Shown here: in pieces, positions 1 through 64,000 of the stretch | How the letters are laid out: each line of letters opens with the position of its first letter | How positions within the stretch are numbered: position 1 is the first letter of the stretch | Assembly (NCBI RefSeq): GCF_900101475.1 | Contig: NZ_FMZV01000006.1 | Span: 1 to 64,000 of the forward strand | Direction: 5' to 3' | DNA length: 64,000 nucleotides | Source of the DNA: Ruegeria marina | GTDB taxonomy: Bacteria > Pseudomonadota > Alphaproteobacteria > Rhodobacterales > Rhodobacteraceae | The notes under the pieces: model-generated | Databases searched by the model: none | What the model was told of the DNA's origin: nothing | What the model saw: only the letters and a program-made list of their open reading frames with translations | Translations under genes and position numbers: made by a program

Positions 1-162
1 CCGCCGGAGCCCTTGGTGCCGCCGGAGCCCTTGGTGCCGCCGGAGCCCTTGGTGCCGCCGGAGCCCTTGGTGCCGCCGGAGCCCTTGGTACCGCCGGACC
101 CCTTGGTGCCGCCGGATCCCTTGGTGCCGCCGGATCCCTTGGTGCCGCCAGACCCCTTTGTG
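1..162. repeat. 18-bp tandem repeat, nine units, coding GSGGTK
   Basis: Nine back-to-back 18-bp units (plus-strand unit CCGCCGGAGCCCTTGGTG) run from the window edge to 162, and a tenth decays after 163. The first four units are identical. Later units carry single substitutions (GAG to GAC or GAT, and CCA or TTT near 145-160). Because 18 is a multiple of three, unit gain or loss keeps the minus-strand frame and changes only the number of GSGGTK hexapeptides. The array probably continues beyond the left edge. Confidence 0.9.
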
Positions 163-335
163 CCGCCGGAGCCTTCGTCATCCTCTGGCTGTTGCGAAGT
201 CAAACCCGCAAAGCGATTTCCGATATGCGTGTCATACCAGGAAGAGAAACCATCTCCCTCGATTCCGCCATTGTGGTAGCTGTTTGTACCCCAGCTGTAC
301 TGGCCGCCTTGCCAGTTCCCTCTTCCGTAACCCAT
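1..335 (-). CDS. Gly-rich repeat protein, C-terminus outside window
   Basis: I do not recognise this protein. On the minus strand an ATG at 335 follows a GGGGGA ribosome-binding site with an 8-nt spacer, and the frame stays open to the window edge (about 111 residues seen, no stop). The first ~50 residues are rich in Gly, Tyr, Trp and Asn (MGYGRGNWQGGQYSWG...), followed by an acidic PEDDE patch and at least nine copies of the hexapeptide GSGGTK. A second in-frame ATG at 365 lacks a good ribosome-binding site. There is no obvious signal peptide or membrane segment. The low-complexity tail could be a linker or a surface-exposed repeat. The neighbouring exopolysaccharide locus hints at an extracellular or matrix role, but that is inference only. 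Confidence 0.55.
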   Translation of the reverse strand, partial: MGYGRGNWQGGQYSWGTNSYHNGGIEGDGFSSWYDTHIGNRFAGLTSQQPEDDEGSGGTKGSGGTKGSGGTKGSGGTKGSGGTKGSGGTKGSGGTKGSGGTKGSGGTKGSG

Positions 336-687
336 TACACAAATCCCCCGAATAGAGCCCCGCATCCGGCCAGTGTGAATGCCCTGCAATTGAACCGGCA
401 GAGCGCCAGTTCCGTGCGAGAAGGACAGCGTAGGCAATTGTGGCGTAACGGGGCAAATTTGTGTCAAAATTATGGCCAAAACTCCGGCGGGCTGGGCGAG
501 GCTGGAAACAATGCGCCGGAAACTAGGGAATTGATCGGGCTTTTTCCCGTATTCTGGCGGGGAATCGCGCTAGTTCTGAGGACGAATCGGCAATCGTGAT
601 ATCGCCCGGACTCACGGGTCGTGCCGGTAGGGCGGGGCGGTCCGTGTTGGTAAATGAATCGGTGCCAGTGTCAAAGAGAGGCGGGAC
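336..687. other. Intergenic region between divergent genes
   Basis: There is no convincing gene in these 352 bases. They separate the leftward Gly-rich gene from the rightward phosphotransferase gene, so both promoters should lie here. A relatively AT-rich patch around 450-480 is the most promoter-like part. No clear operator or hairpin was found. Confidence 0.4.
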
Positions 688-1722
688 ATGACGGACAGCG
701 GGAAAGGCGACAGGCTCACAAGGATCGTGGCGGCGGCAGAGACGCATTTCGGGCGGCCTGTGCAGAAAGTCACTGCTCCTGGTGGCGAGGGGAGGTCGAG
801 TTTCCGGCTGCATTTCAACGACTTGGACGTTATCGCCACCCTGCGCCCGAATTTCCGGCGCACCCATCTGGAAGCTTTTGTGTTGGAGCAGTTGCGCGCC
901 CATAGCGACGACCTGCCCGAATGCCTGGGCGTGGTGGGCGAGATCATGTTCCAGTCCGATGTCGGGCGCCGCCGGCTGAACCAGGAGATCGTGCGCCACA
1001 AGGAAAAGGGCCGTCTGGACCTGGCCGCCGAGGCGGTAGCGGCGATCTTTCGCATACAGAGCGCGGCGCGGCGCACCGATCTCAACAGGATGTTGCCGCA
1101 TCTGGGTGCCAATGACGGCTGGGTGACCAGCCTGGTCGAGGCCGTGGATGTGCTGCAACCCTATTCCATGGGGATTTCGCACCGCTTTGACCGGCAGGCG
1201 GCGGCCGAACGACTGGCCTCTCCGGGCCGGCAGTTCGTGAAGTGGGACTGCCGGTCGGGCAATGCGGCGCTGGACCGGGCGGGCAAGCTCCGGTGGTTCG
1301 ACTTCGAGTATTCCGGCCTGCGCCACGGGGCCGAGGACTTTGCCTGGCTCATCGGCGACGAAGCCTGGCCGGTGGCGCCCGACCAGATGGCGGATGTGAT
1401 GATCGACGCCTTCGACCCCGGTTGCGGCCACGGGATCGGCGACTACTTTGACTACCTGTCGGTCTACCTGACCTTCCATGCGGTCCAGCGGCTGAAACTG
1501 ATCACGAAAGAGGCCAGGAAACGCGGTTGGCTGTCCAAGGAACGGGTGCGCAAGTATGACGATGCCGGGGTGCATCCCGAGTTCGCAATGCAGATCAGCC
1601 GCGTGGGCGCCTATTATGCGGCCCAGTCACCGGTGACCGAGCCGCTGGCCCGTAATTTCGAGGCGTCGGAGGGCTATTTCCGGGCGATCCTGAAGGATGG
1701 GCGCTCGTTGAAAAGCGCCTGA
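688..1722 (+). CDS. Phosphotransferase (APH/choline kinase-like fold)
   Basis: This is a 344-residue protein whose C-terminal half resembles the aminoglycoside phosphotransferase/choline-kinase superfamily. The catalytic-loop equivalent is KWDCRSGN (Asp187, Asn192) and the metal-binding segment is WFDFEYSG (Asp205). The usual HGD of the loop reads KWD here, so the histidine two positions before the catalytic aspartate is a lysine. The start is supported by AGAGAGG just upstream. The stop is two bases before the ATG of the next gene, so the two are probably co-transcribed. In this polysaccharide context a small-molecule or sugar kinase is more likely than antibiotic resistance. The substrate cannot be read from the sequence. 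Confidence 0.7.
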   Translation: MTDSGKGDRLTRIVAAAETHFGRPVQKVTAPGGEGRSSFRLHFNDLDVIATLRPNFRRTHLEAFVLEQLRAHSDDLPECLGVVGEIMFQSDVGRRRLNQEIVRHKEKGRLDLAAEAVAAIFRIQSAARRTDLNRMLPHLGANDGWVTSLVEAVDVLQPYSMGISHRFDRQAAAERLASPGRQFVKWDCRSGNAALDRAGKLRWFDFEYSGLRHGAEDFAWLIGDEAWPVAPDQMADVMIDAFDPGCGHGIGDYFDYLSVYLTFHAVQRLKLITKEARKRGWLSKERVRKYDDAGVHPEFAMQISRVGAYYAAQSPVTEPLARNFEASEGYFRAILKDGRSLKSA

Positions 1723-1724
1723 TC

Positions 1725-2966
1725 ATGGATGGCGCCGCCGATATCCTGACCCTTGCCGTGCAGGCGAGCGGGCTACGGGTCGCTTCTGTCGAGCGGATGG
1801 AGGATCTGACGGCGCTGCGCGACCGATGGCGGGCGCTGGAAGGGCGCGACCCGGAAGGCACCGTTTTCCTCTCCTGGGACTGGCTGGAGCGGGCATTTTC
1901 CGGCAATCCGGGTCGTTGGCGGGTCTTGGCCGTGTTCCACGGCCCGCGGCTGGTCTGCGTCTTTCCACTCAAGTACCGGGTGCACTGGAGCAGTTCGCGG
2001 CAGGAGTTCCAGTCCGAGATCGAGGCGGGCGGGCGGCTCTTGTGGAGCGAATACACCGGGTTTCTGTGCGAACCGGCCTACGAGGACGCCGCGATCGCAG
2101 CGCTGGCCGAGGTGTTGCGGCAGCGCCCATGGGTACGGCTGTCGCTGAGATACGAAGGCTCGCAGGCGCGTGCGGCGAAGTTCATGGCTGCCTTTCCCGG
2201 CGAAGAATACTCGGCGCGCCGCAAGGACTATTTCATCAACAAGGGCGAGACCGACAACCTGATCTGCCCGCGGGTGCATCTGCCGGCGACATACGAGGAC
2301 TGGCTGACCACCGGACCGAGCAAGAATACCCGTCAGAAGATCCGCCGGTTCACCCGCCGGTATCTTGAAAGCGGGGAATGTACCCTCTCCCATGCCTCGG
2401 GCGATGCGCTGAAGGCGGACATGGCGGCGCTGCTCAGGTTGTGGATGCGGAAATGGGCGCCGGTCAAGGGCGTCGAGACCGCGCGGCAGGTTGCCGCGAA
2501 CTATCTGCGCATCCTGACCACCGCAAGTCAGCTTGGACTGCTCTACATGCCGGTTCTCAAGCGAAATGGCCAGGTACTCGGGGCGCTTGGCCATGTCGTC
2601 GACCCGCGCATGCGGCGGGTGCATTTCATCGTCGCGGGTCGGGACGAAAGCGCCGAGGGTCATTTCATCGGGCTTTTGCTGCATGCGCAAGCCATCGGTT
2701 GGGCGATCCGGCAGGGACACGAAATCTATGATTTCTGCCATGGCAACGAACCCTACAAGTACAGTTTCGGCGCGCAGGAGAGCCGTGTCGCCTATTTCAC
2801 CATCCGGCGGCGCGCCCTGCCTGCGCCGGGACGGTCGCTTGACCCGATCTCGGGGAAAGCGGCGCTTGGCCGGGTGCTTGGCTTTGTCGAGGCGGAACAG
2901 ACCAGGGAGGCGGCGGCCGGTTGCCGTCAGCTGCTGGGCATGATGGACCGGCCGGCCCGCGAGTGA
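1725..2966 (+). CDS. GNAT acetyltransferase, CelD/BcsL (FemAB-like) family
   Basis: This 413-residue protein has the CelD/BcsL acetyltransferase layout: an N-terminal segment with LRDRWRAL and the FLSWDWLERAF block, a central basic region, and a C-terminal GNAT-like domain (about residues 190-350) ending in the family hallmark DFCHGNEPYKYSFG at residues 336-349. Such proteins occur widely in polysaccharide loci and are thought to transfer acyl or aminoacyl groups to a sugar or lipid-linked intermediate; biochemical proof is sparse. The ATG lies two bases after the preceding stop, indicating one transcript with the phosphotransferase-like gene. No signal peptide is seen, so the site of action is cytoplasmic. 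Confidence 0.78.
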   Translation: MDGAADILTLAVQASGLRVASVERMEDLTALRDRWRALEGRDPEGTVFLSWDWLERAFSGNPGRWRVLAVFHGPRLVCVFPLKYRVHWSSSRQEFQSEIEAGGRLLWSEYTGFLCEPAYEDAAIAALAEVLRQRPWVRLSLRYEGSQARAAKFMAAFPGEEYSARRKDYFINKGETDNLICPRVHLPATYEDWLTTGPSKNTRQKIRRFTRRYLESGECTLSHASGDALKADMAALLRLWMRKWAPVKGVETARQVAANYLRILTTASQLGLLYMPVLKRNGQVLGALGHVVDPRMRRVHFIVAGRDESAEGHFIGLLLHAQAIGWAIRQGHEIYDFCHGNEPYKYSFGAQESRVAYFTIRRRALPAPGRSLDPISGKAALGRVLGFVEAEQTREAAAGCRQLLGMMDRPARE

Positions 2967-3755
2967 ACCGGTGGCGGTTCAGGCCTTCGGTTGCCGGGGA
3001 CAGCTCCGAGCGCAGGAAATCAATGAAGATGCGCGGCTTTGACTGGATGTAGCGGCCTGCCGGAGCGCGCGCGAACACCTTCTTCGCGTGCAGGGGCGCA
3101 GACAAGACCCGGCAGCAGGACGATACTCATGCCACTCGGCCCCGTCGCCGTCGAGCAAGCGCCATGCGCTTTGGACAGGGCGACCCGAGGCGCCGCATTG
3201 CCTGATCGGACATCCCGGATTGTCTGCGCTCGCCGTGGGGACCGCGCCGGTCAACATCGCCTGCTGCGGTGTCATTTCGCGGTCCTCCTTGACCGTGCGG
3301 CGCCGGCAACTTGGTCTCCGGGGTCCTGCCGGACCGTTGACACAATTGCGCCTCGTTTCCGGTGACCCGAACCAAGGCCGCAGGACAATGATTCCGGGAT
3401 TCCATTGTTCACGAAGCGGGAACATTTGCTCGCCCGGAGAGGAATTGATTATCTCGATTTTTGAAAAAATCCTTTGTTTTGGGCGTTTATAAATGGAAAC
3501 AATCTGTTTACGCAGAATTCCTTAAATTTTTGCCGGTCCAGGCGTAATCCTGATCATGGCGGAAATGTGGCGTGACTGCGCCGTATTCGAGTTCGAGTTG
3601 CAGCGCGTAGGGCGCTGCCGGAACAGAGGAAACTTTCCGCGAAACCTTGGGCCGGCTGCCACTGTCCCGGGGTTTGTAACAAGTGTCTTGGCTTGGCCTT
3701 TCTACGCCATGGTGGCGTGGTCAGGGTGGCCTTTGTCCCTATCGCAGGGGGGGAA
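2967..3755. other. Long intergenic region with regulator remnant and AT-rich promoter zone
   Basis: These 789 bases lack an intact gene. The left part carries a decayed LysR C-terminus on the minus strand (listed separately). From about 3440 to 3540 the sequence becomes strikingly AT-rich compared with its surroundings and includes an inverted repeat TTGTTT (3474-3479) / AAACAA (3497-3502). This is the probable promoter/operator zone for the rightward ExoY-like transferase operon. No exact -35/-10 pair can be defended. Confidence 0.45.
2980..3160 (-). pseudogene. Remnant of a LysR-family regulator (C-terminal end only)
   Basis: Read on the minus strand, codons just left of 3108 give AGRYIQSKPRIFIDFLRSEL, which matches the characteristic last ~25 residues of LysR-type regulators (usually GRY/H-L-S-x-K-V-R-A-F-I-D-F-L). 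A second piece, GMSIVLLPGLV at about 3115-3150, resembles the preceding LysR block G-x-G-I-A-L-L-P but lies in another frame, implying at least one frameshift. No DNA-binding half, start or clean stop is present. The match is short, so this is a tentative fossil, possibly of a gene lost when the polysaccharide locus was rearranged. Confidence 0.45.
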
Positions 3756-4520
3756 ATGAGCGACTATACCCAAAAGGCATCGCTGGCCGGTGCGACATCG
3801 GTAGGTTCGGTTCAGTTCACGACGCCGCTTCCTGCAACCAGGTCGGGACGGGCTCCAGTCAATCTGAATGCTCCGCTGGGAACCGAGGGGGGGCGTGGTT
3901 CCCGGCGGGGCGCCCTGTATGCCGATCTGGGCAAGCGTGCTCTGGATGTCACCCTTGTGCTCTTGTCCCTGCCGGTTGCAGGCGTGGTGGTTGTGTTCTG
4001 TGCGTTGATGCTGTGGCGCGAAGGTGGCAACCCGTTCTACTGGCAGGCGCGCCTGGGGCGGGGGGGCAAGCAGTACCATATCGTAAAATTGCGTACCATG
4101 GTCATGGATGCCGATGCGCGACTGGCCCACCTCCTGGACAAGAATCCGGCCCTGAAGGCCGAATGGGACGCGACGCAGAAGCTGAAGAACGATCCGCGCA
4201 TAACACCGGTCGGCGGGTTTCTGCGCCGGACTTCGCTGGATGAACTGCCGCAGCTGTGGAACGTTCTGAAAGGTGAAATGAGCCTCGTCGGCCCGCGCCC
4301 GATGATGCCCGAGCAACTGCCGCTCTACGGCAAGGCAGAGGCATACTTCTCCTTGCGCCCGGGGATCACGGGGCTTTGGCAAGTGTCGGATCGCAACAAC
4401 TCGCGCTTCGACCATCGTTCCAAGCTCGACGCCGACTATGCGCGGAACCTGAGCCTGATGGGGGATCTGGCGCTTTTGATTAGAACGACAACGGTTGTCG
4501 TTCGTCGCACCGGCCATTGA
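3756..4520 (+). CDS. Undecaprenyl-phosphate sugar-phosphate transferase (ExoY/WcaJ-like)
   Basis: This is the likely initiating enzyme of exopolysaccharide synthesis, moving a hexose-1-phosphate from a nucleotide sugar to undecaprenyl phosphate. The 254-residue protein has the bacterial sugar transferase domain: one hydrophobic segment (about residues 50-75, after DLGKRALDV), the KLRTMVMDAD motif, LRRTSLDELPQLWNVL, and GEMSLVGPRPM, then PGITGLWQV. The start at 3756 is chosen over an upstream in-frame ATG at 3693 because GGGGGGGAA precedes it directly. The short form with a single membrane helix is like ExoY of rhizobia rather than the multi-helix WbaP. The next gene starts about 40 bases downstream. 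Confidence 0.9.
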   Translation: MSDYTQKASLAGATSVGSVQFTTPLPATRSGRAPVNLNAPLGTEGGRGSRRGALYADLGKRALDVTLVLLSLPVAGVVVVFCALMLWREGGNPFYWQARLGRGGKQYHIVKLRTMVMDADARLAHLLDKNPALKAEWDATQKLKNDPRITPVGGFLRRTSLDELPQLWNVLKGEMSLVGPRPMMPEQLPLYGKAEAYFSLRPGITGLWQVSDRNNSRFDHRSKLDADYARNLSLMGDLALLIRTTTVVVRRTGH

Positions 4521-4560
4521 ACAGGCTCGGTACCCAATTTACTTCGGTCGGGAGATGGCG

Positions 4561-5493
4561 ATGGCTTATCATGGCAGAAATCTGGGCTTGAACGGGAATG
4601 TGACGACAGTAATGCAGGGCCCGAAGAAAACTTGTGACGATGAACTGGCGAAAACCCGCCCGTTCCGGCGCAAGGCGGCCCTGCGCGCCGAAGCCGAGGA
4701 GATGGTCTCTCAGCCTCAGACCCAACTCTCTACCAGGAGGCCGCAGGTGGAGCCGGCACACTATCAGTTGCCTGCAACGCAGCCGGAACCGTGGGAGCGT
4801 CTGGCCGCGACACCTTTGCGGCTGAGCCTGCCGAGGGATGGCCGTATGCCGCTGGTCAACCTGTTTCGGACCGATCCGGTGGCCCGGGCGTTCGACGTGA
4901 TGCGGACAAGGGTACTGCAGGCTCTCAAGGCAAAGGGATGGACGCGGATCGCCATCGCTGCGCCGACTGCGGGGTGTGGGGCGACTTTCACGTCGGTGAA
5001 CCTTGCGCTCAGCATGGCGCGCGTTCCTGCCAGCCGCACCGTGTTGCTGGATCTCAACATGCGCGATCCGGGTGTCGCTTCGGCGCTGGAACTGCCTGCG
5101 CGGGCCGACATGCGCCGATTGCTGAAGGGAGAGACCTCGTATCTCGACCATTTGACCCGGTGCAGCGACACGCTCGCGGTGGGGCTGGGCGCCGGGCCGG
5201 TGCGCGATGCCTCCGAACTGCTGCACTCCGGCACCGCATCCGACATGCTGGACCAGATACAGCAGGACCTGCGCCCGGATGTCGTTCTGTGTGACCTTCC
5301 GCCGGTTCTGGGTTTTGACGATCTGGTTGCCTTGGTGCCACGGATCGACGGGGTCCTGCTGGTGGCGGACGGAACGCGTACGACCTCCGAACAGATACGC
5401 CGGTGCGAACAGGTGCTGGGTGCGGATGTTCCGTTGCTGGGCGTGGTGCTGAACCGCGGGCGCGGGAATGGGGCGGAAAACTACGTCGTTTGA
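4561..5493 (+). CDS. BY-kinase/CpsD-like ATPase lacking the Walker A lysine
   Basis: This 310-residue protein resembles the cytoplasmic tyrosine-kinase partner of Wzz-type co-polymerases (CpsD/CapB/ExoP C-terminal domain). It has the Walker A region APTAGCGATF, the A' motif TVLLDLNMRDPG, and the Walker B-like VVLCDLPPVLGFDD. In active enzymes the first motif ends GKT/S. Here the lysine position is Ala141, so ATP hydrolysis or autophosphorylation is doubtful. There is also no C-terminal tyrosine cluster, only a single Tyr in the final NYVV. The N-terminal ~90 residues are charged and low-complexity. The ATG at 4561 is preferred because GGGAG lies six bases upstream; ATG 4555 is in frame. It sits between the initiating transferase and the chain-length gene, so a regulatory role in chain length is plausible. 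Confidence 0.75.
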   Translation: MAYHGRNLGLNGNVTTVMQGPKKTCDDELAKTRPFRRKAALRAEAEEMVSQPQTQLSTRRPQVEPAHYQLPATQPEPWERLAATPLRLSLPRDGRMPLVNLFRTDPVARAFDVMRTRVLQALKAKGWTRIAIAAPTAGCGATFTSVNLALSMARVPASRTVLLDLNMRDPGVASALELPARADMRRLLKGETSYLDHLTRCSDTLAVGLGAGPVRDASELLHSGTASDMLDQIQQDLRPDVVLCDLPPVLGFDDLVALVPRIDGVLLVADGTRTTSEQIRRCEQVLGADVPLLGVVLNRGRGNGAENYVV

Positions 5494-5590
5494 CCTTCGT
5501 TTTTCCGGCGTGTTGCCTTAATTTGGGCGGTATACCCTGTTTTCTTGCGGGCAAGAGAGCAGGGCTTCGGAAACGAGTGAGATAACAGGT

Positions 5591-6865
5591 ATGGGGCCGA
5601 TCCATTCGATCAGCGATGTGGTCGATATGCTGCGTCGCCGGGCGCGACTGATCATCGCCGTGATCTTCGTGGGGTCGCTGCTGTCCTTGTACGCGGCGAT
5701 GATGCACCAGCACGAGTATGAATCCCACGAAGTCATCCAGATTGCCCGTCCGGTCGTGTCCGATGAACTGGCCAGCAGTACGGTCGAAGGCTCTGCCGCC
5801 AGGCGGCTTCAGCTGATCCAGCAGGTTCTCACGACCCGGGGGACGATGCTGGAAATCATCGAGAAATACGGCATCTACGACGATCTGCCGGCGCTGAAAC
5901 CGCAGGCCAAGGTCACGATGTTGCGCAACGCCATCCGCATCGAGGGCATCGCTGCCGCGCGCGAAGGCTATGCCGATGATGGCGCGATTTCCGTGCTCAG
6001 CATCACGGCCCGCATGGCCACGCCGGAACTCGCGCAGCAGGTGGCGCATGAGTTCGGGCAACGCACGGTGGAACTGAGCAAGCAGAGCCGGATAGAAAAC
6101 GCGCGCGCGACGCTCAACTTCTTTGACGCCCAGAAGGCGGCGCTGGAGCAGGACGTCGAAACGCTCGAAGCCGAAATTGAAGCCTATCGTGCCACCCATC
6201 AGCTCAGCCTGCCGGGCGCAGTCGAAGCCAGGCGTGACGAGATCCGCACAATCAACGACGGCCTGCTCGATATCGCCCGCGAGCGCATCCAGATCGAAAG
6301 GGCGATTGAACTGGCCTTGCAAAGCGAGCGCCCGGCCACGGCAGAACGCCTGCGCAAGGATCTGGGTGAACAACTGGCCACGCTGGACGCGCAGCGCGAC
6401 CTTCTGGAAGAACGCAAGTACGCTCTGGAACGGCTGATAGAAGGCAGCCCCGAGGTGGAACGGGTGCTGGGCGCCTATGACCGCAGTCTCGACCAGTTGC
6501 GCGACCAGCTGGCGCAAGTGGCGAGCCGCCGCAACGAGGCCGAGATGGGCTTTCTGATCGAGGCCGAACGTCAGGCCGAACGCCTGATGGTGATCGAAGA
6601 GGCCGCCCTGCCGGATTATCCGGTGACCGAGAGCCGTAAGAAGATCGCCCTTTTGGGGCTGGCTGCCAGCATCGGGTTGGCGCTGGCGCTGGCCTATGTG
6701 CTGGAGTGGCGCAACCCGGTGATCCGCAGCGCTGACCAGATGGAACGCGAACTGGGGTTCCGCCCCGTGGTGGTGGTGCCCTTCCTCGATGCCAGCGCAC
6801 CGCGCCCGTCGTTGTGGCGGCGCATGACGCGCCGGTTCCGGGGTTCCCGCGCGCCGGCGGAATAG
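5591..6865 (+). CDS. Wzz/GumC-type polysaccharide co-polymerase (chain-length determinant)
   Basis: This is an inner-membrane protein of 424 residues built like PCP chain-length regulators. A transmembrane helix lies at about 20-40, then a periplasmic region with long coiled-coil segments (about 175-340, heptad-rich in E, L and R), then a Pro-containing hinge (ALPDYPVTESRKK) leading into a second helix (about 353-372). A short cytoplasmic tail ends in basic residues. There is no attached kinase domain; the neighbouring ATPase-like gene supplies that part. It follows that gene by 97 bases and ends four bases from the convergent flippase gene, leaving no room for a separate terminator. Confidence 0.85.
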   Translation: MGPIHSISDVVDMLRRRARLIIAVIFVGSLLSLYAAMMHQHEYESHEVIQIARPVVSDELASSTVEGSAARRLQLIQQVLTTRGTMLEIIEKYGIYDDLPALKPQAKVTMLRNAIRIEGIAAAREGYADDGAISVLSITARMATPELAQQVAHEFGQRTVELSKQSRIENARATLNFFDAQKAALEQDVETLEAEIEAYRATHQLSLPGAVEARRDEIRTINDGLLDIARERIQIERAIELALQSERPATAERLRKDLGEQLATLDAQRDLLEERKYALERLIEGSPEVERVLGAYDRSLDQLRDQLAQVASRRNEAEMGFLIEAERQAERLMVIEEAALPDYPVTESRKKIALLGLAASIGLALALAYVLEWRNPVIRSADQMERELGFRPVVVVPFLDASAPRPSLWRRMTRRFRGSRAPAE

Positions 6866-6869
6866 CGCC

Positions 6870-8228
6870 TCAGTAGCCGGAAAGCAGGGCGATGTCGGCC
6901 CAGTGCATCCACAGGATCAGGGCCGTGGCGAGAAGGCCGGCCAGGATCGCCACGACATCGTGGCCCGCGTCCCATGCCCCGTATTTGCGTGCCAGCCAGA
7001 CCACCGCCGGATAGCTTGCGACCGTTGCCACGGCCATCGAAGCGATGCCGCCCACCAGGCCGAAAAGCGCCAGCCCCAGGATGATGCAGAAGATCTGGAA
7101 CACCGCCCGCACCATCATGACGATGAAGTAGGACCGGCTGTCGCCCATGGCCAGCGCCACGTTGTCATAGGTCAGGATCACCAGCCGGGGATAGAAGGCC
7201 AGCGAGATCAGCGTCACCATCGGTCCAGCCAGCTGGTAGCGCGCGTCGTAGAGCAGCCCGACCAGTTGCGGCCCGATTGCCGCCATCAGCAGCAGCGCAA
7301 GACCGATCGACAGGCTCATGCCGGCGCGCAGGCGGCTCAGGTACCGGCGGTTCATGTCACCTTCGGCCGGCGGCTTGTCGCGGTAGACGGGGATCATGAT
7401 GCGACCGATCATCGACAGCCCCGCCATCATCGGGAAACTGCCGAGGAAATAGCCGATGTTGTAGATCCCCAGCATGTCGATGCTGAGGTAGCGGCCCAGG
7501 ATGGCGCGGTCGCCCTGGCTGATGACGAAGGTCAGCGCCGTCGACAGGAAGATCCACTTGCCGAAATGGATCAGGTCATTGGCGGCCGCCGGCTCCCAGC
7601 GGAACCGGTTCACCGGGCCGGGCAGCAGGAAATGCGTCAGCAGCAGCTTGGCCACGGCCGAGACCACGCCGCCGAGCGCCAGCGCCATCACCGATTGGGT
7701 GAGTTCCGCATAGATCACCATGAAGCCGATGCCGATGGCCTGGCTTGCCAGGTCCAGCACGGTCAGACGCCCGACCAACAGGTGGCGGTGGGCGGTTTCG
7801 ATCCGGGTCGGAAAGAACCCCGACACCAGCAGGGCTAGGGCGCCCACCGGCAGGTATTTGACCAGCTCCGGTTCTTGGTAGAACCGCGCGACCGGCACTG
7901 TCAGCAGGCAGGCCACCGCAAACAGCATGCAGCCCCGGAACACCTGGATGGTCCAGGCGGTGTTCAGGAAATCGGGGTCGTCGCCGCGCGGATTCTGTGC
8001 AATCGACGGGCCGACACCGACATCGGAAAACAGGCTCAGGCCCACGACGACCACGGTGACCAGGGTCATGATGCCGAATGCCTCGGGGAACAGCAGGCGC
8101 GTCATGATCAGGTTGGCGGCAAGGCGTAGCGCCTGGCTGCCGCCGTAGCCCACCATCAGCCACGAGGCGCTGCGCAGGACGCGGGCCATCAGGCCGGTGC
8201 CGCTGAAGGCGGTAAGGAGACGAGACAT
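6870..8228 (-). CDS. Wzx-type polysaccharide flippase
   Basis: This is a 452-residue integral membrane protein with about 12-14 hydrophobic segments, of the polysaccharide transporter/MOP superfamily. The N-terminus (GYGGSQALRLAANLIMTRLL followed by FPEAFGIMTLV) matches the WzxC/ExoT-type lipid-linked oligosaccharide exporters. It would move undecaprenyl-linked repeat units across the inner membrane for polymerisation. It is transcribed leftward, tail to tail with the chain-length gene and divergent from the GT4 gene at 8433, so the 204-base gap at 8229-8432 should hold both promoters. Confidence 0.87.
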   Translation of the reverse strand: MSRLLTAFSGTGLMARVLRSASWLMVGYGGSQALRLAANLIMTRLLFPEAFGIMTLVTVVVVGLSLFSDVGVGPSIAQNPRGDDPDFLNTAWTIQVFRGCMLFAVACLLTVPVARFYQEPELVKYLPVGALALLVSGFFPTRIETAHRHLLVGRLTVLDLASQAIGIGFMVIYAELTQSVMALALGGVVSAVAKLLLTHFLLPGPVNRFRWEPAAANDLIHFGKWIFLSTALTFVISQGDRAILGRYLSIDMLGIYNIGYFLGSFPMMAGLSMIGRIMIPVYRDKPPAEGDMNRRYLSRLRAGMSLSIGLALLLMAAIGPQLVGLLYDARYQLAGPMVTLISLAFYPRLVILTYDNVALAMGDSRSYFIVMMVRAVFQIFCIILGLALFGLVGGIASMAVATVASYPAVVWLARKYGAWDAGHDVVAILAGLLATALILWMHWADIALLSGY

Positions 8229-8432
8229 TCGGGATCCCCGCTGGTGGCCGTGGCCTGCCGGTTTGACGTCACGCTAGAAAGCGTGCCGTTCCGGGTCAAT
8301 CGGAGCCAGGGAGAGGGGCGCCGCCTTGTGGCGCGGCGTCCACAGGCGGTGCCCGGGTGCAGGCGGACGGGTAGGCAGGCGGTCCCGGGCGCGTTACCTC
8401 TTGGCCAAGCCAACGCCGCAGGTCCCGCCGCC

Positions 8433-9632
8433 GTGACAATCGCCTATGTCCTGAACACCTATCCCCAGCCCTCGCACAGTTTCATCCGGCGCGAGGTGCA
8501 GGCGCTGGAGCGGCAGGGAGTCCCGGTCCTGCGGCTGGCGATGCGCCGCGCGGCGGTGCCGCTGGTCGATGCGCGCGACAGGGCCGAGGCGGAGCGGACA
8601 GAGTATGTGCTGGATCGCGGCGCGCTGGGGCTGGGCCTTGCGTTGCTGCGCCGGTTCCTTGTCGCGCCAGGTCGTGGCTTTGCGGCGCTGCGGCTGGCGT
8701 GGCGCTGCGGCCGGGTGTCGCCGGCGGGGCGGCTCCGGCACGTGATCTATCTGGCCGAGGCGGCGCATGTCGCGACCCGCTGCCGCGCGGCAGGCGTGAC
8801 CCATGTACATGCCCATTTCGGCACCAATTCCACGACCGTTGCCATGCTGGCCGAGGCGCTGGGCGGGCCGGGGTTTTCCTTTACCGTGCACGGGCCCGAG
8901 GAGTTCGATGCCCCGGCGGCGCTGTCGCTGCCCGAGAAGCTGGCGCGCGCGCGCTTTGCGGTGGGGGTCAGCCAGTTCGGCCGCAGCCAGCTCTGCCGCT
9001 GGACGGCATTCGCGGGTTGGGACCGGTTGCGGGTGGTCCATTGCGGGATCGAGCCTGCGGCCTTTGCCGATCCGGTGCCGGTGCCGGATGGTCCGCTGCG
9101 GCTGGTCGCGGTGGGCCGGTTTGTCGAGCAGAAGGGGCAGATGATCCTGCTTCAGGCGATGGCGCGGTTGGTGCGGAGCCATCCGCAGGCGCATCTGGAT
9201 CTGGTGGGCGATGGCGAGATGCGCGGCGATCTGGAGCGGGCGATTGTCGGGCTGAACCTCGGCGGCAATGTCACCCTGACCGGGTGGCTGGACCAGGACG
9301 GTGTGCGGGCGGCGCTGGACGCCGCGCATGCGCTGGTGATGCCCAGTTTCGCTGAGGGGCTGCCGATGGTGGTGATGGAGGCGATGGCGGCCGCCCGCCC
9401 GGTGGTGGCAACCTATGTCGCCGGCACGCCCGAGCTGGTGTGGCCCGGCGAGACCGGCTGGCTGGTGCCGGCGGCGGATCCGGCGGCGCTGGCCGATGCG
9501 CTGGAGGAAGTGGCCGTGGTCGGGCGACAGAGGCTCGACCGGATGGGACAGGCGGGGCGGGCCCGGGTGCTGGAACGGCATGACATCGACGGGCAAGCCG
9601 CGAAACTGGCCGAATTCTTCAAGAGCGGCTGA
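8433..9632 (+). CDS. Glycosyltransferase family 4 (WcaL/colanic-acid type)
   Basis: This is a 399-residue GT-B enzyme. The N-terminus reads TIAYVLNTYPQPSHSFIRRE, the usual opening of the colanic-acid-type GT4 subfamily. Other motifs are HAHFGTN, FTVHGPEEFD, the donor-domain start VAVGRFVEQKGQ, and the C-terminal E-x7-E block PSFAEGLPMVVMEAMAAARPVV (about residues 303-324). The GTG at 8433 is chosen because the family motif starts immediately after it. An in-frame ATG at 8244 would add 63 low-similarity residues. It likely adds one sugar to the lipid-linked repeat unit; donor and linkage are not readable. A strong hairpin follows the stop. Confidence 0.83.
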   Translation: MTIAYVLNTYPQPSHSFIRREVQALERQGVPVLRLAMRRAAVPLVDARDRAEAERTEYVLDRGALGLGLALLRRFLVAPGRGFAALRLAWRCGRVSPAGRLRHVIYLAEAAHVATRCRAAGVTHVHAHFGTNSTTVAMLAEALGGPGFSFTVHGPEEFDAPAALSLPEKLARARFAVGVSQFGRSQLCRWTAFAGWDRLRVVHCGIEPAAFADPVPVPDGPLRLVAVGRFVEQKGQMILLQAMARLVRSHPQAHLDLVGDGEMRGDLERAIVGLNLGGNVTLTGWLDQDGVRAALDAAHALVMPSFAEGLPMVVMEAMAAARPVVATYVAGTPELVWPGETGWLVPAADPAALADALEEVAVVGRQRLDRMGQAGRARVLERHDIDGQAAKLAEFFKSG

Positions 9633-9642
9633 GGTTGGGGAG

Positions 9643-9671
9643 GCCAGGAAAATTCGACGAATTTTCCTGGC
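9643..9671. terminator. Bidirectional hairpin terminator between convergent genes
   Basis: A near-perfect inverted repeat has arms GCCAGGAAAATTCG and CGAATTTTCCTGGC around a single A at 9657. It lies between the GT4 stop (9632) and the convergent GT2 stop (9684). The A/T runs inside the stem suit termination from both sides. The core TTCGACGAA is the same as in the hairpin at 38787. Confidence 0.75.
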
Positions 9672-9683
9672 TGCGCGACCACC

Positions 9684-10529
9684 TCAGCGGCCCCGCGTCC
9701 AGCGCGCGCGCGCACGGAAGAGCGGGGATTTCACGGCCAGCGATACGCCAGCGTAGACCGCAAATCCGACCGGGTCTCGCAGCAACCGGACCATCAGACC
9801 CGAGACGCCGAGGCGGGGTGTTCCGTCATTCTCCAATCGTTGCGGATAAAGCGCGGCCACCTCGGCTACGCCCGCGTTCTGGCGACGGCGCACCCGGACG
9901 AGGTTGGCAAATCCCTCGACCATCGGCCAGTCGTAACCGGGCGCAACCCGCACCCGTTCGGCGGGCGCAAAGCTGAGTCGCACGAATGTGTCGTCCGAGA
10001 TGATGTCGGGCCAGTCCTGCCAGCGCGCGCGCCCGGCGGCGTTCACCGCAAACAGGCCGAAACCCGGCACGCCGGTGGTGACAAAGGGCAGGGTTTGCCA
10101 GAACCGGCCATAGGCGCGGGTGATCCGGCTCAGGGCCGGGGCGAGGCGCGGCGTGCCGCTGGCGTAGCGGGGTGTGTCAGTGTCGAGCGCCCTCACCAGC
10201 GCTGCCATCAAATCGGGGTCGACCCGCACATCGGCGTCGAGATAGGCGCGCAAGGGCCCTTGTGCCGCGGCGTCTCCGGCGTTGAGCGCGCCGAGCTTGC
10301 CGCCCTCGGCCAGTTCCAGCACCGTCCAGCCCCAGCCGCGTTCGGCGGCGAGATCCGCCAGCGCGCGGGCGCGCGCGGCGGTGTCGTCGGAACAGCCATT
10401 GGCAACTACCACCGCCTCGCCCCGCCAGCCCTCGGGCAGCGGATCGGAGGCTAGGAGCGCGCGAGCGCAGTCACCGATCCAGTCGGCCTCGTCATGGGCC
10501 GGGATGATGACGCTGAGGTGCCGGGTCAC
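9684..10529 (-). CDS. Glycosyltransferase family 2
   Basis: This is a 281-residue GT-A enzyme: HLSVIIPAHDEADWIGDCA at the N-terminus, VVVANGCSDDT, GKLGALNAGD, then the metal-binding YLDADVRVDPD. The GTG start at 10529 overlaps the stop of the upstream SGNH/GH gene as GTGA, so this is the last gene of the seven-gene minus-strand operon starting with the PKS. The C-terminus has one weak hydrophobic stretch (FAVYAGVSLAV). Its position in the assembly-line operon suggests it glycosylates the product or builds the glycan that carries it; neither can be shown from sequence. Confidence 0.82.
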   Translation of the reverse strand: MTRHLSVIIPAHDEADWIGDCARALLASDPLPEGWRGEAVVVANGCSDDTAARARALADLAAERGWGWTVLELAEGGKLGALNAGDAAAQGPLRAYLDADVRVDPDLMAALVRALDTDTPRYASGTPRLAPALSRITRAYGRFWQTLPFVTTGVPGFGLFAVNAAGRARWQDWPDIISDDTFVRLSFAPAERVRVAPGYDWPMVEGFANLVRVRRRQNAGVAEVAALYPQRLENDGTPRLGVSGLMVRLLRDPVGFAVYAGVSLAVKSPLFRARARWTRGR

Positions 10530-13051
10530 TTCAGAAACTCCACCAGCGCATCCCAGCGCGGGTTGGCATCGTCGAGATGCCGCAGGTGCCCCCAGCTGCC
10601 CCATTTGTTGGGCCGGTAGACATCAGCATAGGCGGTGAACAACCGCCCGCCCACCGCGTGCCAGCCCCGGATCAGGTCGGTATAGAGATCGCCCATTTCC
10701 GGCGAATAGTTGAAATGGGTGAAAAAGGCGGTCAGTTCCTCGTCGTCGATCAGCGGGCCGGTTCCCACGACATGGGTTCCGCCTTCGTACATGATCAGGT
10801 CCAGCCCGTATTTTTCCGCCACCCCGGCATGATAGGGCAGCTGGGTGCCGAGGTTCTTGGCCAGCGTATCGGTCGCGTCACCGCTGGCCGCGCCATCGCG
10901 CAGCTCAGCCCAGGCCAGCGAGGTGGCGAGGTCGAACCGGTGCCGGGCAACATGGGCATCGCGTTCTGGGCCGGTCAACCCCTTGGCCTCGGCCTGCGCC
11001 GCCGCTTCGGCGGCGCTGTCGGCCAGCCACTGACGCAGCAAGGGCAGGCGCTGTTCCCAGCCCAGCGTGCCGCCGAAATAGCCGGTCACGGCATAGGCGT
11101 CGAAATGGCTGGCGGGGGCGGCGCGGCCCGGTTCCTCGGCCACCCAGGCGGGCGCGTCAAGGATCATCTCCTCCAGCCCGATCCAGCCCGTCTGGGTCGA
11201 GATTACCCGCACCAGCCGCGCCTCGGCCTGATCGCCAAAGACCTCGGCCCAGATATCGGCCATCTCGACCGCGCGGGCGGCGTAATAGCTGACCCAATGG
11301 TCCTTCCTGTTCCAGCGGGCGCGGGCCTGATCCTCGGCCCATTGCGCCTGGGTGAATTGCCAGTTCCAGACCTCGTTGGACAGTTCCACATAGGCGCGCT
11401 GTTCGATCCAGAGCGTGTCGCGCACGATCTCGGCAAAGCGGCGCATATAGTCGTCATCGGCCAGGTGGGGCATGTTGAACCAGCCGTCCGCGCCGGTACG
11501 GTTCAACAGGTCCACCATGATCTCGACCGGCACGCCCCTGACCGCCCAGGAGAAATCCTCGGGCCTCGGGCGATCCTTCCAGGCCGATTGCTGCGAATTG
11601 TTGGTCTGCATCCAGTCCATGAAGCGCAGCGCGCGAAAGCCGAAGAGCCGATCGAGCCAGCCGGGGTTGAAGCGCGCGCCGGCGTCAAAGGCGGCCAGAT
11701 GCTCTTGCTTGACCACCGTGATGTTGCGCACATACTCGCCGCCGCGGTGGGTGCGCTGGATTCGGATGTCGACCGGCCCGGGTCCGGGGGTATAGTCGAA
11801 CGCGACCCTGTTCCTGCCATAGCGCACGTTCTCGGCCCGGCCCAGGACTTCGACGATGCCCTGCCCCTCAAACCGCAGGACATAGCGCCCGGCGGCCGAA
11901 ACCGCCTCGACCGGCAGGTCGGTCAGGATCAGGGTGCCGATCGAGCCCAGCTCGGGCGGGATCGCCTTGGGCCAGCCGTTCTCGTCCAGGTAACCGGCGT
12001 CCTTCAGTTCGTCATATGTTGCGCCGCCGAACTGCCCGGGCAGGTGACCGATCCAGGGGCGTGCGGTCTTGAACACGTCGAGAAAGGGTTGTTGCACCGA
12101 CCAGTCGTTGACGCCGGCAAGCCCGATGGCGATGGCGACCGGCCCGTCGGGTTCCGGCGGCGGAACATAGCCTTGTTCCAATGTGGCGGGCGTTTCGGCG
12201 GGTTCGTCCGCCGCCGTGGCGGGGTCGGGCGCAGGGGCGACGGGTGCGGGCGGGGCGGGTGGCGCAAACCTCTGCACCGCCTCCCAGGCGACGGTTTGCA
12301 GGCGGGCGGCCAGTGCCGGGCTGGGGGCGTCGAAGGGCCTGCCCCAGCGGTCCTTCAGCCGGTGCGGCAGGCCGACCGGGCTTTCTCCGGTCAGGGCCGC
12401 GTATTGCACCATGGTCAGGAAGTAGAAGCCAAGGGGATTGGGGTGGATGTCGTCGTGAAACACCTGCGCAATCCGGTCGAGGCCCGGCACGGTGCCGTCG
12501 GCGATGGCGTCGGTCAGGGCCAGCATCGCCTGTCCGGCGGGCAGCAGCTGCATCGGCGTCGCGCCGGCAGGCCGGGTGGCGTTCACCCCGTCGACGATGG
12601 ATTGCCATTGGCCCAGGTCCTGTTCGATCCGCTCGCGCCAGGGTGTACCGGCGCCCGTGTCATGCTCGATCCGGGCGCCGCTGCCCGAGCGCAGGTCGTG
12701 CCATGTCTCTTGCAGGAACACGCGGGCCTGCGGGTTGGCCGATACCGCCAGGTCGTAATAACGCCGGGCATACCCAAGGCTGTCGTTGTACTGAATCTGG
12801 TTGGCCAGCGGGATCGCCTCGGTCAGGATCACCGCATCGTAACCGCCGCCCGCCAGCGCCGCGCGCGCGTTCACGCCCTCGGCCTTGTCGCCGTTTTCCC
12901 AGTTGTAGGAGAGAGGCGCGCCATTGATGATCTGCGCTTCGACCCGGACACCGTGCCCCTCCAGCACTGCCGAGAGCATGTCGGGATTGGTCGGGCCGAA
13001 CAGTGAATGGCCGATGAAAAGAACCCCGATCAGGGAGGAAAGCCAGCTCAT
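10526..13051 (-). CDS. Two-domain protein: SGNH-like hydrolase plus glycoside-hydrolase-like domain
   Basis: This 841-residue protein has two parts joined by a Pro/Ala-rich linker (about 265-300). Residues 1-250 resemble SGNH/GDSL enzymes: FIGHSLFG with candidate nucleophile Ser16, and DDIHPN supplying a D-x-x-H pair (Asp200, His203). Residues ~310-841 are unnamed by me but show features of clan GH-A barrels: VELSNEVWNWQF with Asn559-Glu560 as candidate acid/base, and IMYEGGTH with Glu756 as candidate nucleophile. The hydrophobic first ~12 residues could be a short signal or anchor. The start overlaps the stop of the following SGNH gene as ATGA. Both halves fit modification or trimming of an acylated glycan. 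Confidence 0.6.
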   Translation of the reverse strand: MSWLSSLIGVLFIGHSLFGPTNPDMLSAVLEGHGVRVEAQIINGAPLSYNWENGDKAEGVNARAALAGGGYDAVILTEAIPLANQIQYNDSLGYARRYYDLAVSANPQARVFLQETWHDLRSGSGARIEHDTGAGTPWRERIEQDLGQWQSIVDGVNATRPAGATPMQLLPAGQAMLALTDAIADGTVPGLDRIAQVFHDDIHPNPLGFYFLTMVQYAALTGESPVGLPHRLKDRWGRPFDAPSPALAARLQTVAWEAVQRFAPPAPPAPVAPAPDPATAADEPAETPATLEQGYVPPPEPDGPVAIAIGLAGVNDWSVQQPFLDVFKTARPWIGHLPGQFGGATYDELKDAGYLDENGWPKAIPPELGSIGTLILTDLPVEAVSAAGRYVLRFEGQGIVEVLGRAENVRYGRNRVAFDYTPGPGPVDIRIQRTHRGGEYVRNITVVKQEHLAAFDAGARFNPGWLDRLFGFRALRFMDWMQTNNSQQSAWKDRPRPEDFSWAVRGVPVEIMVDLLNRTGADGWFNMPHLADDDYMRRFAEIVRDTLWIEQRAYVELSNEVWNWQFTQAQWAEDQARARWNRKDHWVSYYAARAVEMADIWAEVFGDQAEARLVRVISTQTGWIGLEEMILDAPAWVAEEPGRAAPASHFDAYAVTGYFGGTLGWEQRLPLLRQWLADSAAEAAAQAEAKGLTGPERDAHVARHRFDLATSLAWAELRDGAASGDATDTLAKNLGTQLPYHAGVAEKYGLDLIMYEGGTHVVGTGPLIDDEELTAFFTHFNYSPEMGDLYTDLIRGWHAVGGRLFTAYADVYRPNKWGSWGHLRHLDDANPRWDALVEFLK

Positions 13052-13995
13052 TGCGGAACTCCGGTCTTGGGGTAGGTGGTCACGATCTGCCAGACCACCT
13101 CCTGCATCAGGCGCGCGGCCTCGGGCGAGGGGGCGCGGGCCGGTGTGCCGTCGGCCTTCAGCAACTCATGCGGCAGGCCCACGGGCGAGCGCTGGTAGAG
13201 CACGGCGTAATGGGTCAGCGCCACCATGTAGTTGCCCAGATCGCCCATGTGGATCGGGTCGAGCTTGCCCTCGGGATCGGTGCCGAAGAGCTGTTCGGCG
13301 CTGGTGATGCCGCCGACACCGCCCCGCGCCTCGACCTCGCGGACAAAGCGCGACAGCACCTGCCCGACCGGGATGACATGCGCGGGCTGGTCGGGATTTC
13401 GGGCGAGATCCTGAAGCAGGATGCCGTTCTCCCACAACTCGACCAGGTCGCGGTCGAGCCGGTTGAGCCAGCCATCCGGATCGTCCAGCCAATGCCAGGT
13501 CTCGTAGAGAAACACCCGCGTGTCGGGGCGCCCCTGCCGGGCCAGATCGGCCCATTTGGTGAAATAATCGTCGCTGTCGAGATACTTGATCGCGTCCCTC
13601 AGTTCGAGCATCTCGGTCAGGATCACGGCATCGTATTCGCCTGACCCGATCGCCTCGTCCGCAGGCCGGTAGCGGGGGTGGGCGTTCATCACGTCAAAGC
13701 CCTTGATCGGTTCGTCGGCCTCCCAATGCGCTTTCATCGGCGTGCCCCAGCCCAGCTGGCTGTCATAGCTGTGGCCCTGGGGCGCAAGCTGTTGCAGCAT
13801 CGCGGGCATGTCATGGCCGACCAGGCTGTGGCCCAGGTGGAACACGGCCATCGGACCCGGCGGCGGCGGCAGGGGTTGGGCATAGGCGGCGGCCACAATG
13901 GCGGCGTCCGGCAGGCGCGGTCGCAGCCAGAACCACCAGAACGCGGCGACCATAAGGCCGAGAACGAGAAGGATCAGGGCGATAAAGCGAGTCAT
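13048..13995 (-). CDS. Membrane-anchored SGNH-like protein, paralogue of the neighbour's N-terminus
   Basis: This is a 315-residue protein with one N-terminal membrane helix (about residues 4-24) followed by a Pro-rich spacer, so the bulk is probably periplasmic. The core repeats the motifs of the adjacent 841-residue protein: VFHLGHSLVG (candidate nucleophile Ser57), YDAVILTE, TRVFLYETWHW, and DPIHMGD (Asp246, His249), ending with SPVGLPHELL. The shared blocks YDAVILTE, RVFL-ETWH and SPVGLPH show that the two arose by duplication. An acyl esterase or acyltransferase acting on a glycan is a reasonable guess. It lies 31 bases downstream of the phosphopantetheinyl transferase gene. Confidence 0.6.
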   Translation of the reverse strand: MTRFIALILLVLGLMVAAFWWFWLRPRLPDAAIVAAAYAQPLPPPPGPMAVFHLGHSLVGHDMPAMLQQLAPQGHSYDSQLGWGTPMKAHWEADEPIKGFDVMNAHPRYRPADEAIGSGEYDAVILTEMLELRDAIKYLDSDDYFTKWADLARQGRPDTRVFLYETWHWLDDPDGWLNRLDRDLVELWENGILLQDLARNPDQPAHVIPVGQVLSRFVREVEARGGVGGITSAEQLFGTDPEGKLDPIHMGDLGNYMVALTHYAVLYQRSPVGLPHELLKADGTPARAPSPEAARLMQEVVWQIVTTYPKTGVPQ

Positions 13996-14026
13996 GGTCG
14001 AAATCTAGGTCATCGGGGCCGGGATA

Positions 14027-14698
14027 TCACGCGGGCTCGGCTATTGCCGTGACAATCAGCCCCTCTCCGGCCGCATAGCGCCCATGCAGCACATGCCCGC
14101 GTCGGAAACCGGGCATGTCGGAGCGGAAAGTGGCGCTGAAGCGGCGGCTGCCGGTGTCGAGCGCGATGCGCAAAGCGTCGAAACCGAACAATGTGCGGCT
14201 GATCGGGTATTGCGCCTTGTAGGCGCATTCCTTGGCCGAGAAGATCAGCTTGGCCCAATGGCCGGGGTCATCCTGCCCGGCAAGCCAGGCACGTTCGGCC
14301 GGGGAGCAAACAGTCGGAATCAGGTCGGGATCGAGGGGGGTGTCCTCTTCGAGATCGAGGCCGAGGAGCCGCAGTTCCCCTTCCCAGGCGACAGCGGCCA
14401 GGCAGGCGGTTCCGGTATGGGTGATGCTGCCCAATAGGCCCGGCGGCCAGATCGGCGCGCGGTCGGCGCCCATGGGAACCGCCATCGCAGGTGCGCCCAG
14501 TTCACGCAGGGCGAGCCGGGCGGCGGTGCGGCCCGCGGCGAACTCGCGCCGGCGCCTGTCAACCGCACCTGGGATCGCGGCCAGTTCCTCGGGATAGGCT
14601 TCATAGTCCCGTGTCGGATCGGCCGCGGCAAGGGCGGCCTGTCGGCCCAGCAGGGGCGAGGCGAGCAGCAGCGCCTCGGTCGGGCCGGGGCTGCTCAT
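14027..14698 (-). CDS. 4'-phosphopantetheinyl transferase (EntD/Sfp superfamily)
   Basis: This 223-residue enzyme would attach the phosphopantetheine arm of CoA to the carrier domains of the NRPS and PKS upstream. Hallmarks are GSITHTGTACLAAVA, LLGLDLEEDTPL with the Mg-binding acidic residues, and the WAKLIFSAKECAYKAQYP block (W/F-S-x-K-E-x-x-x-K). The EntD-like N-terminal segment (RRREFAAGRTAARLAL) is also present. The ATG overlaps the NRPS stop as ATGA, so translation is coupled. A dedicated transferase beside the assembly line is typical and indicates the pathway is intended to be functional. Confidence 0.92.
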   Translation of the reverse strand: MSSPGPTEALLLASPLLGRQAALAAADPTRDYEAYPEELAAIPGAVDRRRREFAAGRTAARLALRELGAPAMAVPMGADRAPIWPPGLLGSITHTGTACLAAVAWEGELRLLGLDLEEDTPLDPDLIPTVCSPAERAWLAGQDDPGHWAKLIFSAKECAYKAQYPISRTLFGFDALRIALDTGSRRFSATFRSDMPGFRRGHVLHGRYAAGEGLIVTAIAEPA

Positions 14699-17600
14699 CG
14701 GACCCGTTCCTGCCGGTTGGCGCGCATCGCGCGCCGCCGCGACATGGTGTCGGCGCGCTCGGCGGTGTCCACCACCGGCTGCGCCGGTTCCGCCGGGGCC
14801 GCACCCTGCGACAGATGCGCGGCCAACCTCCGAAGCGTTGGGAAGCGGAAGATGTCGGTGATCGGCAGGGCCGGCACGTTCAACGCCGCGCGGATCTCGC
14901 GATGGGCCTGCACCGCCAGAAGGGAATGGCCACCAAGGGTAAAGAAGTTGTCCGACGGCCGGATGTCGCCCACACCCAGGATGCGCGACCAGATGGCGGC
15001 GATCTGTGCCTCGGCCCCGGTCGGCGGCTCGGAGGGTGCCGCCTGCGCGGTGCGCTGCGGCACCGGTTCGGGCAGCGCCTTGCGGTCGATCTTCTTGTTC
15101 GGCGTCAGCGGGAAGGCGTCGAGCGTCACGATATGGGCGGGCACCATCACCTCGGTCAGGCGCGCGGCCAGATGCGTGCGCAGCGCGGCATCCGACACCG
15201 GCCCGCCGGTGGTGACATAGCCCACCAGCCTTGTGTCGCCGCCCATGTCGCGGGCGATTACCACTGCGCCGGTCACGCCGGGATAGGCCGCGATGGCCGC
15301 CTCGATCTCGCCCAGTTCGATCCGCTGGCCGCGGATCTTGACCTGGTGATCGCTGCGGCCAAGGAAGTCGAGCCGCCCGTCGGCACGCCAGCGCACCAGA
15401 TCGCCGGTCCGGTACATCTGCGGCGCGGCGGTCACGGTCAGCCCGGCCTCGGCCGCGAACGGGTCGCGCGGGAAACGCTCCTCGGTCAGGTCGCAGCGCT
15501 GCCAGTAGCCCCGCGTCACGCCCTCGCCGCCGATGCACAGCTCGCCCGGCACGCCGATTGGGCAGGGCTGGCCCGCGCCGTCCAGCACATAGACCGAGGT
15601 ATTGGCGATCGGGGTGCCGACATTCACCGTGCCGCTGACGCCAGGACCAACCGCCTCGCAGGTGGACCAGATCGTGGTCTCGGTCGGCCCGTACATGTTC
15701 AGGATGCGGGCGCCGGTCGCCTCGCGCAGATCCTCGACCAGATCGCCGGGCAGCGCCTCGCCACCAAGCAGCAGGTGTTTCACCCGGCCAAGTGCCAGGC
15801 GCGCCTCGTCATTCAGGGCGATCATCCGCGCCATCGAGGGCGTGCATTGCATATGCGTCACCCCATGGCGCACGATCTGCGCGGCGAGCGAGAAATCATC
15901 CTCGGCCAGCGCGCTGGGCGCGCGCACCCGCTTCAGCACCTCGGCCAGGGGTTTCAGCCCTTCCAGCACCACGGCGGGGTCGATGCCATAGTCGATGAGA
16001 CAGGCCACCTCGTCCACGCCGATGCGTTTGAGCTGTTCGACGCGGGCCACCGCATCGCTGATGGTGCCAAACAGCCCCGAGTCCTCGAAATAGCGGTCAA
16101 AAGCGAAATCGAGGATGGCCTCCAGCTCGTCGCCGCTGAGCACGCCCAGATCCATCTCGAACGCATTGGTCACACCCTTGGGTTTCTTGAACGCGGGGAA
16201 GGCCCAGGCATATTGCTTGATCAGCCCGGCGGCCGAGCGCAGGTAATCCTTCATCGGCTCGCGGGCGGTGCGCGCCGCCTCCTCGCGGCTGTCGGCCAGA
16301 TAGGTGTGCAGCATCAGCGTCACCTTGAAATCGGCCGGGTCATGGCCCGCCTCGCGCAGGGCGGCGTGATAGATGCGGATCTTGTCGGCCACCTCGTCGA
16401 TGCTCTGGCCCAGAAGGTGGGTCAGCACGTTGGCGCCGACGGAGCCTGCCTCGCGCCAGGTTTCCGGGTTGCCGGCGGTGGTGACCCAGAGCGGCAGTTC
16501 CTTCGACACCGGGCGCGGCTGGGTGACGACCGAATGCATGCTGCCGTCGGCCTTGGGGAACTCCACCGCCTCGCCGCGCCAGAGCCTGCGCAGGGTTTCG
16601 ATCGTTTCGAACATCGCGGGCTTGTTGCGCGGCGGGGTGTTTTCCGGGCGCAGGATGAAATCGTCGGGCTGCCAGCCCGAGGCGATGCCAAGTGCGGCGC
16701 GCCCGCCGGTGAGATTGTCGATCACCGCCCATTCCTCGGCGATGCGGGCGGGGTGATGCAGCGGCGCCACGCAGGACCCGGCGCGCACGCTGAGGTTTTT
16801 CGTCACCGCAGCCACCGCCGCGCCGGTCACGGATGGGTTCGGATAGGGGCCGCCAAAGGCGTGGAAGTGGCGTTCCGGCGTCCAGACCGCGTTGAACCCG
16901 TGCGCATCGGCGAATTTCGCGCCTTCGAGCAGCAGTTCGTATTTCTTCGGCCCCGGCCCGTCGTCATTGCCCCAGTACATCAGGTTGAAGTCGATCGGCC
17001 GGTCGCTGACCGCGATCGGGCCTTTCGACACTTCGGCCCGGTTCTCGTCCGAGCTCAGCACCACCTTGAAACCGCGCGCGAGGGTCCAGAACAGCTCCAG
17101 CACCGAGATGTCGAAGCTGAGCGAGGTGACCGCCAGCCAGACGCCGCCATTGGCATGGTCGATGCGGTCGTCCATGCCGGTAAAGAAGTTCACCACGTTC
17201 CGGTGTTCGACCATCACCCCCTTTGGGGTGCCGGTCGAGCCCGAGGTATAGATCACATAGGCCAGATCGTCGGCGGTGGCGCCGCCGTCGACGGGTTCCG
17301 CGTGTGCCTCTGTCAGCGTGTCGAGGTCGAGCACATGGGCATCGGTCGCGGGCAGGCTGGATTTGCGCGCGCCGCTCGTCACGATCACCGCCGCGCCGCT
17401 GTCGCTGACGTAATGGGCGATGCGGTCGGCCGGATAGGCAGGGTCGAGCGGCACATAGGCGCCGCCCGCCTTCAGCACGCCAAGTGCGGCGATCAGCAAT
17501 TCGGGCGAGCGGTCGAGATAGACCCCCACATGGCTGCCGGGCGCGACGCCCAGATTGCGCAGCCGGGCGGCGACACCGTTGGCACGGGCGTCGAGCGCGG

Positions 17601-19296
17601 CATAGGTCAGGCTCTGGCCCTCGAACACCAGCGCCGTGGCCTCGGGCGTGCGCTGAACCTGCGCCTCGAACGCCTGGTGCACGGTCAGGGTGCGGTCGTA
17701 ATTGCGCGCGGTGCGGTTCCAGTCGCTCAGCATGGTCGAGCGTTCCGATGCGGGCAGGATCGGCACGTTCGCCAGACTGTCATTGTCGCCGGCGCGGGTC
17801 AGGGAATACATCGCCGTTTCCAGCCGGCGGGCGAGGAACTCGACCGCCTTGCCGTCGAGCCGGGCGCTGTCGGCGTGCAGTGTTGCCGTGCCGTTCCCGA
17901 TTGATACGGTGAGGGTCGCGCCGGGCAGTGGCCCGGCACCATCAACGGCAAGCGCCACCGGCGGTACCGGGCAGCGGCCGATCCGGGGATCACGCAGGAG
18001 CAGGTCGGCGGGTGGCGCACCCTTGGTTCGCGCATCTGCCAGCATGTCGGCGACATGGCGCAGGGTATCGGTCACGGTATCGGTATCGGCGAGGCGCAGC
18101 GGTACCCAGCCCGCCAGGTAACCGCCAGCGGCCGTCTGTTCGATGGCGCCGGTGGTCAGGGCGATATCGCCGAAGCCTTCGCCGCTGCTGCGCAGGGCCC
18201 AGATCAGCACCGCGGCGGCAAGCCGGTCATCGTCGAGCCCATGCGGGACCGAGATGCGGTTGGCCGTAACCGGCTCGGCGGGGCTGGACCCTGCCAGCGG
18301 CACCGGCAGCGGGTGTAGCCCGGCCAGCCGCTTGCGCCAGTGCCGTTCGGCGGGCAGCGCCGCCGCAAGCGCGGTCTCCAGTGCCTGTGCCTCGGCCCCG
18401 GTGGGCGAGGGCAGGCGGTCGCCCGGCTTTGTCATCTGCACCAGGTCAACCGGCGTCCCGTCGAGCCTCCGAAGACCACCGAGCAGCACATCGCCTTCTC
18501 CGGTCGCCACGGTCAGGGCATCGGAAGAAACCGTCTGAACCGTGCCCGGCAACGCGCCCGAGCGGCCCTCGGACTTTGCGGTGGACACGGTCAGGACCTG
18601 CCCGCCAATTTCGATCTTGGGGCAGGTCAGCGGATTGGTGTACTCGCCGAAATCCAGCGCCCGTACCAGCGCCGTCAGCTTGGTGGCGGGTTTCGTGAAA
18701 TCGAGCCGCCCGGCGGCGGCGGGCCGGTCATCGCGCGCGAAGTAACTGCGCTGGCTCAGGTCCTGCTTCCGGCGGTCAAGCCCGGTTTCCAGTTGGTCGG
18801 CGACATGGGCGAAACTGTCGAGCGCCGCGCCATAGCATTTCGAGTTCAGCGAAAACGCGGTATCGTCTTCGGCGATGTCGAACATCTGCTGCGCGAGGAT
18901 ATCGCCCTCGTCGATGCCACCCTCGATCAGGTGCCAGGTCACGCCATAGCGCGTCTCGCCTGCCATCAAGGCCCAGGCCGGGGTGTTCAGGCCCGCGTAG
19001 CGTGGCAGCGGCCCGTCGTGGAAGTTGACGGCGCCCTTCGCGGGCAGCGCCAGCACCGCATCCGGGATGACCGAGAGGTTGGCGATGGAGAGAAGCCAGT
19101 CGAACCCGCCCGGCGCGAATTGCTGCGCCAGATCGGCGATGCGCTGGCTGTGCGGCAGGCCCTTCCTGCGCGCCCAGGCGGCGATCTCGTCATCCTGCGA
19201 AATTACCGCGGTGATCCGGTGCCCGCGGTCGAGCAGCATCTCGCTGCATCCGATCAGCAGGGACTCGTTACCGATCACGACATGGGTCAAACTCAT
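14695..19296 (-). CDS. NRPS: formyltransferase - eroded C - A split by luciferase-like monooxygenase - carrier
   Basis: This is a 1533-residue NRPS. Residues 1-~270 are a methionyl-tRNA-formyltransferase-like domain with Asn91, His93 (NFHDGPLPRYAGL) and Asp129 (GIDEGDIL). About 290-520 looks like a condensation remnant with no HHxxxDG. The adenylation domain begins near 560 (YTSGSTGTPKG near 686) and is interrupted after the A4 motif (SFDISVLELF) by a complete FMN-dependent luciferase-like monooxygenase (about 765-1120) of the MupA/Atu3671 type. It resumes at about 1130 (LLLGGEAL, NMYGPTETTIW, RTGDLVRW, NKKIDRKAL). A carrier follows (LGGHSL, Ser1458); there is no thioesterase. The specificity residues read D-I-L-Q-L-G-M-I-W-K, close to the glycine code. 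The ATG at 19296 has GGAGG upstream and overlaps the GT2 stop. Confidence 0.88.
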   Translation of the reverse strand: MSLTHVVIGNESLLIGCSEMLLDRGHRITAVISQDDEIAAWARRKGLPHSQRIADLAQQFAPGGFDWLLSIANLSVIPDAVLALPAKGAVNFHDGPLPRYAGLNTPAWALMAGETRYGVTWHLIEGGIDEGDILAQQMFDIAEDDTAFSLNSKCYGAALDSFAHVADQLETGLDRRKQDLSQRSYFARDDRPAAAGRLDFTKPATKLTALVRALDFGEYTNPLTCPKIEIGGQVLTVSTAKSEGRSGALPGTVQTVSSDALTVATGEGDVLLGGLRRLDGTPVDLVQMTKPGDRLPSPTGAEAQALETALAAALPAERHWRKRLAGLHPLPVPLAGSSPAEPVTANRISVPHGLDDDRLAAAVLIWALRSSGEGFGDIALTTGAIEQTAAGGYLAGWVPLRLADTDTVTDTLRHVADMLADARTKGAPPADLLLRDPRIGRCPVPPVALAVDGAGPLPGATLTVSIGNGTATLHADSARLDGKAVEFLARRLETAMYSLTRAGDNDSLANVPILPASERSTMLSDWNRTARNYDRTLTVHQAFEAQVQRTPEATALVFEGQSLTYAALDARANGVAARLRNLGVAPGSHVGVYLDRSPELLIAALGVLKAGGAYVPLDPAYPADRIAHYVSDSGAAVIVTSGARKSSLPATDAHVLDLDTLTEAHAEPVDGGATADDLAYVIYTSGSTGTPKGVMVEHRNVVNFFTGMDDRIDHANGGVWLAVTSLSFDISVLELFWTLARGFKVVLSSDENRAEVSKGPIAVSDRPIDFNLMYWGNDDGPGPKKYELLLEGAKFADAHGFNAVWTPERHFHAFGGPYPNPSVTGAAVAAVTKNLSVRAGSCVAPLHHPARIAEEWAVIDNLTGGRAALGIASGWQPDDFILRPENTPPRNKPAMFETIETLRRLWRGEAVEFPKADGSMHSVVTQPRPVSKELPLWVTTAGNPETWREAGSVGANVLTHLLGQSIDEVADKIRIYHAALREAGHDPADFKVTLMLHTYLADSREEAARTAREPMKDYLRSAAGLIKQYAWAFPAFKKPKGVTNAFEMDLGVLSGDELEAILDFAFDRYFEDSGLFGTISDAVARVEQLKRIGVDEVACLIDYGIDPAVVLEGLKPLAEVLKRVRAPSALAEDDFSLAAQIVRHGVTHMQCTPSMARMIALNDEARLALGRVKHLLLGGEALPGDLVEDLREATGARILNMYGPTETTIWSTCEAVGPGVSGTVNVGTPIANTSVYVLDGAGQPCPIGVPGELCIGGEGVTRGYWQRCDLTEERFPRDPFAAEAGLTVTAAPQMYRTGDLVRWRADGRLDFLGRSDHQVKIRGQRIELGEIEAAIAAYPGVTGAVVIARDMGGDTRLVGYVTTGGPVSDAALRTHLAARLTEVMVPAHIVTLDAFPLTPNKKIDRKALPEPVPQRTAQAAPSEPPTGAEAQIAAIWSRILGVGDIRPSDNFFTLGGHSLLAVQAHREIRAALNVPALPITDIFRFPTLRRLAAHLSQGAAPAEPAQPVVDTAERADTMSRRRAMRANRQERVR

Positions 19297-20300
19297 CTGC
19301 TGTCCTCCGGAAAAGCGGCGGCGGGCGTCGGGCTCGCAGGGGTGCGAGCCAGCGTGCGGCGTAAGGAATGGGCGATCAGGTCGGTCAGGAAACCATCCGG
19401 ATCGGAACTCGGCTTGTGCCGGATCAACTGACGCAGGCGCCAGACCAGCGTACCCGCAATCAGGGCGAGGGTGGTCCAGAGCGTATAGGCCCGGCCATGG
19501 TTCTTGAGAGAATAATGCAGTCGCGAATCGAACCAGTATTGCGGCGTGCGTTTCCATTTCCGCATCCCGGTGCTGGCCGAACCGATATGGACAACGCCGA
19601 CTTCGGGCAGGTACCAGGTCTCCCAGCCCGCCGCAGCGGCGCGGCGGCACAGGTCGGTTTCCTCGAAATAGAGAAAGAAGGTTTCATCGAAGCCGCCGGT
19701 GGTCTCGATCACCTCGCGCCGGACCATCAGGCTCGCGCCCGATGCCCAGTCCACCCGGGTCCGGGTCCGGGGCAGAGGCGGGGCGATGATCCTGTTCCGC
19801 AGCAGGCGCGAGATCGGGCCGGTGCGGGCGGCGGCCTCGAATTCTCCGGCCGCCGAGGGAAAGCGAAACGCGGTAAGATGCGGGGCATTGTCATCGCCGC
19901 GTACCGCGCTGGCGGCAAACCCTGCCCGCGGCGTCGCGACCAGAAAGTCGCGAAGCCCCCGGATGCAGCCGGGATCGGGCCAGGCGTCGGAGTTCAGGAG
20001 ATAGTAGAAATCGGGGGCAGACCCGTCCGACAGCCCCGCCCGCATGCCGAAGTTCATGCCAGCCCCGAAGCCGCCGTTGCGACCGCTTTCGACGATGCGG
20101 AATCTGCCGCCTGCATCCCAGCCATGGGCGGCGGCCGCCTGTTTCAGCCGTTCCACCGACCCGTCGCCCGAGTCGTTGTCAACCACGATCACCTCTCCGG
20201 GCAGGTCCTGCATCTCGCGCATGGCCGCTTCGCAGGCGCGGATCGTCAGATCCGGCGTGCGATAGTTCAGGATCACCGTCAGGACGGTCGGTTCGTTCAT
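19293..20300 (-). CDS. Glycosyltransferase family 2 (rhamnosyltransferase-like)
   Basis: This is a 335-residue GT-A enzyme resembling WbbL-type rhamnosyltransferases: [20 protein letters not shown] at the N-terminus, [25 protein letters not shown], then [13 protein letters not shown] as the metal-binding region. The acceptor block is [37 protein letters not shown]. A hydrophobic stretch near residues 265-285 may associate with the membrane. It lies between the PKS (stop five bases upstream of its ATG) and the NRPS (ATGA overlap), so it is translated with the assembly line. That placement makes glycosylation of the assembly-line product, or its attachment to a glycan, the leading hypothesis. 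Confidence 0.83.
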   Translation of the reverse strand: [335 protein letters not shown]

Positions 20301-20304
20301 GCCT

Positions 20305-23300
20305 CTACTCCGCAGCCTTGTCCAGGGGCAGGCAGGCATCCGCATCGCGCAGCCGCTTGCGCAGATGTTCGGTCAGGACCGAAACATTCGGCACCAGCAC
20401 CATGCTGTCATGATCGCCGGGCACTTCGATGACCTCGATGTTCCGGGCGAATTTTCCCCAGTCGTTGTCGTCGAACACGTATTCGCGCGCGCCGCTGACC
20501 CAGTTGCCGCCCGTAACCTTCCAGCGCCGGTCCAGAGGCGGGCGGAACATCAGGAGCGGCCCGTCCCACGGGCGCGGCCGATAGCGCGCGATCGAACCGC
20601 GAAAGGCGGCTTCGATCCGGGCATTGTTGAAGGCCGCCCCGCCCGCGTCCTGCACCGGCGCGCGCCGGCGGTTCACCTCCCAGGCGAGCCGGGTACGGAC
20701 CCAATCCATGAGGAAGCGCGGGCCCTGCTCGGTGAACTGGCGCAGCTTGATGATGGCGCGGTCGCGGCGGCCCAGCGCCGGGCGCACCGGCAGCGGCGTG
20801 TCCAGCATCGCCAGAAGCGCGACCTCCTCGCCGGCGGTTTCAAGCTGGCGGGCGATCTCGTAGGCGGTGATGCCGCCACCGGAAAAGCCGCCCAGCAGGT
20901 AAGGCCCGTGCGGCTGGATCTGACGCATCTCGGCGATGTAGTCGGCCGCCGCCGCCTCGATCGTATCATGCGGCGCCTCGTCGCCTACCAGCCCGCGCGC
21001 CTGAAGCCCGTACACCGAGCGGTCGCGCCCCAGCATCAGCGCCAGATGGCGCAGGTTCAGCACGTTGCCGAACATGCCCGCCACCACGAAGAAGGGCGTT
21101 TTGCCGCCCGGACCCACATCGTGCAGCGGCACAACATGGGCAAAGGCGGGAGTATCCCCGGCCGGCTCCGCGCTGTCGCCGGACAGGGCCGCCGAGCGGC
21201 CGATCCGGGCGTCGATCCTCTCGGCGATGCGGGCGACGCTGGGGGCCTCGAACAGGACGGAGATCGGGAATTCCACGCTGAACGCGCGGTTGATCTGGGC
21301 AAACAGGCGCACGGCGATCAGCGAATGGCCGCCGAGATCGAAGAAACTGTCCTGCGTGCCGACCTGGCTGACCCCCAGAAGGGTTTCGAAGAACCCCGCA
21401 AGCGTCTTTTCCGTCTCGGTCTGCGGCGCGACATATTCGATATCGAGCTGTGGCCGCTCAAAACTCTGCCCGGTCTCGGCGGGGGCCGAGATCTGCTCGG
21501 CCTCGGCAACCAGCCGGGGCAGGTCGAGCGAGGAGACAACCACCTGCGGCAGTCCGCTGTTCAGCGCCCGCTCCAGCGCGGCGGCGCCCTCTTCGGCGCG
21601 TATCCCCTGCGCGATATTGCGGTGCAGGCGCTGTTCCTCGGGCGACAGGGCCGCCGACTTGCGGACCGGTTCCAGCCCGAGCGCGGCGGCATCTGCATCG
21701 GCCCTGGCCGGATCCCCGAGGTCGATGGTGCCGGCGGTGCGCTGCATCTGGAACCCCGCGATATCGACCAGCACCCGGCCCGACGGATCGGTCAGCGTGA
21801 TATCGAACGAGGCGAACCCCTCGGTCGGCGTGGTTCCGGGCGTGGGTCGCATCCAGCTGCGGATTTCGGCGGGCAGCGGGGCAAAGACGCGCAGCGACCG
21901 GTACGAGACCGGCACCCACAGGGCCCGGCCCCGGTATCCGCGCGCCAGTTCGATGGCCCAGCCGGTGGCAAGATCCAGAAGACCGGGATGCATCTGGTAG
22001 CCCTGGTCGAGGTCGCGTCGGTATTCCTCGGGCAGGGCCAGCCGGGCCAGCCCCTCGTCCTCGCCTCGCGAAGTGGCGCGCAGCACCTGCCAGCGCGGGC
22101 CGAATTTCAGATGCGCTTCCTGCGGCGAATGCAGAACCTCGCCAACCGGAGCGGTCGCCGCCTGCGGGCAGCGCGCGCCGATGGCGGCCAGGTCGAGCGT
22201 ACCGGCCTGCGCGGCGGGGGCGACGACCAGCGAAGCCTGCGCGTTCTGCACGTAGCCGCCGCCCGGCAGGGCGCTGTGCACGGTGAAGGCGTAGCCATCA
22301 CCCGTGGTTTCGAGCCGCACGATCACCTCGCGCGGGGCGCCGTTCACCCGCAGCGGGCGGAAGAAATAGAGATCGCGTATCTCGAACGGATGCGTCACGC
22401 CCTGCGCGCGCAGCGCTTCGGTAGCCATTTCGATATATCCGGTTCCCGGCAGCAGCGCCTCGCCCGAGGCGGTGCGGTGTTCGTTGAACACCCAGTCCTC
22501 GGCGCTCAGGCGAGAGACGAAAAACCGGTTGCCTTCCTCGTCGAACCCGGCCTCGTGCAACAGCGGCAGGCCGGTTGCAACACGTTCGGTGGCGGAATCG
22601 CTGCCCAGCCGCGTGGCGCGCGCCTCGGCGGCCATGCCGACATCGGCCCAGACGCCCCAGTTCACCGCCACGACCCGGGTCTTGGCCCCGCTGCGGCTGC
22701 TGGCAAAGGCATTCAGATATTCGTTGGCCGCGACGTAATCGACCTGGCCCGCCGGACGGCTGGCGGTCGAGGAAGAGGCGAACAGAACCATCAGTTCCAG
22801 CACGCCGTCGGGGAACAGTTCGTCCAGCACCCGGAGCCCGGTCATCTTGGGCGCCAGCACCCGGTCCAGCCCGGCCTCGGTCTTGGCCAGGATCGGCCCG
22901 TCCTCGATATGACCGGCGGCATGGATGACGCCGGTCAGCGCGCCGAACCGGTCCTGCGCGGTGTCGAGCGCCGCGCGCATCTGGCCGATGTTGCAGACAT
23001 CGGCGGCAATCGCGGTGATCCGGCCCCGGTCCAGCGCCTCCAGCGCCTCCAGCGCGCGGATGCGGCGGCTGGTCTTGTCGGCGGGGCTGTGCGTGGCAAG
23101 CCAGCCGGCGCGGTCGGCGGACAGCTCCTCGCGCCCCAGCAGGATCACATTGGCGCCATGGCGCTGCATCAGGCGGCGCGCCAGCGTCAGCCCGATGCCG
23201 CCGAATCCGCCGGTGATCAGATAGGTGCCGCCGTCGCGGAAGGCAGGAGCATCCCCCTCCAGCGGCGCCGGGCGATAGCTGCGGCCGAACCGCTTGCCGT

Positions 23301-26300
23301 CGCGCCAGGCGGCGATTGTATTTCCGGGTTCGGCCAGCAGTTCTTCCAGCAGGCGCGGGGTCAGGTCCTCGTCCTGCTCGGGGGCGGCGCCGCGCAGCCG
23401 CGCCAGCAGCGGCGGGCGCAGGCGCGCGGGTAGTTCGATATCGACCGAGGCGCAGGTGATCCCCGGCATCTCGTGCGGCAGCACCCCCAGCGGCCCCGCG
23501 ACGGTGGCCTTGGCCGGATAGGGCAGCGTCTCGCTGCGGACCTGCGCCGCGCCGGTGGTGAAGGCGGTGATATGGACCGGACCCGGCAGTTCGACCTGCC
23601 CCAAGGCCTGCGCCAGCCATGTGAGGCTGAAGAAGCCGTGTTCCATGTTGCGGTCGTGGAAACTGGAACCGGGGCGGAAGCTTTCTGCCGCGGTCACCAG
23701 CCAGAAATGCCCGATCCGGTCGGGCAGGCGGCCTTGTGCCGCCAGATCGCGCAGCATCAGGTCATAGCCCATGCGCCCCTGTTCCGGGGCCAGTTCGAAC
23801 CGGGTGTCGGACTGTTTGACATAGCTGTCGCTGGCTCTGACCCGCGCCACCCAATGGCCGGCGGCCTCGAGCCGGTCGGCCGCCCTGGCGGCCAGCCCCC
23901 CGGCATCGAGAAAGATCAGCCAGTTCAGCGGCGCGGTGCCCTCCAGCTCGGTTTCGACGTCGATGTCGCATTCGGCCAGACGCGGCCGCCAGACTGGACG
24001 CCAGCCCCATTGCGCCATGTCGTCGATCCGCGACAGCACCTCGCGCGGCTCCTCGGCCCGCAGGGTACCGGGTTCGATGAAATAGCGGCTGCGCTGGAAC
24101 GCATAGGTCGGCAGCGGCAGGCGGTGGCGTTTGGCCTCGCCCCAGATCTGCGGCCAGTCAGCCTCGACCCCGCAGGCCCAGAGCCGCCCGATCACACCGA
24201 AGAAATAGGCGTCGTCGGCGATCTCCTGGTCGGGGTGGCGCAGGGAACTCAGCACCTGGCCGGGTGACACGGCGGGCGACGTCTGTGCCAGCGAACTCAG
24301 CGCCTTGCCGGGGCCGACCTCCAGGAACACCCGGTCGCGCCCCTCGGACAGCGCCGCGATGCAATCGGCGAAAAGCACCGTGTTGCGCAACTGGGCCACC
24401 CAATAGTCGGGGCTGGTGGCCTGTTCTGCGGTCAGCTCTTCGCCGGTGCGGTTCGACTGGATCGGGATCTGCGGCGCACTCAGGCTGAGTCCGCGCAGGA
24501 AATCGCCGTACTCCTTCAGGATCGGCTCCAGCATTCGCGAATGCGCGGCAATATCGATCTGGATGCGCTGATACTCGACCTCGCGGGCGCTCAGCACCTC
24601 GGCCAACCGGTCCAGCGCCGCCTGCGGGCCGCTGACGGCGGTCAGGCGGGGGGCGTTGACGCTGGCGATGTCCAGATCCTCGTCGATCAGCGCCTGCACC
24701 TCATCGAGCGGCAGCGAAACCGACAGCATGCCGCCCGGCGCCACCGTGTCGAACAGCCGCCCGCGCAGCAGCACCAGGTCAATGCAATCCTCGAACCGCA
24801 TCACGCCGGCCAGACAGGCGGCGGTGTTCTCGCCCATGGAATGGCCGACCAGCGCGGCGGGCCGCACCCCCCAGCTGAGCCAGAGCTGCGCCAGCGCGTA
24901 TTCGACGATCATGATCAGAGGCAACTGCACCGAGGGCTGTTGCAGCCGGGCATTGGCCTCGGCCATGTCACCGTCAGGCAGCCAGATGGCGCGGATATCG
25001 TAATCGAGGCTTTTCTGCAGATGCGCCAGCCCCCGGTCCATCCATTCGGCAAAGACGGGTTCGACCTCGTAAAGGTCGCGCGCCATGCCCGCATATTGCG
25101 CCCCGCCACCGGGGAACATGAAGACCACATCGGTCCCGGCTCCCAGCGCGTCATGGGTAAATACACGGCGCGGATCGCCCTGGTCCAGCAAATCGGCGGC
25201 CTCAAGCGCGGTTTCGGCCACCAGCACGCGGCGTTTCTCGAACCCGCGGCGGCCCTCTTTCAGCGTATAGGCCACATCGGCCAGGTTGACCTCCGGGTTG
25301 GCGCGCAGCCAACCGGCCAGCGCCTTGGCATTGCCATCGAGTGCGGCGCGCGAGCGGGCCGATATGCACAGGATCTGGAACGGGAAATCGCTTTCCTCCG
25401 AGGCGGCGCGCTCTGGCGCTTCCTCAAGGATGACATGCGCGTTGGTGCCGCCGACGCCCAGGCTGTTCACCGCGCCCCGGCGCGGCCCCTTGTGCGGGGT
25501 CCAGTCGGTCAGCCGGTCGTTCACCCGGAACGGGCTGGTCTCGAAATCAATCGCCGGGTTCGGCGCCTCGTAGCCCAGCGAGGGCGGGATCTGCCTGTGA
25601 TGCAGCGCCAGCGCGGTCTTGACGAAGCTCGCCACCCCGGCGGCGGTGTCCAGATGGCCGATATTGGTCTTGACCGAGCCGATCTTGCAAAAGCCGCTCT
25701 CGGCGGTCTGTTCCCGGTACGCCTGGGTCAGGGCCGATACCTCGATCGGGTCGCCCAGATAGGTGCCGGTGCCGTGGCATTCGACATAGTCGATGGTGTC
25801 GGCCGGCACATCCGCCGCCTTCAGCGCCGCGCTGACCGCCTGCGCCTGGCCGCCCACCGAGGGCGCCAGATAACCCGCCTTGTCGGCGCCGTCATTGTTG
25901 ATCGCGCTGCCTTTTATGACGGCCCAGATATGGTCGCCGTCGGCCAGCGCATCCTCGAGCCGGCGCAGCGCCACCACGCCCGCGCCAGAACCGAACACGG
26001 TGCCCTGCGCCCGGTGATCGAAGGCGTGGCAATGGCCATCGGGGCTGAGGATCTCGTTTTCCTTGTAGAGATAGCCGCGCCCCTGCGGCAGTTCGATGGT
26101 GGAGCCGCCCGCCAGCGCCATGTCGCATTCGCCCTCGCGCAGCGCCTTGCAGGCGTAGTGGATGGCGACCAGCGAGGTGGAACAGGCGGTCTGGATATTG
26201 ACCGAGGGTCCGTGCAGGTCGAAGACGTGACTCACGCGGGTCGACAGGAAATCCTTGTCGTTGCCGGTGTGGCGCAACAGGAACATGCCGACGTCATCGA

Positions 26301-26733
26301 CCAGCCCCGGGTTCGAGCAGATGTTGAAGTAGAAATAGCTGCCCATGCCGCAGCCTGCATAAACCCCGATCGGCCCGGATACCGAATCCGGCGGATGACC
26401 GGCATTTTCCATCGCTTCCCAGGCGGTTTCCAGAAACTGGCGGTGTTGTGGGTCGAGGATCGCGGCTTCCTTGGGGGAAAAGCCAAAGAAATCGGCGTCG
26501 AACCGGTCGAACCCGTCCAGCGGCGCCGCCGCGCGGACATAATTGGGGTCTGCCAGCAGGTCGGGGCGCTCTCCGGCCGCGATCAGCGTCTCGTCATCAA
26601 GCCGCCGGATCGATTCGATCCCGGCCCTGAGATTGTCCCAAAACTCGGCAGCCGACGCGGCGCCGGGAACGTGCACGGACATGCCCACGATGGCGATGTC
26701 GCCTTCCTGCTTGCAAAAGTCACTCGTTCCCAT
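20305..26733 (-). CDS. Type I polyketide synthase module: KS-AT-KR-DH-carrier-TE
   Basis: This is a single-module 2142-residue PKS. The ketosynthase spans about 12-440 with Cys184 (TACSTSL), the VECHGTGTYLGDP histidine and KTNIGHLDTAAG. The acyltransferase spans about 540-850 with Ser632 (GHSMGE); the region where HAFH/YASH is normally read is IAAHS, so malonyl use is likely but not proven. Ketoreductase: Rossmann motif TGGFGGIG near 1172, Tyr1333 in DYVAANEYL. The dehydratase-like domain follows the KR instead of preceding it: His1419 in NEHRTASGEALLPGTGY, Asp1587 in HPGLLDLATG. The carrier is peptidyl-like (DLGGHSL, Ser1804). The thioesterase has Ser1951 (GFSGGG) and His2108 (PGDHDSM). It probably takes the aminoacyl unit from the NRPS, extends it once and releases it. 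Confidence 0.9.
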   Translation of the reverse strand: MGTSDFCKQEGDIAIVGMSVHVPGAASAAEFWDNLRAGIESIRRLDDETLIAAGERPDLLADPNYVRAAAPLDGFDRFDADFFGFSPKEAAILDPQHRQFLETAWEAMENAGHPPDSVSGPIGVYAGCGMGSYFYFNICSNPGLVDDVGMFLLRHTGNDKDFLSTRVSHVFDLHGPSVNIQTACSTSLVAIHYACKALREGECDMALAGGSTIELPQGRGYLYKENEILSPDGHCHAFDHRAQGTVFGSGAGVVALRRLEDALADGDHIWAVIKGSAINNDGADKAGYLAPSVGGQAQAVSAALKAADVPADTIDYVECHGTGTYLGDPIEVSALTQAYREQTAESGFCKIGSVKTNIGHLDTAAGVASFVKTALALHHRQIPPSLGYEAPNPAIDFETSPFRVNDRLTDWTPHKGPRRGAVNSLGVGGTNAHVILEEAPERAASEESDFPFQILCISARSRAALDGNAKALAGWLRANPEVNLADVAYTLKEGRRGFEKRRVLVAETALEAADLLDQGDPRRVFTHDALGAGTDVVFMFPGGGAQYAGMARDLYEVEPVFAEWMDRGLAHLQKSLDYDIRAIWLPDGDMAEANARLQQPSVQLPLIMIVEYALAQLWLSWGVRPAALVGHSMGENTAACLAGVMRFEDCIDLVLLRGRLFDTVAPGGMLSVSLPLDEVQALIDEDLDIASVNAPRLTAVSGPQAALDRLAEVLSAREVEYQRIQIDIAAHSRMLEPILKEYGDFLRGLSLSAPQIPIQSNRTGEELTAEQATSPDYWVAQLRNTVLFADCIAALSEGRDRVFLEVGPGKALSSLAQTSPAVSPGQVLSSLRHPDQEIADDAYFFGVIGRLWACGVEADWPQIWGEAKRHRLPLPTYAFQRSRYFIEPGTLRAEEPREVLSRIDDMAQWGWRPVWRPRLAECDIDVETELEGTAPLNWLIFLDAGGLAARAADRLEAAGHWVARVRASDSYVKQSDTRFELAPEQGRMGYDLMLRDLAAQGRLPDRIGHFWLVTAAESFRPGSSFHDRNMEHGFFSLTWLAQALGQVELPGPVHITAFTTGAAQVRSETLPYPAKATVAGPLGVLPHEMPGITCASVDIELPARLRPPLLARLRGAAPEQDEDLTPRLLEELLAEPGNTIAAWRDGKRFGRSYRPAPLEGDAPAFRDGGTYLITGGFGGIGLTLARRLMQRHGANVILLGREELSADRAGWLATHSPADKTSRRIRALEALEALDRGRITAIAADVCNIGQMRAALDTAQDRFGALTGVIHAAGHIEDGPILAKTEAGLDRVLAPKMTGLRVLDELFPDGVLELMVLFASSSTASRPAGQVDYVAANEYLNAFASSRSGAKTRVVAVNWGVWADVGMAAEARATRLGSDSATERVATGLPLLHEAGFDEEGNRFFVSRLSAEDWVFNEHRTASGEALLPGTGYIEMATEALRAQGVTHPFEIRDLYFFRPLRVNGAPREVIVRLETTGDGYAFTVHSALPGGGYVQNAQASLVVAPAAQAGTLDLAAIGARCPQAATAPVGEVLHSPQEAHLKFGPRWQVLRATSRGEDEGLARLALPEEYRRDLDQGYQMHPGLLDLATGWAIELARGYRGRALWVPVSYRSLRVFAPLPAEIRSWMRPTPGTTPTEGFASFDITLTDPSGRVLVDIAGFQMQRTAGTIDLGDPARADADAAALGLEPVRKSAALSPEEQRLHRNIAQGIRAEEGAAALERALNSGLPQVVVSSLDLPRLVAEAEQISAPAETGQSFERPQLDIEYVAPQTETEKTLAGFFETLLGVSQVGTQDSFFDLGGHSLIAVRLFAQINRAFSVEFPISVLFEAPSVARIAERIDARIGRSAALSGDSAEPAGDTPAFAHVVPLHDVGPGGKTPFFVVAGMFGNVLNLRHLALMLGRDRSVYGLQARGLVGDEAPHDTIEAAAADYIAEMRQIQPHGPYLLGGFSGGGITAYEIARQLETAGEEVALLAMLDTPLPVRPALGRRDRAIIKLRQFTEQGPRFLMDWVRTRLAWEVNRRRAPVQDAGGAAFNNARIEAAFRGSIARYRPRPWDGPLLMFRPPLDRRWKVTGGNWVSGAREYVFDDNDWGKFARNIEVIEVPGDHDSMVLVPNVSVLTEHLRKRLRDADACLPLDKAAE

Positions 26734-27010
26734 GGCCTGACCAAACGATCCTGTTCGTTTACCTCAGCCCGCCTACCCGGCCACCATCTAAGCCGCCGTT
26801 TCGCCAAGCTGAAAGGCAATAATTTTAACTGTTCTTGCCGTAATTCCCTAACGCACTGTGACAATGACACGAAACCTGTTGCCTTCGGAATGTGTCCTGT
26901 TCCCGATTGCGCACAACACAGTTTTTCCAGAGAAATTGTGGCGGAAACAGGGACAATTGAAGGTGCATTCCCGTGCTTTTCGGTGAAGTTTTCGGGGCAT
27001 CACGGCCCGT
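26734..27010 (-). promoter_or_regulatory. Leader region of the NRPS-PKS operon
   Basis: This 277-base gap upstream of the PKS ATG is more AT-rich than its surroundings, especially 26815-26960. It should contain the promoter that drives the seven-gene minus-strand operon down to 9684. The only Shine-Dalgarno-like element is a weak TCAGG just before the ATG. I could not assign -35/-10 boxes or an operator. The Wzy-like gene upstream is on the same strand, so read-through is also possible. Confidence 0.4.
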
Positions 27011-28474
27011 TTACAGGATGGTTCTCTTGTCACCTGGGGACACCGTCCCACCCAGCGCCGGGCCGCTGCCGAACATGCCGCGCCGTTTATGGCTCCAATC
27101 CGGGTACCACTGGCGTTCGATGTAACCGACAACCGCGCCGGCACAGAGCCAGGTGAACGGGGTCAGGGTTGCGTTCAGCAGCATGTCGGTCATCGTTGCC
27201 GCCAGGATCACCGCAATCGGCGCAAGGGCATCAGACACGCTTTCCGGCGGCGTTTTCCGGATATGAAGGGCCGCCATGATGATCGGGGCTGCCAGAAGGC
27301 CCATCTGTGCAATATACCCGAGCCACCCGAATGTTCCGAAAACGATGATCCATGCCCCGTCGGGGATCGAGATGATCATGCCGGTTTCCGGATCGAGCTC
27401 CAGGTTGCGGCCCCAGCCGCCCCAGCCGAACCAGGGCTTGTCATGGGCGCGGTCCAGAAGAAGCTCTTCGTTCGTGAAGCGGAATTCCAGCGATTGCGCG
27501 CGTTCGGCACTGATGCCGGCCGCTTTCTCCAGTATCGCGTCCAGCGGAATGAGCCCGAGGTTCCGCAATGCCGGGTAGGTTATCGCCAGCAGCGCAATGG
27601 CCAGCGCCAGGCGGATCACCATCTTGCGCCGAAGAAAGAGGACGACGGGTACAAGGGCCATGCCGTACATGAGCGCCGCCAGGCTCTTGCAGGCATTGAG
27701 GACCAGCGCCAGATAGAGCGTCGCCATTCCCCATTTCAGACGTTCGTTGTCCTGCGACGCGCGGGCCAGCGCCGCTGCCGAGATCAGGGCCGTCACCATG
27801 AAGAAGGCCAGCCACAGCCCATGCGGCAGGAACACAATGGGCCGGAAGCCGCCGTCGCGGATCATCTGGCTGAAATCGTGCTGGAAAAAGCCGTAGACGA
27901 AGATGTTTATGACCGGAGCGAAGTTGATTTCGAAGAGCGACGGCAGGGAATAGGCCAGCCCTGCCACTGCAAGCCCCAGAATGATCGCGCGCAGGCCGTT
28001 CTCGTCGGACAGATGTGCCCGGCCCAGGAAGAAGGGCAAGAGCACGATCACCTGCCCGATCATGATGGACAACAGGTCGCGCAGCCCGAGACCGGGAATC
28101 TGATTGGTGATGAACCGGATCGGTTCGCTGCCTGCCAGAACCTCGAAGATCAGCGGCTCGCGGTTGGTCAGCACGGTAGGCACCGCACACAGGATGAATG
28201 CGGCCACCAGCACGCGCACGGGCCTGGCCCGGGGCAACAGGGGAACAGCTTGCCGTGCAATCACGAGGCAGGCAAGGAAGGTTGCGACGGAGGCGATCGA
28301 ATCCTTGTTCAGCGACGGGATCAACGGCAGGTCGAGTTCGGCCACAGGGGGCAGGATCAGATAGCCGCCCAGAATGCCCCAGATGATGGCATGTCGCACG
28401 GGAAGCCGCACGAACAGGGCCACGCAGACAAGCGGCCACAGCATCAGCATCAAATAGGCGACTGGGTTGGGCAT
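27011..28474 (-). CDS. Wzy/O-antigen ligase-type membrane protein (exopolysaccharide polymerase)
   Basis: This is a 487-residue polytopic membrane protein with about 10-12 hydrophobic segments and one larger periplasmic loop (about residues 300-370) containing the LEFRFTNEELLLDRA and PWFGWGGWGRN stretch, typical of the O-antigen ligase/Wzy family. With a flippase, co-polymerase and initiating transferase present nearby, polymerisation of undecaprenyl-linked repeats is the natural role. A ligase that joins glycan to another acceptor cannot be excluded. GGAG five bases upstream supports the ATG at 28474. It is divergent from the WecG-type gene; the 183-base gap holds both promoters. Confidence 0.78.
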   Translation of the reverse strand: MPNPVAYLMLMLWPLVCVALFVRLPVRHAIIWGILGGYLILPPVAELDLPLIPSLNKDSIASVATFLACLVIARQAVPLLPRARPVRVLVAAFILCAVPTVLTNREPLIFEVLAGSEPIRFITNQIPGLGLRDLLSIMIGQVIVLLPFFLGRAHLSDENGLRAIILGLAVAGLAYSLPSLFEINFAPVINIFVYGFFQHDFSQMIRDGGFRPIVFLPHGLWLAFFMVTALISAAALARASQDNERLKWGMATLYLALVLNACKSLAALMYGMALVPVVLFLRRKMVIRLALAIALLAITYPALRNLGLIPLDAILEKAAGISAERAQSLEFRFTNEELLLDRAHDKPWFGWGGWGRNLELDPETGMIISIPDGAWIIVFGTFGWLGYIAQMGLLAAPIIMAALHIRKTPPESVSDALAPIAVILAATMTDMLLNATLTPFTWLCAGAVVGYIERQWYPDWSHKRRGMFGSGPALGGTVSPGDKRTIL

Positions 28475-28657
28475 TGGACTCCGTCTGGCTGGTTCCGGTC
28501 GCTATTCCAGGCCGATCCTATCAGACCGGGTTTGGCCTGTCGTCAGATAGAGCCCGATTTGGGCGATCCGGTGGCAGGATCGGCACGGTTTCGCAGCAAG
28601 TCTTGGCATCGCGCGCCCTTGTCCGTTAAGGAGTTGGAAAAATGGGAGAGCAGCCAG

Positions 28658-29446
28658 GTGGAATTCCACTTCGGATCGAACCGTATCAAGGTCAACATGG
28701 CCACGGGCGCGGAGCTGATGGCTGAAGTGCGGCGGCGGTTCCGTGCCGGCGAGGGCTTCGCGCTGGCAACGATCAATCTGGATCACCTGGTCAAACTGGC
28801 AGTCGACCCGGAATTCGCCAGCGCCTATGCGGCACAGGATCTGGTGGTGGCCGATGGCCGGCCCATCGTGGCCCTGTCGCGTCTCGCTGGCCGTCCGGTC
28901 GCGTTGCTGCCCGGTTCCGATCTGGTGTTCCCATTGGCCGAACTTGCCGCCGAAGAAGCCGTGCCAGTGGCGCTGGTGGGCTCGTCCGAGGCGGCGCTGG
29001 CTGATGCCCGCCGGGTGCTGGAGGGGCATGCGCCTGGTCTGTCGGTGGTCTGGATCCACGCGCCGCCCTATGGCTTCGACCCCCGAGGCGCGGCGGCGGC
29101 GGCGATCCTGTCGGAACTGGCGACACGGGGTGTGGGCCTGTGCTTTCTGGCGCTCGGCGCGCCCAGGCAGGAGATTCTGGCCCAGCGCGGGCGCGAACTG
29201 GCGCCCGGCGTCGGCTTTGCCTCGGTGGGGGCCGGGCTCGATTTCCTCGGCGGCCACCAGGTGCGCGCGCCGCGCTGGATGCGGCGGGTGGGGCTGGAAT
29301 GGCTGTGGCGGATGCTGAGCAACCCTGTGCGGCTGGTGCCGCGCTATGCCCGCTGTGCGGCGATCCTGCCTGGACAGGTCGCCGCCGCGCGCCGGTTGCG
29401 CAGGACCGGCAGCCAGATCAAAAGCCGAACAACCCGGCCTCGGTGA
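28658..29446 (+). CDS. WecG/TagA/CpsF-family glycosyltransferase (GT26)
   Basis: This 262-residue enzyme has the GT26 signatures: the FALATINLDHLVKLAVDPEF region with a conserved Asn, LVVADGRPIVALSRL, then FLALGAPRQEILAQRGREL and ASVGAGLDFLGG near the C-terminal end, and RRVGLEWLWRM. Family members transfer N-acetyl-mannosaminuronate, N-acetylmannosamine or glucose to lipid-linked acceptors at the membrane face. The GTG at 28658 is preferred because GGGAGAG lies 7-8 bases upstream and the family N-terminus begins there. Its last 29 bases overlap the 3' end of the convergent oxidoreductase-epimerase gene. Confidence 0.85.
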   Translation: MEFHFGSNRIKVNMATGAELMAEVRRRFRAGEGFALATINLDHLVKLAVDPEFASAYAAQDLVVADGRPIVALSRLAGRPVALLPGSDLVFPLAELAAEEAVPVALVGSSEAALADARRVLEGHAPGLSVVWIHAPPYGFDPRGAAAAAILSELATRGVGLCFLALGAPRQEILAQRGRELAPGVGFASVGAGLDFLGGHQVRAPRWMRRVGLEWLWRMLSNPVRLVPRYARCAAILPGQVAAARRLRRTGSQIKSRTTRPR

Positions 29447-31517
29447 TCGCAAGACACACGAATTTGGCGCGGTCGGTGCAGGGGTGCCAGCCCAGCTCGG
29501 TCCGCGCCCGGCTGTTGTCAAAGGGCGTCAGATGCGCCCGTGACAGCCAGTCCGCGCGCGAGGGCCGGGTCAGCCCGCTCCGCCGCAGCAGCCGCGCCTT
29601 CAACTGGTGTTTCACCGCATCGGCGGCATACATCAGGTGGAGGTTGCCGGAACTGACCTGGACACGCGCGCCCAGCGTATCATGGATGGCGTCGAAATAG
29701 TCCCGCGCGCTCAGCAGCGGCGGGCCCACAAGGTTGAAGCTGCGCCCCTCGATCCCCTGCGTCGCGGCGCAGGCGATCAGCCCGGCGACGCAATCGCCGA
29801 TCAGCACGAAGGGCAGCGGGTTGCGCCCGTTGCCCCAGAGCCGCACCGCGCCCGCCCCGTGCCAGCGCCCGATGCCCCAATGTTGCAGCGGCCCGCCCGC
29901 GCCGACCACGATGCCGGGCCGTGCGATGACCAGCGGCAGCCCGTGCTGGCGGTGCAGCGCCATCAGCCGATGTTCGCATTCCGCCTTGGACCGGGCATAG
30001 AGGTTGCGCTCTTCCATCTGATCGGGCAGGGACGTTTCGTCGTCGATCCGACCCTTGGGGTCGGACATGTCGAAACTGGCGATGGTGCCGGTATAGACCA
30101 GCCGCCGCACGCCCGCCGCCTGCGCCGCCCGGCCGATCCCCTCGGCCACGGCGACATCGTTTTTCAGGCAATCCTCCCAGCTGCTGTCGGTCGAGCGGGC
30201 GAGGTTATAGACCGTGTCGATCCCCTCCATCGCGCGGGTCAGCGCCTCGGTATCGGTCAGCGACAGCGAGACCGTTTCCACCGCGTCGGGCAGATCGGCA
30301 AATGGCCCCCGCCGCCCGCGCGAGACGACGCGCACATCGGTGCCGCGTGCCGCCAGTTCGCGGGTCAGCGCCCGGCCGATGAAGCCGGTGCCGCCGATCA
30401 CCATCGCCTTTGGCGCCGGTTTGCGGGTGGCGGCGGGCAGGCTGACCACCGGCCAGTCGCAGCGGGCCAGCACATCGTCCAGCGCCGTCATCACCGCAAC
30501 GGCAGAGGCACCCGACCAGCGCGGATCGGCCGCCTCGCCGCGCGCCAGCGGCCCCCAGACGCCGCGCACCAACCCGCTGAAACTCAGCGCATAGGGCGAC
30601 TTGCGGTTGAGCGACGTGAGTTGCCGGGCGGCATTCACCACGCCTTGCGCCAGATGCTGACCCGACAGCGACACTTGCCGCCAGAGCGGATTGGCCACCA
30701 GGTCGGCGGTGTTCTCGGCGTCGATCACCAGCGTATCGGCGGCCAGGTCCAGCCGGGCGCGGGCCGAAGACCCGCGCACCGTCACCGAGCGGTCATCGAC
30801 CGTTTCGACCAGCGACAGGGTCAATGTCAGGTCAACCGATCCGGCCCGCGCCATTATGCGCCAGCCCTGCGGGCGCGTGCCCGCTCCGGGCAGGGCGACG
30901 GGCTTGCTCAACGCCAGATGCTGGATCTCGACCGTGCCGAACAGGTCATGCGCCAGGCTCAGCAGATGCGGCCCCAGTTCCAACAGCAGGTTGCGGGTCT
31001 CGCGCAGCGGCCAGATGCCATAAGGACCCGAGCGCAGCGGCACGAAGGGATAGCACCAGCGGATCTCGGCACCCGAGACACGCCCCAGCCCGCCGCGCCG
31101 GATCTCGCGCTTCAAGCGCTCATAGCTGGGCAGGCCAAGGAAGTTGTGCCCGGGGTGGAACCGCCGGTTCGCTGCCTGCGCGGCGGCCTCGATCTCCTGC
31201 GTCTGGGCGGCGTTCAGCGCCACGGGCTTTTCCACCAGTACATGCAGGCCCGCTTTCAGGCATTGCAGCGCCAGCGGGTGATGCAGGTCGGGCGGCGTCA
31301 GGATATGAACCCCGTCGCAGACCCCGGCGGCGATCATCTCCTCGACGGTGGCAAAGGCGCGCGCGCCATGATCATTGGCCAGCCCCTCGGCCAGATCCAG
31401 ATTGGGATCGCAGACGGCGCTCAACTCCACCTCGGGCGCGGCGCGCAGGGCGTCCGCATGCCAGGAGGCGATATATCCGGCGCCGATCAGGCCGATGCGA
31501 AGGGGGGTGCGGGTCAT
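29418..31517 (-). CDS. Fusion of Gfo/Idh/MocA oxidoreductase and NAD-dependent epimerase/dehydratase
   Basis: This 699-residue protein combines two nucleotide-sugar-type enzymes. Residues 1-~345 form a Gfo/Idh/MocA oxidoreductase: RIGLIGAGYIASWHADAL for dinucleotide binding, then HVLVEKPVAL with the catalytic-region EKP. Residues ~370-699 form an extended short-chain dehydrogenase: AMVIGGTGFIGRALTREL at about 372 and the NLYARSKAE Y-x3-K motif with Tyr507. Both halves bind NAD(P), so two consecutive steps on one nucleotide sugar or lipid-linked sugar are plausible. It follows a GT2 gene with a seven-base gap in the leftward GT4-GT2-fusion operon. The substrate is not known to me. Confidence 0.85.
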   Translation of the reverse strand: MTRTPLRIGLIGAGYIASWHADALRAAPEVELSAVCDPNLDLAEGLANDHGARAFATVEEMIAAGVCDGVHILTPPDLHHPLALQCLKAGLHVLVEKPVALNAAQTQEIEAAAQAANRRFHPGHNFLGLPSYERLKREIRRGGLGRVSGAEIRWCYPFVPLRSGPYGIWPLRETRNLLLELGPHLLSLAHDLFGTVEIQHLALSKPVALPGAGTRPQGWRIMARAGSVDLTLTLSLVETVDDRSVTVRGSSARARLDLAADTLVIDAENTADLVANPLWRQVSLSGQHLAQGVVNAARQLTSLNRKSPYALSFSGLVRGVWGPLARGEAADPRWSGASAVAVMTALDDVLARCDWPVVSLPAATRKPAPKAMVIGGTGFIGRALTRELAARGTDVRVVSRGRRGPFADLPDAVETVSLSLTDTEALTRAMEGIDTVYNLARSTDSSWEDCLKNDVAVAEGIGRAAQAAGVRRLVYTGTIASFDMSDPKGRIDDETSLPDQMEERNLYARSKAECEHRLMALHRQHGLPLVIARPGIVVGAGGPLQHWGIGRWHGAGAVRLWGNGRNPLPFVLIGDCVAGLIACAATQGIEGRSFNLVGPPLLSARDYFDAIHDTLGARVQVSSGNLHLMYAADAVKHQLKARLLRRSGLTRPSRADWLSRAHLTPFDNSRARTELGWHPCTDRAKFVCLAITEAGLFGF

Positions 31518-31524
31518 AAGCGGC

Positions 31525-32496
31525 TCACTGGTATTCGATGATCTTGGGGCTGCGCCGGGCCAGCCGGGTCAGCCAGTACTTGCCCATACCCAGAAGGTTG
31601 GGAAACTTGGACAGGGTCAGGAACGCGGCCTGTCTGCGCGCCTCGCCGGGCGCCATGCCTTCGGCTTGCAAGCCCCGAACGCTGCGCTGCCAGGACAGGG
31701 TATAGAGCGCGGCCACCAGCAGCGGCACGGCGGGGCCATGGGACGCACCGATCAGGGCGATCAGTGGCAGCAACAGCCCATAGGCCAGTACCCGGCGCCG
31801 CTCGACCCGGAAATGGCCGGGATGCAGCGCGCCGACCTGGGCAAAGCCGTGTCCGGCCCGCACTGCCCGCCGCCACCATTGGGCAAACCGGGTCATTGCG
31901 GCGTCGTGGCGGGTCATCTCCAGCGGCAGCCGTTCCAGCGCCCATCCCGCCTCGGCCAGCCGCAGGCAGAAATCGTCATCCTCGGCGGCAATGACGGCGG
32001 GATTGAACCCGCCCACCTGCCGGAACGCCTCGGCCCGCACCATCATGTCGCCGCCGCAGGCCACGATCGGCCCGGCGGGACGGCGCCATTCATGGTCGCA
32101 GATACGGTTGTAGAGGCTGACCTCGGGCGCGATTTCCGACCGCCAGCCGGTGACAAGACCCAGGCGATCGTCCTGCCTCAGCCGCGCCTCGCCCGCCTCC
32201 AGCCAGCCCGGAACAAGGGCGCAATCGCCGTCGATGAACTGGACGAAGGGCGCAGGATCCTTCGCCTGCGCGGCTTCGAACCCGGCATTGCGCGCCCGCG
32301 CCGCGCTGAACGGGACCGACATGTCCAGTTCCACCACCAGCGCCCCGGCGGCCCGGGCCGCCGCGACGCTGCCGTCGGTGGACCCCGAATCCACATAGAT
32401 CAACCGGCGCGCCTGCCCGCGCGCGGCGCGCAGGGCGCGCGCCAGCCGGTCCCCCTCGTTTCGGCCGATCAGGACCAGATCGACGCTGCCACTCAT
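31525..32496 (-). CDS. Glycosyltransferase family 2 with C-terminal membrane segments
   Basis: This is a 323-residue GT-A enzyme: DLVLIGRNEGDRLARALRAA at the N-terminus, RLIYVDSGSTDGS, FSAARARNAGFEAA, then VQFIDGDCALVPGWL carrying the DxD-like acid. The acceptor region VIAAEDDDFCLRLAEAGW follows. After residue ~225 come two hydrophobic segments (LAYGLLLPLIALIGASHG and PLLVAALYTL), so the enzyme is probably anchored to the inner membrane. It starts with an ATGA overlap on the upstream GT4 gene. It probably adds one residue of the exopolysaccharide repeat. Confidence 0.84.
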   Translation of the reverse strand: MSGSVDLVLIGRNEGDRLARALRAARGQARRLIYVDSGSTDGSVAAARAAGALVVELDMSVPFSAARARNAGFEAAQAKDPAPFVQFIDGDCALVPGWLEAGEARLRQDDRLGLVTGWRSEIAPEVSLYNRICDHEWRRPAGPIVACGGDMMVRAEAFRQVGGFNPAVIAAEDDDFCLRLAEAGWALERLPLEMTRHDAAMTRFAQWWRRAVRAGHGFAQVGALHPGHFRVERRRVLAYGLLLPLIALIGASHGPAVPLLVAALYTLSWQRSVRGLQAEGMAPGEARRQAAFLTLSKFPNLLGMGKYWLTRLARRSPKIIEYQ

Positions 32497-33569
32497 CCGG
32501 CATCCCCGGCAAGCAGGGCTTCGAACCGGTCGCAGGAGTGTTCCCAGGTGAACTCCGATGCGCGCGCATGGCAGGCGTCGGACATCGTGCGCCAGTCTGC
32601 GGGCGGCAGGTCGAGTATCGCCCGAGCCCCCTGCACCAGACCCGACATGTCACCAACCTCGCACAACTGCCCTGTCACCCCGGGCTCGATCAGGTCGAAG
32701 GCCGCTCCGACGCGGGTTCCCACCACCGGGCAACGCGCCGCCATCGCCTCGAGCATGGGCAGACCGAAACCTTCGGAATGGCTGGGACAAAGCCAGAGAT
32801 CGCAGCGGGCATAGAGCGCGGGAATTTCCGCCTGAGCGGGACGCAGGTGGAACTCGGCCCCTTCCGGCAAGGCATGCCCAGTCTTCAGCGGTTCTGCGCC
32901 GAAGACGATGATCCCCAGTTCGGGATAAAGGACGCGCAGGCGGTGCAGCGCCGCAATTGCTTCCCCGGCCCCTTTCAATGCGCCCTGGCAATAGACGAAA
33001 CCCGCGACCGGCCTGGCATTACGGTCGCGCGCCGGGGTGGAAAAGCGCGCGTGGTCGATGGCATTGGGCACAACCGCCGGAGCGGGCAGGCCATAGGTCT
33101 CGGCCAGGGTTTGCGACAGCCAGCGCGACACCGCGATCTGCCGCAGCGGCAGGAAATAGGTCGCGCGCGAAATCTGCCAGGGCAGGAAGTCGAACACCTC
33201 GTGCCCCTGGACGAAATAGAAACCGCGCCCCTTTTCCGGCGGCATGGCAGCGGCGGCAAAGGCGGTTTCCCACCAGGTCGCGACAATGGCGTCGGCATCG
33301 GGGACATCGCCTGCGCCGAACTGGAAATCGCTTCGTTCGGCTTCGACCACAGGTACGCTCAGCCCCTCGAAATGCCCCGGCGGTTCGGGCGGGTTCGGTG
33401 CCCTGCCGTGCGCCAGCGCAGCCAGTTTCTGCCGCAAGCCGATGCAGGGTCTCGAGGGCGTTACGATAGTCACCTCATGACCGCGCGCATGCAGCATCTC
33501 GGCGTAGACCGCGATGACCCGCAATCCGCCCGACAGATTCGAGCGGGGGCTGAGGAACGTGATGCGCAA
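32493..33569 (-). CDS. Glycosyltransferase family 4
   Basis: This is a 358-residue GT-B enzyme. The N-terminal domain begins RITFLSPRSNLSGGLRVIAVYAE, typical for GT4 proteins that scan a Gly-rich loop. The C-terminal domain has CPSHSEGFGLPMLEAMAARCPVVGTRVGA (E-x7-E region) and a linker VVPNAIDHARF. The start codon is TTG at 33569, supported by AAGGAG eight bases upstream and by the family N-terminus starting right there; no ATG or GTG fits as well. It is the first gene of the leftward operon GT4-GT2-fusion and is divergent from xylB, marking the right border of the polysaccharide locus. Confidence 0.83.
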   Translation of the reverse strand: MRITFLSPRSNLSGGLRVIAVYAEMLHARGHEVTIVTPSRPCIGLRQKLAALAHGRAPNPPEPPGHFEGLSVPVVEAERSDFQFGAGDVPDADAIVATWWETAFAAAAMPPEKGRGFYFVQGHEVFDFLPWQISRATYFLPLRQIAVSRWLSQTLAETYGLPAPAVVPNAIDHARFSTPARDRNARPVAGFVYCQGALKGAGEAIAALHRLRVLYPELGIIVFGAEPLKTGHALPEGAEFHLRPAQAEIPALYARCDLWLCPSHSEGFGLPMLEAMAARCPVVGTRVGAAFDLIEPGVTGQLCEVGDMSGLVQGARAILDLPPADWRTMSDACHARASEFTWEHSCDRFEALLAGDAG

Positions 33570-33727
33570 GCGGTCTTCTCCTTCTTGGGGTGCCGGGTCG
33601 ATGACCCTCCCGTCCTATCACGCGACAGGAAAACTGCGCGCGGATTCCATCCGGTGACAGGGATTATCCCGTCCAAAGTACGGTTTTGCGACGTCTCTGT
33701 GGCACAACAGGGGCAGGGGGATGATTT

Positions 33728-33750
33728 TTTAATTTGACACAAAAATTAAA
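33728..33750. promoter_or_regulatory. Candidate XylR (ROK) operator upstream of xylB
   Basis: This 23-bp palindrome reads TTTAATTTGAC, then ACAA, then AAATTAAA. It matches the site at 41719 at all but three central positions. It begins 58 bases before the xylB ATG and ends 36 bases before it, in an otherwise GC-rich sequence. This is where a repressor would block the xylBA promoter. AT-rich palindromes of this type are known for ROK-family xylose regulators. Confidence 0.8.
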
Positions 33751-33785
33751 TGAGTGGACAGTCGGAAGCGGAATTGGGAGGCCAC

Positions 33786-35234
33786 ATGTTCATCGGACTG
33801 GATCTGGGCACGTCGGGCGTGCGGGTGGTGCTGGTGCGCCCGGACGGCAATGTGCTCGACAGCGCCGAAGCCGGGCTTCTGGCGGTCCATCCGGCCCCGG
33901 GTTGGAGCGAGCAGGACCCCGCTGACTGGGTGAAGGCGGCGCGTAGGGCCATCCGGGCATTGGCGCAGCGCCATCCGCTGGCGATGGAGCGGGTCGAGGG
34001 GCTGGGCCTGTCGGGCCAGATGCATGGCGCGGTGCTTCTGGATGCCGGGGGGGCGGTGCTGCGCCCTGCGATCCTGTGGAACGACAGCCGCTGCCATGCC
34101 GAGGCGGCCGAACTCGATGCGATGCCCGAGGTTCGGGCGTTGTCCGGAAATATCGTCTTTCCCGGTTTCACCGCGCCGAAACTGGTCTGGATGGCGCGGC
34201 ACGAACCGCAGGTCTTTGCCCGCATCGCCAGGGTGCTGCTGCCCAAGGATTACCTGACGTGGTGGATGACGGGCGAGTTTGGCACCGAGATGTCCGACGC
34301 CGCCGGAACCGCCTGGCTGGATGTCGGCGCGCGCGACTGGTCGGACCGGTTGTTGCAGGCGGGCGGCATGCGCCGCGACCAGATGCCGGTGTTGCGCGAG
34401 GGGACCGGGATCGTCGGCCCGATGCGCCCGGATCTGGCCGCCGAGCTGGGCCTGCCAGCGGATGTCCAGGTCGTGGCGGGCGGGGCCGACAATGCCGCCG
34501 CCGCCTGCGGCGTGGGCGCGCTGGCCGAAGGCGACGGCTTCGTCTCGCTGGGCACTTCGGGCGTGCTCTTGGCGGCGCGGAGCGGGTTTTACCCGGACCC
34601 GGCCAGCGCGGTGCATACCTTCTGCCACGCGGTGCCGGGGCGCTGGTACCAGATGGGCGTGATCCTAGCCGCGACCGACAGCCTGAACTGGCTGGCACGC
34701 ATCACCGGCGCTGATGCCGCGACCCTGACCGCCGAACTGGGCGCTCTTTCTGCCCCCGGCCCGGTCCGCTTCCTGCCCTATCTTTCGGGCGAGCGGACGC
34801 CGCATAACGATGCCGCCGTGCGCGGCGCGTTTTTGGGCCTCGACATCGCCCACGACCGGCGCGATCTGACCCGCGCGGTGGTCGAAGGCGTGAGTTTCGC
34901 CCTGCGCGACAGTCTCGACGCGCTGCGCGCCACTGGCGCCGATCTGCCGTGCCTCTTGGCCATCGGCGGCGGTACTCGCTCGCGCTACTGGGTGGAACTG
35001 CTGGCCACCGTGCTGGGCCTGCCGCTCGACCTTCCGGCGCAGGGCGAATTCGGTGCCGCACTGGGCGCCGCGCGCCTCGCCATCTGCGGCGTCACCGGGG
35101 CCGATCCACTCCAGGTGATGACCCGCCCGGCAATCGCCGAAACCATCGACCCCCACGCCGACCTGGTCGATGCCTATTCTCAAGCCCATGCGGATTTCGC
35201 CGCCACTTACCCCAAGCTGAAAGCCATGCCATGA
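33786..35234 (+). CDS. xylB: Xylulokinase
   Basis: This 482-residue FGGY-family kinase would phosphorylate D-xylulose to xylulose 5-phosphate for the pentose phosphate pathway. It shows [16 protein letters not shown] at the N-terminus, [16 protein letters not shown], the substrate-loop [39 protein letters not shown], and the C-terminal FGGY-type signature [18 protein letters not shown]. The ATG at 33786 has GGGAGG just upstream; an in-frame ATG at 33750 overlaps the operator and is rejected. Its stop overlaps the xylA start as ATGA. It is probably repressed by XylR when xylose is absent. Confidence 0.93.
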
Positions 35235-36535
35235 CCGAGTTCTTCGTCGATATCGCCCCCGTCCGGTTCGAAGGGCCGGACAGCACCAACCCTCTGGCCT
35301 TTCGCCACTATGACCCCGACGAAATGGTCATGGGCAAGCGGATGGAGGATCATCTGCGCTTTGCGGTGGCCTATTGGCATTCCTTTGCATGGGAGGGGAA
35401 CGACCCGTTTGGGGGCCAGACCTTGATCCGGCCCTGGCAGCCGCAGGACGACATGGAGCGCGCCAGGATCAAGGCCGACGCGGCCTTCGAGATGTTCGAC
35501 ATCCTCGGCGTGCCCTATTTCTGCTGGCACGATGCCGACATCCGCCCCGAAGGCGCCAGCTTTGCCGAGAGCCTGCGCAATTTCGAGGAAATCATCGACT
35601 ATTTCCTTGCAAAAATGGAAAGCCGCAAGACCCGGCTTCTATGGGGCACCGCCAATATGTTCAGCCACCGCCGCTGGATGGCGGGCGCGTCGACCAACCC
35701 CGACCCGGACGTCTTTGCCTATGCCGCCGCGACGGTCAAAACCTGCATGGATGCCACCCACCGGATGGGCGGGCAGAACTATGTACTCTGGGGCGGGCGC
35801 GAGGGGTATGAGACGCTCCTGAACACCGACATGGGGCGCGAGCTGGACCATATGGGCCGGTTCCTGAGTATGGTCGTCGACTACAAGCACAAGATCGGGT
35901 TCAAGGGCGCGATCCTGGTCGAGCCGAAACCCCAGGAACCGTCGAAACACCAATATGATTTCGACGCCGCCACCTGTATCGGCTTCCTGCGCAAATACGG
36001 GTTGGAGGACGAGGTAAAGCTGAATCTGGAGCAGGGCCACGCGATCCTGGCCGGGCATTCCTTCGAGCACGAGATCGCGGTGGCGGCAGCCGAGGGCATG
36101 CTGGGTTCGATCGACATGAACCGCAACGATTACCAGTCGGGCTGGGACACCGACCAGTTCCCCAACAACGTGCCCGAGGTGGCGCTATGCTATTACCACA
36201 TCCTGCGGGCGGGCGGCTTCACCACCGGCGGTACCAATTTCGACGCCAAGCTCAGGCGGCAATCGCTGGACGCGAGTGACCTGATCGCCGCCCATGTCGG
36301 CGGCATGGACATCTGCGCCCGGGGACTGAAAGCCGCCGCCGCGATGATCGAGGATGGCGGGCTGGAGGCGGCGCTGCGCGAACGCTACGCGGGTTGGGAC
36401 AGCGCCCATGGGCAGGGCATCCTGGAGAGCGATCTGGACAGTCTCTTCGCCCGCGTCGTGGCGGGCGAGATCGACCCGCACCCCCGCTCGGGCCGGCAGG
36501 AGATGCTGGAAAACCACGTGAACCGCTTTGTCTGA
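35231..36535 (+). CDS. xylA: Xylose isomerase
   Basis: This 434-residue cytoplasmic enzyme converts D-xylose to D-xylulose. Its length and motifs fit class II xylose isomerases: [20 protein letters not shown] at the N-terminus, [12 protein letters not shown] with catalytic His-Asp, the [14 protein letters not shown] block, [16 protein letters not shown] with the metal-binding Glu and structural Lys, and [19 protein letters not shown] with further metal-ligand acids. All expected catalytic residues are present. Translation is coupled to xylB through ATGA and to the mutarotase gene, whose start lies inside its last codons. Confidence 0.96.
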
Positions 36536-37493
36536 CAGGGGCGATATCCGGCGGAATGTGCTGGAGGACGGCGACGTTGCGGTCGCGATCCTGAACCGGG
36601 GCTGCATCACGCAGGACTGGCAGGTGCCCTTGCGCAGTGCCCGCGTGCCGGTGGTGCTGGGTTATGCCGACCCGGCCGATTACGCCCATAATCCCAACAG
36701 CTTGGGCATCATCGCGGGCCGGGTGGCGAACCGCATCTCGGGCGCGGGGTTCACGCTGGATGGGGTGCGCTACGCCTTGCCCGCCAACGAGGCCCCGAAC
36801 CACATCCACGGCGGGCCCGAGGGCCTGCATGCGCGCCTGTGGGACATGCAGCCCGATGGCGCCCGCGCGGTACGGCTGTCGCTGGTGTCCGGGCATGGCG
36901 AGGGCGGCTATCCCGGACGGCTCGACCTGGTCGTGATGATCAGCCTGAAAGGCGATGCCCTGACCTATGACATGCGCGCGACCAGCGATCGGCCGACTCT
37001 GCTGAACCTTGCGCAGCATTCCTATTACTCTCTTGGAGCAGAAAGTTGCCGCGATTTCCACGTGACCCTGCCCGCCAGCCGATACACCGTGAACGATGGG
37101 GCCAGGATCCCGACGGGCGAAATTTCCGCGGTCGCAGGCCAAACTTTCGATTTCCGGGCCGGACGGAGCATTGCCGAAGCCGATCCGGACGGGCAGGGGC
37201 TTGACATGAATTTCGTGCTCGACCGGGGGCAGGCGCGGGTGGCGGGCAACGGGCTCGTGCTCGAGATCGAGACCGACCAGCCCTGCCTGCAACTCTATAC
37301 CGGCCAATACCTGACCGCCGAACACGCCCCGCTGCCGGGTCAGCGCCATGCGGCTTTTGCCGGGATCTGCCTGGAGCCGCAAGCCTATCCCAACGCGGTG
37401 AACACGCCGGGCTTTCCCATCCCGCTGGTGACACCGGACCGACCCTATCACCAGCGCACGACAGTGCGCATTTACCAGGAGGACGCGGCATGA
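36528..37493 (+). CDS. Aldose 1-epimerase (mutarotase)
   Basis: This 321-residue galactose-mutarotase-like protein would interconvert alpha and beta anomers of xylose (or glucose). Motifs include [35 protein letters not shown] with the conserved His-Gly-Gly, [13 protein letters not shown] with the catalytic His, and [15 protein letters not shown] with the catalytic Glu. The best start is an unusual TTG at 36528 overlapping the end of xylA; no ATG is available, and a GTG further in would cut into the fold. The stop overlaps the next gene as ATGA. Position and coupling make D-xylose the likely substrate. Confidence 0.85.
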
Positions 37494-38788
37494 GGCGGCT
37501 GCTCACGCTGCTGACCATCGCGGCCAGCCCGCTGCTGGCCGATCCGCTGCCGCGCGCCGATGCGGTATTCGCGGACCCCGACATGGCGGCGGTGCGGCTG
37601 GGGCAATTGCTGTTCTACGACCCGATCCTGAGCGGCAACAAGACCGTGGCCTGCGCCAGCTGCCACCATCCCCGCTTCGGCACCTCGGACGGCGTGTCGC
37701 TGGGCCTGGGCGACGGGGCCTTGGGGATCGGCCCCGATATGCGCCTCGACCCGGAAAACCCGCCCGAACAGCGCATCCCGCGCAATGCGCCGGCGCTGTT
37801 CAACCTGGGCGCGGCGGAGTTCACACATTTCTTCCACGACGGCCGGCTGGAGCGCGACCCCTCGCGCCCCTCGGGCATCCGCACGCCGCTGGGGGCCGAC
37901 ATGGAGCAGGGCTTCGCCTCGGCGCTGGCGGCGCAGGCGATGTTCCCGGTGCTGTCGGGCGACGAGATGGCCGGGCATTACTCGGAAAACGACGTGGCGC
38001 AGGCGGTGCGCCGTGGGATGCTGACCGGTCCGGGCGGGGCCTGGGCGATCCTGGCCGCGCGGGTCGAGGCGATCCCCGAATACCGCAGCGCCTTCGACAC
38101 GGTGATCGGCGACCGCCCGGTGACATTTGCCGATATCGCCAATGTGATCGCCGATTTCATGGTGTTCGAATGGCGCGCGGATGACAGCCCGTTCGATCGC
38201 TACCTGCGCGGGCAGGGGGATCTGCCCGACGCGGCCATGGCTGGGATGGAGTTGTTCTACGGCAAGGCGAGGTGCTCTGCCTGCCATGCGGGCCAGTTCC
38301 AGACCGATCACGGGTTTCACGCCATCGCCATGCCGCAGATCGGGCCGGGCAAGGCGGCGCGGTTCGAGCGGCACCACCGCGATATCGGGCGGATGCGGGT
38401 GACCGGCGACCCGGCGGACGCCTATGCGTTCCGCACGCCCTCCCTGCGCAATGTGACCGTGACCGCGCCCTACGGGCACAGCGGCGCCTACGCCAGCCTG
38501 CGGGCGGTGGTCGAGCATCACCTGGACCCGGTCGCAAGCCTCGGGCGCTACGATATCTCCGCGGCGGTGCTGCCTGGACCCGCCTTTGCCAGCGATCGGG
38601 CGGTTCCGGACGACAGGGCCGAGGTCGCGGCGATCGCCAAGGCGAACCGGCTGGTGCCAGTCCGACTGGACGCCGGCGAAGTCGATGCCATTCTCGCCTT
38701 TCTCAATACGCTGACCGACCCCAAGGCGGTATCCGGGCGACTTGGCATCCCGGTCAGCGTCCCGAGCGGCCTGACCGTGCCGCGATAG
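37490..38788 (+). CDS. Di-heme cytochrome c peroxidase / MauG-family protein
   Basis: This is an exported 432-residue protein with a signal peptide ([19 protein letters not shown]) and two c-type heme sites, CASCH (about residue 56) and CSACH (about residue 262), the arrangement of bacterial cytochrome c peroxidases and MauG-like enzymes. Family blocks LGQLLFYDPILSGNKTVACASCHHP, FFHDGRLERDP and FRTPSLRNVTVTAPYGHSGAYASL are all present. It should act in the periplasm. The ATG overlaps the mutarotase stop and has GGAGG upstream, so it is translationally coupled to the xylose operon. Whether it reduces peroxide or oxidises a protein or sugar substrate is open; the convergent FG-GAP protein may be its partner. 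Confidence 0.88.
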   Translation: MRRLLTLLTIAASPLLADPLPRADAVFADPDMAAVRLGQLLFYDPILSGNKTVACASCHHPRFGTSDGVSLGLGDGALGIGPDMRLDPENPPEQRIPRNAPALFNLGAAEFTHFFHDGRLERDPSRPSGIRTPLGADMEQGFASALAAQAMFPVLSGDEMAGHYSENDVAQAVRRGMLTGPGGAWAILAARVEAIPEYRSAFDTVIGDRPVTFADIANVIADFMVFEWRADDSPFDRYLRGQGDLPDAAMAGMELFYGKARCSACHAGQFQTDHGFHAIAMPQIGPGKAARFERHHRDIGRMRVTGDPADAYAFRTPSLRNVTVTAPYGHSGAYASLRAVVEHHLDPVASLGRYDISAAVLPGPAFASDRAVPDDRAEVAAIAKANRLVPVRLDAGEVDAILAFLNTLTDPKAVSGRLGIPVSVPSGLTVPR

Positions 38789-38843
38789 ATTTTTCGACGA
38801 AAAATCTTTGCCTCCGGCGGGAGTAGTTGAGAAACGAAGAAGG
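38787..38843. terminator. Bidirectional hairpin plus conserved tail in convergent gap
   Basis: A hairpin with arms AGATTTTTCG (38787-38796) and CGAAAAATCT (38798-38807) begins at the peroxidase stop and is followed by TTTGCCTCCGGCGGGAG and a GAAGAAG tail. The combination of hairpin, CTCCGGCGGGAGTA and an A/G-rich end is a pattern I know from many Rhodobacteraceae intergenic regions. It separates the peroxidase gene from the convergent CRTAC1 gene, whose stop lies three bases further on. Confidence 0.65.
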
Positions 38844-38845
38844 GG

Positions 38846-40414
38846 CTAGCGCCGCACCTTCAACCCGATCGCGCTGCGCACCAATGTCAACGCCTGATCA
38901 GGGCCGACATGAATGGTTTCCGATCTGGTGCCATCGGGCCAGGTCACGCGGATCCCGATCTCGCCCGCGTCGCCCAATCCGAAATGCTGGAACCCCGCCG
39001 CACCGCCGGCATGGCCGCCGCCCACCGTGATTTCGCGGAGGTGCCATTTTTCCCGGGCCTCGTCCTGCCCGTGCCCGTGGCCATGTCCGTGACCCGTCTC
39101 CACCTCGATCCAGCCTCCGATTGCGTTGCGGTTGGGGCCTGGCTGTTCCAGCGCCAGCGCCAGCCAGCCACCGGTGCCGGGCGTCACGTTCTGCCAGACC
39201 TCCAGCGGCGCGCGGCGGTTGACCACGGCGATGTCGAGCCTCCCGTCGCCGTTCAGATCGACCAGCGCGCCGCCGCGGCCGCGGTGCAGGCTGGCGATGC
39301 CGGCGCTGTCGCCCGTCTCGGCGAAAGAGCCGTCCGGTTGCTGGATCAGCAGGTTGTTGGGGTCATCCATGGCGGCGTCCGGCATCTGCTCGACATTGCC
39401 CTTGGTGATGAAGATATCGTCCAGCCCGTCGTTCTGTACGTCGCCAATGCCGATGTGCCAGCCGGTCGAGGGGCGGCCGTCGCCGCCGGTATAGGGCCGG
39501 TGTGCGGTGGTGCCCATGGCATAGGGCACGTCCGCGAACCCGGCGCCGGTCCCGGTCATCTGTTGCAGCCGCTGGTCGCCCATCGAGGACAGGAACACCT
39601 CTTGCCTTCCGTCGCGGTCCAGGTCGCGCTGGGCGATGCCCATGCCCCAGAGCCTGTGGCTGATCCAGCCGTCTTCCGGGCCGAGCAAGCGCGGGACGGG
39701 CTCCATCGCCCACATCTGCTCCTCGCCTTCCGAGACATAATAATGCCGGTCGTTGCTGAGCCGCAGGTCGGCGCGGCCTTGCCTTGCCCAGTCGCTGAAC
39801 AGCATCGACAGCGGGCAGAACCCCGGCTCCAGCATCAGGGGCGGGCCGTACCGGTCGCCCTCGGGCCGGTAGAGAAGGTTGGTGTCGCAGGTGCCGAAAG
39901 GGCCATTGGGGTTGGTTCGGTCCACATAGTTGCCGAAGGCCAGCGTCGGCAGGCTCTGCCCTGCCTCCCAAGTGGCGGAAAAGGCGGTGGTCCAGCGGTC
40001 ACCGCTGACAAATCCCAGCCCCTCGAACGGGGCAAAGCTGCAATCCGGTCCGCCGCGCAACAGCTGGTTCGGCCCGACCCGAAGAACCGCCAGGTCCATC
40101 TGGTCATCCCCGTCGATATCCAGCGGATAAGCGCCGATCATGCCCGGTTCGGCCAGCACCCCGGGCGTGTCCGCCTCGAACCGCAGGGTATCCCCGTCTG
40201 ACCGGTTGCGCAGCAGGGTGGCCGGGTTCTCGCCGCCCGCAGCCAGAAGCTCGGGCAGGCTGTCGCCGTCGCAGTCGAACACGGCAAGGCCGCCGCCCAC
40301 GAAATGTTCCCACCCGCCGGCATAGACATGCTCGGGCACCGGCACCGGCGTGAACGTGGGACCGGCCAGGGCCGGTGCGGCGGTCAGTGCCAGCAACAAG
40401 ACCTCAGGCCGCAT
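38846..40414 (-). CDS. CRTAC1-type FG-GAP/VCBS repeat protein with ASPIC/UnbV C-terminus
   Basis: This is an exported 522-residue protein with a signal peptide (MRPEVLLLALTAAPALAGP) and repeated Ca-binding loops of the FG-GAP/VCBS beta-propeller: DCDGDSLPEL, DIDGDDQMDLA, DLDRDGRQEVF, DVQNDGLDDIF and DLNGDGRLDIA. The last ~100 residues contain IGGWIEVETG-like and FGLGDAGEIGIRVTWPDGTR segments of the ASPIC/UnbV domain. Between them is an unusual GHGHGHGHG run that may bind metal. Its start overlaps the last 11 bases of xylR, so it is expressed with the regulator. CRTAC1-type proteins often sit beside MauG-like cytochromes, as here; their exact function is unsettled. Confidence 0.85.
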   Translation of the reverse strand: MRPEVLLLALTAAPALAGPTFTPVPVPEHVYAGGWEHFVGGGLAVFDCDGDSLPELLAAGGENPATLLRNRSDGDTLRFEADTPGVLAEPGMIGAYPLDIDGDDQMDLAVLRVGPNQLLRGGPDCSFAPFEGLGFVSGDRWTTAFSATWEAGQSLPTLAFGNYVDRTNPNGPFGTCDTNLLYRPEGDRYGPPLMLEPGFCPLSMLFSDWARQGRADLRLSNDRHYYVSEGEEQMWAMEPVPRLLGPEDGWISHRLWGMGIAQRDLDRDGRQEVFLSSMGDQRLQQMTGTGAGFADVPYAMGTTAHRPYTGGDGRPSTGWHIGIGDVQNDGLDDIFITKGNVEQMPDAAMDDPNNLLIQQPDGSFAETGDSAGIASLHRGRGGALVDLNGDGRLDIAVVNRRAPLEVWQNVTPGTGGWLALALEQPGPNRNAIGGWIEVETGHGHGHGHGQDEAREKWHLREITVGGGHAGGAAGFQHFGLGDAGEIGIRVTWPDGTRSETIHVGPDQALTLVRSAIGLKVRR

Positions 40415-41609
40415 GCTCGTCCAGCCTTTCCAGTGCCATTTCCGACACCTTGTCCAGCGCATAGGCCGCCGCGCCCCGCGCCCACATCAGGTCGCCCCAT
40501 TTGTGCACCACCACCTCGGGCGGGGCCTTGTCCACCTGCACGATGGATTTGCGCATCGTGTCGATCACCGCATCGGAATAGAGGTGGTCGAACTGCATCT
40601 GCTCGCCTGCGAGGATGATCAGTTCGGGGTCGAAGATGTTGACGAGATTGGCCAGCCCCATGGCAAAGATCTGCCCGGCGCGGTCAACAATGCTGCGCGC
40701 CGTGGCGTCGCCCGCCCGGGCGGCGTCGAGCAGGTTTTCCACCCGTTTCGCCGGATCGGCATGGGCGTCCTGCCCGCTGACCAGCGTCGCCTCGCGTAAC
40801 AGCGCGTAATCGGCGACATAGGCCTCCAGGCAGCCGCGCTGGCCGCAGCGGCAGAGCGCGCCGTTCAACTGCACCTTGGTATGGCCGAACTCGGCGCCGC
40901 AGCCGCGGGTGCCGCGATAGAGCGCGCCGCCGATCACCATGCCGAGACCCACGCCGCTTTCGATGGTCACGACCAGAAAATCGCTGTGGTCCCGGCCAAG
41001 GCCAAAGGTATGTTCGGCCACGGCCACCAGGTTGGCGTCGTTGTCGATGAAACAGGGCACGCCCAGCATTCCTGTCAGCAGCCCTCCCAACTCCACGTTG
41101 CGCGCCGACAGCGAGGGCGACCAGTGCACGAACCCGTCGTTGGCCTCGACAATTCCGGCGATACCGATGCCGATGCCCGAGATATCGCCCGGTTCGCGAC
41201 CGATATGGCCGGCAAGGCGCGATACGGCTTGCCGTATCTCGGCGGCCAGTTCCTCGGGGCTGCTGACCGGGCGACTCAGGTCACATTCCTCGGTCGCCAG
41301 TTGCTCGCCTTCGAAATCCAGAAGCACCAGCGACAGCTTGTGATGCGAGATCTTCACGCCGACCACCAGATGCGCGGCACCGCGAATCTTGAGATCCACC
41401 CGCGGCCGCCCGCGCCGGGAATCCGGCTCGCCCTCGTCGCGCGAAACCTCCTCGACCAAGCCGTCCGACAGGAACTCGGCGGTGATGGTGGTGACGGTGG
41501 CGCGGCTGATCCCGGTCAGGCCCGAGAGTTCGATCCGGGGGATGCGGCCCGCCTTTCGGATCTCGCGCAACAGGGTCCGGCGTCCGTATTCCCTTTGCAT
41601 TACAGCCAT
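40404..41609 (-). CDS. xylR: ROK-family xylose repressor
   Basis: This is a 401-residue regulator. The N-terminal winged helix-turn-helix spans about 12-65 (RRTLLREIRKAGRIPRIELS, SRATVTTITAEFLSDGLV). The rest is a ROK domain with GIGIGIAGIVEANDG, FIDNDANLVAVAEHTFG, VTIESGVGLGMVIGGALYRG and the zinc-binding CRCGQRGCLEAYVA. The ATG at 41609 (MAVMQREYG) is chosen because GGGAGG lies ten bases upstream. It is divergent from xylF across a gap containing a 23-bp palindrome, so it probably represses both the transporter operon and itself, and xylBA through the matching palindrome at 33728. D-xylose is the expected inducer. Confidence 0.9.
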   Translation of the reverse strand: MAVMQREYGRRTLLREIRKAGRIPRIELSGLTGISRATVTTITAEFLSDGLVEEVSRDEGEPDSRRGRPRVDLKIRGAAHLVVGVKISHHKLSLVLLDFEGEQLATEECDLSRPVSSPEELAAEIRQAVSRLAGHIGREPGDISGIGIGIAGIVEANDGFVHWSPSLSARNVELGGLLTGMLGVPCFIDNDANLVAVAEHTFGLGRDHSDFLVVTIESGVGLGMVIGGALYRGTRGCGAEFGHTKVQLNGALCRCGQRGCLEAYVADYALLREATLVSGQDAHADPAKRVENLLDAARAGDATARSIVDRAGQIFAMGLANLVNIFDPELIILAGEQMQFDHLYSDAVIDTMRKSIVQVDKAPPEVVVHKWGDLMWARGAAAYALDKVSEMALERLDEHAA

Positions 41610-41718
41610 TTGCGCGACACCTCCCAACAGCGGTCCTGCCATCTGTCCCGATCCTAGCCAGCCAGGCAGGCAAGGCCAAGGCCGATCGGAACACTGGCGG
41701 CAAGACAAGCCTATCTTA

Positions 41719-41741
41719 TTTAATTTGACTTACAAATTAAA
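41719..41741. promoter_or_regulatory. Candidate XylR operator between xylR and xylF
   Basis: This 23-bp palindrome reads TTTAATTTGAC, then TTAC, then AAATTAAA. The two arms TTTAATTTG and CAAATTAAA are perfect inverted copies. It lies 100 bases upstream of xylF and about 110 bases upstream of xylR, in the only AT-rich part of the divergent gap. It matches the site in front of xylB. Confidence 0.85.
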
Positions 41742-41818
41742 ATGACACACGATCGTTGCACCGGCCCCGCCCGAGGCAAGGAATGGCGTGCGGCTGAAAA
41801 TGACTTTGGGAGGATACA

Positions 41819-42847
41819 ATGAAACTCTATGCAACCGCGTCGGCGGTGATCGTCAGCGCCATGCTGGGAACTGCGGCCTGGGCGGCCGATGTCGTCGTGG
41901 GCGTCAGCTGGTCGAACTTCCAGGAGGAGCGCTGGAAGACCGACGAGGCCGCGATCAAGGCCGAGCTTGAGGCCAAGGGCGCCAAGTATATCTCGGCGGA
42001 TGCGCAAAGCTCGTCGGCCAAGCAACTGTCGGACGTGGAAAGCCTGATCGCGCAGGGCGCGACCGCGCTGATCATCCTGGCGCAGGACGCGCAAGCCATC
42101 GGCCCCGCCGTGCAGGCCGCAGCCGACGAGGGGATCCCGGTCGTGGGCTATGACCGCCTGATCGAGGACAGCCGCGCCTTCTACCTGACCTTCGACAACG
42201 TCGAAGTGGGCCGGATGCAGGCCCGCGCCGTGTTGGAGGCCGCACCCACCGGCCGCTATGTCATGATCAAGGGTTCGCCCACCGACCCGAACGCCGATTT
42301 CCTGCGCGGCGGTCAGCAGGAAGTGCTGCAAGCCGCCATCGACAAGGGTGACATCACCATCGTTGGCGAAGCCTATACCGACGGCTGGCTGCCCGCCAAC
42401 GCGCAGCGCAACATGGAACAGATCCTCACCGCCACCGACAACGGTGTCGACGCGGTGGTCGCCTCGAACGACGGCACCGCCGGCGGCGTCGTGGCGGCGC
42501 TGACCGCGCAAGGCATGGAAGGTATCCCGGTCTCGGGTCAGGATGGCGACCATGCCGCGCTGAACCGGGTGGCCAAGGGCACCCAGACCGTTTCAGTCTG
42601 GAAGGACGCCCGCGACCTCGGCCGCGCCGCCGCGCGCATCGCCGTGTCGCTGGCAGAAGGCACCCAGATGAACGCCATCGGCGGCGCCGACGACTGGACC
42701 TCGCCGGGCGGCACAAAGATGAGCGCCATGTTCCTCGAACCGCTGCCGATCACCAAGGACAACCTGTCGGTTGTTGTCGATGCCGGCTGGATCACCAAGG
42801 AAGCCTTGTGCCAGGGCGTGACCAACGGTCCCGCCCCCTGCAACTGA
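41819..42847 (+). CDS. xylF: D-xylose ABC transporter, periplasmic binding protein
   Basis: This 342-residue exported protein has a signal peptide (MKLYATASAVIVSAMLGTAAWA) followed by the sugar-binding fold of the periplasmic-binding-protein/LacI family: VVVGVSWSNFQEERWKTDEA, LSDVESLIAQGATALIILAQD, GIPVVGYDRLIED and NDGTAGGVVAALTAQGM. The pattern DRLI and the EERWK segment fit xylose-binding XylF rather than ribose-binding RbsB. GGGAGG precedes the ATG. It is the first gene of the xylFHG-glk-Gfo/Idh operon and lies directly downstream of the palindromic operator, so strong xylose induction is expected. Confidence 0.94.
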   Translation: MKLYATASAVIVSAMLGTAAWAADVVVGVSWSNFQEERWKTDEAAIKAELEAKGAKYISADAQSSSAKQLSDVESLIAQGATALIILAQDAQAIGPAVQAAADEGIPVVGYDRLIEDSRAFYLTFDNVEVGRMQARAVLEAAPTGRYVMIKGSPTDPNADFLRGGQQEVLQAAIDKGDITIVGEAYTDGWLPANAQRNMEQILTATDNGVDAVVASNDGTAGGVVAALTAQGMEGIPVSGQDGDHAALNRVAKGTQTVSVWKDARDLGRAAARIAVSLAEGTQMNAIGGADDWTSPGGTKMSAMFLEPLPITKDNLSVVVDAGWITKEALCQGVTNGPAPCN

Positions 42848-42913
42848 TCCTTTCCCAACACGACCGGTCTCACCCTGCATCGGGGTGAGACCCCCAAAAT
42901 CGCAGGACATCCC

Positions 42914-44212
42914 ATGACTCATTCCGAGGCGGAGCTGTCCCCGGCACAACCCAGAAAATCCTTTGTACGGACGCTGGAACTGGATCTGCGCCTTCTGGGC
43001 ATGATCGGGGCCTTTGCGATCCTGTGCATCGGCTTCGACCTGGTGACCGGCGGCCGCTTCCTGACACCGCGCAACATCTTCAACCTGACGATCCAGACCG
43101 TTTCGGTCGCGATCATGGCCACCGGCATGGTGTTCGTCATCGTCACCCGCCATATCGACCTGAGCGTCGGCGCGCTGCTGGCCACCTGTTCGGCCGTCAT
43201 GGCGATGACCCAGACCGAGATCCTGCCCAACATGCTGGGCCTCGGGCTGGGTCATCCGCTGATCCCCTGGGTGACCATCGCCTTCGGCATCCTGGTGGGC
43301 ACGTTGATCGGCGCCTTTCACGGCTGGCTGGTGGGCTATCTGACCATCCCCGCCTTTATCGTGACGCTCGGCGGGTTGCTGGTCTGGCGCAACGTCGGCT
43401 GGTACCTGACCAGCGGCAAGACCATCGGCCCGCTGGACCCGACCTTCATGCAGTTCGGTGGCATCAACGGCACGCTGGGTGCGGGATGGTCCTGGATCGT
43501 CGGGCTGCTGGCGCTGGCTGCCGCGCTCTATGGCCTGTGGACCAGCCGCAAGAACAAGATCCGCCACGGCTTCTCGGTCAAACCGCTCTGGGCCGAAGGC
43601 GTGCTGGCGGCGCTGATCTCGGCGGCGATCATTGGCTTTGTGGCGATCCTGAACGCCTACGAAGTTCCCGCCGCCCGGTTGAAGCGTGATTTCGAGGCGC
43701 AGGGCCTGACCCTGCCCGAAGGCTATACCGAAGCCTATGGCATCCCGATCTCGGTGCTGCTGCTGATCTTCATCGCCGCCGCCATGACCATGCTGGCGCG
43801 GCGCACCCGGCTGGGCCGCTACATCTTTGCCACCGGCGGCAACCCCGATGCGGCGGAACTGAGCGGCATCAACACCCGCCTGCTGACGGTCAAGATATTC
43901 GCGCTTATGGGCGCGCTCTGCGCCATTTCGGCGGTCGTCGCCTCGGCCCGTCTGACCAACCATTCCAACGACATCGGCACGCTGGACGAATTGCGCGTCA
44001 TCGCCGCGGCGGTGATCGGCGGCACCGCGCTGTCCGGCGGCTTCGGCACCATTTACGGAGCGATCCTGGGCGCGCTGATCATGCAGTCGCTGCAATCGGG
44101 CATGGCCATGGTCGGGGTCGATGCGCCCTTGCAGAACATCGTCGTGGGCGCGGTGCTGGTGCTGGCGGTGCTGATCGACATTGTCTACCGCAAACGGACG
44201 GGAGTCGCGTGA
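42914..44212 (+). CDS. xylH: D-xylose ABC transporter, permease
   Basis: This is a 432-residue inner-membrane permease of the branched-chain/ribose type with about 10-11 transmembrane segments: after a cytoplasmic N-terminus of ~35 residues come [34 protein letters not shown] and others. The EAA-like cytoplasmic loop region is [19 protein letters not shown]. Near residue 200-250 there is a longer loop between helices, as in XylH homologues. The ATG has AGGA ten bases upstream. It pairs with the single-domain ATPase encoded 34 bases downstream. Confidence 0.93.
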
Positions 44213-44246
44213 TGGAACAGCGTACAAAACGGTCAACAGGTGCGTC

Positions 44247-45026
44247 ATGACAGGTACAGAACAGTCAAAACGCGGTACACCTCTGGTCGAGATGCGCGAC
44301 ATCTGCATCTCCTTCGGTGGCGTGCATGCCGTGGATCATGTCAGCGTCGACCTCTATCCGGGCGAGGTCGTGGGCCTTCTGGGTCATAACGGCGCCGGCA
44401 AATCGACCCTGATCAAGATCCTCTCGGGCGCCTACCGGATGGACTCGGGCGAGATCCGGATCAACGGCGAAAAGGCCGAGATCCACAACCCCCGCGACGC
44501 AAGGCGTTACAATATCGAGACGATATATCAGACACTTGCGCTGGCCGATAACCTCGATGCAAGCTCGAACCTGTTCCTGGGGCGCGAGCTGGTGACGCCC
44601 TTCGGGCTGGTCGATGACGACGCGATGGAGGCCGAGACGCGCAAGATCATGGGGCGGCTCAATCCCAACTTCAAGAAGTTCAACGAACCGGTCTCGGCCC
44701 TTTCGGGCGGCCAGCGCCAGTCGGTCGCCATCGCTCGCGCGGTCTATTTCGACGCCCGCATCCTGATCATGGACGAACCCACCGCCGCCCTCGGACCCCA
44801 TGAAACGCAGATGGTGGCCGAGCTGATCGAACAGCTAAAGGCCCAGGGAATAGGGATTTTCCTGATCAGTCACGACATTCATGACGTGATGAAACTCTGT
44901 GACCGGGCCAGCGTTATGAAGAACGGCCAGCTGGTCGGGACGGTGGATGTGGACAAGGTCACCGATGACGATCTCTTGGGCATGATCATCCTGGGCAAGC
45001 ACCCGGGCGCCCAGGCCGAGGCGTGA
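44247..45026 (+). CDS. xylG: Sugar ABC transporter ATPase, single-domain XylG
   Basis: This 259-residue protein has one complete ATPase domain: Walker [11 protein letters not shown]-loop [10 protein letters not shown], signature [14 protein letters not shown], Walker [13 protein letters not shown] and H-loop [10 protein letters not shown]. Classical XylG and RbsA carry two such domains in ~500 residues, so this is the half-size form (FrcA-like) that must dimerise to serve XylH. ATG 44247 (MTGTEQSK) with AGG seven bases upstream is preferred over an in-frame ATG at 44181 that lies inside xylH. The stop overlaps the glucokinase start region. Confidence 0.9.
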
Positions 45027-45028
45027 GC

Positions 45029-45952
45029 ATGGCCGTCCTGGTGGCAGATGTAGGGGGAACCAATACCCGCGTGGCTCTGGCCCAGTCCGGACGACTGTCG
45101 CAGCTGGCCCGCTTCGGCAACGATGCCTATGGTTCGTTTTCCGAGGTGCTGTCGGCCTATGCGCGCGGCCACAACCCGCCGGCCTTGCGTGGAATCTGCG
45201 TGGCGGTCGCGGGTCCGGTCGCGGCGGGCCGCGCCGAATTGACCAACAGAAACTGGCACTTCGAGGAATCTGGGCTGGCGGCCGCGCTGCCGGGACAGGG
45301 GGATATTCCCGCCCGGCTGATCAACGATCTTGTGGCGCTGGGCCATGCGCTGCCGGGGCTCATGGAGGCACAACTCGACGTGATCCGCACAGGTGCCGCG
45401 CAGCCCTCGAACGATCAGGCGCTGGTGGCGGGTCTGGGCACCGGCTTCAACGCCTGCCTGCTGAAAGGCGGGGCCGTGGTCGAGGCGGAAATGGGCCATG
45501 CCAGCCTGCCGCTTGGCATTGCCGAAGAGTTGCGCGCACAGCTTGGCGATGCGGCGGGGACGTTTCGCACCAACGAGTGCCTGTTCTCGGGCCGGGGTCT
45601 GTCGCGGCTGCACCATATCCTGTCCGGGCAGGACAGGCGCGGCCAGGACATACTGGCGGATTACATCGCAGGCGGCGATCCCAGGGCCGCGGCCACGGTT
45701 ACGATGACCGCGCGGTTGCTTGGTCTTTTCGCGCGTGAACTGGTATTCCAGTACCTGCCGTTTCGCGGCATCCATTTCGCAGGAGGCGCAGCGCGTGGTA
45801 TCCTCGGTTCTGCGGCACGGGCGGAGTTTCTGTCGTCCTTCGAGGCGGATGGCCGGTTTGCCGATCACCTGGATCGGGTGCCGGTGCGCCTGATCGCCGA
45901 TGATGCCGCCGCGCTGAGCGGCGCCGCCCGGATGATGGAGGAATGCGCATGA
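45029..45952 (+). CDS. glk: Glucokinase
   Basis: This is a 307-residue ATP-dependent glucokinase of the bacterial Glk family: VLVADVGGTNTRVALA for phosphate binding, CVAVAGPVAAGRAELTNRNWHF for substrate contact, RLINDLVALGHAL with the catalytic Asp, LVAGLGTGFNACLL, and EMGHASLP. The ATG at 45029 is preferred (GAGG seven bases upstream); a GTG at 45023 overlapping the xylG stop is also in frame. The stop overlaps the next gene as ATGA. Its inclusion in the xylose-transport operon suggests the transporter also serves glucose or xylose-containing oligosaccharides. Confidence 0.87.
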   Translation: MAVLVADVGGTNTRVALAQSGRLSQLARFGNDAYGSFSEVLSAYARGHNPPALRGICVAVAGPVAAGRAELTNRNWHFEESGLAAALPGQGDIPARLINDLVALGHALPGLMEAQLDVIRTGAAQPSNDQALVAGLGTGFNACLLKGGAVVEAEMGHASLPLGIAEELRAQLGDAAGTFRTNECLFSGRGLSRLHHILSGQDRRGQDILADYIAGGDPRAAATVTMTARLLGLFARELVFQYLPFRGIHFAGGAARGILGSAARAEFLSSFEADGRFADHLDRVPVRLIADDAAALSGAARMMEECA

Positions 45953-46932
45953 CCAAGCCCCTGTTCCGTTGGGGTATCCTGTCGCCCGCCAGAATCGCGC
46001 GCGAACACGTTATGCCTGCCATGGCGCGGTCCGAAACCGGCGTGATCCACGCCATCGCCAGCCGCGACGCGGGTCGCGCGCAGGCGCAGGCGGCACGGTT
46101 CTCGGCACCGCGCTGGTATGGCGGCTACGATGCGCTCCTCTCCGATCCGGATGTGGACGGGGTCTATATCCCGCTGCCCACGGCGCAGCACGCCGAATGG
46201 GCGATCCGCGCGGCGGAGGCCGGAAAACATGTTCTGTGCGAGAAGCCCATCGCGTTGAAGGCGGACCAGATCGACCCGATCATTGCCGCGCGCGATGCAT
46301 CAGGCCGGGTGGTGTCCGAGGCGTTCATGGTCTGGTATCATCCGCAATGGCGCAAGGTGCGCGAGCTGATTTCGGGTGGCGCCATCGGACGGCTGCGGCA
46401 GGTCACGGGAGGGTTTTCCTATCACAACACCGACCCGGACAACATGCGCAACAGGCCCGAACTGGGCGGCGGCGCGCTGCCCGATATCGGTGTCTATCCG
46501 GTGGTCACGACGCTCTTGGCAACCGGGGCCGAGATGCAATGGGCCGAGGCGCGGATCGACTATTCACCCGCCTTCGGCACCGATATCTTCGCCCGCGTGG
46601 TGATCGGCTGCGGCGGCTTCGACCTGAGTTTCCACGTTGCCACCCAGATGGCGGCCTATCAGTCGATGCGGTTTTTTGGCGAGACCGGCTGGATCGATGT
46701 GCCGACCCCGTTCAATGCCGGCCTCTACGGGTTTGACGAGGTCGTGCTGCACGACCAGAAGAACATGACGCGCCAGGTGTTCCGGTTCCCGGGTGTCAAC
46801 CAGTACGAGGCGCAGGTGGATGCTTTCGTGCGCGCCACCCGAGGGGAGGGCGAGGTATTTCCGTTGGAGATGTCGCGCCGCGTGCAGGAGGTGATCGACG
46901 CGATCTATGACGCGGGGGCCAGGCGCGCCTGA
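45949..46932 (+). CDS. Gfo/Idh/MocA oxidoreductase, possibly NAD(P) xylose dehydrogenase
   Basis: This is a 327-residue oxidoreductase: FRWGILSPARIAREHVMPAM at the N-terminus for NAD(P), VDGVYIPLPTAQHAEWAIRA, and AGKHVLCEKPIAL with the EKP catalytic-region motif. The C-terminal domain includes EAFMVWYHPQW and the GGGALPDIGVYPV stretch also seen in glucose-fructose oxidoreductase and in D-xylose 1-dehydrogenases of this superfamily. GGAGG seven bases upstream and the ATGA overlap with glk support the start. As the last gene of the xylose operon it could oxidise D-xylose to xylonolactone as a side route to the isomerase pathway; substrate choice is inferred from context. Confidence 0.8.
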   Translation: MTKPLFRWGILSPARIAREHVMPAMARSETGVIHAIASRDAGRAQAQAARFSAPRWYGGYDALLSDPDVDGVYIPLPTAQHAEWAIRAAEAGKHVLCEKPIALKADQIDPIIAARDASGRVVSEAFMVWYHPQWRKVRELISGGAIGRLRQVTGGFSYHNTDPDNMRNRPELGGGALPDIGVYPVVTTLLATGAEMQWAEARIDYSPAFGTDIFARVVIGCGGFDLSFHVATQMAAYQSMRFFGETGWIDVPTPFNAGLYGFDEVVLHDQKNMTRQVFRFPGVNQYEAQVDAFVRATRGEGEVFPLEMSRRVQEVIDAIYDAGARRA

Positions 46933-47002
46933 CGCTTTTGCGGGCATTCCCTGCGTTCAGGTCGTGGCAGCGGGCTTCAGGCGGTTGGCGCGGAGGCGGC
47001 GC

Positions 47003-47066
47003 AGGGGGCTCTGCCCCCTCGGCCCTGACGGGCCTCACCCCCGGAGTATTTGGGACCAGAAAGAAG
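47003..47066. terminator. Rhodobacteraceae-type intergenic element with hairpin
   Basis: Between the convergent Gfo/Idh gene and the gamma-glutamyltransferase gene lies a hairpin AGGGGGC-TCT-GCCCCCT (47003-47019), followed by CCCCCGGAGTATTTGGGACC and AGAAAGAAG. The pattern of GC hairpin, CCCGGAGTATTT and purine tail recurs in intergenic regions of many Rhodobacteraceae genomes. It probably ends both transcripts. A diverged relative is at 38787-38843. Confidence 0.6.
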
Positions 47067-47100
47067 CGAAACCCGGGGCACGCCAACCAAGGTCAGGATC

Positions 47101-48891
47101 CTAGCGACCTATGGCATAGGCCTGCATAAGCCGCGGCGTGGCGGCGGCGCGCAAGAGCCCGTCGGAATTGCGGCTGGCTGCAGTCAGACGCCCGACGGTC
47201 CAGGGTTCGGCCACCTCGACCGCGTGGCCGCGCCGGCGCAGATCGGTGATGACCGCTTCGCCAAAGGCGGGTTCGATCATCAGGTGGCCCGGCCGCACGG
47301 GCCGGGGGTAGAACGACTCCTGGAAATGGCCGGTATGAAACAGCGGCGCGTCGATCGCCTGTTGCAGGTTCATGCCGCCATGCACCAGCCGCAGCAGGTA
47401 GATGAGCTGCCACTGGTCCTGCTGGTCGCCCCCCGGCGTGCCAAAGGCCAGCTCGGTCCCGTCCGGCCCCCGCGCCATCGAGGGCGACAGGGTGGTGCGC
47501 GGCCTGCGCCCTGGCGTCAGAGAGCCGGGCAACCCCTCGTCCAGCCAGAACATCTGGGCGCGCGTGTTCAGTGGCATACCCAGCCCCGGCACCACCGGCG
47601 AGCTTTGCAGCCAGCCGCCCGAGGGCGTGGCGGATACCATGTTGCCCCATCGGTCGATCACGTCGATATGCACCGTATCGCCCCGGCGCTGCGACAGATG
47701 CGCCATGGTCGGTTCGCCCGCGCCGGTGCCGCCGCCCGAGACATAGTCTTCGGTCGCATGGCGCAGGGCGGCGTCGGTCCAGGTCTCGAATCCCGCCAGC
47801 CGGCCCGGGCGCTGTTCCACCGAGGCCGCATCGCCGATCAGCGCGCGCCGCGCCTCGGCGTATTTCTCCGACAGGAGCGTGCTCATGGGGATGTCGGTGT
47901 GATCGGGGTCGCCGTAATAGGCCTCGCGGTCTGCAAAGGCGAGTTTCATTGCCTCGGTGACCAGATGCACGAAATCGGCGCCGCGGAGATCCATCGCGTC
48001 GAGATCAAACCCGTCGAGGATCTGCAGCGATTGCAGCAGGGCAGGGCCTTGGGTCCAGGGGCCGCCCTTCCAGACCGTCCAGCCCTTGTACCGGGCCGAA
48101 ATGGGGGCCTCGTAACTTGCCTGCCAGCCGGCCATGTCCTGACCGGTCAACACCCCCTTGCGGCGACCGCCGGCGGCATCCATGACGCAGGCATCGCGCA
48201 GGTAACGGTCGATCGCCTCGGCCACGAAGCCGCGATAGAAGGCGTCGCGTGCCGCCTCGATCTGCGTTTCGCGGCCCGGTTTCGCCTCGGCCTCGGCCAG
48301 AAGCCGCGTCCAGGTGTCGGCCAGCGCGGGGTTCTTCATCAATGCGCCGGGTTGCGGTGCGGCACCGCCCGGCAGCCAGGTGTCGTAGGAGGTGGGCCAT
48401 TCCTCGCGAAAGAACCCGGCCAGCCCGGCGATGGTGGCGGCGACGCGGGGCAGGGTGGGGTGACCTGCGCGAGCATAGTGGATGGCCGGTTCCAGTATAT
48501 CGCGCAGGGGCAGGCTACCATGGTCCCGCAACATCAGCATCCAGGCGTCGAAGGCGCCGGGTATCACGGTTGCCAATAATCCCGATCCGGGAATGCGCCG
48601 CAATCCTTGCGCCCTGTATTGGGCAATGGTGGCGCCCGCGGGCGCCGTGCCCTGGCCGCAGACCATGGTCGGGACCGTGTCGCACGAGGGTTTGATCAAC
48701 AGCGGCATGTCGCCCAGCGGACCGTTCAGATGCGGCTCGACCACATGCAGCACAAACCCCATCGCCGCCGCGGCGTCGAAGGCATTGCCGCCCTTCTCGA
48801 GCAGGCTCATGCCCACCGCAGAGGCGATCCAGTGCGTCGATGTGGCCACGCCGAAGGTGCCGGCGATCTCGGGGCGGGTGGTGAATTCCAT
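47101..48891 (-). CDS. Gamma-glutamyltransferase-family protein
   Basis: This is a 596-residue Ntn-hydrolase of the gamma-glutamyltranspeptidase family. The N-terminal large-subunit part has THWIASAVGMSLLEKGGNAFDAAAA. The small subunit should begin at the nucleophile Thr406 in GDTVHIDVIDRWGNMVSATPS. Later come the conserved GRRPRTTLSPSM and AFGTPGGDQQDQWQL blocks. No signal peptide is visible on the chosen start (MEFTTRPE), unlike periplasmic GGT, so an acylase-type or cytoplasmic GGT-like enzyme is possible. The start lies four bases after the tamB stop with only a weak ribosome-binding site, indicating coupling to tamB. Confidence 0.83.
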   Translation of the reverse strand: MEFTTRPEIAGTFGVATSTHWIASAVGMSLLEKGGNAFDAAAAMGFVLHVVEPHLNGPLGDMPLLIKPSCDTVPTMVCGQGTAPAGATIAQYRAQGLRRIPGSGLLATVIPGAFDAWMLMLRDHGSLPLRDILEPAIHYARAGHPTLPRVAATIAGLAGFFREEWPTSYDTWLPGGAAPQPGALMKNPALADTWTRLLAEAEAKPGRETQIEAARDAFYRGFVAEAIDRYLRDACVMDAAGGRRKGVLTGQDMAGWQASYEAPISARYKGWTVWKGGPWTQGPALLQSLQILDGFDLDAMDLRGADFVHLVTEAMKLAFADREAYYGDPDHTDIPMSTLLSEKYAEARRALIGDAASVEQRPGRLAGFETWTDAALRHATEDYVSGGGTGAGEPTMAHLSQRRGDTVHIDVIDRWGNMVSATPSGGWLQSSPVVPGLGMPLNTRAQMFWLDEGLPGSLTPGRRPRTTLSPSMARGPDGTELAFGTPGGDQQDQWQLIYLLRLVHGGMNLQQAIDAPLFHTGHFQESFYPRPVRPGHLMIEPAFGEAVITDLRRRGHAVEVAEPWTVGRLTAASRNSDGLLRAAATPRLMQAYAIGR

Positions 48892-48895
48892 CGGA

Positions 48896-51800
48896 TCAGT
48901 AGTCCCGTTCGAAGAAGATCCCGACCGAGGTGTCGCCCGCATTGTCCACCGTGCCCTTCAGCGTCAGATTGTCGGTCACGTCGAGGTTCAGGTTCACCTC
49001 GGTATCGCCTGACGTGTTGACCGTGAAATCGGTGTAGAGATTTTCTCCCAGATAGGCGCCGGCCCCCAGTTGGGCCCTGCCTTCCGTGTCCGCGCCGACC
49101 TCGATCGTATCCGCGCCGGTTGCTTTGCGTACACCCTTGGTGGCGTCTCCGCCTGCCCCCGACAATGTCGCCAGCGAGGCCGCCATCTGTGCAATTACAA
49201 ATGGCGAAAGCTCGGCAAACTGGTTGCCGAAGAGAAGCATCGCCAGCGCCTCTTCCGAGGGGCGATCGGGGTCTGCGATTACCTTGATCTCCGGTGCGTC
49301 CAACGGCCCGATAATCTGAAGCGAGGCCTGCCCTTCCGAGGTGGTGGTGGTCGAAGCGAATTCGACAAATGGCGTCAGGTCGCCTTGCAGGGTGACTATG
49401 CCCTTGGTCAGGTTCAGCCGTCTGCTGAAGATGTTGAAATCGCCGCGGATCAGCCCGATCTGACCCGAGGGAACCGGCGCTGCGCTTGTGCCGCCAATGT
49501 GGATCCGTCCACCCATTTCGGCGTTCAGCCCGCGCCCGCGTGCGTAGACCCGTCCGGGCGCATCGATCGAGATGTCCAGGGCGATTGCCGAATTGCCGCC
49601 GCCGCCATTGCCGGTGTCGACCAGGTTGGCACGCTGGCGTGTTGCAAACACAGCAGCAGGTTCGCGGCTGTGCACGATATCGGGGATCGCTGCCGCCCCG
49701 GCGGCGCCCCCGGCGGTGTTGAGGTTGATGTTGGTCTCCCCGACATTGATCTGTCCCGACAGGGAACTGTTTCCGGTCAGCGGCCCAGACAGTGTGATCT
49801 GGCCGCCAAGACGGCTGTCGTAAGACAGGTTGTCGGTCATCACCAGATCATTCAGCGCGACAGTGATGCGCCCGTCAAACGGCGGCAACAGAGATACCGG
49901 GCCGGACACGGTGAAGCTGCCACCGGCCCGCACACCGCCATTGAGGGAAATCTGCGCCGACTGGTCGGCGATCCTTACCGTTCCTCCGATGCCGGTAATC
50001 GTCTGCCCGGCCCCGGGTATCGCCAGCGTCGTGCCTGATGTCGTGATCGTGCCGGTCAGCGCAGCCAGACCCGGCGTGCCTTTCATCGCCACGTCGAACC
50101 GGGCCGTTCCGTCGATCTTGTTGGGGGAGAGCGCCTTGTTGGCCACCCCCAGGCTCAACTGACCATTGGTCGTCATGTCGACCAGGCCGCTCGTCTCGTC
50201 GAAGCTGCCTGCCACTTCGGCGGTTATCCCCGCCGGGCCCTGCGCCCTCCCGCTGATCGTCCAGACCCCGGCAGAGCGATCCGCCGTGCCACGCGCCGTC
50301 AGACTGCCGGGCAGATCCGGCACGAAGCGTTCCAGCCGGGCCAGTTCGGCGTCGAAATTCAGGTCCGCCGTGCCATCGGTGTCGACGGTGCCGTCAAGCC
50401 GGGCAAAGGAACTGTCCGGCCCGTTGAGCGACACATCGGTCCGGATGCCCGTCGGAGTGGGAGACACGGTTCCCGCCAGTTTCAGTGGTCCCGAAACGGC
50501 GGGGGTGACGCGGGCCAAGTCATCAAGGGCCGCCTTGAAGCGCAATTCGCTGTCGGCCGTCCGGAACGAGCCGCGCGCATCGGCGCTGAGCGCACTGCCC
50601 TCCAGCGTGAAGGCCCGGACATCGAGGCCCTCGCCATCGCGCAGACCGTCGAAATGCAGCCGCGTGCGCCCGGCGATCAGCTTGTCGAGCTGTGCTATCC
50701 CGGCGCGCAGGTCCGTGGCATCCAGATCGAGGCGCATGTCAAAGGTTTGATCGGCAATCTGTGCCCGACCGTTCAGTTCGGCTTGAACCGATCCGCCCAG
50801 ATCCCGGCCGGCAAGGCCGGAAAAGACCGCAAGTCGCGGGGCAGAAACTGTGGCCTTGCCATCAACGGCCAGGGCGCCGCTCAGGCCGGTGATCTCGGCC
50901 TCGACATCGGCGGTTGCGGCGCGGCTGTCCAGCGTCACCTTGCGCAGGTTCAGACTGTCGCCGTCGCGGCTTGCATCGAAATGCAGGGTCACTGGACCGG
51001 CGATCAGCGGGTCGATCTCGGCCATGCCGGTCGACAGGCCGCGCCCGTCCACGTCCAGCACAAGGTCAAAGGTCTCGCCCGTCTGGGTCGCCTTGCCCGT
51101 CATCTCGGCCGCGATTGTTCCGGTCAGGTCGCGTCCCGCCAGGGCCGAGAAAGGGGCGAGGTCGGGGGCCTCGACCCGTGCCCGGCCATCGAGAGTGAGT
51201 ATCCCGTCCGGCTGAGTCACCATCGCCGCCGCCTCGGCCCGGACCGCTGGCGCGTCAAGCCGGAAGTCTCGTACCGTCATGCCGCTGGCATCCCGTACGG
51301 CATCCAGGCGGATTGTGCTGCGGCCTGCGATCAGCGGGTCGATCTCGGCCCTGCCGCTGGACAGATCCATACCTTCGGCATCAAGCACGAAATCGAAGGA
51401 TCCCGACAGCGGTGTGCCCTTTCCGGTCAGTTCGGCATTGACCGAACCGCCCAATGCCTGCCCTGCCAGATCCGAGAAGCGGCTCAGGTCGTCGGCCACG
51501 AGCGTGACCTTTCCATCCATGGCAAAGCCCGAAGTAAGCCCGTCGATCACCGCATCCACAGTCGCGGCGAAATCCGCGCCTTTCAGTTCGACGGCACGCA
51601 GTGTCATCGACTGCTCGGGTGGCAGGTCGAACTGCCCGTTCAGCGTGATCGCGGTGCCGACGGCACGGTTCAGCGCCGGGTCTGCAAAGATCAGCCCTGC
51701 AAGCATCGATTGCAGGTCGCCGCCGATATGGGCGCCTTCGGGTCCGGTGGTCAGCGTGCCTTCGGCGGCGAACCGGGCCCGGCCCAGCCGCAATTCGGGC

Positions 51801-52987
51801 GTGTCCACCTCGTTGGCGGTCAGGTTCAGCACCCATCCGTCGCCGTTCGCCCTGTCATAAAGCCCGGAAACCTGTGCCGACTCCAGCGTGATGCGCGGAC
51901 CGGCCACCGGCAGCACCACCCGGTCGCCTTCAGGCGACATGATTCGCCCTTGCACCGCGGCATGCTGCAACAGGCCGCCGGCGGCCATCGCCATTTCGCC
52001 CTCGAGCCGCAGCGCCTGCGAGGAGAGGGTGAATTCGTCGAGGTCAAGCGCGCCGTCGGAATGGCTGACCCCGGTCACGAAAAGCCGCGTCTCGGTGCCG
52101 AAGAACGGATCGAATTCGGCCTCCAGGAATGGTGTCAGATCACCGCCCAGATCGGCGGTAAAGCCTGTACCGGGCTGCGCCGCGCCGGCTTCCGCCAGGG
52201 TTGATTGCAGCCGGACCTGGCCGGCCACCCGCTCGGCCCCTTCGCTGGCGAGTGCGATATCGGCGGTGAAATCGCTCACCGGTCCTTCGCCCGCCGCGGT
52301 CAGTTGCAGGGCGGGGGTACCGGGAATGCCAAGGCTGGTGGAAATCAGCCCGCCCGCGTCCTCGGTCACCGCGACGTCGAGCTTGATCTGGCTAGTCTCG
52401 TTCGTAAAGCCCGCGACCAGCCGCATCTGATCGCCCCGACGGTCCAGCCGCTCGATATCGAGAGCGCTGTCCAAGGTTCCGTCAGCCAGCGTCAGCTTGC
52501 CCAGAACGGACAGATCGGCTGGCATGCCCGCCAGCGCCGCGCCAAGCGCCAGCTTGTCCACCCGGACCTCGCCCAGTTCGATCGCCACCGGCAGTTCCGG
52601 CAGCTGGAACGGGGTCGCGGCTGCGTCAGGCAGTTCGGTCTGTTCGGGGCCTGGCAGGGGGGCGCGGTCGATGCGGATTTCCGCCGCCGTCAAAGCGTTG
52701 ACCGAGAACCGCCCCCGGATCAGTGCCAGCCGGTTCCAATCCAGCGCCGCGTCGCGGATCGTCAACCAGACGCCGTCGTCATCGGCGACCGTGATCTCTT
52801 CGATTGTGGCCTTGGCGCTCAGTGCGCCGGACAGGCCGCGCACCCTGATGTTGCGGCCCTCGCCCGACAGCGTGTCCTCGAGGAAATCGACCAGCAGGCC
52901 GCCGCTTTCCTCCAGGCTCTGCGCGACGGCATGGCCCGAGGTCGTCAGCATCAGCGTCACGGCAAGGGGATAGGTTACCTGTCTCAT
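48896..52987 (-). CDS. tamB: Translocation and assembly module subunit TamB
   Basis: This is a 1363-residue AsmA/TamB-type protein: one N-terminal signal anchor (TYPLAVTLMLTTSGHAVAQ), then about 1000 residues of repeating beta-strand units (for example the DGKATVSAPRLAVFSGLAGRDLGG, DGRARVEAPDLAPFSALAGRDLTG and DGKVTLVADDLSRFSDLAGQALGG series). It ends in the conserved C-terminal DUF490 domain with PEIKVIADPDRPSEEALAMLLFGN and LGAGAYLGENLYTDFTVNTSG. Known TamB spans the periplasm and works with TamA in outer-membrane biogenesis, possibly carrying phospholipid. Its ATG overlaps the tamA stop by one base. Confidence 0.93.
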   Translation of the reverse strand: MRQVTYPLAVTLMLTTSGHAVAQSLEESGGLLVDFLEDTLSGEGRNIRVRGLSGALSAKATIEEITVADDDGVWLTIRDAALDWNRLALIRGRFSVNALTAAEIRIDRAPLPGPEQTELPDAAATPFQLPELPVAIELGEVRVDKLALGAALAGMPADLSVLGKLTLADGTLDSALDIERLDRRGDQMRLVAGFTNETSQIKLDVAVTEDAGGLISTSLGIPGTPALQLTAAGEGPVSDFTADIALASEGAERVAGQVRLQSTLAEAGAAQPGTGFTADLGGDLTPFLEAEFDPFFGTETRLFVTGVSHSDGALDLDEFTLSSQALRLEGEMAMAAGGLLQHAAVQGRIMSPEGDRVVLPVAGPRITLESAQVSGLYDRANGDGWVLNLTANEVDTPELRLGRARFAAEGTLTTGPEGAHIGGDLQSMLAGLIFADPALNRAVGTAITLNGQFDLPPEQSMTLRAVELKGADFAATVDAVIDGLTSGFAMDGKVTLVADDLSRFSDLAGQALGGSVNAELTGKGTPLSGSFDFVLDAEGMDLSSGRAEIDPLIAGRSTIRLDAVRDASGMTVRDFRLDAPAVRAEAAAMVTQPDGILTLDGRARVEAPDLAPFSALAGRDLTGTIAAEMTGKATQTGETFDLVLDVDGRGLSTGMAEIDPLIAGPVTLHFDASRDGDSLNLRKVTLDSRAATADVEAEITGLSGALAVDGKATVSAPRLAVFSGLAGRDLGGSVQAELNGRAQIADQTFDMRLDLDATDLRAGIAQLDKLIAGRTRLHFDGLRDGEGLDVRAFTLEGSALSADARGSFRTADSELRFKAALDDLARVTPAVSGPLKLAGTVSPTPTGIRTDVSLNGPDSSFARLDGTVDTDGTADLNFDAELARLERFVPDLPGSLTARGTADRSAGVWTISGRAQGPAGITAEVAGSFDETSGLVDMTTNGQLSLGVANKALSPNKIDGTARFDVAMKGTPGLAALTGTITTSGTTLAIPGAGQTITGIGGTVRIADQSAQISLNGGVRAGGSFTVSGPVSLLPPFDGRITVALNDLVMTDNLSYDSRLGGQITLSGPLTGNSSLSGQINVGETNINLNTAGGAAGAAAIPDIVHSREPAAVFATRQRANLVDTGNGGGGNSAIALDISIDAPGRVYARGRGLNAEMGGRIHIGGTSAAPVPSGQIGLIRGDFNIFSRRLNLTKGIVTLQGDLTPFVEFASTTTTSEGQASLQIIGPLDAPEIKVIADPDRPSEEALAMLLFGNQFAELSPFVIAQMAASLATLSGAGGDATKGVRKATGADTIEVGADTEGRAQLGAGAYLGENLYTDFTVNTSGDTEVNLNLDVTDNLTLKGTVDNAGDTSVGIFFERDY

Positions 52988-54792
52988 CAGAACGCCTGTC
53001 CGATCCCGATGTAGAATTGAAGCCCGTCGCCGGTCGAGCCACTGGTCGGATAGGCGAGGTCGAACCGCAACGGCCCGAACCCGCCCAGATCATAACGCAC
53101 GCCCAGACCTGCACCGGCATGGCTGTCGGATCCTGAACCGACGAAAGCGGACTCGCCGACCATCCCGAAGTCGTAAAAGCCGACCAGCGAGATTTTCTCG
53201 GTCACCTTGCCGCGCACTTCGGTGGACAGGCCAAGAAAGGATCGCCCACCGGCCGTATTGGCCCCGACGGGGATGCCCAGGCTTTCATACGGTTGACCGC
53301 GAACGGTTCCGGCCCCGCCGGAAAAGAACAGCAACTCCGGCGAGATTTCGGACAGGGACGGACCGAATACCGAGCCGATCTGCAACCGGCCGGCCAGCAC
53401 AAGTCTGCCATCGGTGCCGAAATCCCAGTAGCCGCGGCCATCGGCCACCAATTGGGCCCCCGACTTGGTGCCGGATATACCGACAAAGGGCAACAGGCCG
53501 CCGCTCACATAGAATCCTCGGGTTGCGCTGACCTTGTCGTCCCGCTTGTCCCATTCGAAACTGGTATCCAGACCGAAATAGCGGAACTTGCGCCCGCTTC
53601 CGAAAGCGTCGGTCGCATCGCCATAGTTGAGGCCGATCGCCGCCTCTGCATAGAGCTCGTCCGAGAAGGTGCGCCGTGCGCCGACGCCCAGAACCGCGCG
53701 GGTGATATCATAATGGGTGCGGTTGCGGCGCTCTGCCTCGCCAATATAGAACATGCTGTCGTCCGGGCCCAGCCGATCAGGGCGCTCCAGACGAAAGCCG
53801 ATGCGGCCGTCGATATCCTCGGTTCCACCGAGATTGCGCACCGTCGCTTCCAGGCGCAGGCGATCGGCCCGGCCCAGCAGGTTGCGATGAATCCAGACCG
53901 CCGACAGGTCCAGCCCCTCCCGCGACGAGAGTTCCGCGCCAAAACTGATCCGGCGTTTCGGCAGGTCTTCGAACGTGGCGTCGAAGTCGAGCGTGCCGTC
54001 CGCGTTGGGCGTTTCGCGTTCCGTGATCGACACAAGGTTGAAGGTGCCTGTCCGGCGCAGGCGGGTGCCGACCTTCTGCACATGTGCGGGCGAATATATC
54101 TCGCCGGTCGGGAAGCCCGCGATTCGGCGGATCGCGTCGGTCTTCACGTCAGTGTCGCCCTGAATGTGCATCTGGCCAAACCGCAACTGCGGTCCCGGCA
54201 GCAGGCGGATCTCGGCGTCCAGTTCTGCCTCGGCGTGGCGCGCACGGATACGCTGATCTCCGACCTCGACCTTTGGGTAGCCCGCATCGCGCCAGCTGGA
54301 CACCCCACCGCGCACCGTCGTCTGAATAACCCTGGTCGAGGCGGGTTGACCGGCTGCGAATTCGGGCGGGACCAGGCTGCCGGGGGCAATGGGCCCGATC
54401 CGGGCCGTTCCGAAGCGGAACGGTGGGCCCGTCTCGACGGTTATCTCGATCCGGTCGATCCGCGGCGGTGTCTGAATCGGGTCGATGCTGGCGGCCTCGC
54501 GCCCATCGAGCCGGATGTGAACGATCGGGCTGAAATACCCTTCGCCATACAGGATCTGTACCAGCGTCCGGTAGTCGGCCAGCGCCGAGGACAGGAGTTC
54601 CAGCGGTGAATCGAGACCGCGCGCGGGGGCCGACAACGAGGCAGAGCTCTGCTCCAGCCGCTTGGTCAGGGCTTCCGGTGCGCCGGGTGCTGTCAGCGTC
54701 GCCTCAAGCGCCGTTGCCAGACCGGGGGCGAACAAGAACCCTGCGGCCGCCAGACCGCGCGACAGGGCACAAAATGCGCCTTTGAATGTCAT
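52987..54792 (-). CDS. tamA: Outer-membrane assembly factor TamA (BamA family)
   Basis: This is a 601-residue outer-membrane protein: a signal peptide (MTFKGAFCALSRGLAAAGFLFAPGLATA), periplasmic POTRA domains over about 85-260 (including EGYFSPIVHIRLDGREAASI and GYPKVEVGDQRIRARHAEAELD), then the 16-stranded barrel ending in the usual aromatic C-terminus (LQFYIGIGQAF). The motif VRGQPYESLG-PVGANTAGG is the VRGY/F-like lid-lock loop of the Omp85 family. The ATG at 54792 has GGAG eight bases upstream. Together with TamB it forms the TAM complex; the two genes overlap by one base. Confidence 0.92.
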   Translation of the reverse strand: MTFKGAFCALSRGLAAAGFLFAPGLATALEATLTAPGAPEALTKRLEQSSASLSAPARGLDSPLELLSSALADYRTLVQILYGEGYFSPIVHIRLDGREAASIDPIQTPPRIDRIEITVETGPPFRFGTARIGPIAPGSLVPPEFAAGQPASTRVIQTTVRGGVSSWRDAGYPKVEVGDQRIRARHAEAELDAEIRLLPGPQLRFGQMHIQGDTDVKTDAIRRIAGFPTGEIYSPAHVQKVGTRLRRTGTFNLVSITERETPNADGTLDFDATFEDLPKRRISFGAELSSREGLDLSAVWIHRNLLGRADRLRLEATVRNLGGTEDIDGRIGFRLERPDRLGPDDSMFYIGEAERRNRTHYDITRAVLGVGARRTFSDELYAEAAIGLNYGDATDAFGSGRKFRYFGLDTSFEWDKRDDKVSATRGFYVSGGLLPFVGISGTKSGAQLVADGRGYWDFGTDGRLVLAGRLQIGSVFGPSLSEISPELLFFSGGAGTVRGQPYESLGIPVGANTAGGRSFLGLSTEVRGKVTEKISLVGFYDFGMVGESAFVGSGSDSHAGAGLGVRYDLGGFGPLRFDLAYPTSGSTGDGLQFYIGIGQAF

Positions 54793-54958
54793 CAAACCGG
54801 CTCCAGACAGCTCTGCCTCAACAGCACGGGCCTTCCCCCAAGGATGACTCGCGAGGTCCTTTGGGGATAACACAGTCCCCTAAGCAAAAGGAACGCAGAA
54901 AGCGCCCCCAGCTCCAACGGATGGTAGTGCTGCGGTCAAAACCGGCAATATGCCGCTG

Positions 54959-56188
54959 TCATTCGGTGGCGGTTCGATACCATGCCACGATGGCGGCCCG
55001 GCCCTCGGGCTCCATGAAGGTCACGTTTGCCGGCGGCATGGCATGGCTGACCCCGGCCTGGAGGTAGATCGCCCGCGCATTGCGGGCGATATCGCCTTCG
55101 GTTTCCAGCAGCACGCCCTTGGGCGCCCAGAGGATCCCCTCCCAGACCGGCTCTCGGGCGTGGCACATCGAGCAACGTCCCAGAACCACGTCATGCGCCT
55201 CGGCAAAGCCAGGCGCGGCGGCAAGACGTTGCTCTTGTGCGGTGAGCGGCGCCGCATCTGCCGCTTCCAGTTGCTGGTGCATCGGCGCGGTCGACAGCCA
55301 CATGATGGCTATGAACAGCAGGGCTGTCACCAGCCAGGTCCAGGTCGGGTTGCCGGTGCGGGCATGGAGCGAGTTGAAATAGTGCCGGATCGTCACCCCC
55401 ATCAGGAACACCAGCGCCGCGATGATCCAGTTGTACTGGGTGGCAAAAGCCAGCGGGTAGTGGTTCGACAGCATCAGGAACAGCACCGGCAGCGTCAGGT
55501 AGTTGTTATGGGTCGAACGCAGCTTGGCGATCTTGCCGTATTTCGGATCGGGCGCGCGCCCGGCCCTCAGGTCGGCCACCACGATCTTCTGGTTGGGGAT
55601 GATGATGAAGAAGACGTTGGCGCTCATGATCGTGGCGGTGAAGGCGCCCAGATGCAGCATCATCGCGCGGCCGGTGAACACCTGGTTCAACGCCCAGCCC
55701 ATGACGACCAGCAAACCAAAGAGCAGCACCATCAACAGCGTCGGGCGCTCGGCCAGGCCGGATTTGCAGAGCCGGTCGTAGACCAGCCAGCCGATCGACA
55801 GCGTCGCCGCCGAGATCAGGATGCCCTGCCAAAGGGCCAGCTCCGCCTTGGACTGGTCGATCAGATACAGCTCGCCCCCCGCCCAGTAGACGATCATCAA
55901 GAGCGCAAAGCCGCTGAGCCAGGTCGAATAGCTTTCCCATTTGAACCAGGTCAGATGTTCCGGCATCCGCTCGGGCGCCACCAGGAACTTGCGGATGTGA
56001 TAGAATCCGCCGCCATGCACCTGCCATTCCTCGCCATGCGCGCCGGGCGGCAGGTCGTCCGCCTTGCGCAACCCGAGGTCCAGCGCGATGAAGTAGAAGG
56101 ATGATCCGATCCAGGCGATGGCGGTGATCACGTGCAGCCAGCGCACGCCAAAGGCCAGCCAATCCCAGAACACGGCAAGATCATACAT
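54959..56188 (-). CDS. puuD: Urate hydroxylase PuuD (membrane, cytochrome c-fused)
   Basis: This 409-residue inner-membrane enzyme oxidises urate to 5-hydroxyisourate. It has about eight hydrophobic segments (for example WLHVITAIAWIGSSFYFIAL and FGLLVVMGWALNQVF), the PuuD blocks EWQVHGGGFYHIRKFLVAPE and HLTWFKWESYSTWLSG, and a C-terminal cytochrome c domain with CSMCH (about residue 349). The cytochrome implies electrons go to the respiratory chain and no peroxide is made, unlike classical uricase. ATG 56188 (MYDLAVFWDW) has GGAG ten bases upstream. It is divergent from a LysR regulator. Confidence 0.93.
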   Translation of the reverse strand: MYDLAVFWDWLAFGVRWLHVITAIAWIGSSFYFIALDLGLRKADDLPPGAHGEEWQVHGGGFYHIRKFLVAPERMPEHLTWFKWESYSTWLSGFALLMIVYWAGGELYLIDQSKAELALWQGILISAATLSIGWLVYDRLCKSGLAERPTLLMVLLFGLLVVMGWALNQVFTGRAMMLHLGAFTATIMSANVFFIIIPNQKIVVADLRAGRAPDPKYGKIAKLRSTHNNYLTLPVLFLMLSNHYPLAFATQYNWIIAALVFLMGVTIRHYFNSLHARTGNPTWTWLVTALLFIAIMWLSTAPMHQQLEAADAAPLTAQEQRLAAAPGFAEAHDVVLGRCSMCHAREPVWEGILWAPKGVLLETEGDIARNARAIYLQAGVSHAMPPANVTFMEPEGRAAIVAWYRTATE

Positions 56189-56283
56189 GGGTCGGTCTCC
56201 GATCTGTTTGCGCCAGACTATGCAAGAGCAGTTTTTTCCGGTATTCCAGCATATTGCCAAGCTGTATCAAAAATTCCGGAACA
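56189..56283. promoter_or_regulatory. Divergent puuD/LysR promoter region with candidate dyad
   Basis: This 95-base AT-rich gap separates divergent puuD and its LysR-type neighbour, the classic layout for LysR autoregulation and target control. A partial dyad ATATTG-x5-CTGTAT spans 56251-56267 and fits a T-N11-A LysR box loosely. A second palindrome TTCCGGAA lies at 56273-56280 next to the LysR start. Confidence 0.35.
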
Positions 56284-57207
56284 ATGTCCTATCTCGACAA
56301 TATCCGAACCTTCGTGCGGGTCTATGATCTGGGCAGCATGTCCGCCGCCGGGCGCGACCTGCGGATTTCGCCCGCAGTGACTTCGGCCCGGATTTCGCAG
56401 CTCGAAGAGCATCTGAACGTGCGCCTGTTCCAGCGCACCACCCGCAACCTGACGCCCACCGAACAGGGCCGGGCCTTCTATCCCGGCGCGGTGGCGGTAC
56501 TGGAAGCCGTGGACGAGGCCGAGGCGCAGGTCATGCACCTGACCGAGACGCCGCGCGGCGCCATATATGTCGCGGCCCCGCTGGGGCTGGGCCGTCGGTT
56601 GCTGGCCCCGAACGTGCCGGAATTCCTGGCACAGTATCCCGAGATCGACATCCGACTGCGGCTGACCGACCGCAGCGTGGACCTGACGACCGAAGGGCTG
56701 GACCTTGCGTTCTTCCTGGGCCAGCCCGAGGACAGCAACCTGCGCATCCGCAAGATCGCCGATTGCCGCCGGGTGCTGTGTGCGGCGCCCGACTATGTCG
56801 CGCGTCGCGGCCTGCCCCTGAATGGGCAGGCGCTGATCGACCAGCGTCACGATTGCCTGAACCTGCGCTTTCCCGGGGCGACCGAGTTCCAGTGGCTGCT
56901 GCAGACCCCGGACGGGCCGCGGCGCTTTGCCGTCTCGGGCCGTTACGAATGCGACGATGGCGATGTGCTGACCGACTGGGCTCTGTCGGGGCAGGGCATC
57001 GCGCTGAAACCCGTGTTCGAGGTCGCCGGGCATCTCAAGGACGGTCGCCTGGTCCCGGTGGCGCATGAGACGCCGCCGGTGCCGGTGCAGATGGCGTGCC
57101 TCTACACGCATCGCCGGCATCAGGACCCCAAGACCCGCCTGTTCATGGAGTTCATGACGGAACGGATCGGGCGGGCGGTGAAATCGGCCGAGGCGGGCGC
57201 GTCCTGA
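56284..57207 (+). CDS. LysR-family transcriptional regulator of purine catabolism
   Basis: This is a 307-residue LysR-type protein. Its N-terminal helix-turn-helix spans about 5-62 (IRTFVRVYDLGSMSAAGRDL, SPAVTSARISQLEEHLNVRL, FQRTTRNLTPTEQG). The effector domain follows (IYVAAPLGLGRRLLAPNVPEF, DWALSGQGIALKPVFEV) and ends with the usual RHQDPKTRLFMEFM block. ATG 56284 (MSYLDNIRTF) is taken over an upstream in-frame ATG at 56254. It is divergent from puuD, so it likely controls urate degradation; the inducer (urate, allantoin or another intermediate) is not readable. Confidence 0.87.
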   Translation: MSYLDNIRTFVRVYDLGSMSAAGRDLRISPAVTSARISQLEEHLNVRLFQRTTRNLTPTEQGRAFYPGAVAVLEAVDEAEAQVMHLTETPRGAIYVAAPLGLGRRLLAPNVPEFLAQYPEIDIRLRLTDRSVDLTTEGLDLAFFLGQPEDSNLRIRKIADCRRVLCAAPDYVARRGLPLNGQALIDQRHDCLNLRFPGATEFQWLLQTPDGPRRFAVSGRYECDDGDVLTDWALSGQGIALKPVFEVAGHLKDGRLVPVAHETPPVPVQMACLYTHRRHQDPKTRLFMEFMTERIGRAVKSAEAGAS

Positions 57208-57416
57208 CAAGGGGATCCTCCCGATCCCGGATCGCCACCCTGGCGGGTGACGCCCGGTGTTGTGCCCGGCGCCGGACCTGCTCTCCGGCAGGGTCGTTTC
57301 CTGGCGCAACCACCGGTTTCATTGAAACCGCGTCGCGCCCCGGCGCGGCGCCCGGCCCAACCGGAGGAGGGCATCTTTGATGCCTGAACGACGGGCGGGA
57401 GCGCCTCCGCTTGCCC

Positions 57417-57773
57417 TCAGCTGCCGCGATAGGTCGAATAACCGAAAGGCGACAACAGCAAGGGCACATGATAATGCGCCTCTCCGTCCGTGATCCCGAA
57501 CCGGATCGGCACCACGTCGAGGAACAGGGGTTCGTCCCCCGACTGGCCGCTCGCGCGCAGGTAGTCGCCCGCCGCGAACTCAAGCTCGTAGACCCCCGGC
57601 ACGAAATCGCCCTTGGGCAGGATCGGGCCGTCGGTGCGCCCGTCGACGTTCGTACGCATCTCGGCCAGTTTGCGCCGCTCGCTGCCATCCAACCTGTACA
57701 GTGTGATGTTCAACCCTTCGGCTGGGCACCCGCGGGCCGTGTCCAGTACATGAGTGGTCAGATATCCGTTCAT
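57417..57773 (-). CDS. uraH: 5-hydroxyisourate hydrolase (transthyretin-like)
   Basis: This 118-residue enzyme opens the 5-hydroxyisourate ring made by PuuD to give OHCU. It shows the family N-terminus [20 protein letters not shown] with the catalytic His, [11 protein letters not shown] with the conserved Arg, and the C-terminal hallmark [12 protein letters not shown]. The ATG at 57773 has AAGGAGG five bases upstream. It is transcribed convergently to the LysR gene and divergently from the RTX gene. The 209 bases between it and the LysR stop contain a small hairpin (CGGTTTC-ATT-GAAACCG, about 57312-57328) and nothing else recognisable. Confidence 0.95.
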
Positions 57774-58015
57774 CTCGGCCTCCTTGCTAACGCCGCCAGA
57801 TTCCACGGCATCCCCCCTCTATGCAAATCCTGTTCGCCAGAGGCTGTTTCTGTTCCTTTTTGAAGATCACCGGCGATAATCCCTTGCAAACACGAGAAAC
57901 AATGGATTGCGGGAAACTGGAAGCACGCTAATCTGGGTCTGTCTTGGTGCGACCGTTATTTGGTCAAGCGCCCAGGAATTATTTGAATTTAATTCGTGAC
58001 GAGGGGAACTCGCAA

Positions 58016-59479
58016 GTGAACAACCTGACTGACATTCTGAGCCTTGAAACTTGGACCCAATATTTGAGCGGGCTGATGGCCTTCTCGGGAAACACCAGTC
58101 TGATCAATAACTTCAACTGGTCCGAGATTTCGAGCCTGACGGTAGGGCAATATCTGAACCTGATCGATCTCGCCGAGAATTTCCTCAACACGTTCGATTG
58201 GGGATTCCTGTCGGCGCAACTGCCTGTGATCCGTTCGCTTCTGGCGGGGAACGGCCTTTCGACTACGCAGATCGACCTGGCGATCGGAGTTCTTCAGGAT
58301 TTCATCAATGGCGATACCTCGCTTATCACGGATGGTTTCAACTTCATCCGCCAGCAATTCGCCAATGTTCCGTTGGACACCCCGTTGCTCGATGCAATCG
58401 CGGGCAACTTCAACCCGGGCAATACGCCCAGTGCCGGTGCCGACCAACTGGACGGCGACGCAGGTGGCAACTTCATCAACGCGCAGGCCGGTAACGATAC
58501 CGTCAACGGCGCCGGAGGCAATGACACGCTGCTTGGCGGCGATGGCAATGACAGCCTGAATGGCGGGGTTGGCAACGATGTCGCCTATGGTGGAAGTGGG
58601 CAGGACACCTTGATCGGTGGAGATGGGGCTGACCTGTTGGGCGGTGGTCCCGACAACGACCGGATCGAAGGCGGTGGCGGCAACGATCTCCTGTTCGGTG
58701 CGGGCGGCAACGATACGGTTCTGGGGGGCGACGGAGACGATGTCCTCGGCGGCGCCGGTGGCGACGATTCGCTTGATGGCGGCAACGGGAATGACGGTGT
58801 CTGGGGCTCTGACGGCAACGACACGCTTGCAGGCGGCGCCGGAGCCGACACACTGGGTGGAGCATCCGGCAATGACAGTCTTTCCGGCGGTGCGGACAAT
58901 GACGATATCTGGGGAGCGGCCGGCGACGACACCGCTTCGGGGGGCATTGGCGATGATCTGTTGGGCGGATCGATCGGCAATGACAGCCTGTCCGGCGACG
59001 AAGGCAACGACGAGATCTGGGGGGCGGCCGGCAACGATACGCTGGCCGGCGGCGATGGCAATGACCAGATTGGCGGTGGCTCGGACGACGACCAGATCAG
59101 CGGAGGCAGTGGAAACGATCAGCTCTTCGGTGGCAGCGGCAACGACCAGATCTTTGGCGGCAGCGGCAGTGACACGATCTTTGGCGCGGCAGGGGCCGAC
59201 ACGATCAATGGCGGTGAAGGAGACGATGACATTTGGGGCGGCCCCGGTGGCGACCAGTTCGCATTTTCACCGGGCAACGACACAGTACATTTCTTCGCGG
59301 GTGCAGACGACGTAATCGACCTGACAACCACGGCGCAGATCATCAGCTTCACCGATCTGGTCGACAACCACCTGACCGAGGTTGGCGGAAGCGCGGTGAT
59401 CAGTGACGGGCTGGGCAATTCGATGACACTGGTCAACGTCTCTTTGGCCTCGCTCGTCGCGGATGACTTCATCTTCTGA
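58016..59479 (+). CDS. RTX (hemolysin-type Ca-binding repeat) secreted protein
   Basis: This 487-residue protein is predicted to leave the cell by type I secretion. Residues 1-~140 are a non-repetitive, Cys-free helical region (LTDILSLETWTQYLSGLM...). Residues ~150-430 are about 25-30 glycine/aspartate nonapeptides of the G-G-x-G-x-D-x-U-x type that fold around Ca2+. The last ~60 residues form an uncleaved secretion signal ending in ADDFIF. The GTG at 58016 is chosen because GAGGGG lies nine bases upstream; TTG or GTG codons near 57944 lack one. No transporter genes are nearby. The N-terminal domain is not one I recognise; matrix, adhesin or S-layer-like roles are all possible. Confidence 0.85.
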   Translation: MNNLTDILSLETWTQYLSGLMAFSGNTSLINNFNWSEISSLTVGQYLNLIDLAENFLNTFDWGFLSAQLPVIRSLLAGNGLSTTQIDLAIGVLQDFINGDTSLITDGFNFIRQQFANVPLDTPLLDAIAGNFNPGNTPSAGADQLDGDAGGNFINAQAGNDTVNGAGGNDTLLGGDGNDSLNGGVGNDVAYGGSGQDTLIGGDGADLLGGGPDNDRIEGGGGNDLLFGAGGNDTVLGGDGDDVLGGAGGDDSLDGGNGNDGVWGSDGNDTLAGGAGADTLGGASGNDSLSGGADNDDIWGAAGDDTASGGIGDDLLGGSIGNDSLSGDEGNDEIWGAAGNDTLAGGDGNDQIGGGSDDDQISGGSGNDQLFGGSGNDQIFGGSGSDTIFGAAGADTINGGEGDDDIWGGPGGDQFAFSPGNDTVHFFAGADDVIDLTTTAQIISFTDLVDNHLTEVGGSAVISDGLGNSMTLVNVSLASLVADDFIF

Positions 59480-59528
59480 GCGCCGCTGGCCTGCTGTGCA
59501 CAGCGGGCATCGCGACCAAGTCAAGCTG

Positions 59529-59563
59529 CCGGCCCCGCTGCGAATGTGGGGCCGGTATTTTTC
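59529..59563 (+). terminator. Rho-independent terminator after the RTX gene
   Basis: The stem CCGGCCCC (59529-59536) pairs with GGGGCCGG (59548-59555) around an 11-base loop, and TATTTTTC follows at once. It lies 50 bases after the RTX stop. It separates the RTX transcript from the allantoinase operon, whose promoter should lie in 59564-59650. Confidence 0.85.
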
Positions 59564-59660
59564 ATTTCCGAAAACTGCGTCAAATTGCATTTGATAAAGG
59601 GTCGCGATTTTCTGCGCTATTGAGGAAGTCATACACCCGGAAACTTGCAGGACCTTGCCC

Positions 59661-61076
59661 ATGACAGCCCCCCGCTACCCGCGCGACATGATCGGTTACG
59701 GAGCGACACCTCCAAAGGCGAACTGGCCGGGCGGTGCCCGTATAGCGGTGCAGATGGTGCTGAATTACGAGGAGGGTGGCGAAAACAACATCCTGCATGG
59801 CGACGCCGCGTCCGAAGCCTTTCTGTCCGAGATCGTCGGCGCCGCGCAATGGCCGGGTCAGCGCCACTGGAACATGGAGTCCATTTACGAATACGGCGCG
59901 CGCGCCGGGTTCTGGCGGCTGCACCGGCTGATGAAGGACCTCCCCGTAACCGTTTATGGTGTAGCCACTGCGCTTGCCCGCTCGCCGGATCAGGTGGCGG
60001 CGATGAAATCGGCCGGCTGGGAGATCGCCAGCCACGGGCTGAAATGGGTCGAACACAAGGACATGCCCGAGGAGGAAGAGCGCGCCCAGATTGCCGAGGC
60101 GATCCGCCTGCATGCAGAGGTCACGGGCAGCCGCCCGCGCGGCTGGTATACCGGGCGCTGCTCTATGAACACGGTGCGCCTCGCCGCCGAGGCGGGGATG
60201 GATTACATCGCCGACACCTATGACGACGATCTGCCCTACTGGAAGCGGATCGGCGGGCGCGACCAACTGATCGTGCCCTATACGCTTGATTGCAACGACA
60301 TGCGCTTTGCCACGCCGCAGGGGTTCAACTCGGGCGATCAGTTCTATGCCTATCTCAAGGACAGCTTCGACGCGCTCTATGCCGAAGGGGCAGAGGGCGC
60401 ACCCAAGATGATGTCCATCGGCCTGCATTGCCGGCTTATCGGGCGTCCGGGCCGGGTGATGGCGCTGAAACGCTTCCTCGACTATGCGCGCGGACACGCG
60501 GACGTATGGTTCGCCACCCGCCTGCAAATCGCCGAGCACTGGGCGCGGGAACACCCGCCCGTGGACCGGGTGCGCCCGTCGGAAATGGACAGCGCCGATT
60601 TCGTGGCGGCCTATGGCGGCATATTCGAGCATTCCCCCTGGATCGCCGAACGTGCCCATGATTTGGAACTCGGCCCCGCCCATGACACGGCGGGCGGGCT
60701 GCACAACGCGCTTTGTCGCATGTTCCGCTCGGCCAGCACCGAAGAGCGTATGGGCGTACTGACCGCCCACCCGGACCTGGCGGGCAAGCTGGCGCAGGCC
60801 AGGCGGCTGACGGCGGAAAGCACCTCGGAACAGGCATCGGCCGGGCTGGATGCATTGACGGACGAGGAACGCGCCACCTTTACCCAGCTCAATACGGACT
60901 ACGTCGCGCGCTTCGGCTTTCCCTTCATCATCGCGGTGCGCGACCATGACAAGGCGTCGATCCTCGCCGCCTTCCGCCGCCGCATCGACAATGACCGCGA
61001 GACGGAATTCGCCGAGGCCTGCCGGCAGGTCGAACGCATCGCTGAATTCCGCCTGCGCGATGTGCTTCCGTCATGA
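59661..61076 (+). CDS. puuE: Fused allantoinase PuuE and OHCU decarboxylase
   Basis: This is a 471-residue bifunctional protein. Residues 1-~300 are the polysaccharide-deacetylase-like allantoinase PuuE (IAVQMVLNYEEGGENNIL, EIASHGLKWVEHKDM, MMSIGLHCRLIGRPGR). Residues ~310-471 are an OHCU decarboxylase (FVAAYGGIFEHSPWIAERA, LLTAHPDLAGKL-like LTAHPDLAGKLAQA, TDYVARFGFPFIIAVRDHDK, ERIAEFRLRDVL). The C-terminal part should turn OHCU into S-allantoin and the N-terminal part should open allantoin to allantoate, so two non-consecutive-fold enzymes act one after the other on one chain. AGGA nine bases upstream supports ATG 59661. The stop overlaps the next gene as ATGA. Confidence 0.93.
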   Translation: MTAPRYPRDMIGYGATPPKANWPGGARIAVQMVLNYEEGGENNILHGDAASEAFLSEIVGAAQWPGQRHWNMESIYEYGARAGFWRLHRLMKDLPVTVYGVATALARSPDQVAAMKSAGWEIASHGLKWVEHKDMPEEEERAQIAEAIRLHAEVTGSRPRGWYTGRCSMNTVRLAAEAGMDYIADTYDDDLPYWKRIGGRDQLIVPYTLDCNDMRFATPQGFNSGDQFYAYLKDSFDALYAEGAEGAPKMMSIGLHCRLIGRPGRVMALKRFLDYARGHADVWFATRLQIAEHWAREHPPVDRVRPSEMDSADFVAAYGGIFEHSPWIAERAHDLELGPAHDTAGGLHNALCRMFRSASTEERMGVLTAHPDLAGKLAQARRLTAESTSEQASAGLDALTDEERATFTQLNTDYVARFGFPFIIAVRDHDKASILAAFRRRIDNDRETEFAEACRQVERIAEFRLRDVLPS

Positions 61077-61561
61077 ACCGCCGGATCCTTACAGAGCCGA
61101 TCACGGTGGAGGCTTTCGCCCCTTTCGGGGATCTTCTCGATATCGCGGGTGAACCCGACAGGATCATCAACCAGGGGCAATGCGGGCGCTATCACGATCG
61201 CGCGCGGCTCGATTTCTTCGAGGGCCGTGCGGGGATCAGCCTGTTCGACGCCAATCCGCGTGCGCTGCCCTATACACTCGACATGGTCGAACGCCACCCG
61301 GATGGCAGTCAGGCCTTCATCCCGATGAGCCACCAACCCTTTCTGGTGATCGTGGCGCCGGACGAGGGCGGCCGCCCCGGCAGGCCGCGCGCCTTTGTCA
61401 CCGAAGCGGGGCAAGCGGTGAACTATCACCGCGGCACCTGGCACGGGGTGCTGACGCCGCTGGCCGCGCCCGGCCTGTTCGCGGTGGTCGACCGCATCGG
61501 CCCCGGCGCCAATCTCGAGGAATTCTGGTTCGACGATCCGTATGAGGTGGTCGCCGGATAG
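61073..61561 (+). CDS. allA: Ureidoglycolate lyase
   Basis: This 162-residue cupin-like enzyme splits ureidoglycolate to glyoxylate and urea. Family blocks are AFAPFGDLLDIAGEPDRIINQG, YTLDMVERHPDGSQAFIPM with metal or substrate His, FLVIVAPDEGGRPG, and AVNYHRGTWHGVLTPL, all in the expected order and with the family's usual length. It is coupled to puuE by ATGA. The allantoate-to-ureidoglycolate step (allantoicase or an amidohydrolase) is not encoded in this window and must lie elsewhere. Confidence 0.94.
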   Translation: MNRRILTEPITVEAFAPFGDLLDIAGEPDRIINQGQCGRYHDRARLDFFEGRAGISLFDANPRALPYTLDMVERHPDGSQAFIPMSHQPFLVIVAPDEGGRPGRPRAFVTEAGQAVNYHRGTWHGVLTPLAAPGLFAVVDRIGPGANLEEFWFDDPYEVVAG

Positions 61562-61629
61562 ATGAAGCCGCCCGCACAAGAAGAGGCGGCAAGGCCCCCG
61601 TGAGATCCAACAGAGAGGACAGAGAGATC

Positions 61630-63042
61630 ATGGCCGACACTTCGATAGGGACGTCGGAGCAACTCCGCGACCCGAACTACACCCCGCCGCTCGCCAAGGC
61701 GGTGCCGCTGGGTATCCAGCATGTCCTGGCGATGTTCGTCTCGAACGTCACGCCTGCAATCATCGTGGCGGGCGCCGCCGGTTTTGGTTTCGGCTCGAAC
61801 TCGCCGGACTTTCCCGAACTTCTTTACCTGATCCAGATGTCTATGCTGTTTGCCGGTGTGGCAACGCTGTTGCAGACGGTGACCATCGGGCGGGTCGGTG
61901 CGGGCCTGCCCATCGTGCAGGGGACCAGCTTTGCCTTTTTGCCGATCATGATCCCGCTGGTCGCGGGCAAGGGGGTGGATGCGCTGGCGGCGCTCTTTGG
62001 CGGTGCGATCATCGGCGGGCTGTTCCATTTCTGCCTTGGGTTCTTCATCGGACGGATCCGCTTTGCCCTGCCGCCGCTGGTCACGGGACTGGTGGTCACG
62101 ATGATCGGCCTGGCGCTGGTCAAGGTCGGCATCCAGTATGCCGCCGGCGGCGTGCCCGCCATCGGCACGCCGGAATACGGCTCGCTTCTCAACTGGTCGG
62201 CGGCATTGGTGGTGATCCTTGTCACGCTGGGGCTGAAATTCTTCAGCCGCGGGATGCTGTCGGTCTCGGCGGTGCTGATCGGGCTGATCGCGGGCTATGT
62301 CTATGCGCTGCTGGTGGGCATGATCAGTTTCGAGGCGATCGGCACCAGCTGGAGCCGCGCCGCCGGGTTCGCCCTGCCGGTGCCGTTCAAATACGGGTTC
62401 GAATTCTCGCTGGCCGCGGTGATCGGCTTTTCGATGATGGCGGTGGTCTCGGCCATCGAGACGGTGGGCGATGTCTCGGGTATTGCCAAGGGCGGTGCCG
62501 GGCGCGAGGCGACCGACAAGGAGATTGCCGGCGCCACCTATGCCGATGGTATGGGGACCGCGATTGCGGGTCTGTTCGGGGCCTTCCCCAACACCTCGTT
62601 CAGTCAGAACGTGGGCCTGATCGCCATGACCGGCGTGATGAGCCGCCATGTCGTCACCATCGGCGCCCTGTTCCTGATCCTGTGCGGGCTGGTGCCCAAG
62701 GTGGGCGCGATCATCCGCACCGTGCCTATCGAGGTGCTGGGCGGTGGCGTCATCGTGATGTTCGGCATGGTGGTCGCCGCCGGTGTCTCGATGCTGTCGG
62801 ATGTGGACTGGAACCGGCGCAACATGGTGATCTTCGCAATTTCGCTGTCGATTGGCCTGGGCCTGCAACTGGAACCCGGCGCGGTGCAACACCTGCCCGA
62901 TACCGCGCGGATCCTGATGACCAGCGGCCTGTTGCCGGCCGCCGTGATTGCCATTGTGCTGAATCTCGTACTGCCGCAAGAACTGGGCGAGGAAGCGACC
63001 GAGGAGGTCTCGGGCGGCATGGCCGGACACGGGCGCACGTAG
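61630..63042 (+). CDS. NCS2 purine permease (urate/xanthine type)
   Basis: This is a 470-residue membrane protein with about 14 segments of the nucleobase:cation symporter-2 family. It has AVPLGIQHVLAMFVSNVTPAIIVAGA at the start and the family hallmark region GRIRFALPPLVTGLVVTMIGLAL. Around residue 260-330 are VVSAIETVGDVSGIAKGG, with the conserved Glu of the substrate site, and NTSFSQNVGLIAMTGVMSR. These fit urate or xanthine uptake better than uracil. The ATG at 61630 (MADTSIG) follows an AGAGAG stretch. Being last in the puuE-allA operon it likely feeds urate to PuuD. Confidence 0.9.
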   Translation: MADTSIGTSEQLRDPNYTPPLAKAVPLGIQHVLAMFVSNVTPAIIVAGAAGFGFGSNSPDFPELLYLIQMSMLFAGVATLLQTVTIGRVGAGLPIVQGTSFAFLPIMIPLVAGKGVDALAALFGGAIIGGLFHFCLGFFIGRIRFALPPLVTGLVVTMIGLALVKVGIQYAAGGVPAIGTPEYGSLLNWSAALVVILVTLGLKFFSRGMLSVSAVLIGLIAGYVYALLVGMISFEAIGTSWSRAAGFALPVPFKYGFEFSLAAVIGFSMMAVVSAIETVGDVSGIAKGGAGREATDKEIAGATYADGMGTAIAGLFGAFPNTSFSQNVGLIAMTGVMSRHVVTIGALFLILCGLVPKVGAIIRTVPIEVLGGGVIVMFGMVVAAGVSMLSDVDWNRRNMVIFAISLSIGLGLQLEPGAVQHLPDTARILMTSGLLPAAVIAIVLNLVLPQELGEEATEEVSGGMAGHGRT

Positions 63043-63052
63043 GGCCGGACAG

Positions 63053-63099
63053 GAGGCGGGGCGCTCCCGCCTCTTTGCCCTGCATTACGGATGCAGGGC
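63053..63099. terminator. Double hairpin terminator between convergent genes
   Basis: Two adjacent hairpins lie in the 98-base convergent gap. GAGGCGGG / CCCGCCTC (63053-63073, loop GCGCT) is followed by TTT. GCCCTGCAT / ATGCAGGGC (63077-63099) has loop TACGG. Either can stop transcription of the permease gene from the left or the dehydrogenase gene from the right. Confidence 0.8.
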
Positions 63100-63140
63100 A
63101 CAAGACTTGGGCCGGGCAGCGCGCGGGGAGGTCCGCGCGC

Positions 63141-64000
63141 TCAGCCCGCCATCAGGCGCGCCACATCCAGCATCCGCGCCGAAAACCCCCATTCATTGTC
63201 ATACCATCCGAAGACGCGGACCTGACGCTCGCCGATCATGCGGGTTTCCGGCCCGGCGACGATCAGGGATTCCGGCCGCGCGCGCAAGTCTGAGGACACC
63301 AGAGGCCGATCGGTCCAGCCCAGCACCGGCGCGGCGGCCACAGCCGCACGCAGGGCGGCGTCGAATTCGGCCTCGGATATCGGGCGCTGCAACTGTGCCA
63401 CGAGGTCCACCGCCGAGACGCTGGCCGTCGGAACCCGCACCGCCGCGCCTGAGATCCGGCCCGCCAGATGCGGCAGCACCGCGTCGATCAGGTGGGTGGC
63501 GCTGGACGTGGTGGGCACCATCGACAGCGCGCCGGCCCGCGAGCGCGCGGCATCGCCGCGCGGCGCGTCGACCATCGGCTGGCTGTTGGTGTAACAATGA
63601 ATGGTCGTCATGTGGGCGCTGGCGATGCCTGCGATTTCGTCGATCACCCGCGCCAGCGGCGCCAGAGCGTTGGTGGTGCAAGAGGCGTTCGACACGATCC
63701 GGGCATTGCCCAGCCTGTCCTCGTTGGCGCCCAGCACCACGGTGATCTCGGCCGCCGGAGACGGCCCCGAGATCAGCACCTTGCCCGCCCCGGCCGAAAG
63801 GCCCCGCGCCGCAACGTCGGATGTGCGCGCGATCCCGGTGCAGTCGAGCAGCACATCCACCCCCGACAGGTCCACTCGCGCCAGGTCGGCGCTGTGGGCC
63901 ACCGGGATCTCGACTCCGTCCACCACCAGGACCTGATCCCCGGTCGCGACGGTGCCACGCCAGGGGCCGAATGTACTGTCGTATTCGAAGAGATAGGCAC
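63141..64000 (-). CDS. gap: Glyceraldehyde-3-phosphate dehydrogenase, divergent; N-terminus outside window
   Basis: This is the C-terminal ~286 residues of a type I GAPDH; the NAD-binding start is beyond the right edge. Seen are YLFEYDSTFGPWRGTV, the catalytic Cys in SNASCTTNAL, the catalytic His in TTIHCYTNSQ, substrate Arg in AAVRVPTASVSAVDL, and the ending WYDNEWGFSARMLDVARLM. The phosphate-binding segment, usually PTSTGAAK, reads PTTSSATH here, and VDAPRGD replaces the common DxPHKD. The protein may therefore be a paralogue with a different acyl-phosphate or aldehyde substrate rather than the glycolytic enzyme. It is convergent with the permease gene across a strong terminator. Confidence 0.85.
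   Translation of the reverse strand, partial: AYLFEYDSTFGPWRGTVATGDQVLVVDGVEIPVAHSADLARVDLSGVDVLLDCTGIARTSDVAARGLSAGAGKVLISGPSPAAEITVVLGANEDRLGNARIVSNASCTTNALAPLARVIDEIAGIASAHMTTIHCYTNSQPMVDAPRGDAARSRAGALSMVPTTSSATHLIDAVLPHLAGRISGAAVRVPTASVSAVDLVAQLQRPISEAEFDAALRAAVAAAPVLGWTDRPLVSSDLRARPESLIVAGPETRMIGERQVRVFGWYDNEWGFSARMLDVARLMAG

Follow-up and report, generated by a model that had tools for sequence, protein, structure and literature searches.

The DNA analysed here is a stretch of 64,000 nucleotides of Ruegeria marina (assembly GCF_900101475.1, contig NZ_FMZV01000006.1, positions 1 to 64,000, hereafter the window), in which seven intact open reading frames, all on the minus strand, lie close together between positions 9684 and 26733. 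The first gene (20305–26733) encodes a type I PKS of 2142 aa with the domain order KS-AT-KR-DH-ACP-TE according to Pfam, and is followed by a family-2 glycosyltransferase, GT2a (PF00535, 19293–20300, 335 aa), an NRPS (14695–19296, 1533 aa), a 4'-phosphopantetheinyl transferase (PPTase, PF17837 and PF01648, 14027–14698), an SGNH-type hydrolase or acyltransferase with a hydrophobic N-terminus (13048–13995), an SGNH domain fused to a glycoside-hydrolase-like TIM barrel as predicted from a structure model (SGNH-GH, 10526–13051, 841 aa) and a second family-2 glycosyltransferase, GT2b (PF00535, 9684–10529, 281 aa). The starts of GT2a (20300), the NRPS (ATG at 19296), the PPTase (14698) and GT2b (10529) were corrected during the analysis. 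With these coordinates the PKS and GT2a are separated by 4 bases (5 in the initial annotation) and the PPTase and SGNH genes by 31 bases, while 4-base stop/start overlaps connect GT2a with the NRPS, the NRPS with the PPTase, SGNH with SGNH-GH and SGNH-GH with GT2b. A terminator scan of positions 9400–29000 found 12 sites against a mean of 10.5 in shuffled sequences and consequently gives no evidence of an internal terminator. The observation made in the initial annotation, namely seven tightly packed collinear genes inside a polysaccharide locus, is thereby confirmed.

The genes surrounding this group are those of a Wzx/Wzy-type polysaccharide locus, with flippase, polymerase, chain-length protein, priming transferase and glycosyltransferases together. 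Directly upstream of the PKS, on the same strand and after a gap of 277 bp, lies a Wzy-like polymerase (27011–28474, −), which matches PF04932 only weakly (22.6 bits, cut-off 31.7). It is followed by a WecG/TagA/CpsF-type glycosyltransferase (28619–29446, +), assigned via a gene cluster whose profile labels positions 15421–16179 of another locus (L189) that hit PF03808, a GFO/IDH oxidoreductase fused to a sugar epimerase/dehydratase (29418–31517, −, PF01408 and PF01370), the family-2 glycosyltransferase GT2c (31525–32496, −, PF00535) and a group-1 glycosyltransferase (32493–33569, −, PF00534). On the other side, tail to tail with GT2b, a group-1 (GT4-like) glycosyltransferase (8433–9632, +, PF13692, start corrected) is located, followed by the Wzx flippase (6870–8228, −, PF13440, 144 bits, over cut-off), a Wzz-like chain-length protein (5591–6865, +, PF02706, 23.3 bits, just below the cut-off of 25.5), a Wzc/CpsD-like protein (4495–5493, +), which was named by eye, has no Pfam hit and whose start is uncertain, and an ExoY-like priming sugar transferase (3693–4520, +), with PF02397 over cut-off at 3933–4502. 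Although the Wzy- and Wzz-like proteins remain below the Pfam cut-offs, both are conserved among the related loci described below.

Closer inspection of the NRPS revealed a formylating start module rather than an ordinary NRPS with a catalytic condensation domain. It comprises a formyltransferase, half a condensation domain, an adenylation domain split by a luciferase-like monooxygenase (MOX) and a carrier domain (PCP). The formyltransferase fold matches Fmt and ArnA, and its catalytic N, H and D are present in 118 of 120 NRPS sequences. The motif HHxxxDG is absent from the first 700 residues in 119 of 120 sequences, and the corresponding region aligns with part of condensation-domain proteins of the same genome (96.7% probability). 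The MOX insert (15937–16989, −; TIGR04020, 478.5 bits) lies between the motifs FDISVLE and NMYGPTE, that is between adenylation motifs A4 and A5, and the adenylation domain carries the glycine-type code DILQLGMIW, the form DILQ-x-G-M/V-I/V-W being found in 120 of 120 sequences. For the PKS, the KS Cys and two His, the AT Ser, the KR Ser/Tyr/Asn, the DH His and Asp and the ACP Ser were found in 41 of 41 sequences and the TE Ser in 40 of 41, although the DH motif has one extra residue between His and Gly. No Pfam or NCBIfam hit was obtained for SGNH and SGNH-GH. However, SGNH contains an invariant Ser57 (in GHSL) and D246xxH249 in 17 aligned sequences. For SGNH-GH, a fold search with an AlphaFold model (mean pLDDT 82) returned GDSL/SGNH esterases together with GH10, GH26, GH5 and GH1 barrels, and N559-E560 and E756 are invariant in 15 sequences. 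The C-terminal part thus has a predicted TIM barrel with two conserved Glu, the first after Asn, as expected for a clan-A glycoside hydrolase, but the TM-scores are low and the family cannot be named.

In order to determine which of these genes belong together, the locus was compared with those of relatives. TIGR04020 passes its cut-off in 105 of 295 family genomes, which is a domain count; at least two of these frames are short (363 aa in genome G263 and 392 aa in genome G244) and some are cut by contig ends. In 40 other genomes PKS and NRPS share the stretch in 40, GT2a is found in 37 and the PPTase in 33, mostly overlapping or a few bases apart, so that the packing is not due to chance. In contrast, among 20 genomes examined over 60 kb SGNH, SGNH-GH and GT2b occur in only 4, 11 and 12 loci, respectively. 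Evidently, the seven-gene operon proposed in the initial annotation is not the conserved unit, which is smaller and consists of PKS, GT2a, NRPS and PPTase, whereas the other three genes are accessories of a subset.

In 18 of these 20 genomes the core is placed in a polysaccharide locus, in three different gene orders (Wzz 18, Wzc-like 18, WecG 17, GT2c 17, GT4 17, Wzx 15, Wzy 13 and priming transferase 11 of 20). Random regions gave assembly genes in 1 of 20 cases, compared to 16 of 20 for the core stretches. As the neighbor profiles were built from these same loci, both counts are partly circular, but the priming transferase (PF02397), which is independent of our profiles, was found within 30 kb of the NRPS in 20 of 40 loci against 1.7 expected. 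In a larger set 76 of 92 Rhodobacteraceae loci had an assembly gene, and of the 16 without, 7 are on contigs under 12 kb. It should be noted that the sets of 40 and 80 loci, all found through the NRPS, share some genomes (loci L039/L114, L053/L157, L058/L080 and L078/L120), so that the 92-locus and 120-sequence counts are not fully independent, and that L139, a Myxococcota MAG with Rhodobacteraceae-like genes, was put with the outgroups. Among the unlabelled gene families shared by 4 or more of the 20 loci, judged by one representative each, none is a metabolite exporter, and the one ABC ATPase family (9 of 20) looks like amino-acid transport. Furthermore, no acyltransferase or ligase that would attach a product is common to all loci, with SGNH and AT3-SGNH each present in 4 of 20.

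The two of the 20 genomes without a polysaccharide locus (both Rhodobacteraceae, G144 and G217) have no GT2a or GT2c hit at E ≤ 1e-25 anywhere; the 11 cassette-bearing and 50 other genomes used in these searches were chosen from the TIGR04020 results and not drawn at random. GT2a is thereby a perfect marker of the polysaccharide setting within the 20 genomes, but not in all loci. Of 82 Rhodobacteraceae loci with at least 9 called genes, 73 have both GT2a and an assembly gene, 6 GT2a only, 2 an assembly gene only and 1 neither, although the flanks are short. GT2a is also not always interleaved, as in five loci (L062, L101, L107, L124 and L143) PKS and NRPS are neighbors, with Wza nearby and a GT2a-like gene elsewhere or unseen.

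Four genomes contain related polysaccharide genes without the PKS-NRPS, and GT2a homologues (four genomes), SGNH-GH (two) and GT2b (one) occur in these cassette-free loci. The mean identities within cassette-bearing loci and between the two groups were 61 and 37% for GT2a and 55 and 40% for Wzx, compared to 54 and 52% for GT2c, 57 and 55% for WecG, 49 and 44% for Wzy and 50 and 45% for GT4, indicating that GT2a and Wzx differ most between the groups. However, cassette-free GT2a and Wzx also differ among themselves (43 and 36%), the comparison rests on 1–4 cassette-free sequences per gene, and Wzz, Wzc and GT2b (one sequence each) drop by 9–11 points too. In the GT2a tree the cassette-free sequences fall on two long branches, one pair next to that of the cassette-bearing genome G152, but with 13 of 32 inner branches open the resolution is poor, so that we draw no direction of gain or loss.

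Outside the family the association was found in Rhizobiales, one Sphingopyxis and two Deltaproteobacteria loci, the GT2a of the latter two being 45 and 51% identical to that of the window. The core occurs on chromosomes and plasmids, and the same setting was observed in annotated plasmids of Ruegeria, Aminobacter and Paracoccus. A strict link everywhere can nevertheless be rejected. In loci from Gemmatimonadota, Chloroflexi, a planctomycete, Acanthopleuribacter, a gammaproteobacterium and one Ramlibacter, of which only some neighbors were scanned, the PKS-NRPS pair stands without detected glycan genes, so that the product need not be a glycan part there. In G144 and G217, too, the pair stands without detected glycan-assembly genes. 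Homologous pairs that lack these genes had been named in advance as a finding against the proposed coupling, and this condition is partly fulfilled. The interpretation given in the initial annotation, a product that is glycosylated or is loaded onto and trimmed from a polysaccharide, is therefore supported only in part: coupling to glycan assembly is backed more strongly than the window alone could show, while sequence does not separate the two alternatives, of which we favor incorporation into the polysaccharide.

With moderate confidence, we propose that PKS, NRPS and PPTase form a chemical cassette, which makes a small N-formylglycine-derived acyl unit for the Wzx/Wzy-dependent polysaccharide encoded around it. 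In this view the PPTase would arm both carrier domains, the adenylation domain would load glycine, the formyltransferase would cap its nitrogen and the embedded monooxygenase would oxidize the alpha carbon (or the nitrogen), whereupon the PKS would add a C2 unit, reduce and perhaps dehydrate it, and the thioesterase would release or transfer the acyl group. GT2a, usually encoded between the two synthases, would handle the modified sugar or acceptor, Wzx would flip the modified unit and Wzy would polymerize it, while SGNH and SGNH-GH, where present, would edit acyl groups and glycan chains outside the cytoplasm. The domain make-up, the conserved catalytic residues, the glycine-type code, the conserved linkage and the existence of loci with and without the cassette are established by the analysis, whereas the chemistry, including formylation of the carrier-bound amino acid and oxidation of glycine, the covalent attachment and the roles of GT2a, SGNH and GH are inferred. 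In its most far-reaching form, which we consider possible but tentative, the repeat unit of the polysaccharide contains a residue built by a hybrid nonribosomal-polyketide line from formylated, oxidized glycine and malonate, so that assembly-line chemistry is used as a glycan monomer or decoration in about a third of the genera sampled in this family. This would move a very common orphan biosynthetic cluster of Rhodobacteraceae from unknown antibiotic to surface glycan chemistry, suggest where its product should be looked for and point to a new class of modified bacterial polysaccharide, and the loci with and without the cassette make the idea directly testable.

The main alternative, which we regard as less likely, is that the PKS-NRPS makes a free, secreted small molecule (signal, metallophore or antibiotic), perhaps glycosylated by GT2a, and is co-located with the polysaccharide genes because both serve surface life. 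The thioesterase at the end of the PKS suggests that a free product could be released, the pair occurs without detected glycan genes in distant phyla and in two Rhodobacteraceae, and the cluster is read as a metabolite cluster in the literature, as NRPS-like/T1PKS in 18 of 37 species (PMC10584327) and in Paracoccus marcusii CP157 (PMC8273931). On the other hand, the absence of a metabolite exporter among the scanned representatives of the shared, unlabelled gene families, the divergence of Wzx and GT2a between loci with and without the cassette and the usual position of GT2a between PKS and NRPS speak against it.

Two further explanations appear improbable. The PKS might make a lipid or terminal anchor for the polysaccharide, as has been thought for RkpA/WcbR-type PKSs of capsule loci, and the location of wcbR/rkpA PKS genes in capsule clusters (PMC3908369) provides a precedent for a PKS beside polysaccharide genes. 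Here, however, the PKS is paired with a formylating glycine module, shows no enoyl-reductase domain in Pfam and sits with Wzx/Wzy genes, and an amino-acid start followed by a single partly reducing module does not suit a long saturated chain. Alternatively, both gene sets might merely hitch-hike on a shared mobile surface island without working together, since some copies are on plasmids and polysaccharide islands are gene-exchange hot spots. This is opposed by the several gene orders that keep the same set, by GT2a being interleaved, overlapping or a few bases away, in most loci and by the recurrence of the link in Rhizobiales, one Sphingopyxis and two Deltaproteobacteria loci.

The cluster itself is a known orphan, very probably identical to the NRPS-like/T1PKS hybrid clusters of Roseibaca and Paracoccus marcusii CP157. 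Roseibaca domitiana V10, the strain of PMC10584327, is one of our loci (L150; Shimia marina CECT 7688 is another, L116), and PMC8273931 reports over 95% identity of its hybrid cluster to Paracoccus sp. Arc7-R13, whose plasmid carries this core; the match does not rest on the coordinates given in these papers. There the clusters are treated as unknown bioactive-metabolite clusters, and the word polysaccharide does not occur in either main text. Our literature searches found no report of the polysaccharide link: among the papers examined on Roseobacter or Rhodobacteraceae clusters no title or abstract beginning connected PKS-NRPS to a polysaccharide, and no paper was found for Atu3671. Three papers hold PKS, NRPS, exopolysaccharide, Wzx and Wzy together. 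PMC13101523, PMC4359443, PMC11225332 and, on luciferase-like monooxygenases, PMC8739492 were of no use for the argument.

Among characterized systems, RkpA/WcbR resembles the present locus in the setting of a type I PKS inside polysaccharide genes (PMC3908369), where no NRPS or formyltransferase partner is mentioned. A capsule PKS without NRPS partner, as RkpA/WcbR is understood, does not describe the present case, since the PKS of the window is paired with a formylating NRPS, as in 40 of 40 family loci, which were, however, chosen by the NRPS. The formylating start modules of conglobatin, oxazolomycin, rhizopodin and linear gramicidin use a formyltransferase domain that formylates the carrier-bound first amino acid, which is glycine in conglobatin (PMC4504003), and linear gramicidin synthetase chains are the best PDB match. 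Here, however, a half condensation domain follows the formyltransferase, a monooxygenase splits the adenylation domain and the setting is a polysaccharide locus. Finally, glycine adenylation domains with MOX insert, of the MtaG/MelG type, share the code DILQLGMIWK reported for the four Gly domains with MOX (PMC12283262), with nine positions corresponding to the code given above and the Lys of motif A10 present in 116 of 120 sequences with 4 gaps. Those domains are said to cleave glycine to leave a terminal amide, whereas here the module starts a chain and carries a formyltransferase.

The sequence is part of a 4.99 Mb genome comprising 51 contigs, and the seven ORFs of the cluster are intact on the minus strand, their start positions having been refined. 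The PKS displays the domain order KS-AT-KR-DH-ACP-TE, in which the position of KR before DH differs from the usual bacterial order. Its catalytic residues are retained in 41 of 41 sequences, and the thioesterase Ser in 40 of 41. The NRPS proved to be less simple than described in the initial annotation. It consists of a formyltransferase, a region without Pfam hit, an adenylation domain split by a 350-residue luciferase-like monooxygenase (TIGR04020; 474 bits in one search and 479 bits in another) and a carrier domain. The region without Pfam hit resembles the C-terminal half of a condensation domain: a profile built from 36 sequences of this region aligned with a two-sequence alignment of condensation-domain proteins of the same genome at 96.7% probability, whereas the neighbouring formyltransferase gave only 0.1%. 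The motif HHxxxDG of the missing half is absent in 119 of 120 homologues. The predicted structure of residues 1-545 has a mean pLDDT of 94, and its formyltransferase part matches Fmt and ArnA. Consequently, this is a start module and not an elongation module.

In order to infer the substrate, nine code positions of the adenylation domain were read, giving D-I-L-Q-L-G-M-I-W in the window and DILQ-x-G-M/V-I/V-W in all 120 sequences, 28 of which were placed outside the family. According to a survey of adenylation codes, the four Gly domains carrying a MOX insert all share DILQLGMIWK (PMC12283262). The closest start modules that we found are the formyltransferase modules of conglobatin, oxazolomycin, rhizopodin and linear gramicidin (PMC4504003, and a PDB match), and the formyltransferase N/H/D residues are kept in 118 of 120 sequences. 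We therefore expect formylglycine, oxidised by the monooxygenase and extended once or more by the PKS, although this chemistry is inferred from sequence alone and the exact product is not predictable.

Matches to TIGR04020 over the curated cut-off were obtained in 105 of 295 family genomes, which span 294 genera. Of these 105 genomes 40 were analyzed as stretches of 20 kb (one of 12.8 kb). A PKS homologue shares the stretch in all 40, GT2a, a family-2 glycosyltransferase, in 37 and the PPTase in 33, with overlaps or gaps of a few bases at most junctions. A further scan, from which the best 80 of at least 589 candidates were kept, gave loci from Rhodobacteraceae, Rhizobiales, Sphingopyxis, Ramlibacter, Deltaproteobacteria, Gemmatimonadota, Chloroflexi, a planctomycete, a cyanobacterium and others, many of them metagenome bins and mostly with the NRPS at full length.

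For 20 of the 40 genomes the analysis was extended to 60 kb in order to examine the link to polysaccharide assembly. In 18 of them the core lies among genes for Wzz (18), Wzc-like (18), WecG (17), GT2c (17), GT4 (17), Wzx (15), Wzy (13) and priming transferase (11), arranged in three orders. The two remaining genomes (G144 and G217) showed no GT2a or GT2c at E <= 1e-25 in a genome search. A further arrangement was found in five loci of the second scan (L062, L101, L107, L124 and L143), where PKS and NRPS are side by side, followed by PPTase and SGNH, with Wza nearby and a GT2a-like gene apart or unseen. As a control, 20 stretches of the same genomes located 300 kb away (200 kb in G217) gave assembly genes in 1 of 20, compared with 16 of 20 core stretches; as the profiles come from core loci, this comparison is partly circular. 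The independent family PF02397 lies within 30 kb of the NRPS in 20 of 40 genomes where 1.7 is expected, and 12 of the other 20 have no PF02397 on that contig. Deposited annotation shows the same setting on plasmids of Ruegeria sp. SCSIO 43209, Aminobacter sp. MSH1 and Paracoccus sp. Arc7-R13, with flippases and glycosyltransferases in all three, and sugar transferases, an O-antigen-ligase-family protein or a polysaccharide export protein. On the Ruegeria plasmid (L229:24668-25454) a short hypothetical gene and a transposase occupy the place where the PPTase gene would follow the NRPS, so the cassette may be damaged in this strain. On the Paracoccus plasmid (L231) a further NRPS gene at 1-3304 lies directly beside a WecB/TagA/CpsF glycosyltransferase in the same polysaccharide locus. 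GMC oxidoreductase genes recur in some of these loci, beside an AT3-SGNH acyltransferase in locus L220 (3751-7322) and beside an SDR gene in L231 (6697-9011); they could make or attach a modified sugar. Outside the family, polysaccharide genes lie near the NRPS in Agrobacterium, Aureimonas and Rhizobium loci, one Sphingopyxis, two Deltaproteobacteria, a Ramlibacter bin (L137) and a Pseudomonadales bin (L158).

Within the window, the reading frame at 29418-31517 is a fusion of a GFO/IDH oxidoreductase and an epimerase, whereas related loci carry similar genes separately. The region 33750-44212 contains a sugar-use block comprising an FGGY kinase, a TIM-barrel isomerase-like protein, a MauG-like di-haem cytochrome, a periplasmic sugar-binding protein and a permease. 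Outside the window, a second PKS-NRPS line was detected in the same genome (G000:C17:60000-95999, analyzed as L232 and L233). It comprises a 3392-aa frame, of which 3226 aa were seen, with AMP-binding, KS-AT, class-III aminotransferase, condensation and carrier domains, as well as a condensation-carrier-thioesterase protein, and also lies next to Wzx, Poly_export, Wzz/AAA and glycosyltransferase genes and a priming transferase. A relative was found in 1 of 29 other genomes tested (G144).

For comparison, loci without the cassette were analyzed. Of 50 chosen family genomes below the TIGR04020 cut-off, four have GT2a-like and GT2c genes. In the stretches examined (40, 40, 22 and 20 plus 15.5 kb) homologues of Wzy and GT4 are present in all four, Wzx in three, strong WecG in three, SGNH-GH in two and GT2b in one, with no PKS or NRPS hit; in one of these genomes (G137) the genes are on two contigs, so linkage is not shown there. 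This suggests that the polysaccharide can be made without the cassette, and that SGNH-GH and GT2b belong to the polysaccharide. The mean identities within cassette-bearing loci and between the groups were 61 and 37% for GT2a, 55 and 40% for Wzx, 54 and 52% for GT2c, 57 and 55% for WecG, 49 and 44% for Wzy, 50 and 45% for GT4, 51 and 44% for SGNH-GH, 56 and 47% for GT2b, 55 and 56% for the priming transferase, 39 and 29% for Wzz and 51 and 41% for Wzc. A transferase and a flippase are what one would expect to follow a changed repeat unit. However, cassette-free GT2a and Wzx also vary among themselves (43 and 36%), the comparison rests on only 1-4 cassette-free sequences per gene, and the GT2a tree is weak.

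Among the accessory enzymes, SGNH carries the Ser and DxxH of SGNH hydrolases. The 841-residue protein is an SGNH domain followed by a predicted clan-A-like barrel. The SGNH half is missing in loci L080, L083, L085 and L148, while L089, L090 and L148 end in glycine-rich sequence that by eye resembles calcium repeats. These proteins look like envelope enzymes that edit glycan or acyl groups.

Not all loci agree with a product that becomes part of the polysaccharide. In loci from Gemmatimonadota (L121), Chloroflexi (L154), a planctomycete (L144), Acanthopleuribacter (L134), a gammaproteobacterial bin (L153) and Ramlibacter rhizophilus (L145) the scanned neighbours are hydrolases, transporters, an aminotransferase, a ferrochelatase and other genes without a glycan role, so that the original role may be a free metabolite. 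Furthermore, no attaching enzyme is common to all polysaccharide loci. While the domain composition, the conserved residues and the genetic linkage were observed directly, none of these data show covalent attachment, which is inferred, as are formylation, oxidation of the glycine and the roles of the accessory enzymes.

Taken together, the observation of a collinear seven-gene cluster within a polysaccharide locus is confirmed by our analysis. The interpretation in the initial annotation, that the product is glycosylated or is loaded onto and trimmed from a polysaccharide, is supported only in part. No paper linking the cluster to a polysaccharide emerged from our limited literature searches. 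The cluster itself is a known orphan, which has been reported as NRPS-like/T1PKS in 18 of 37 species in one survey (PMC10584327).
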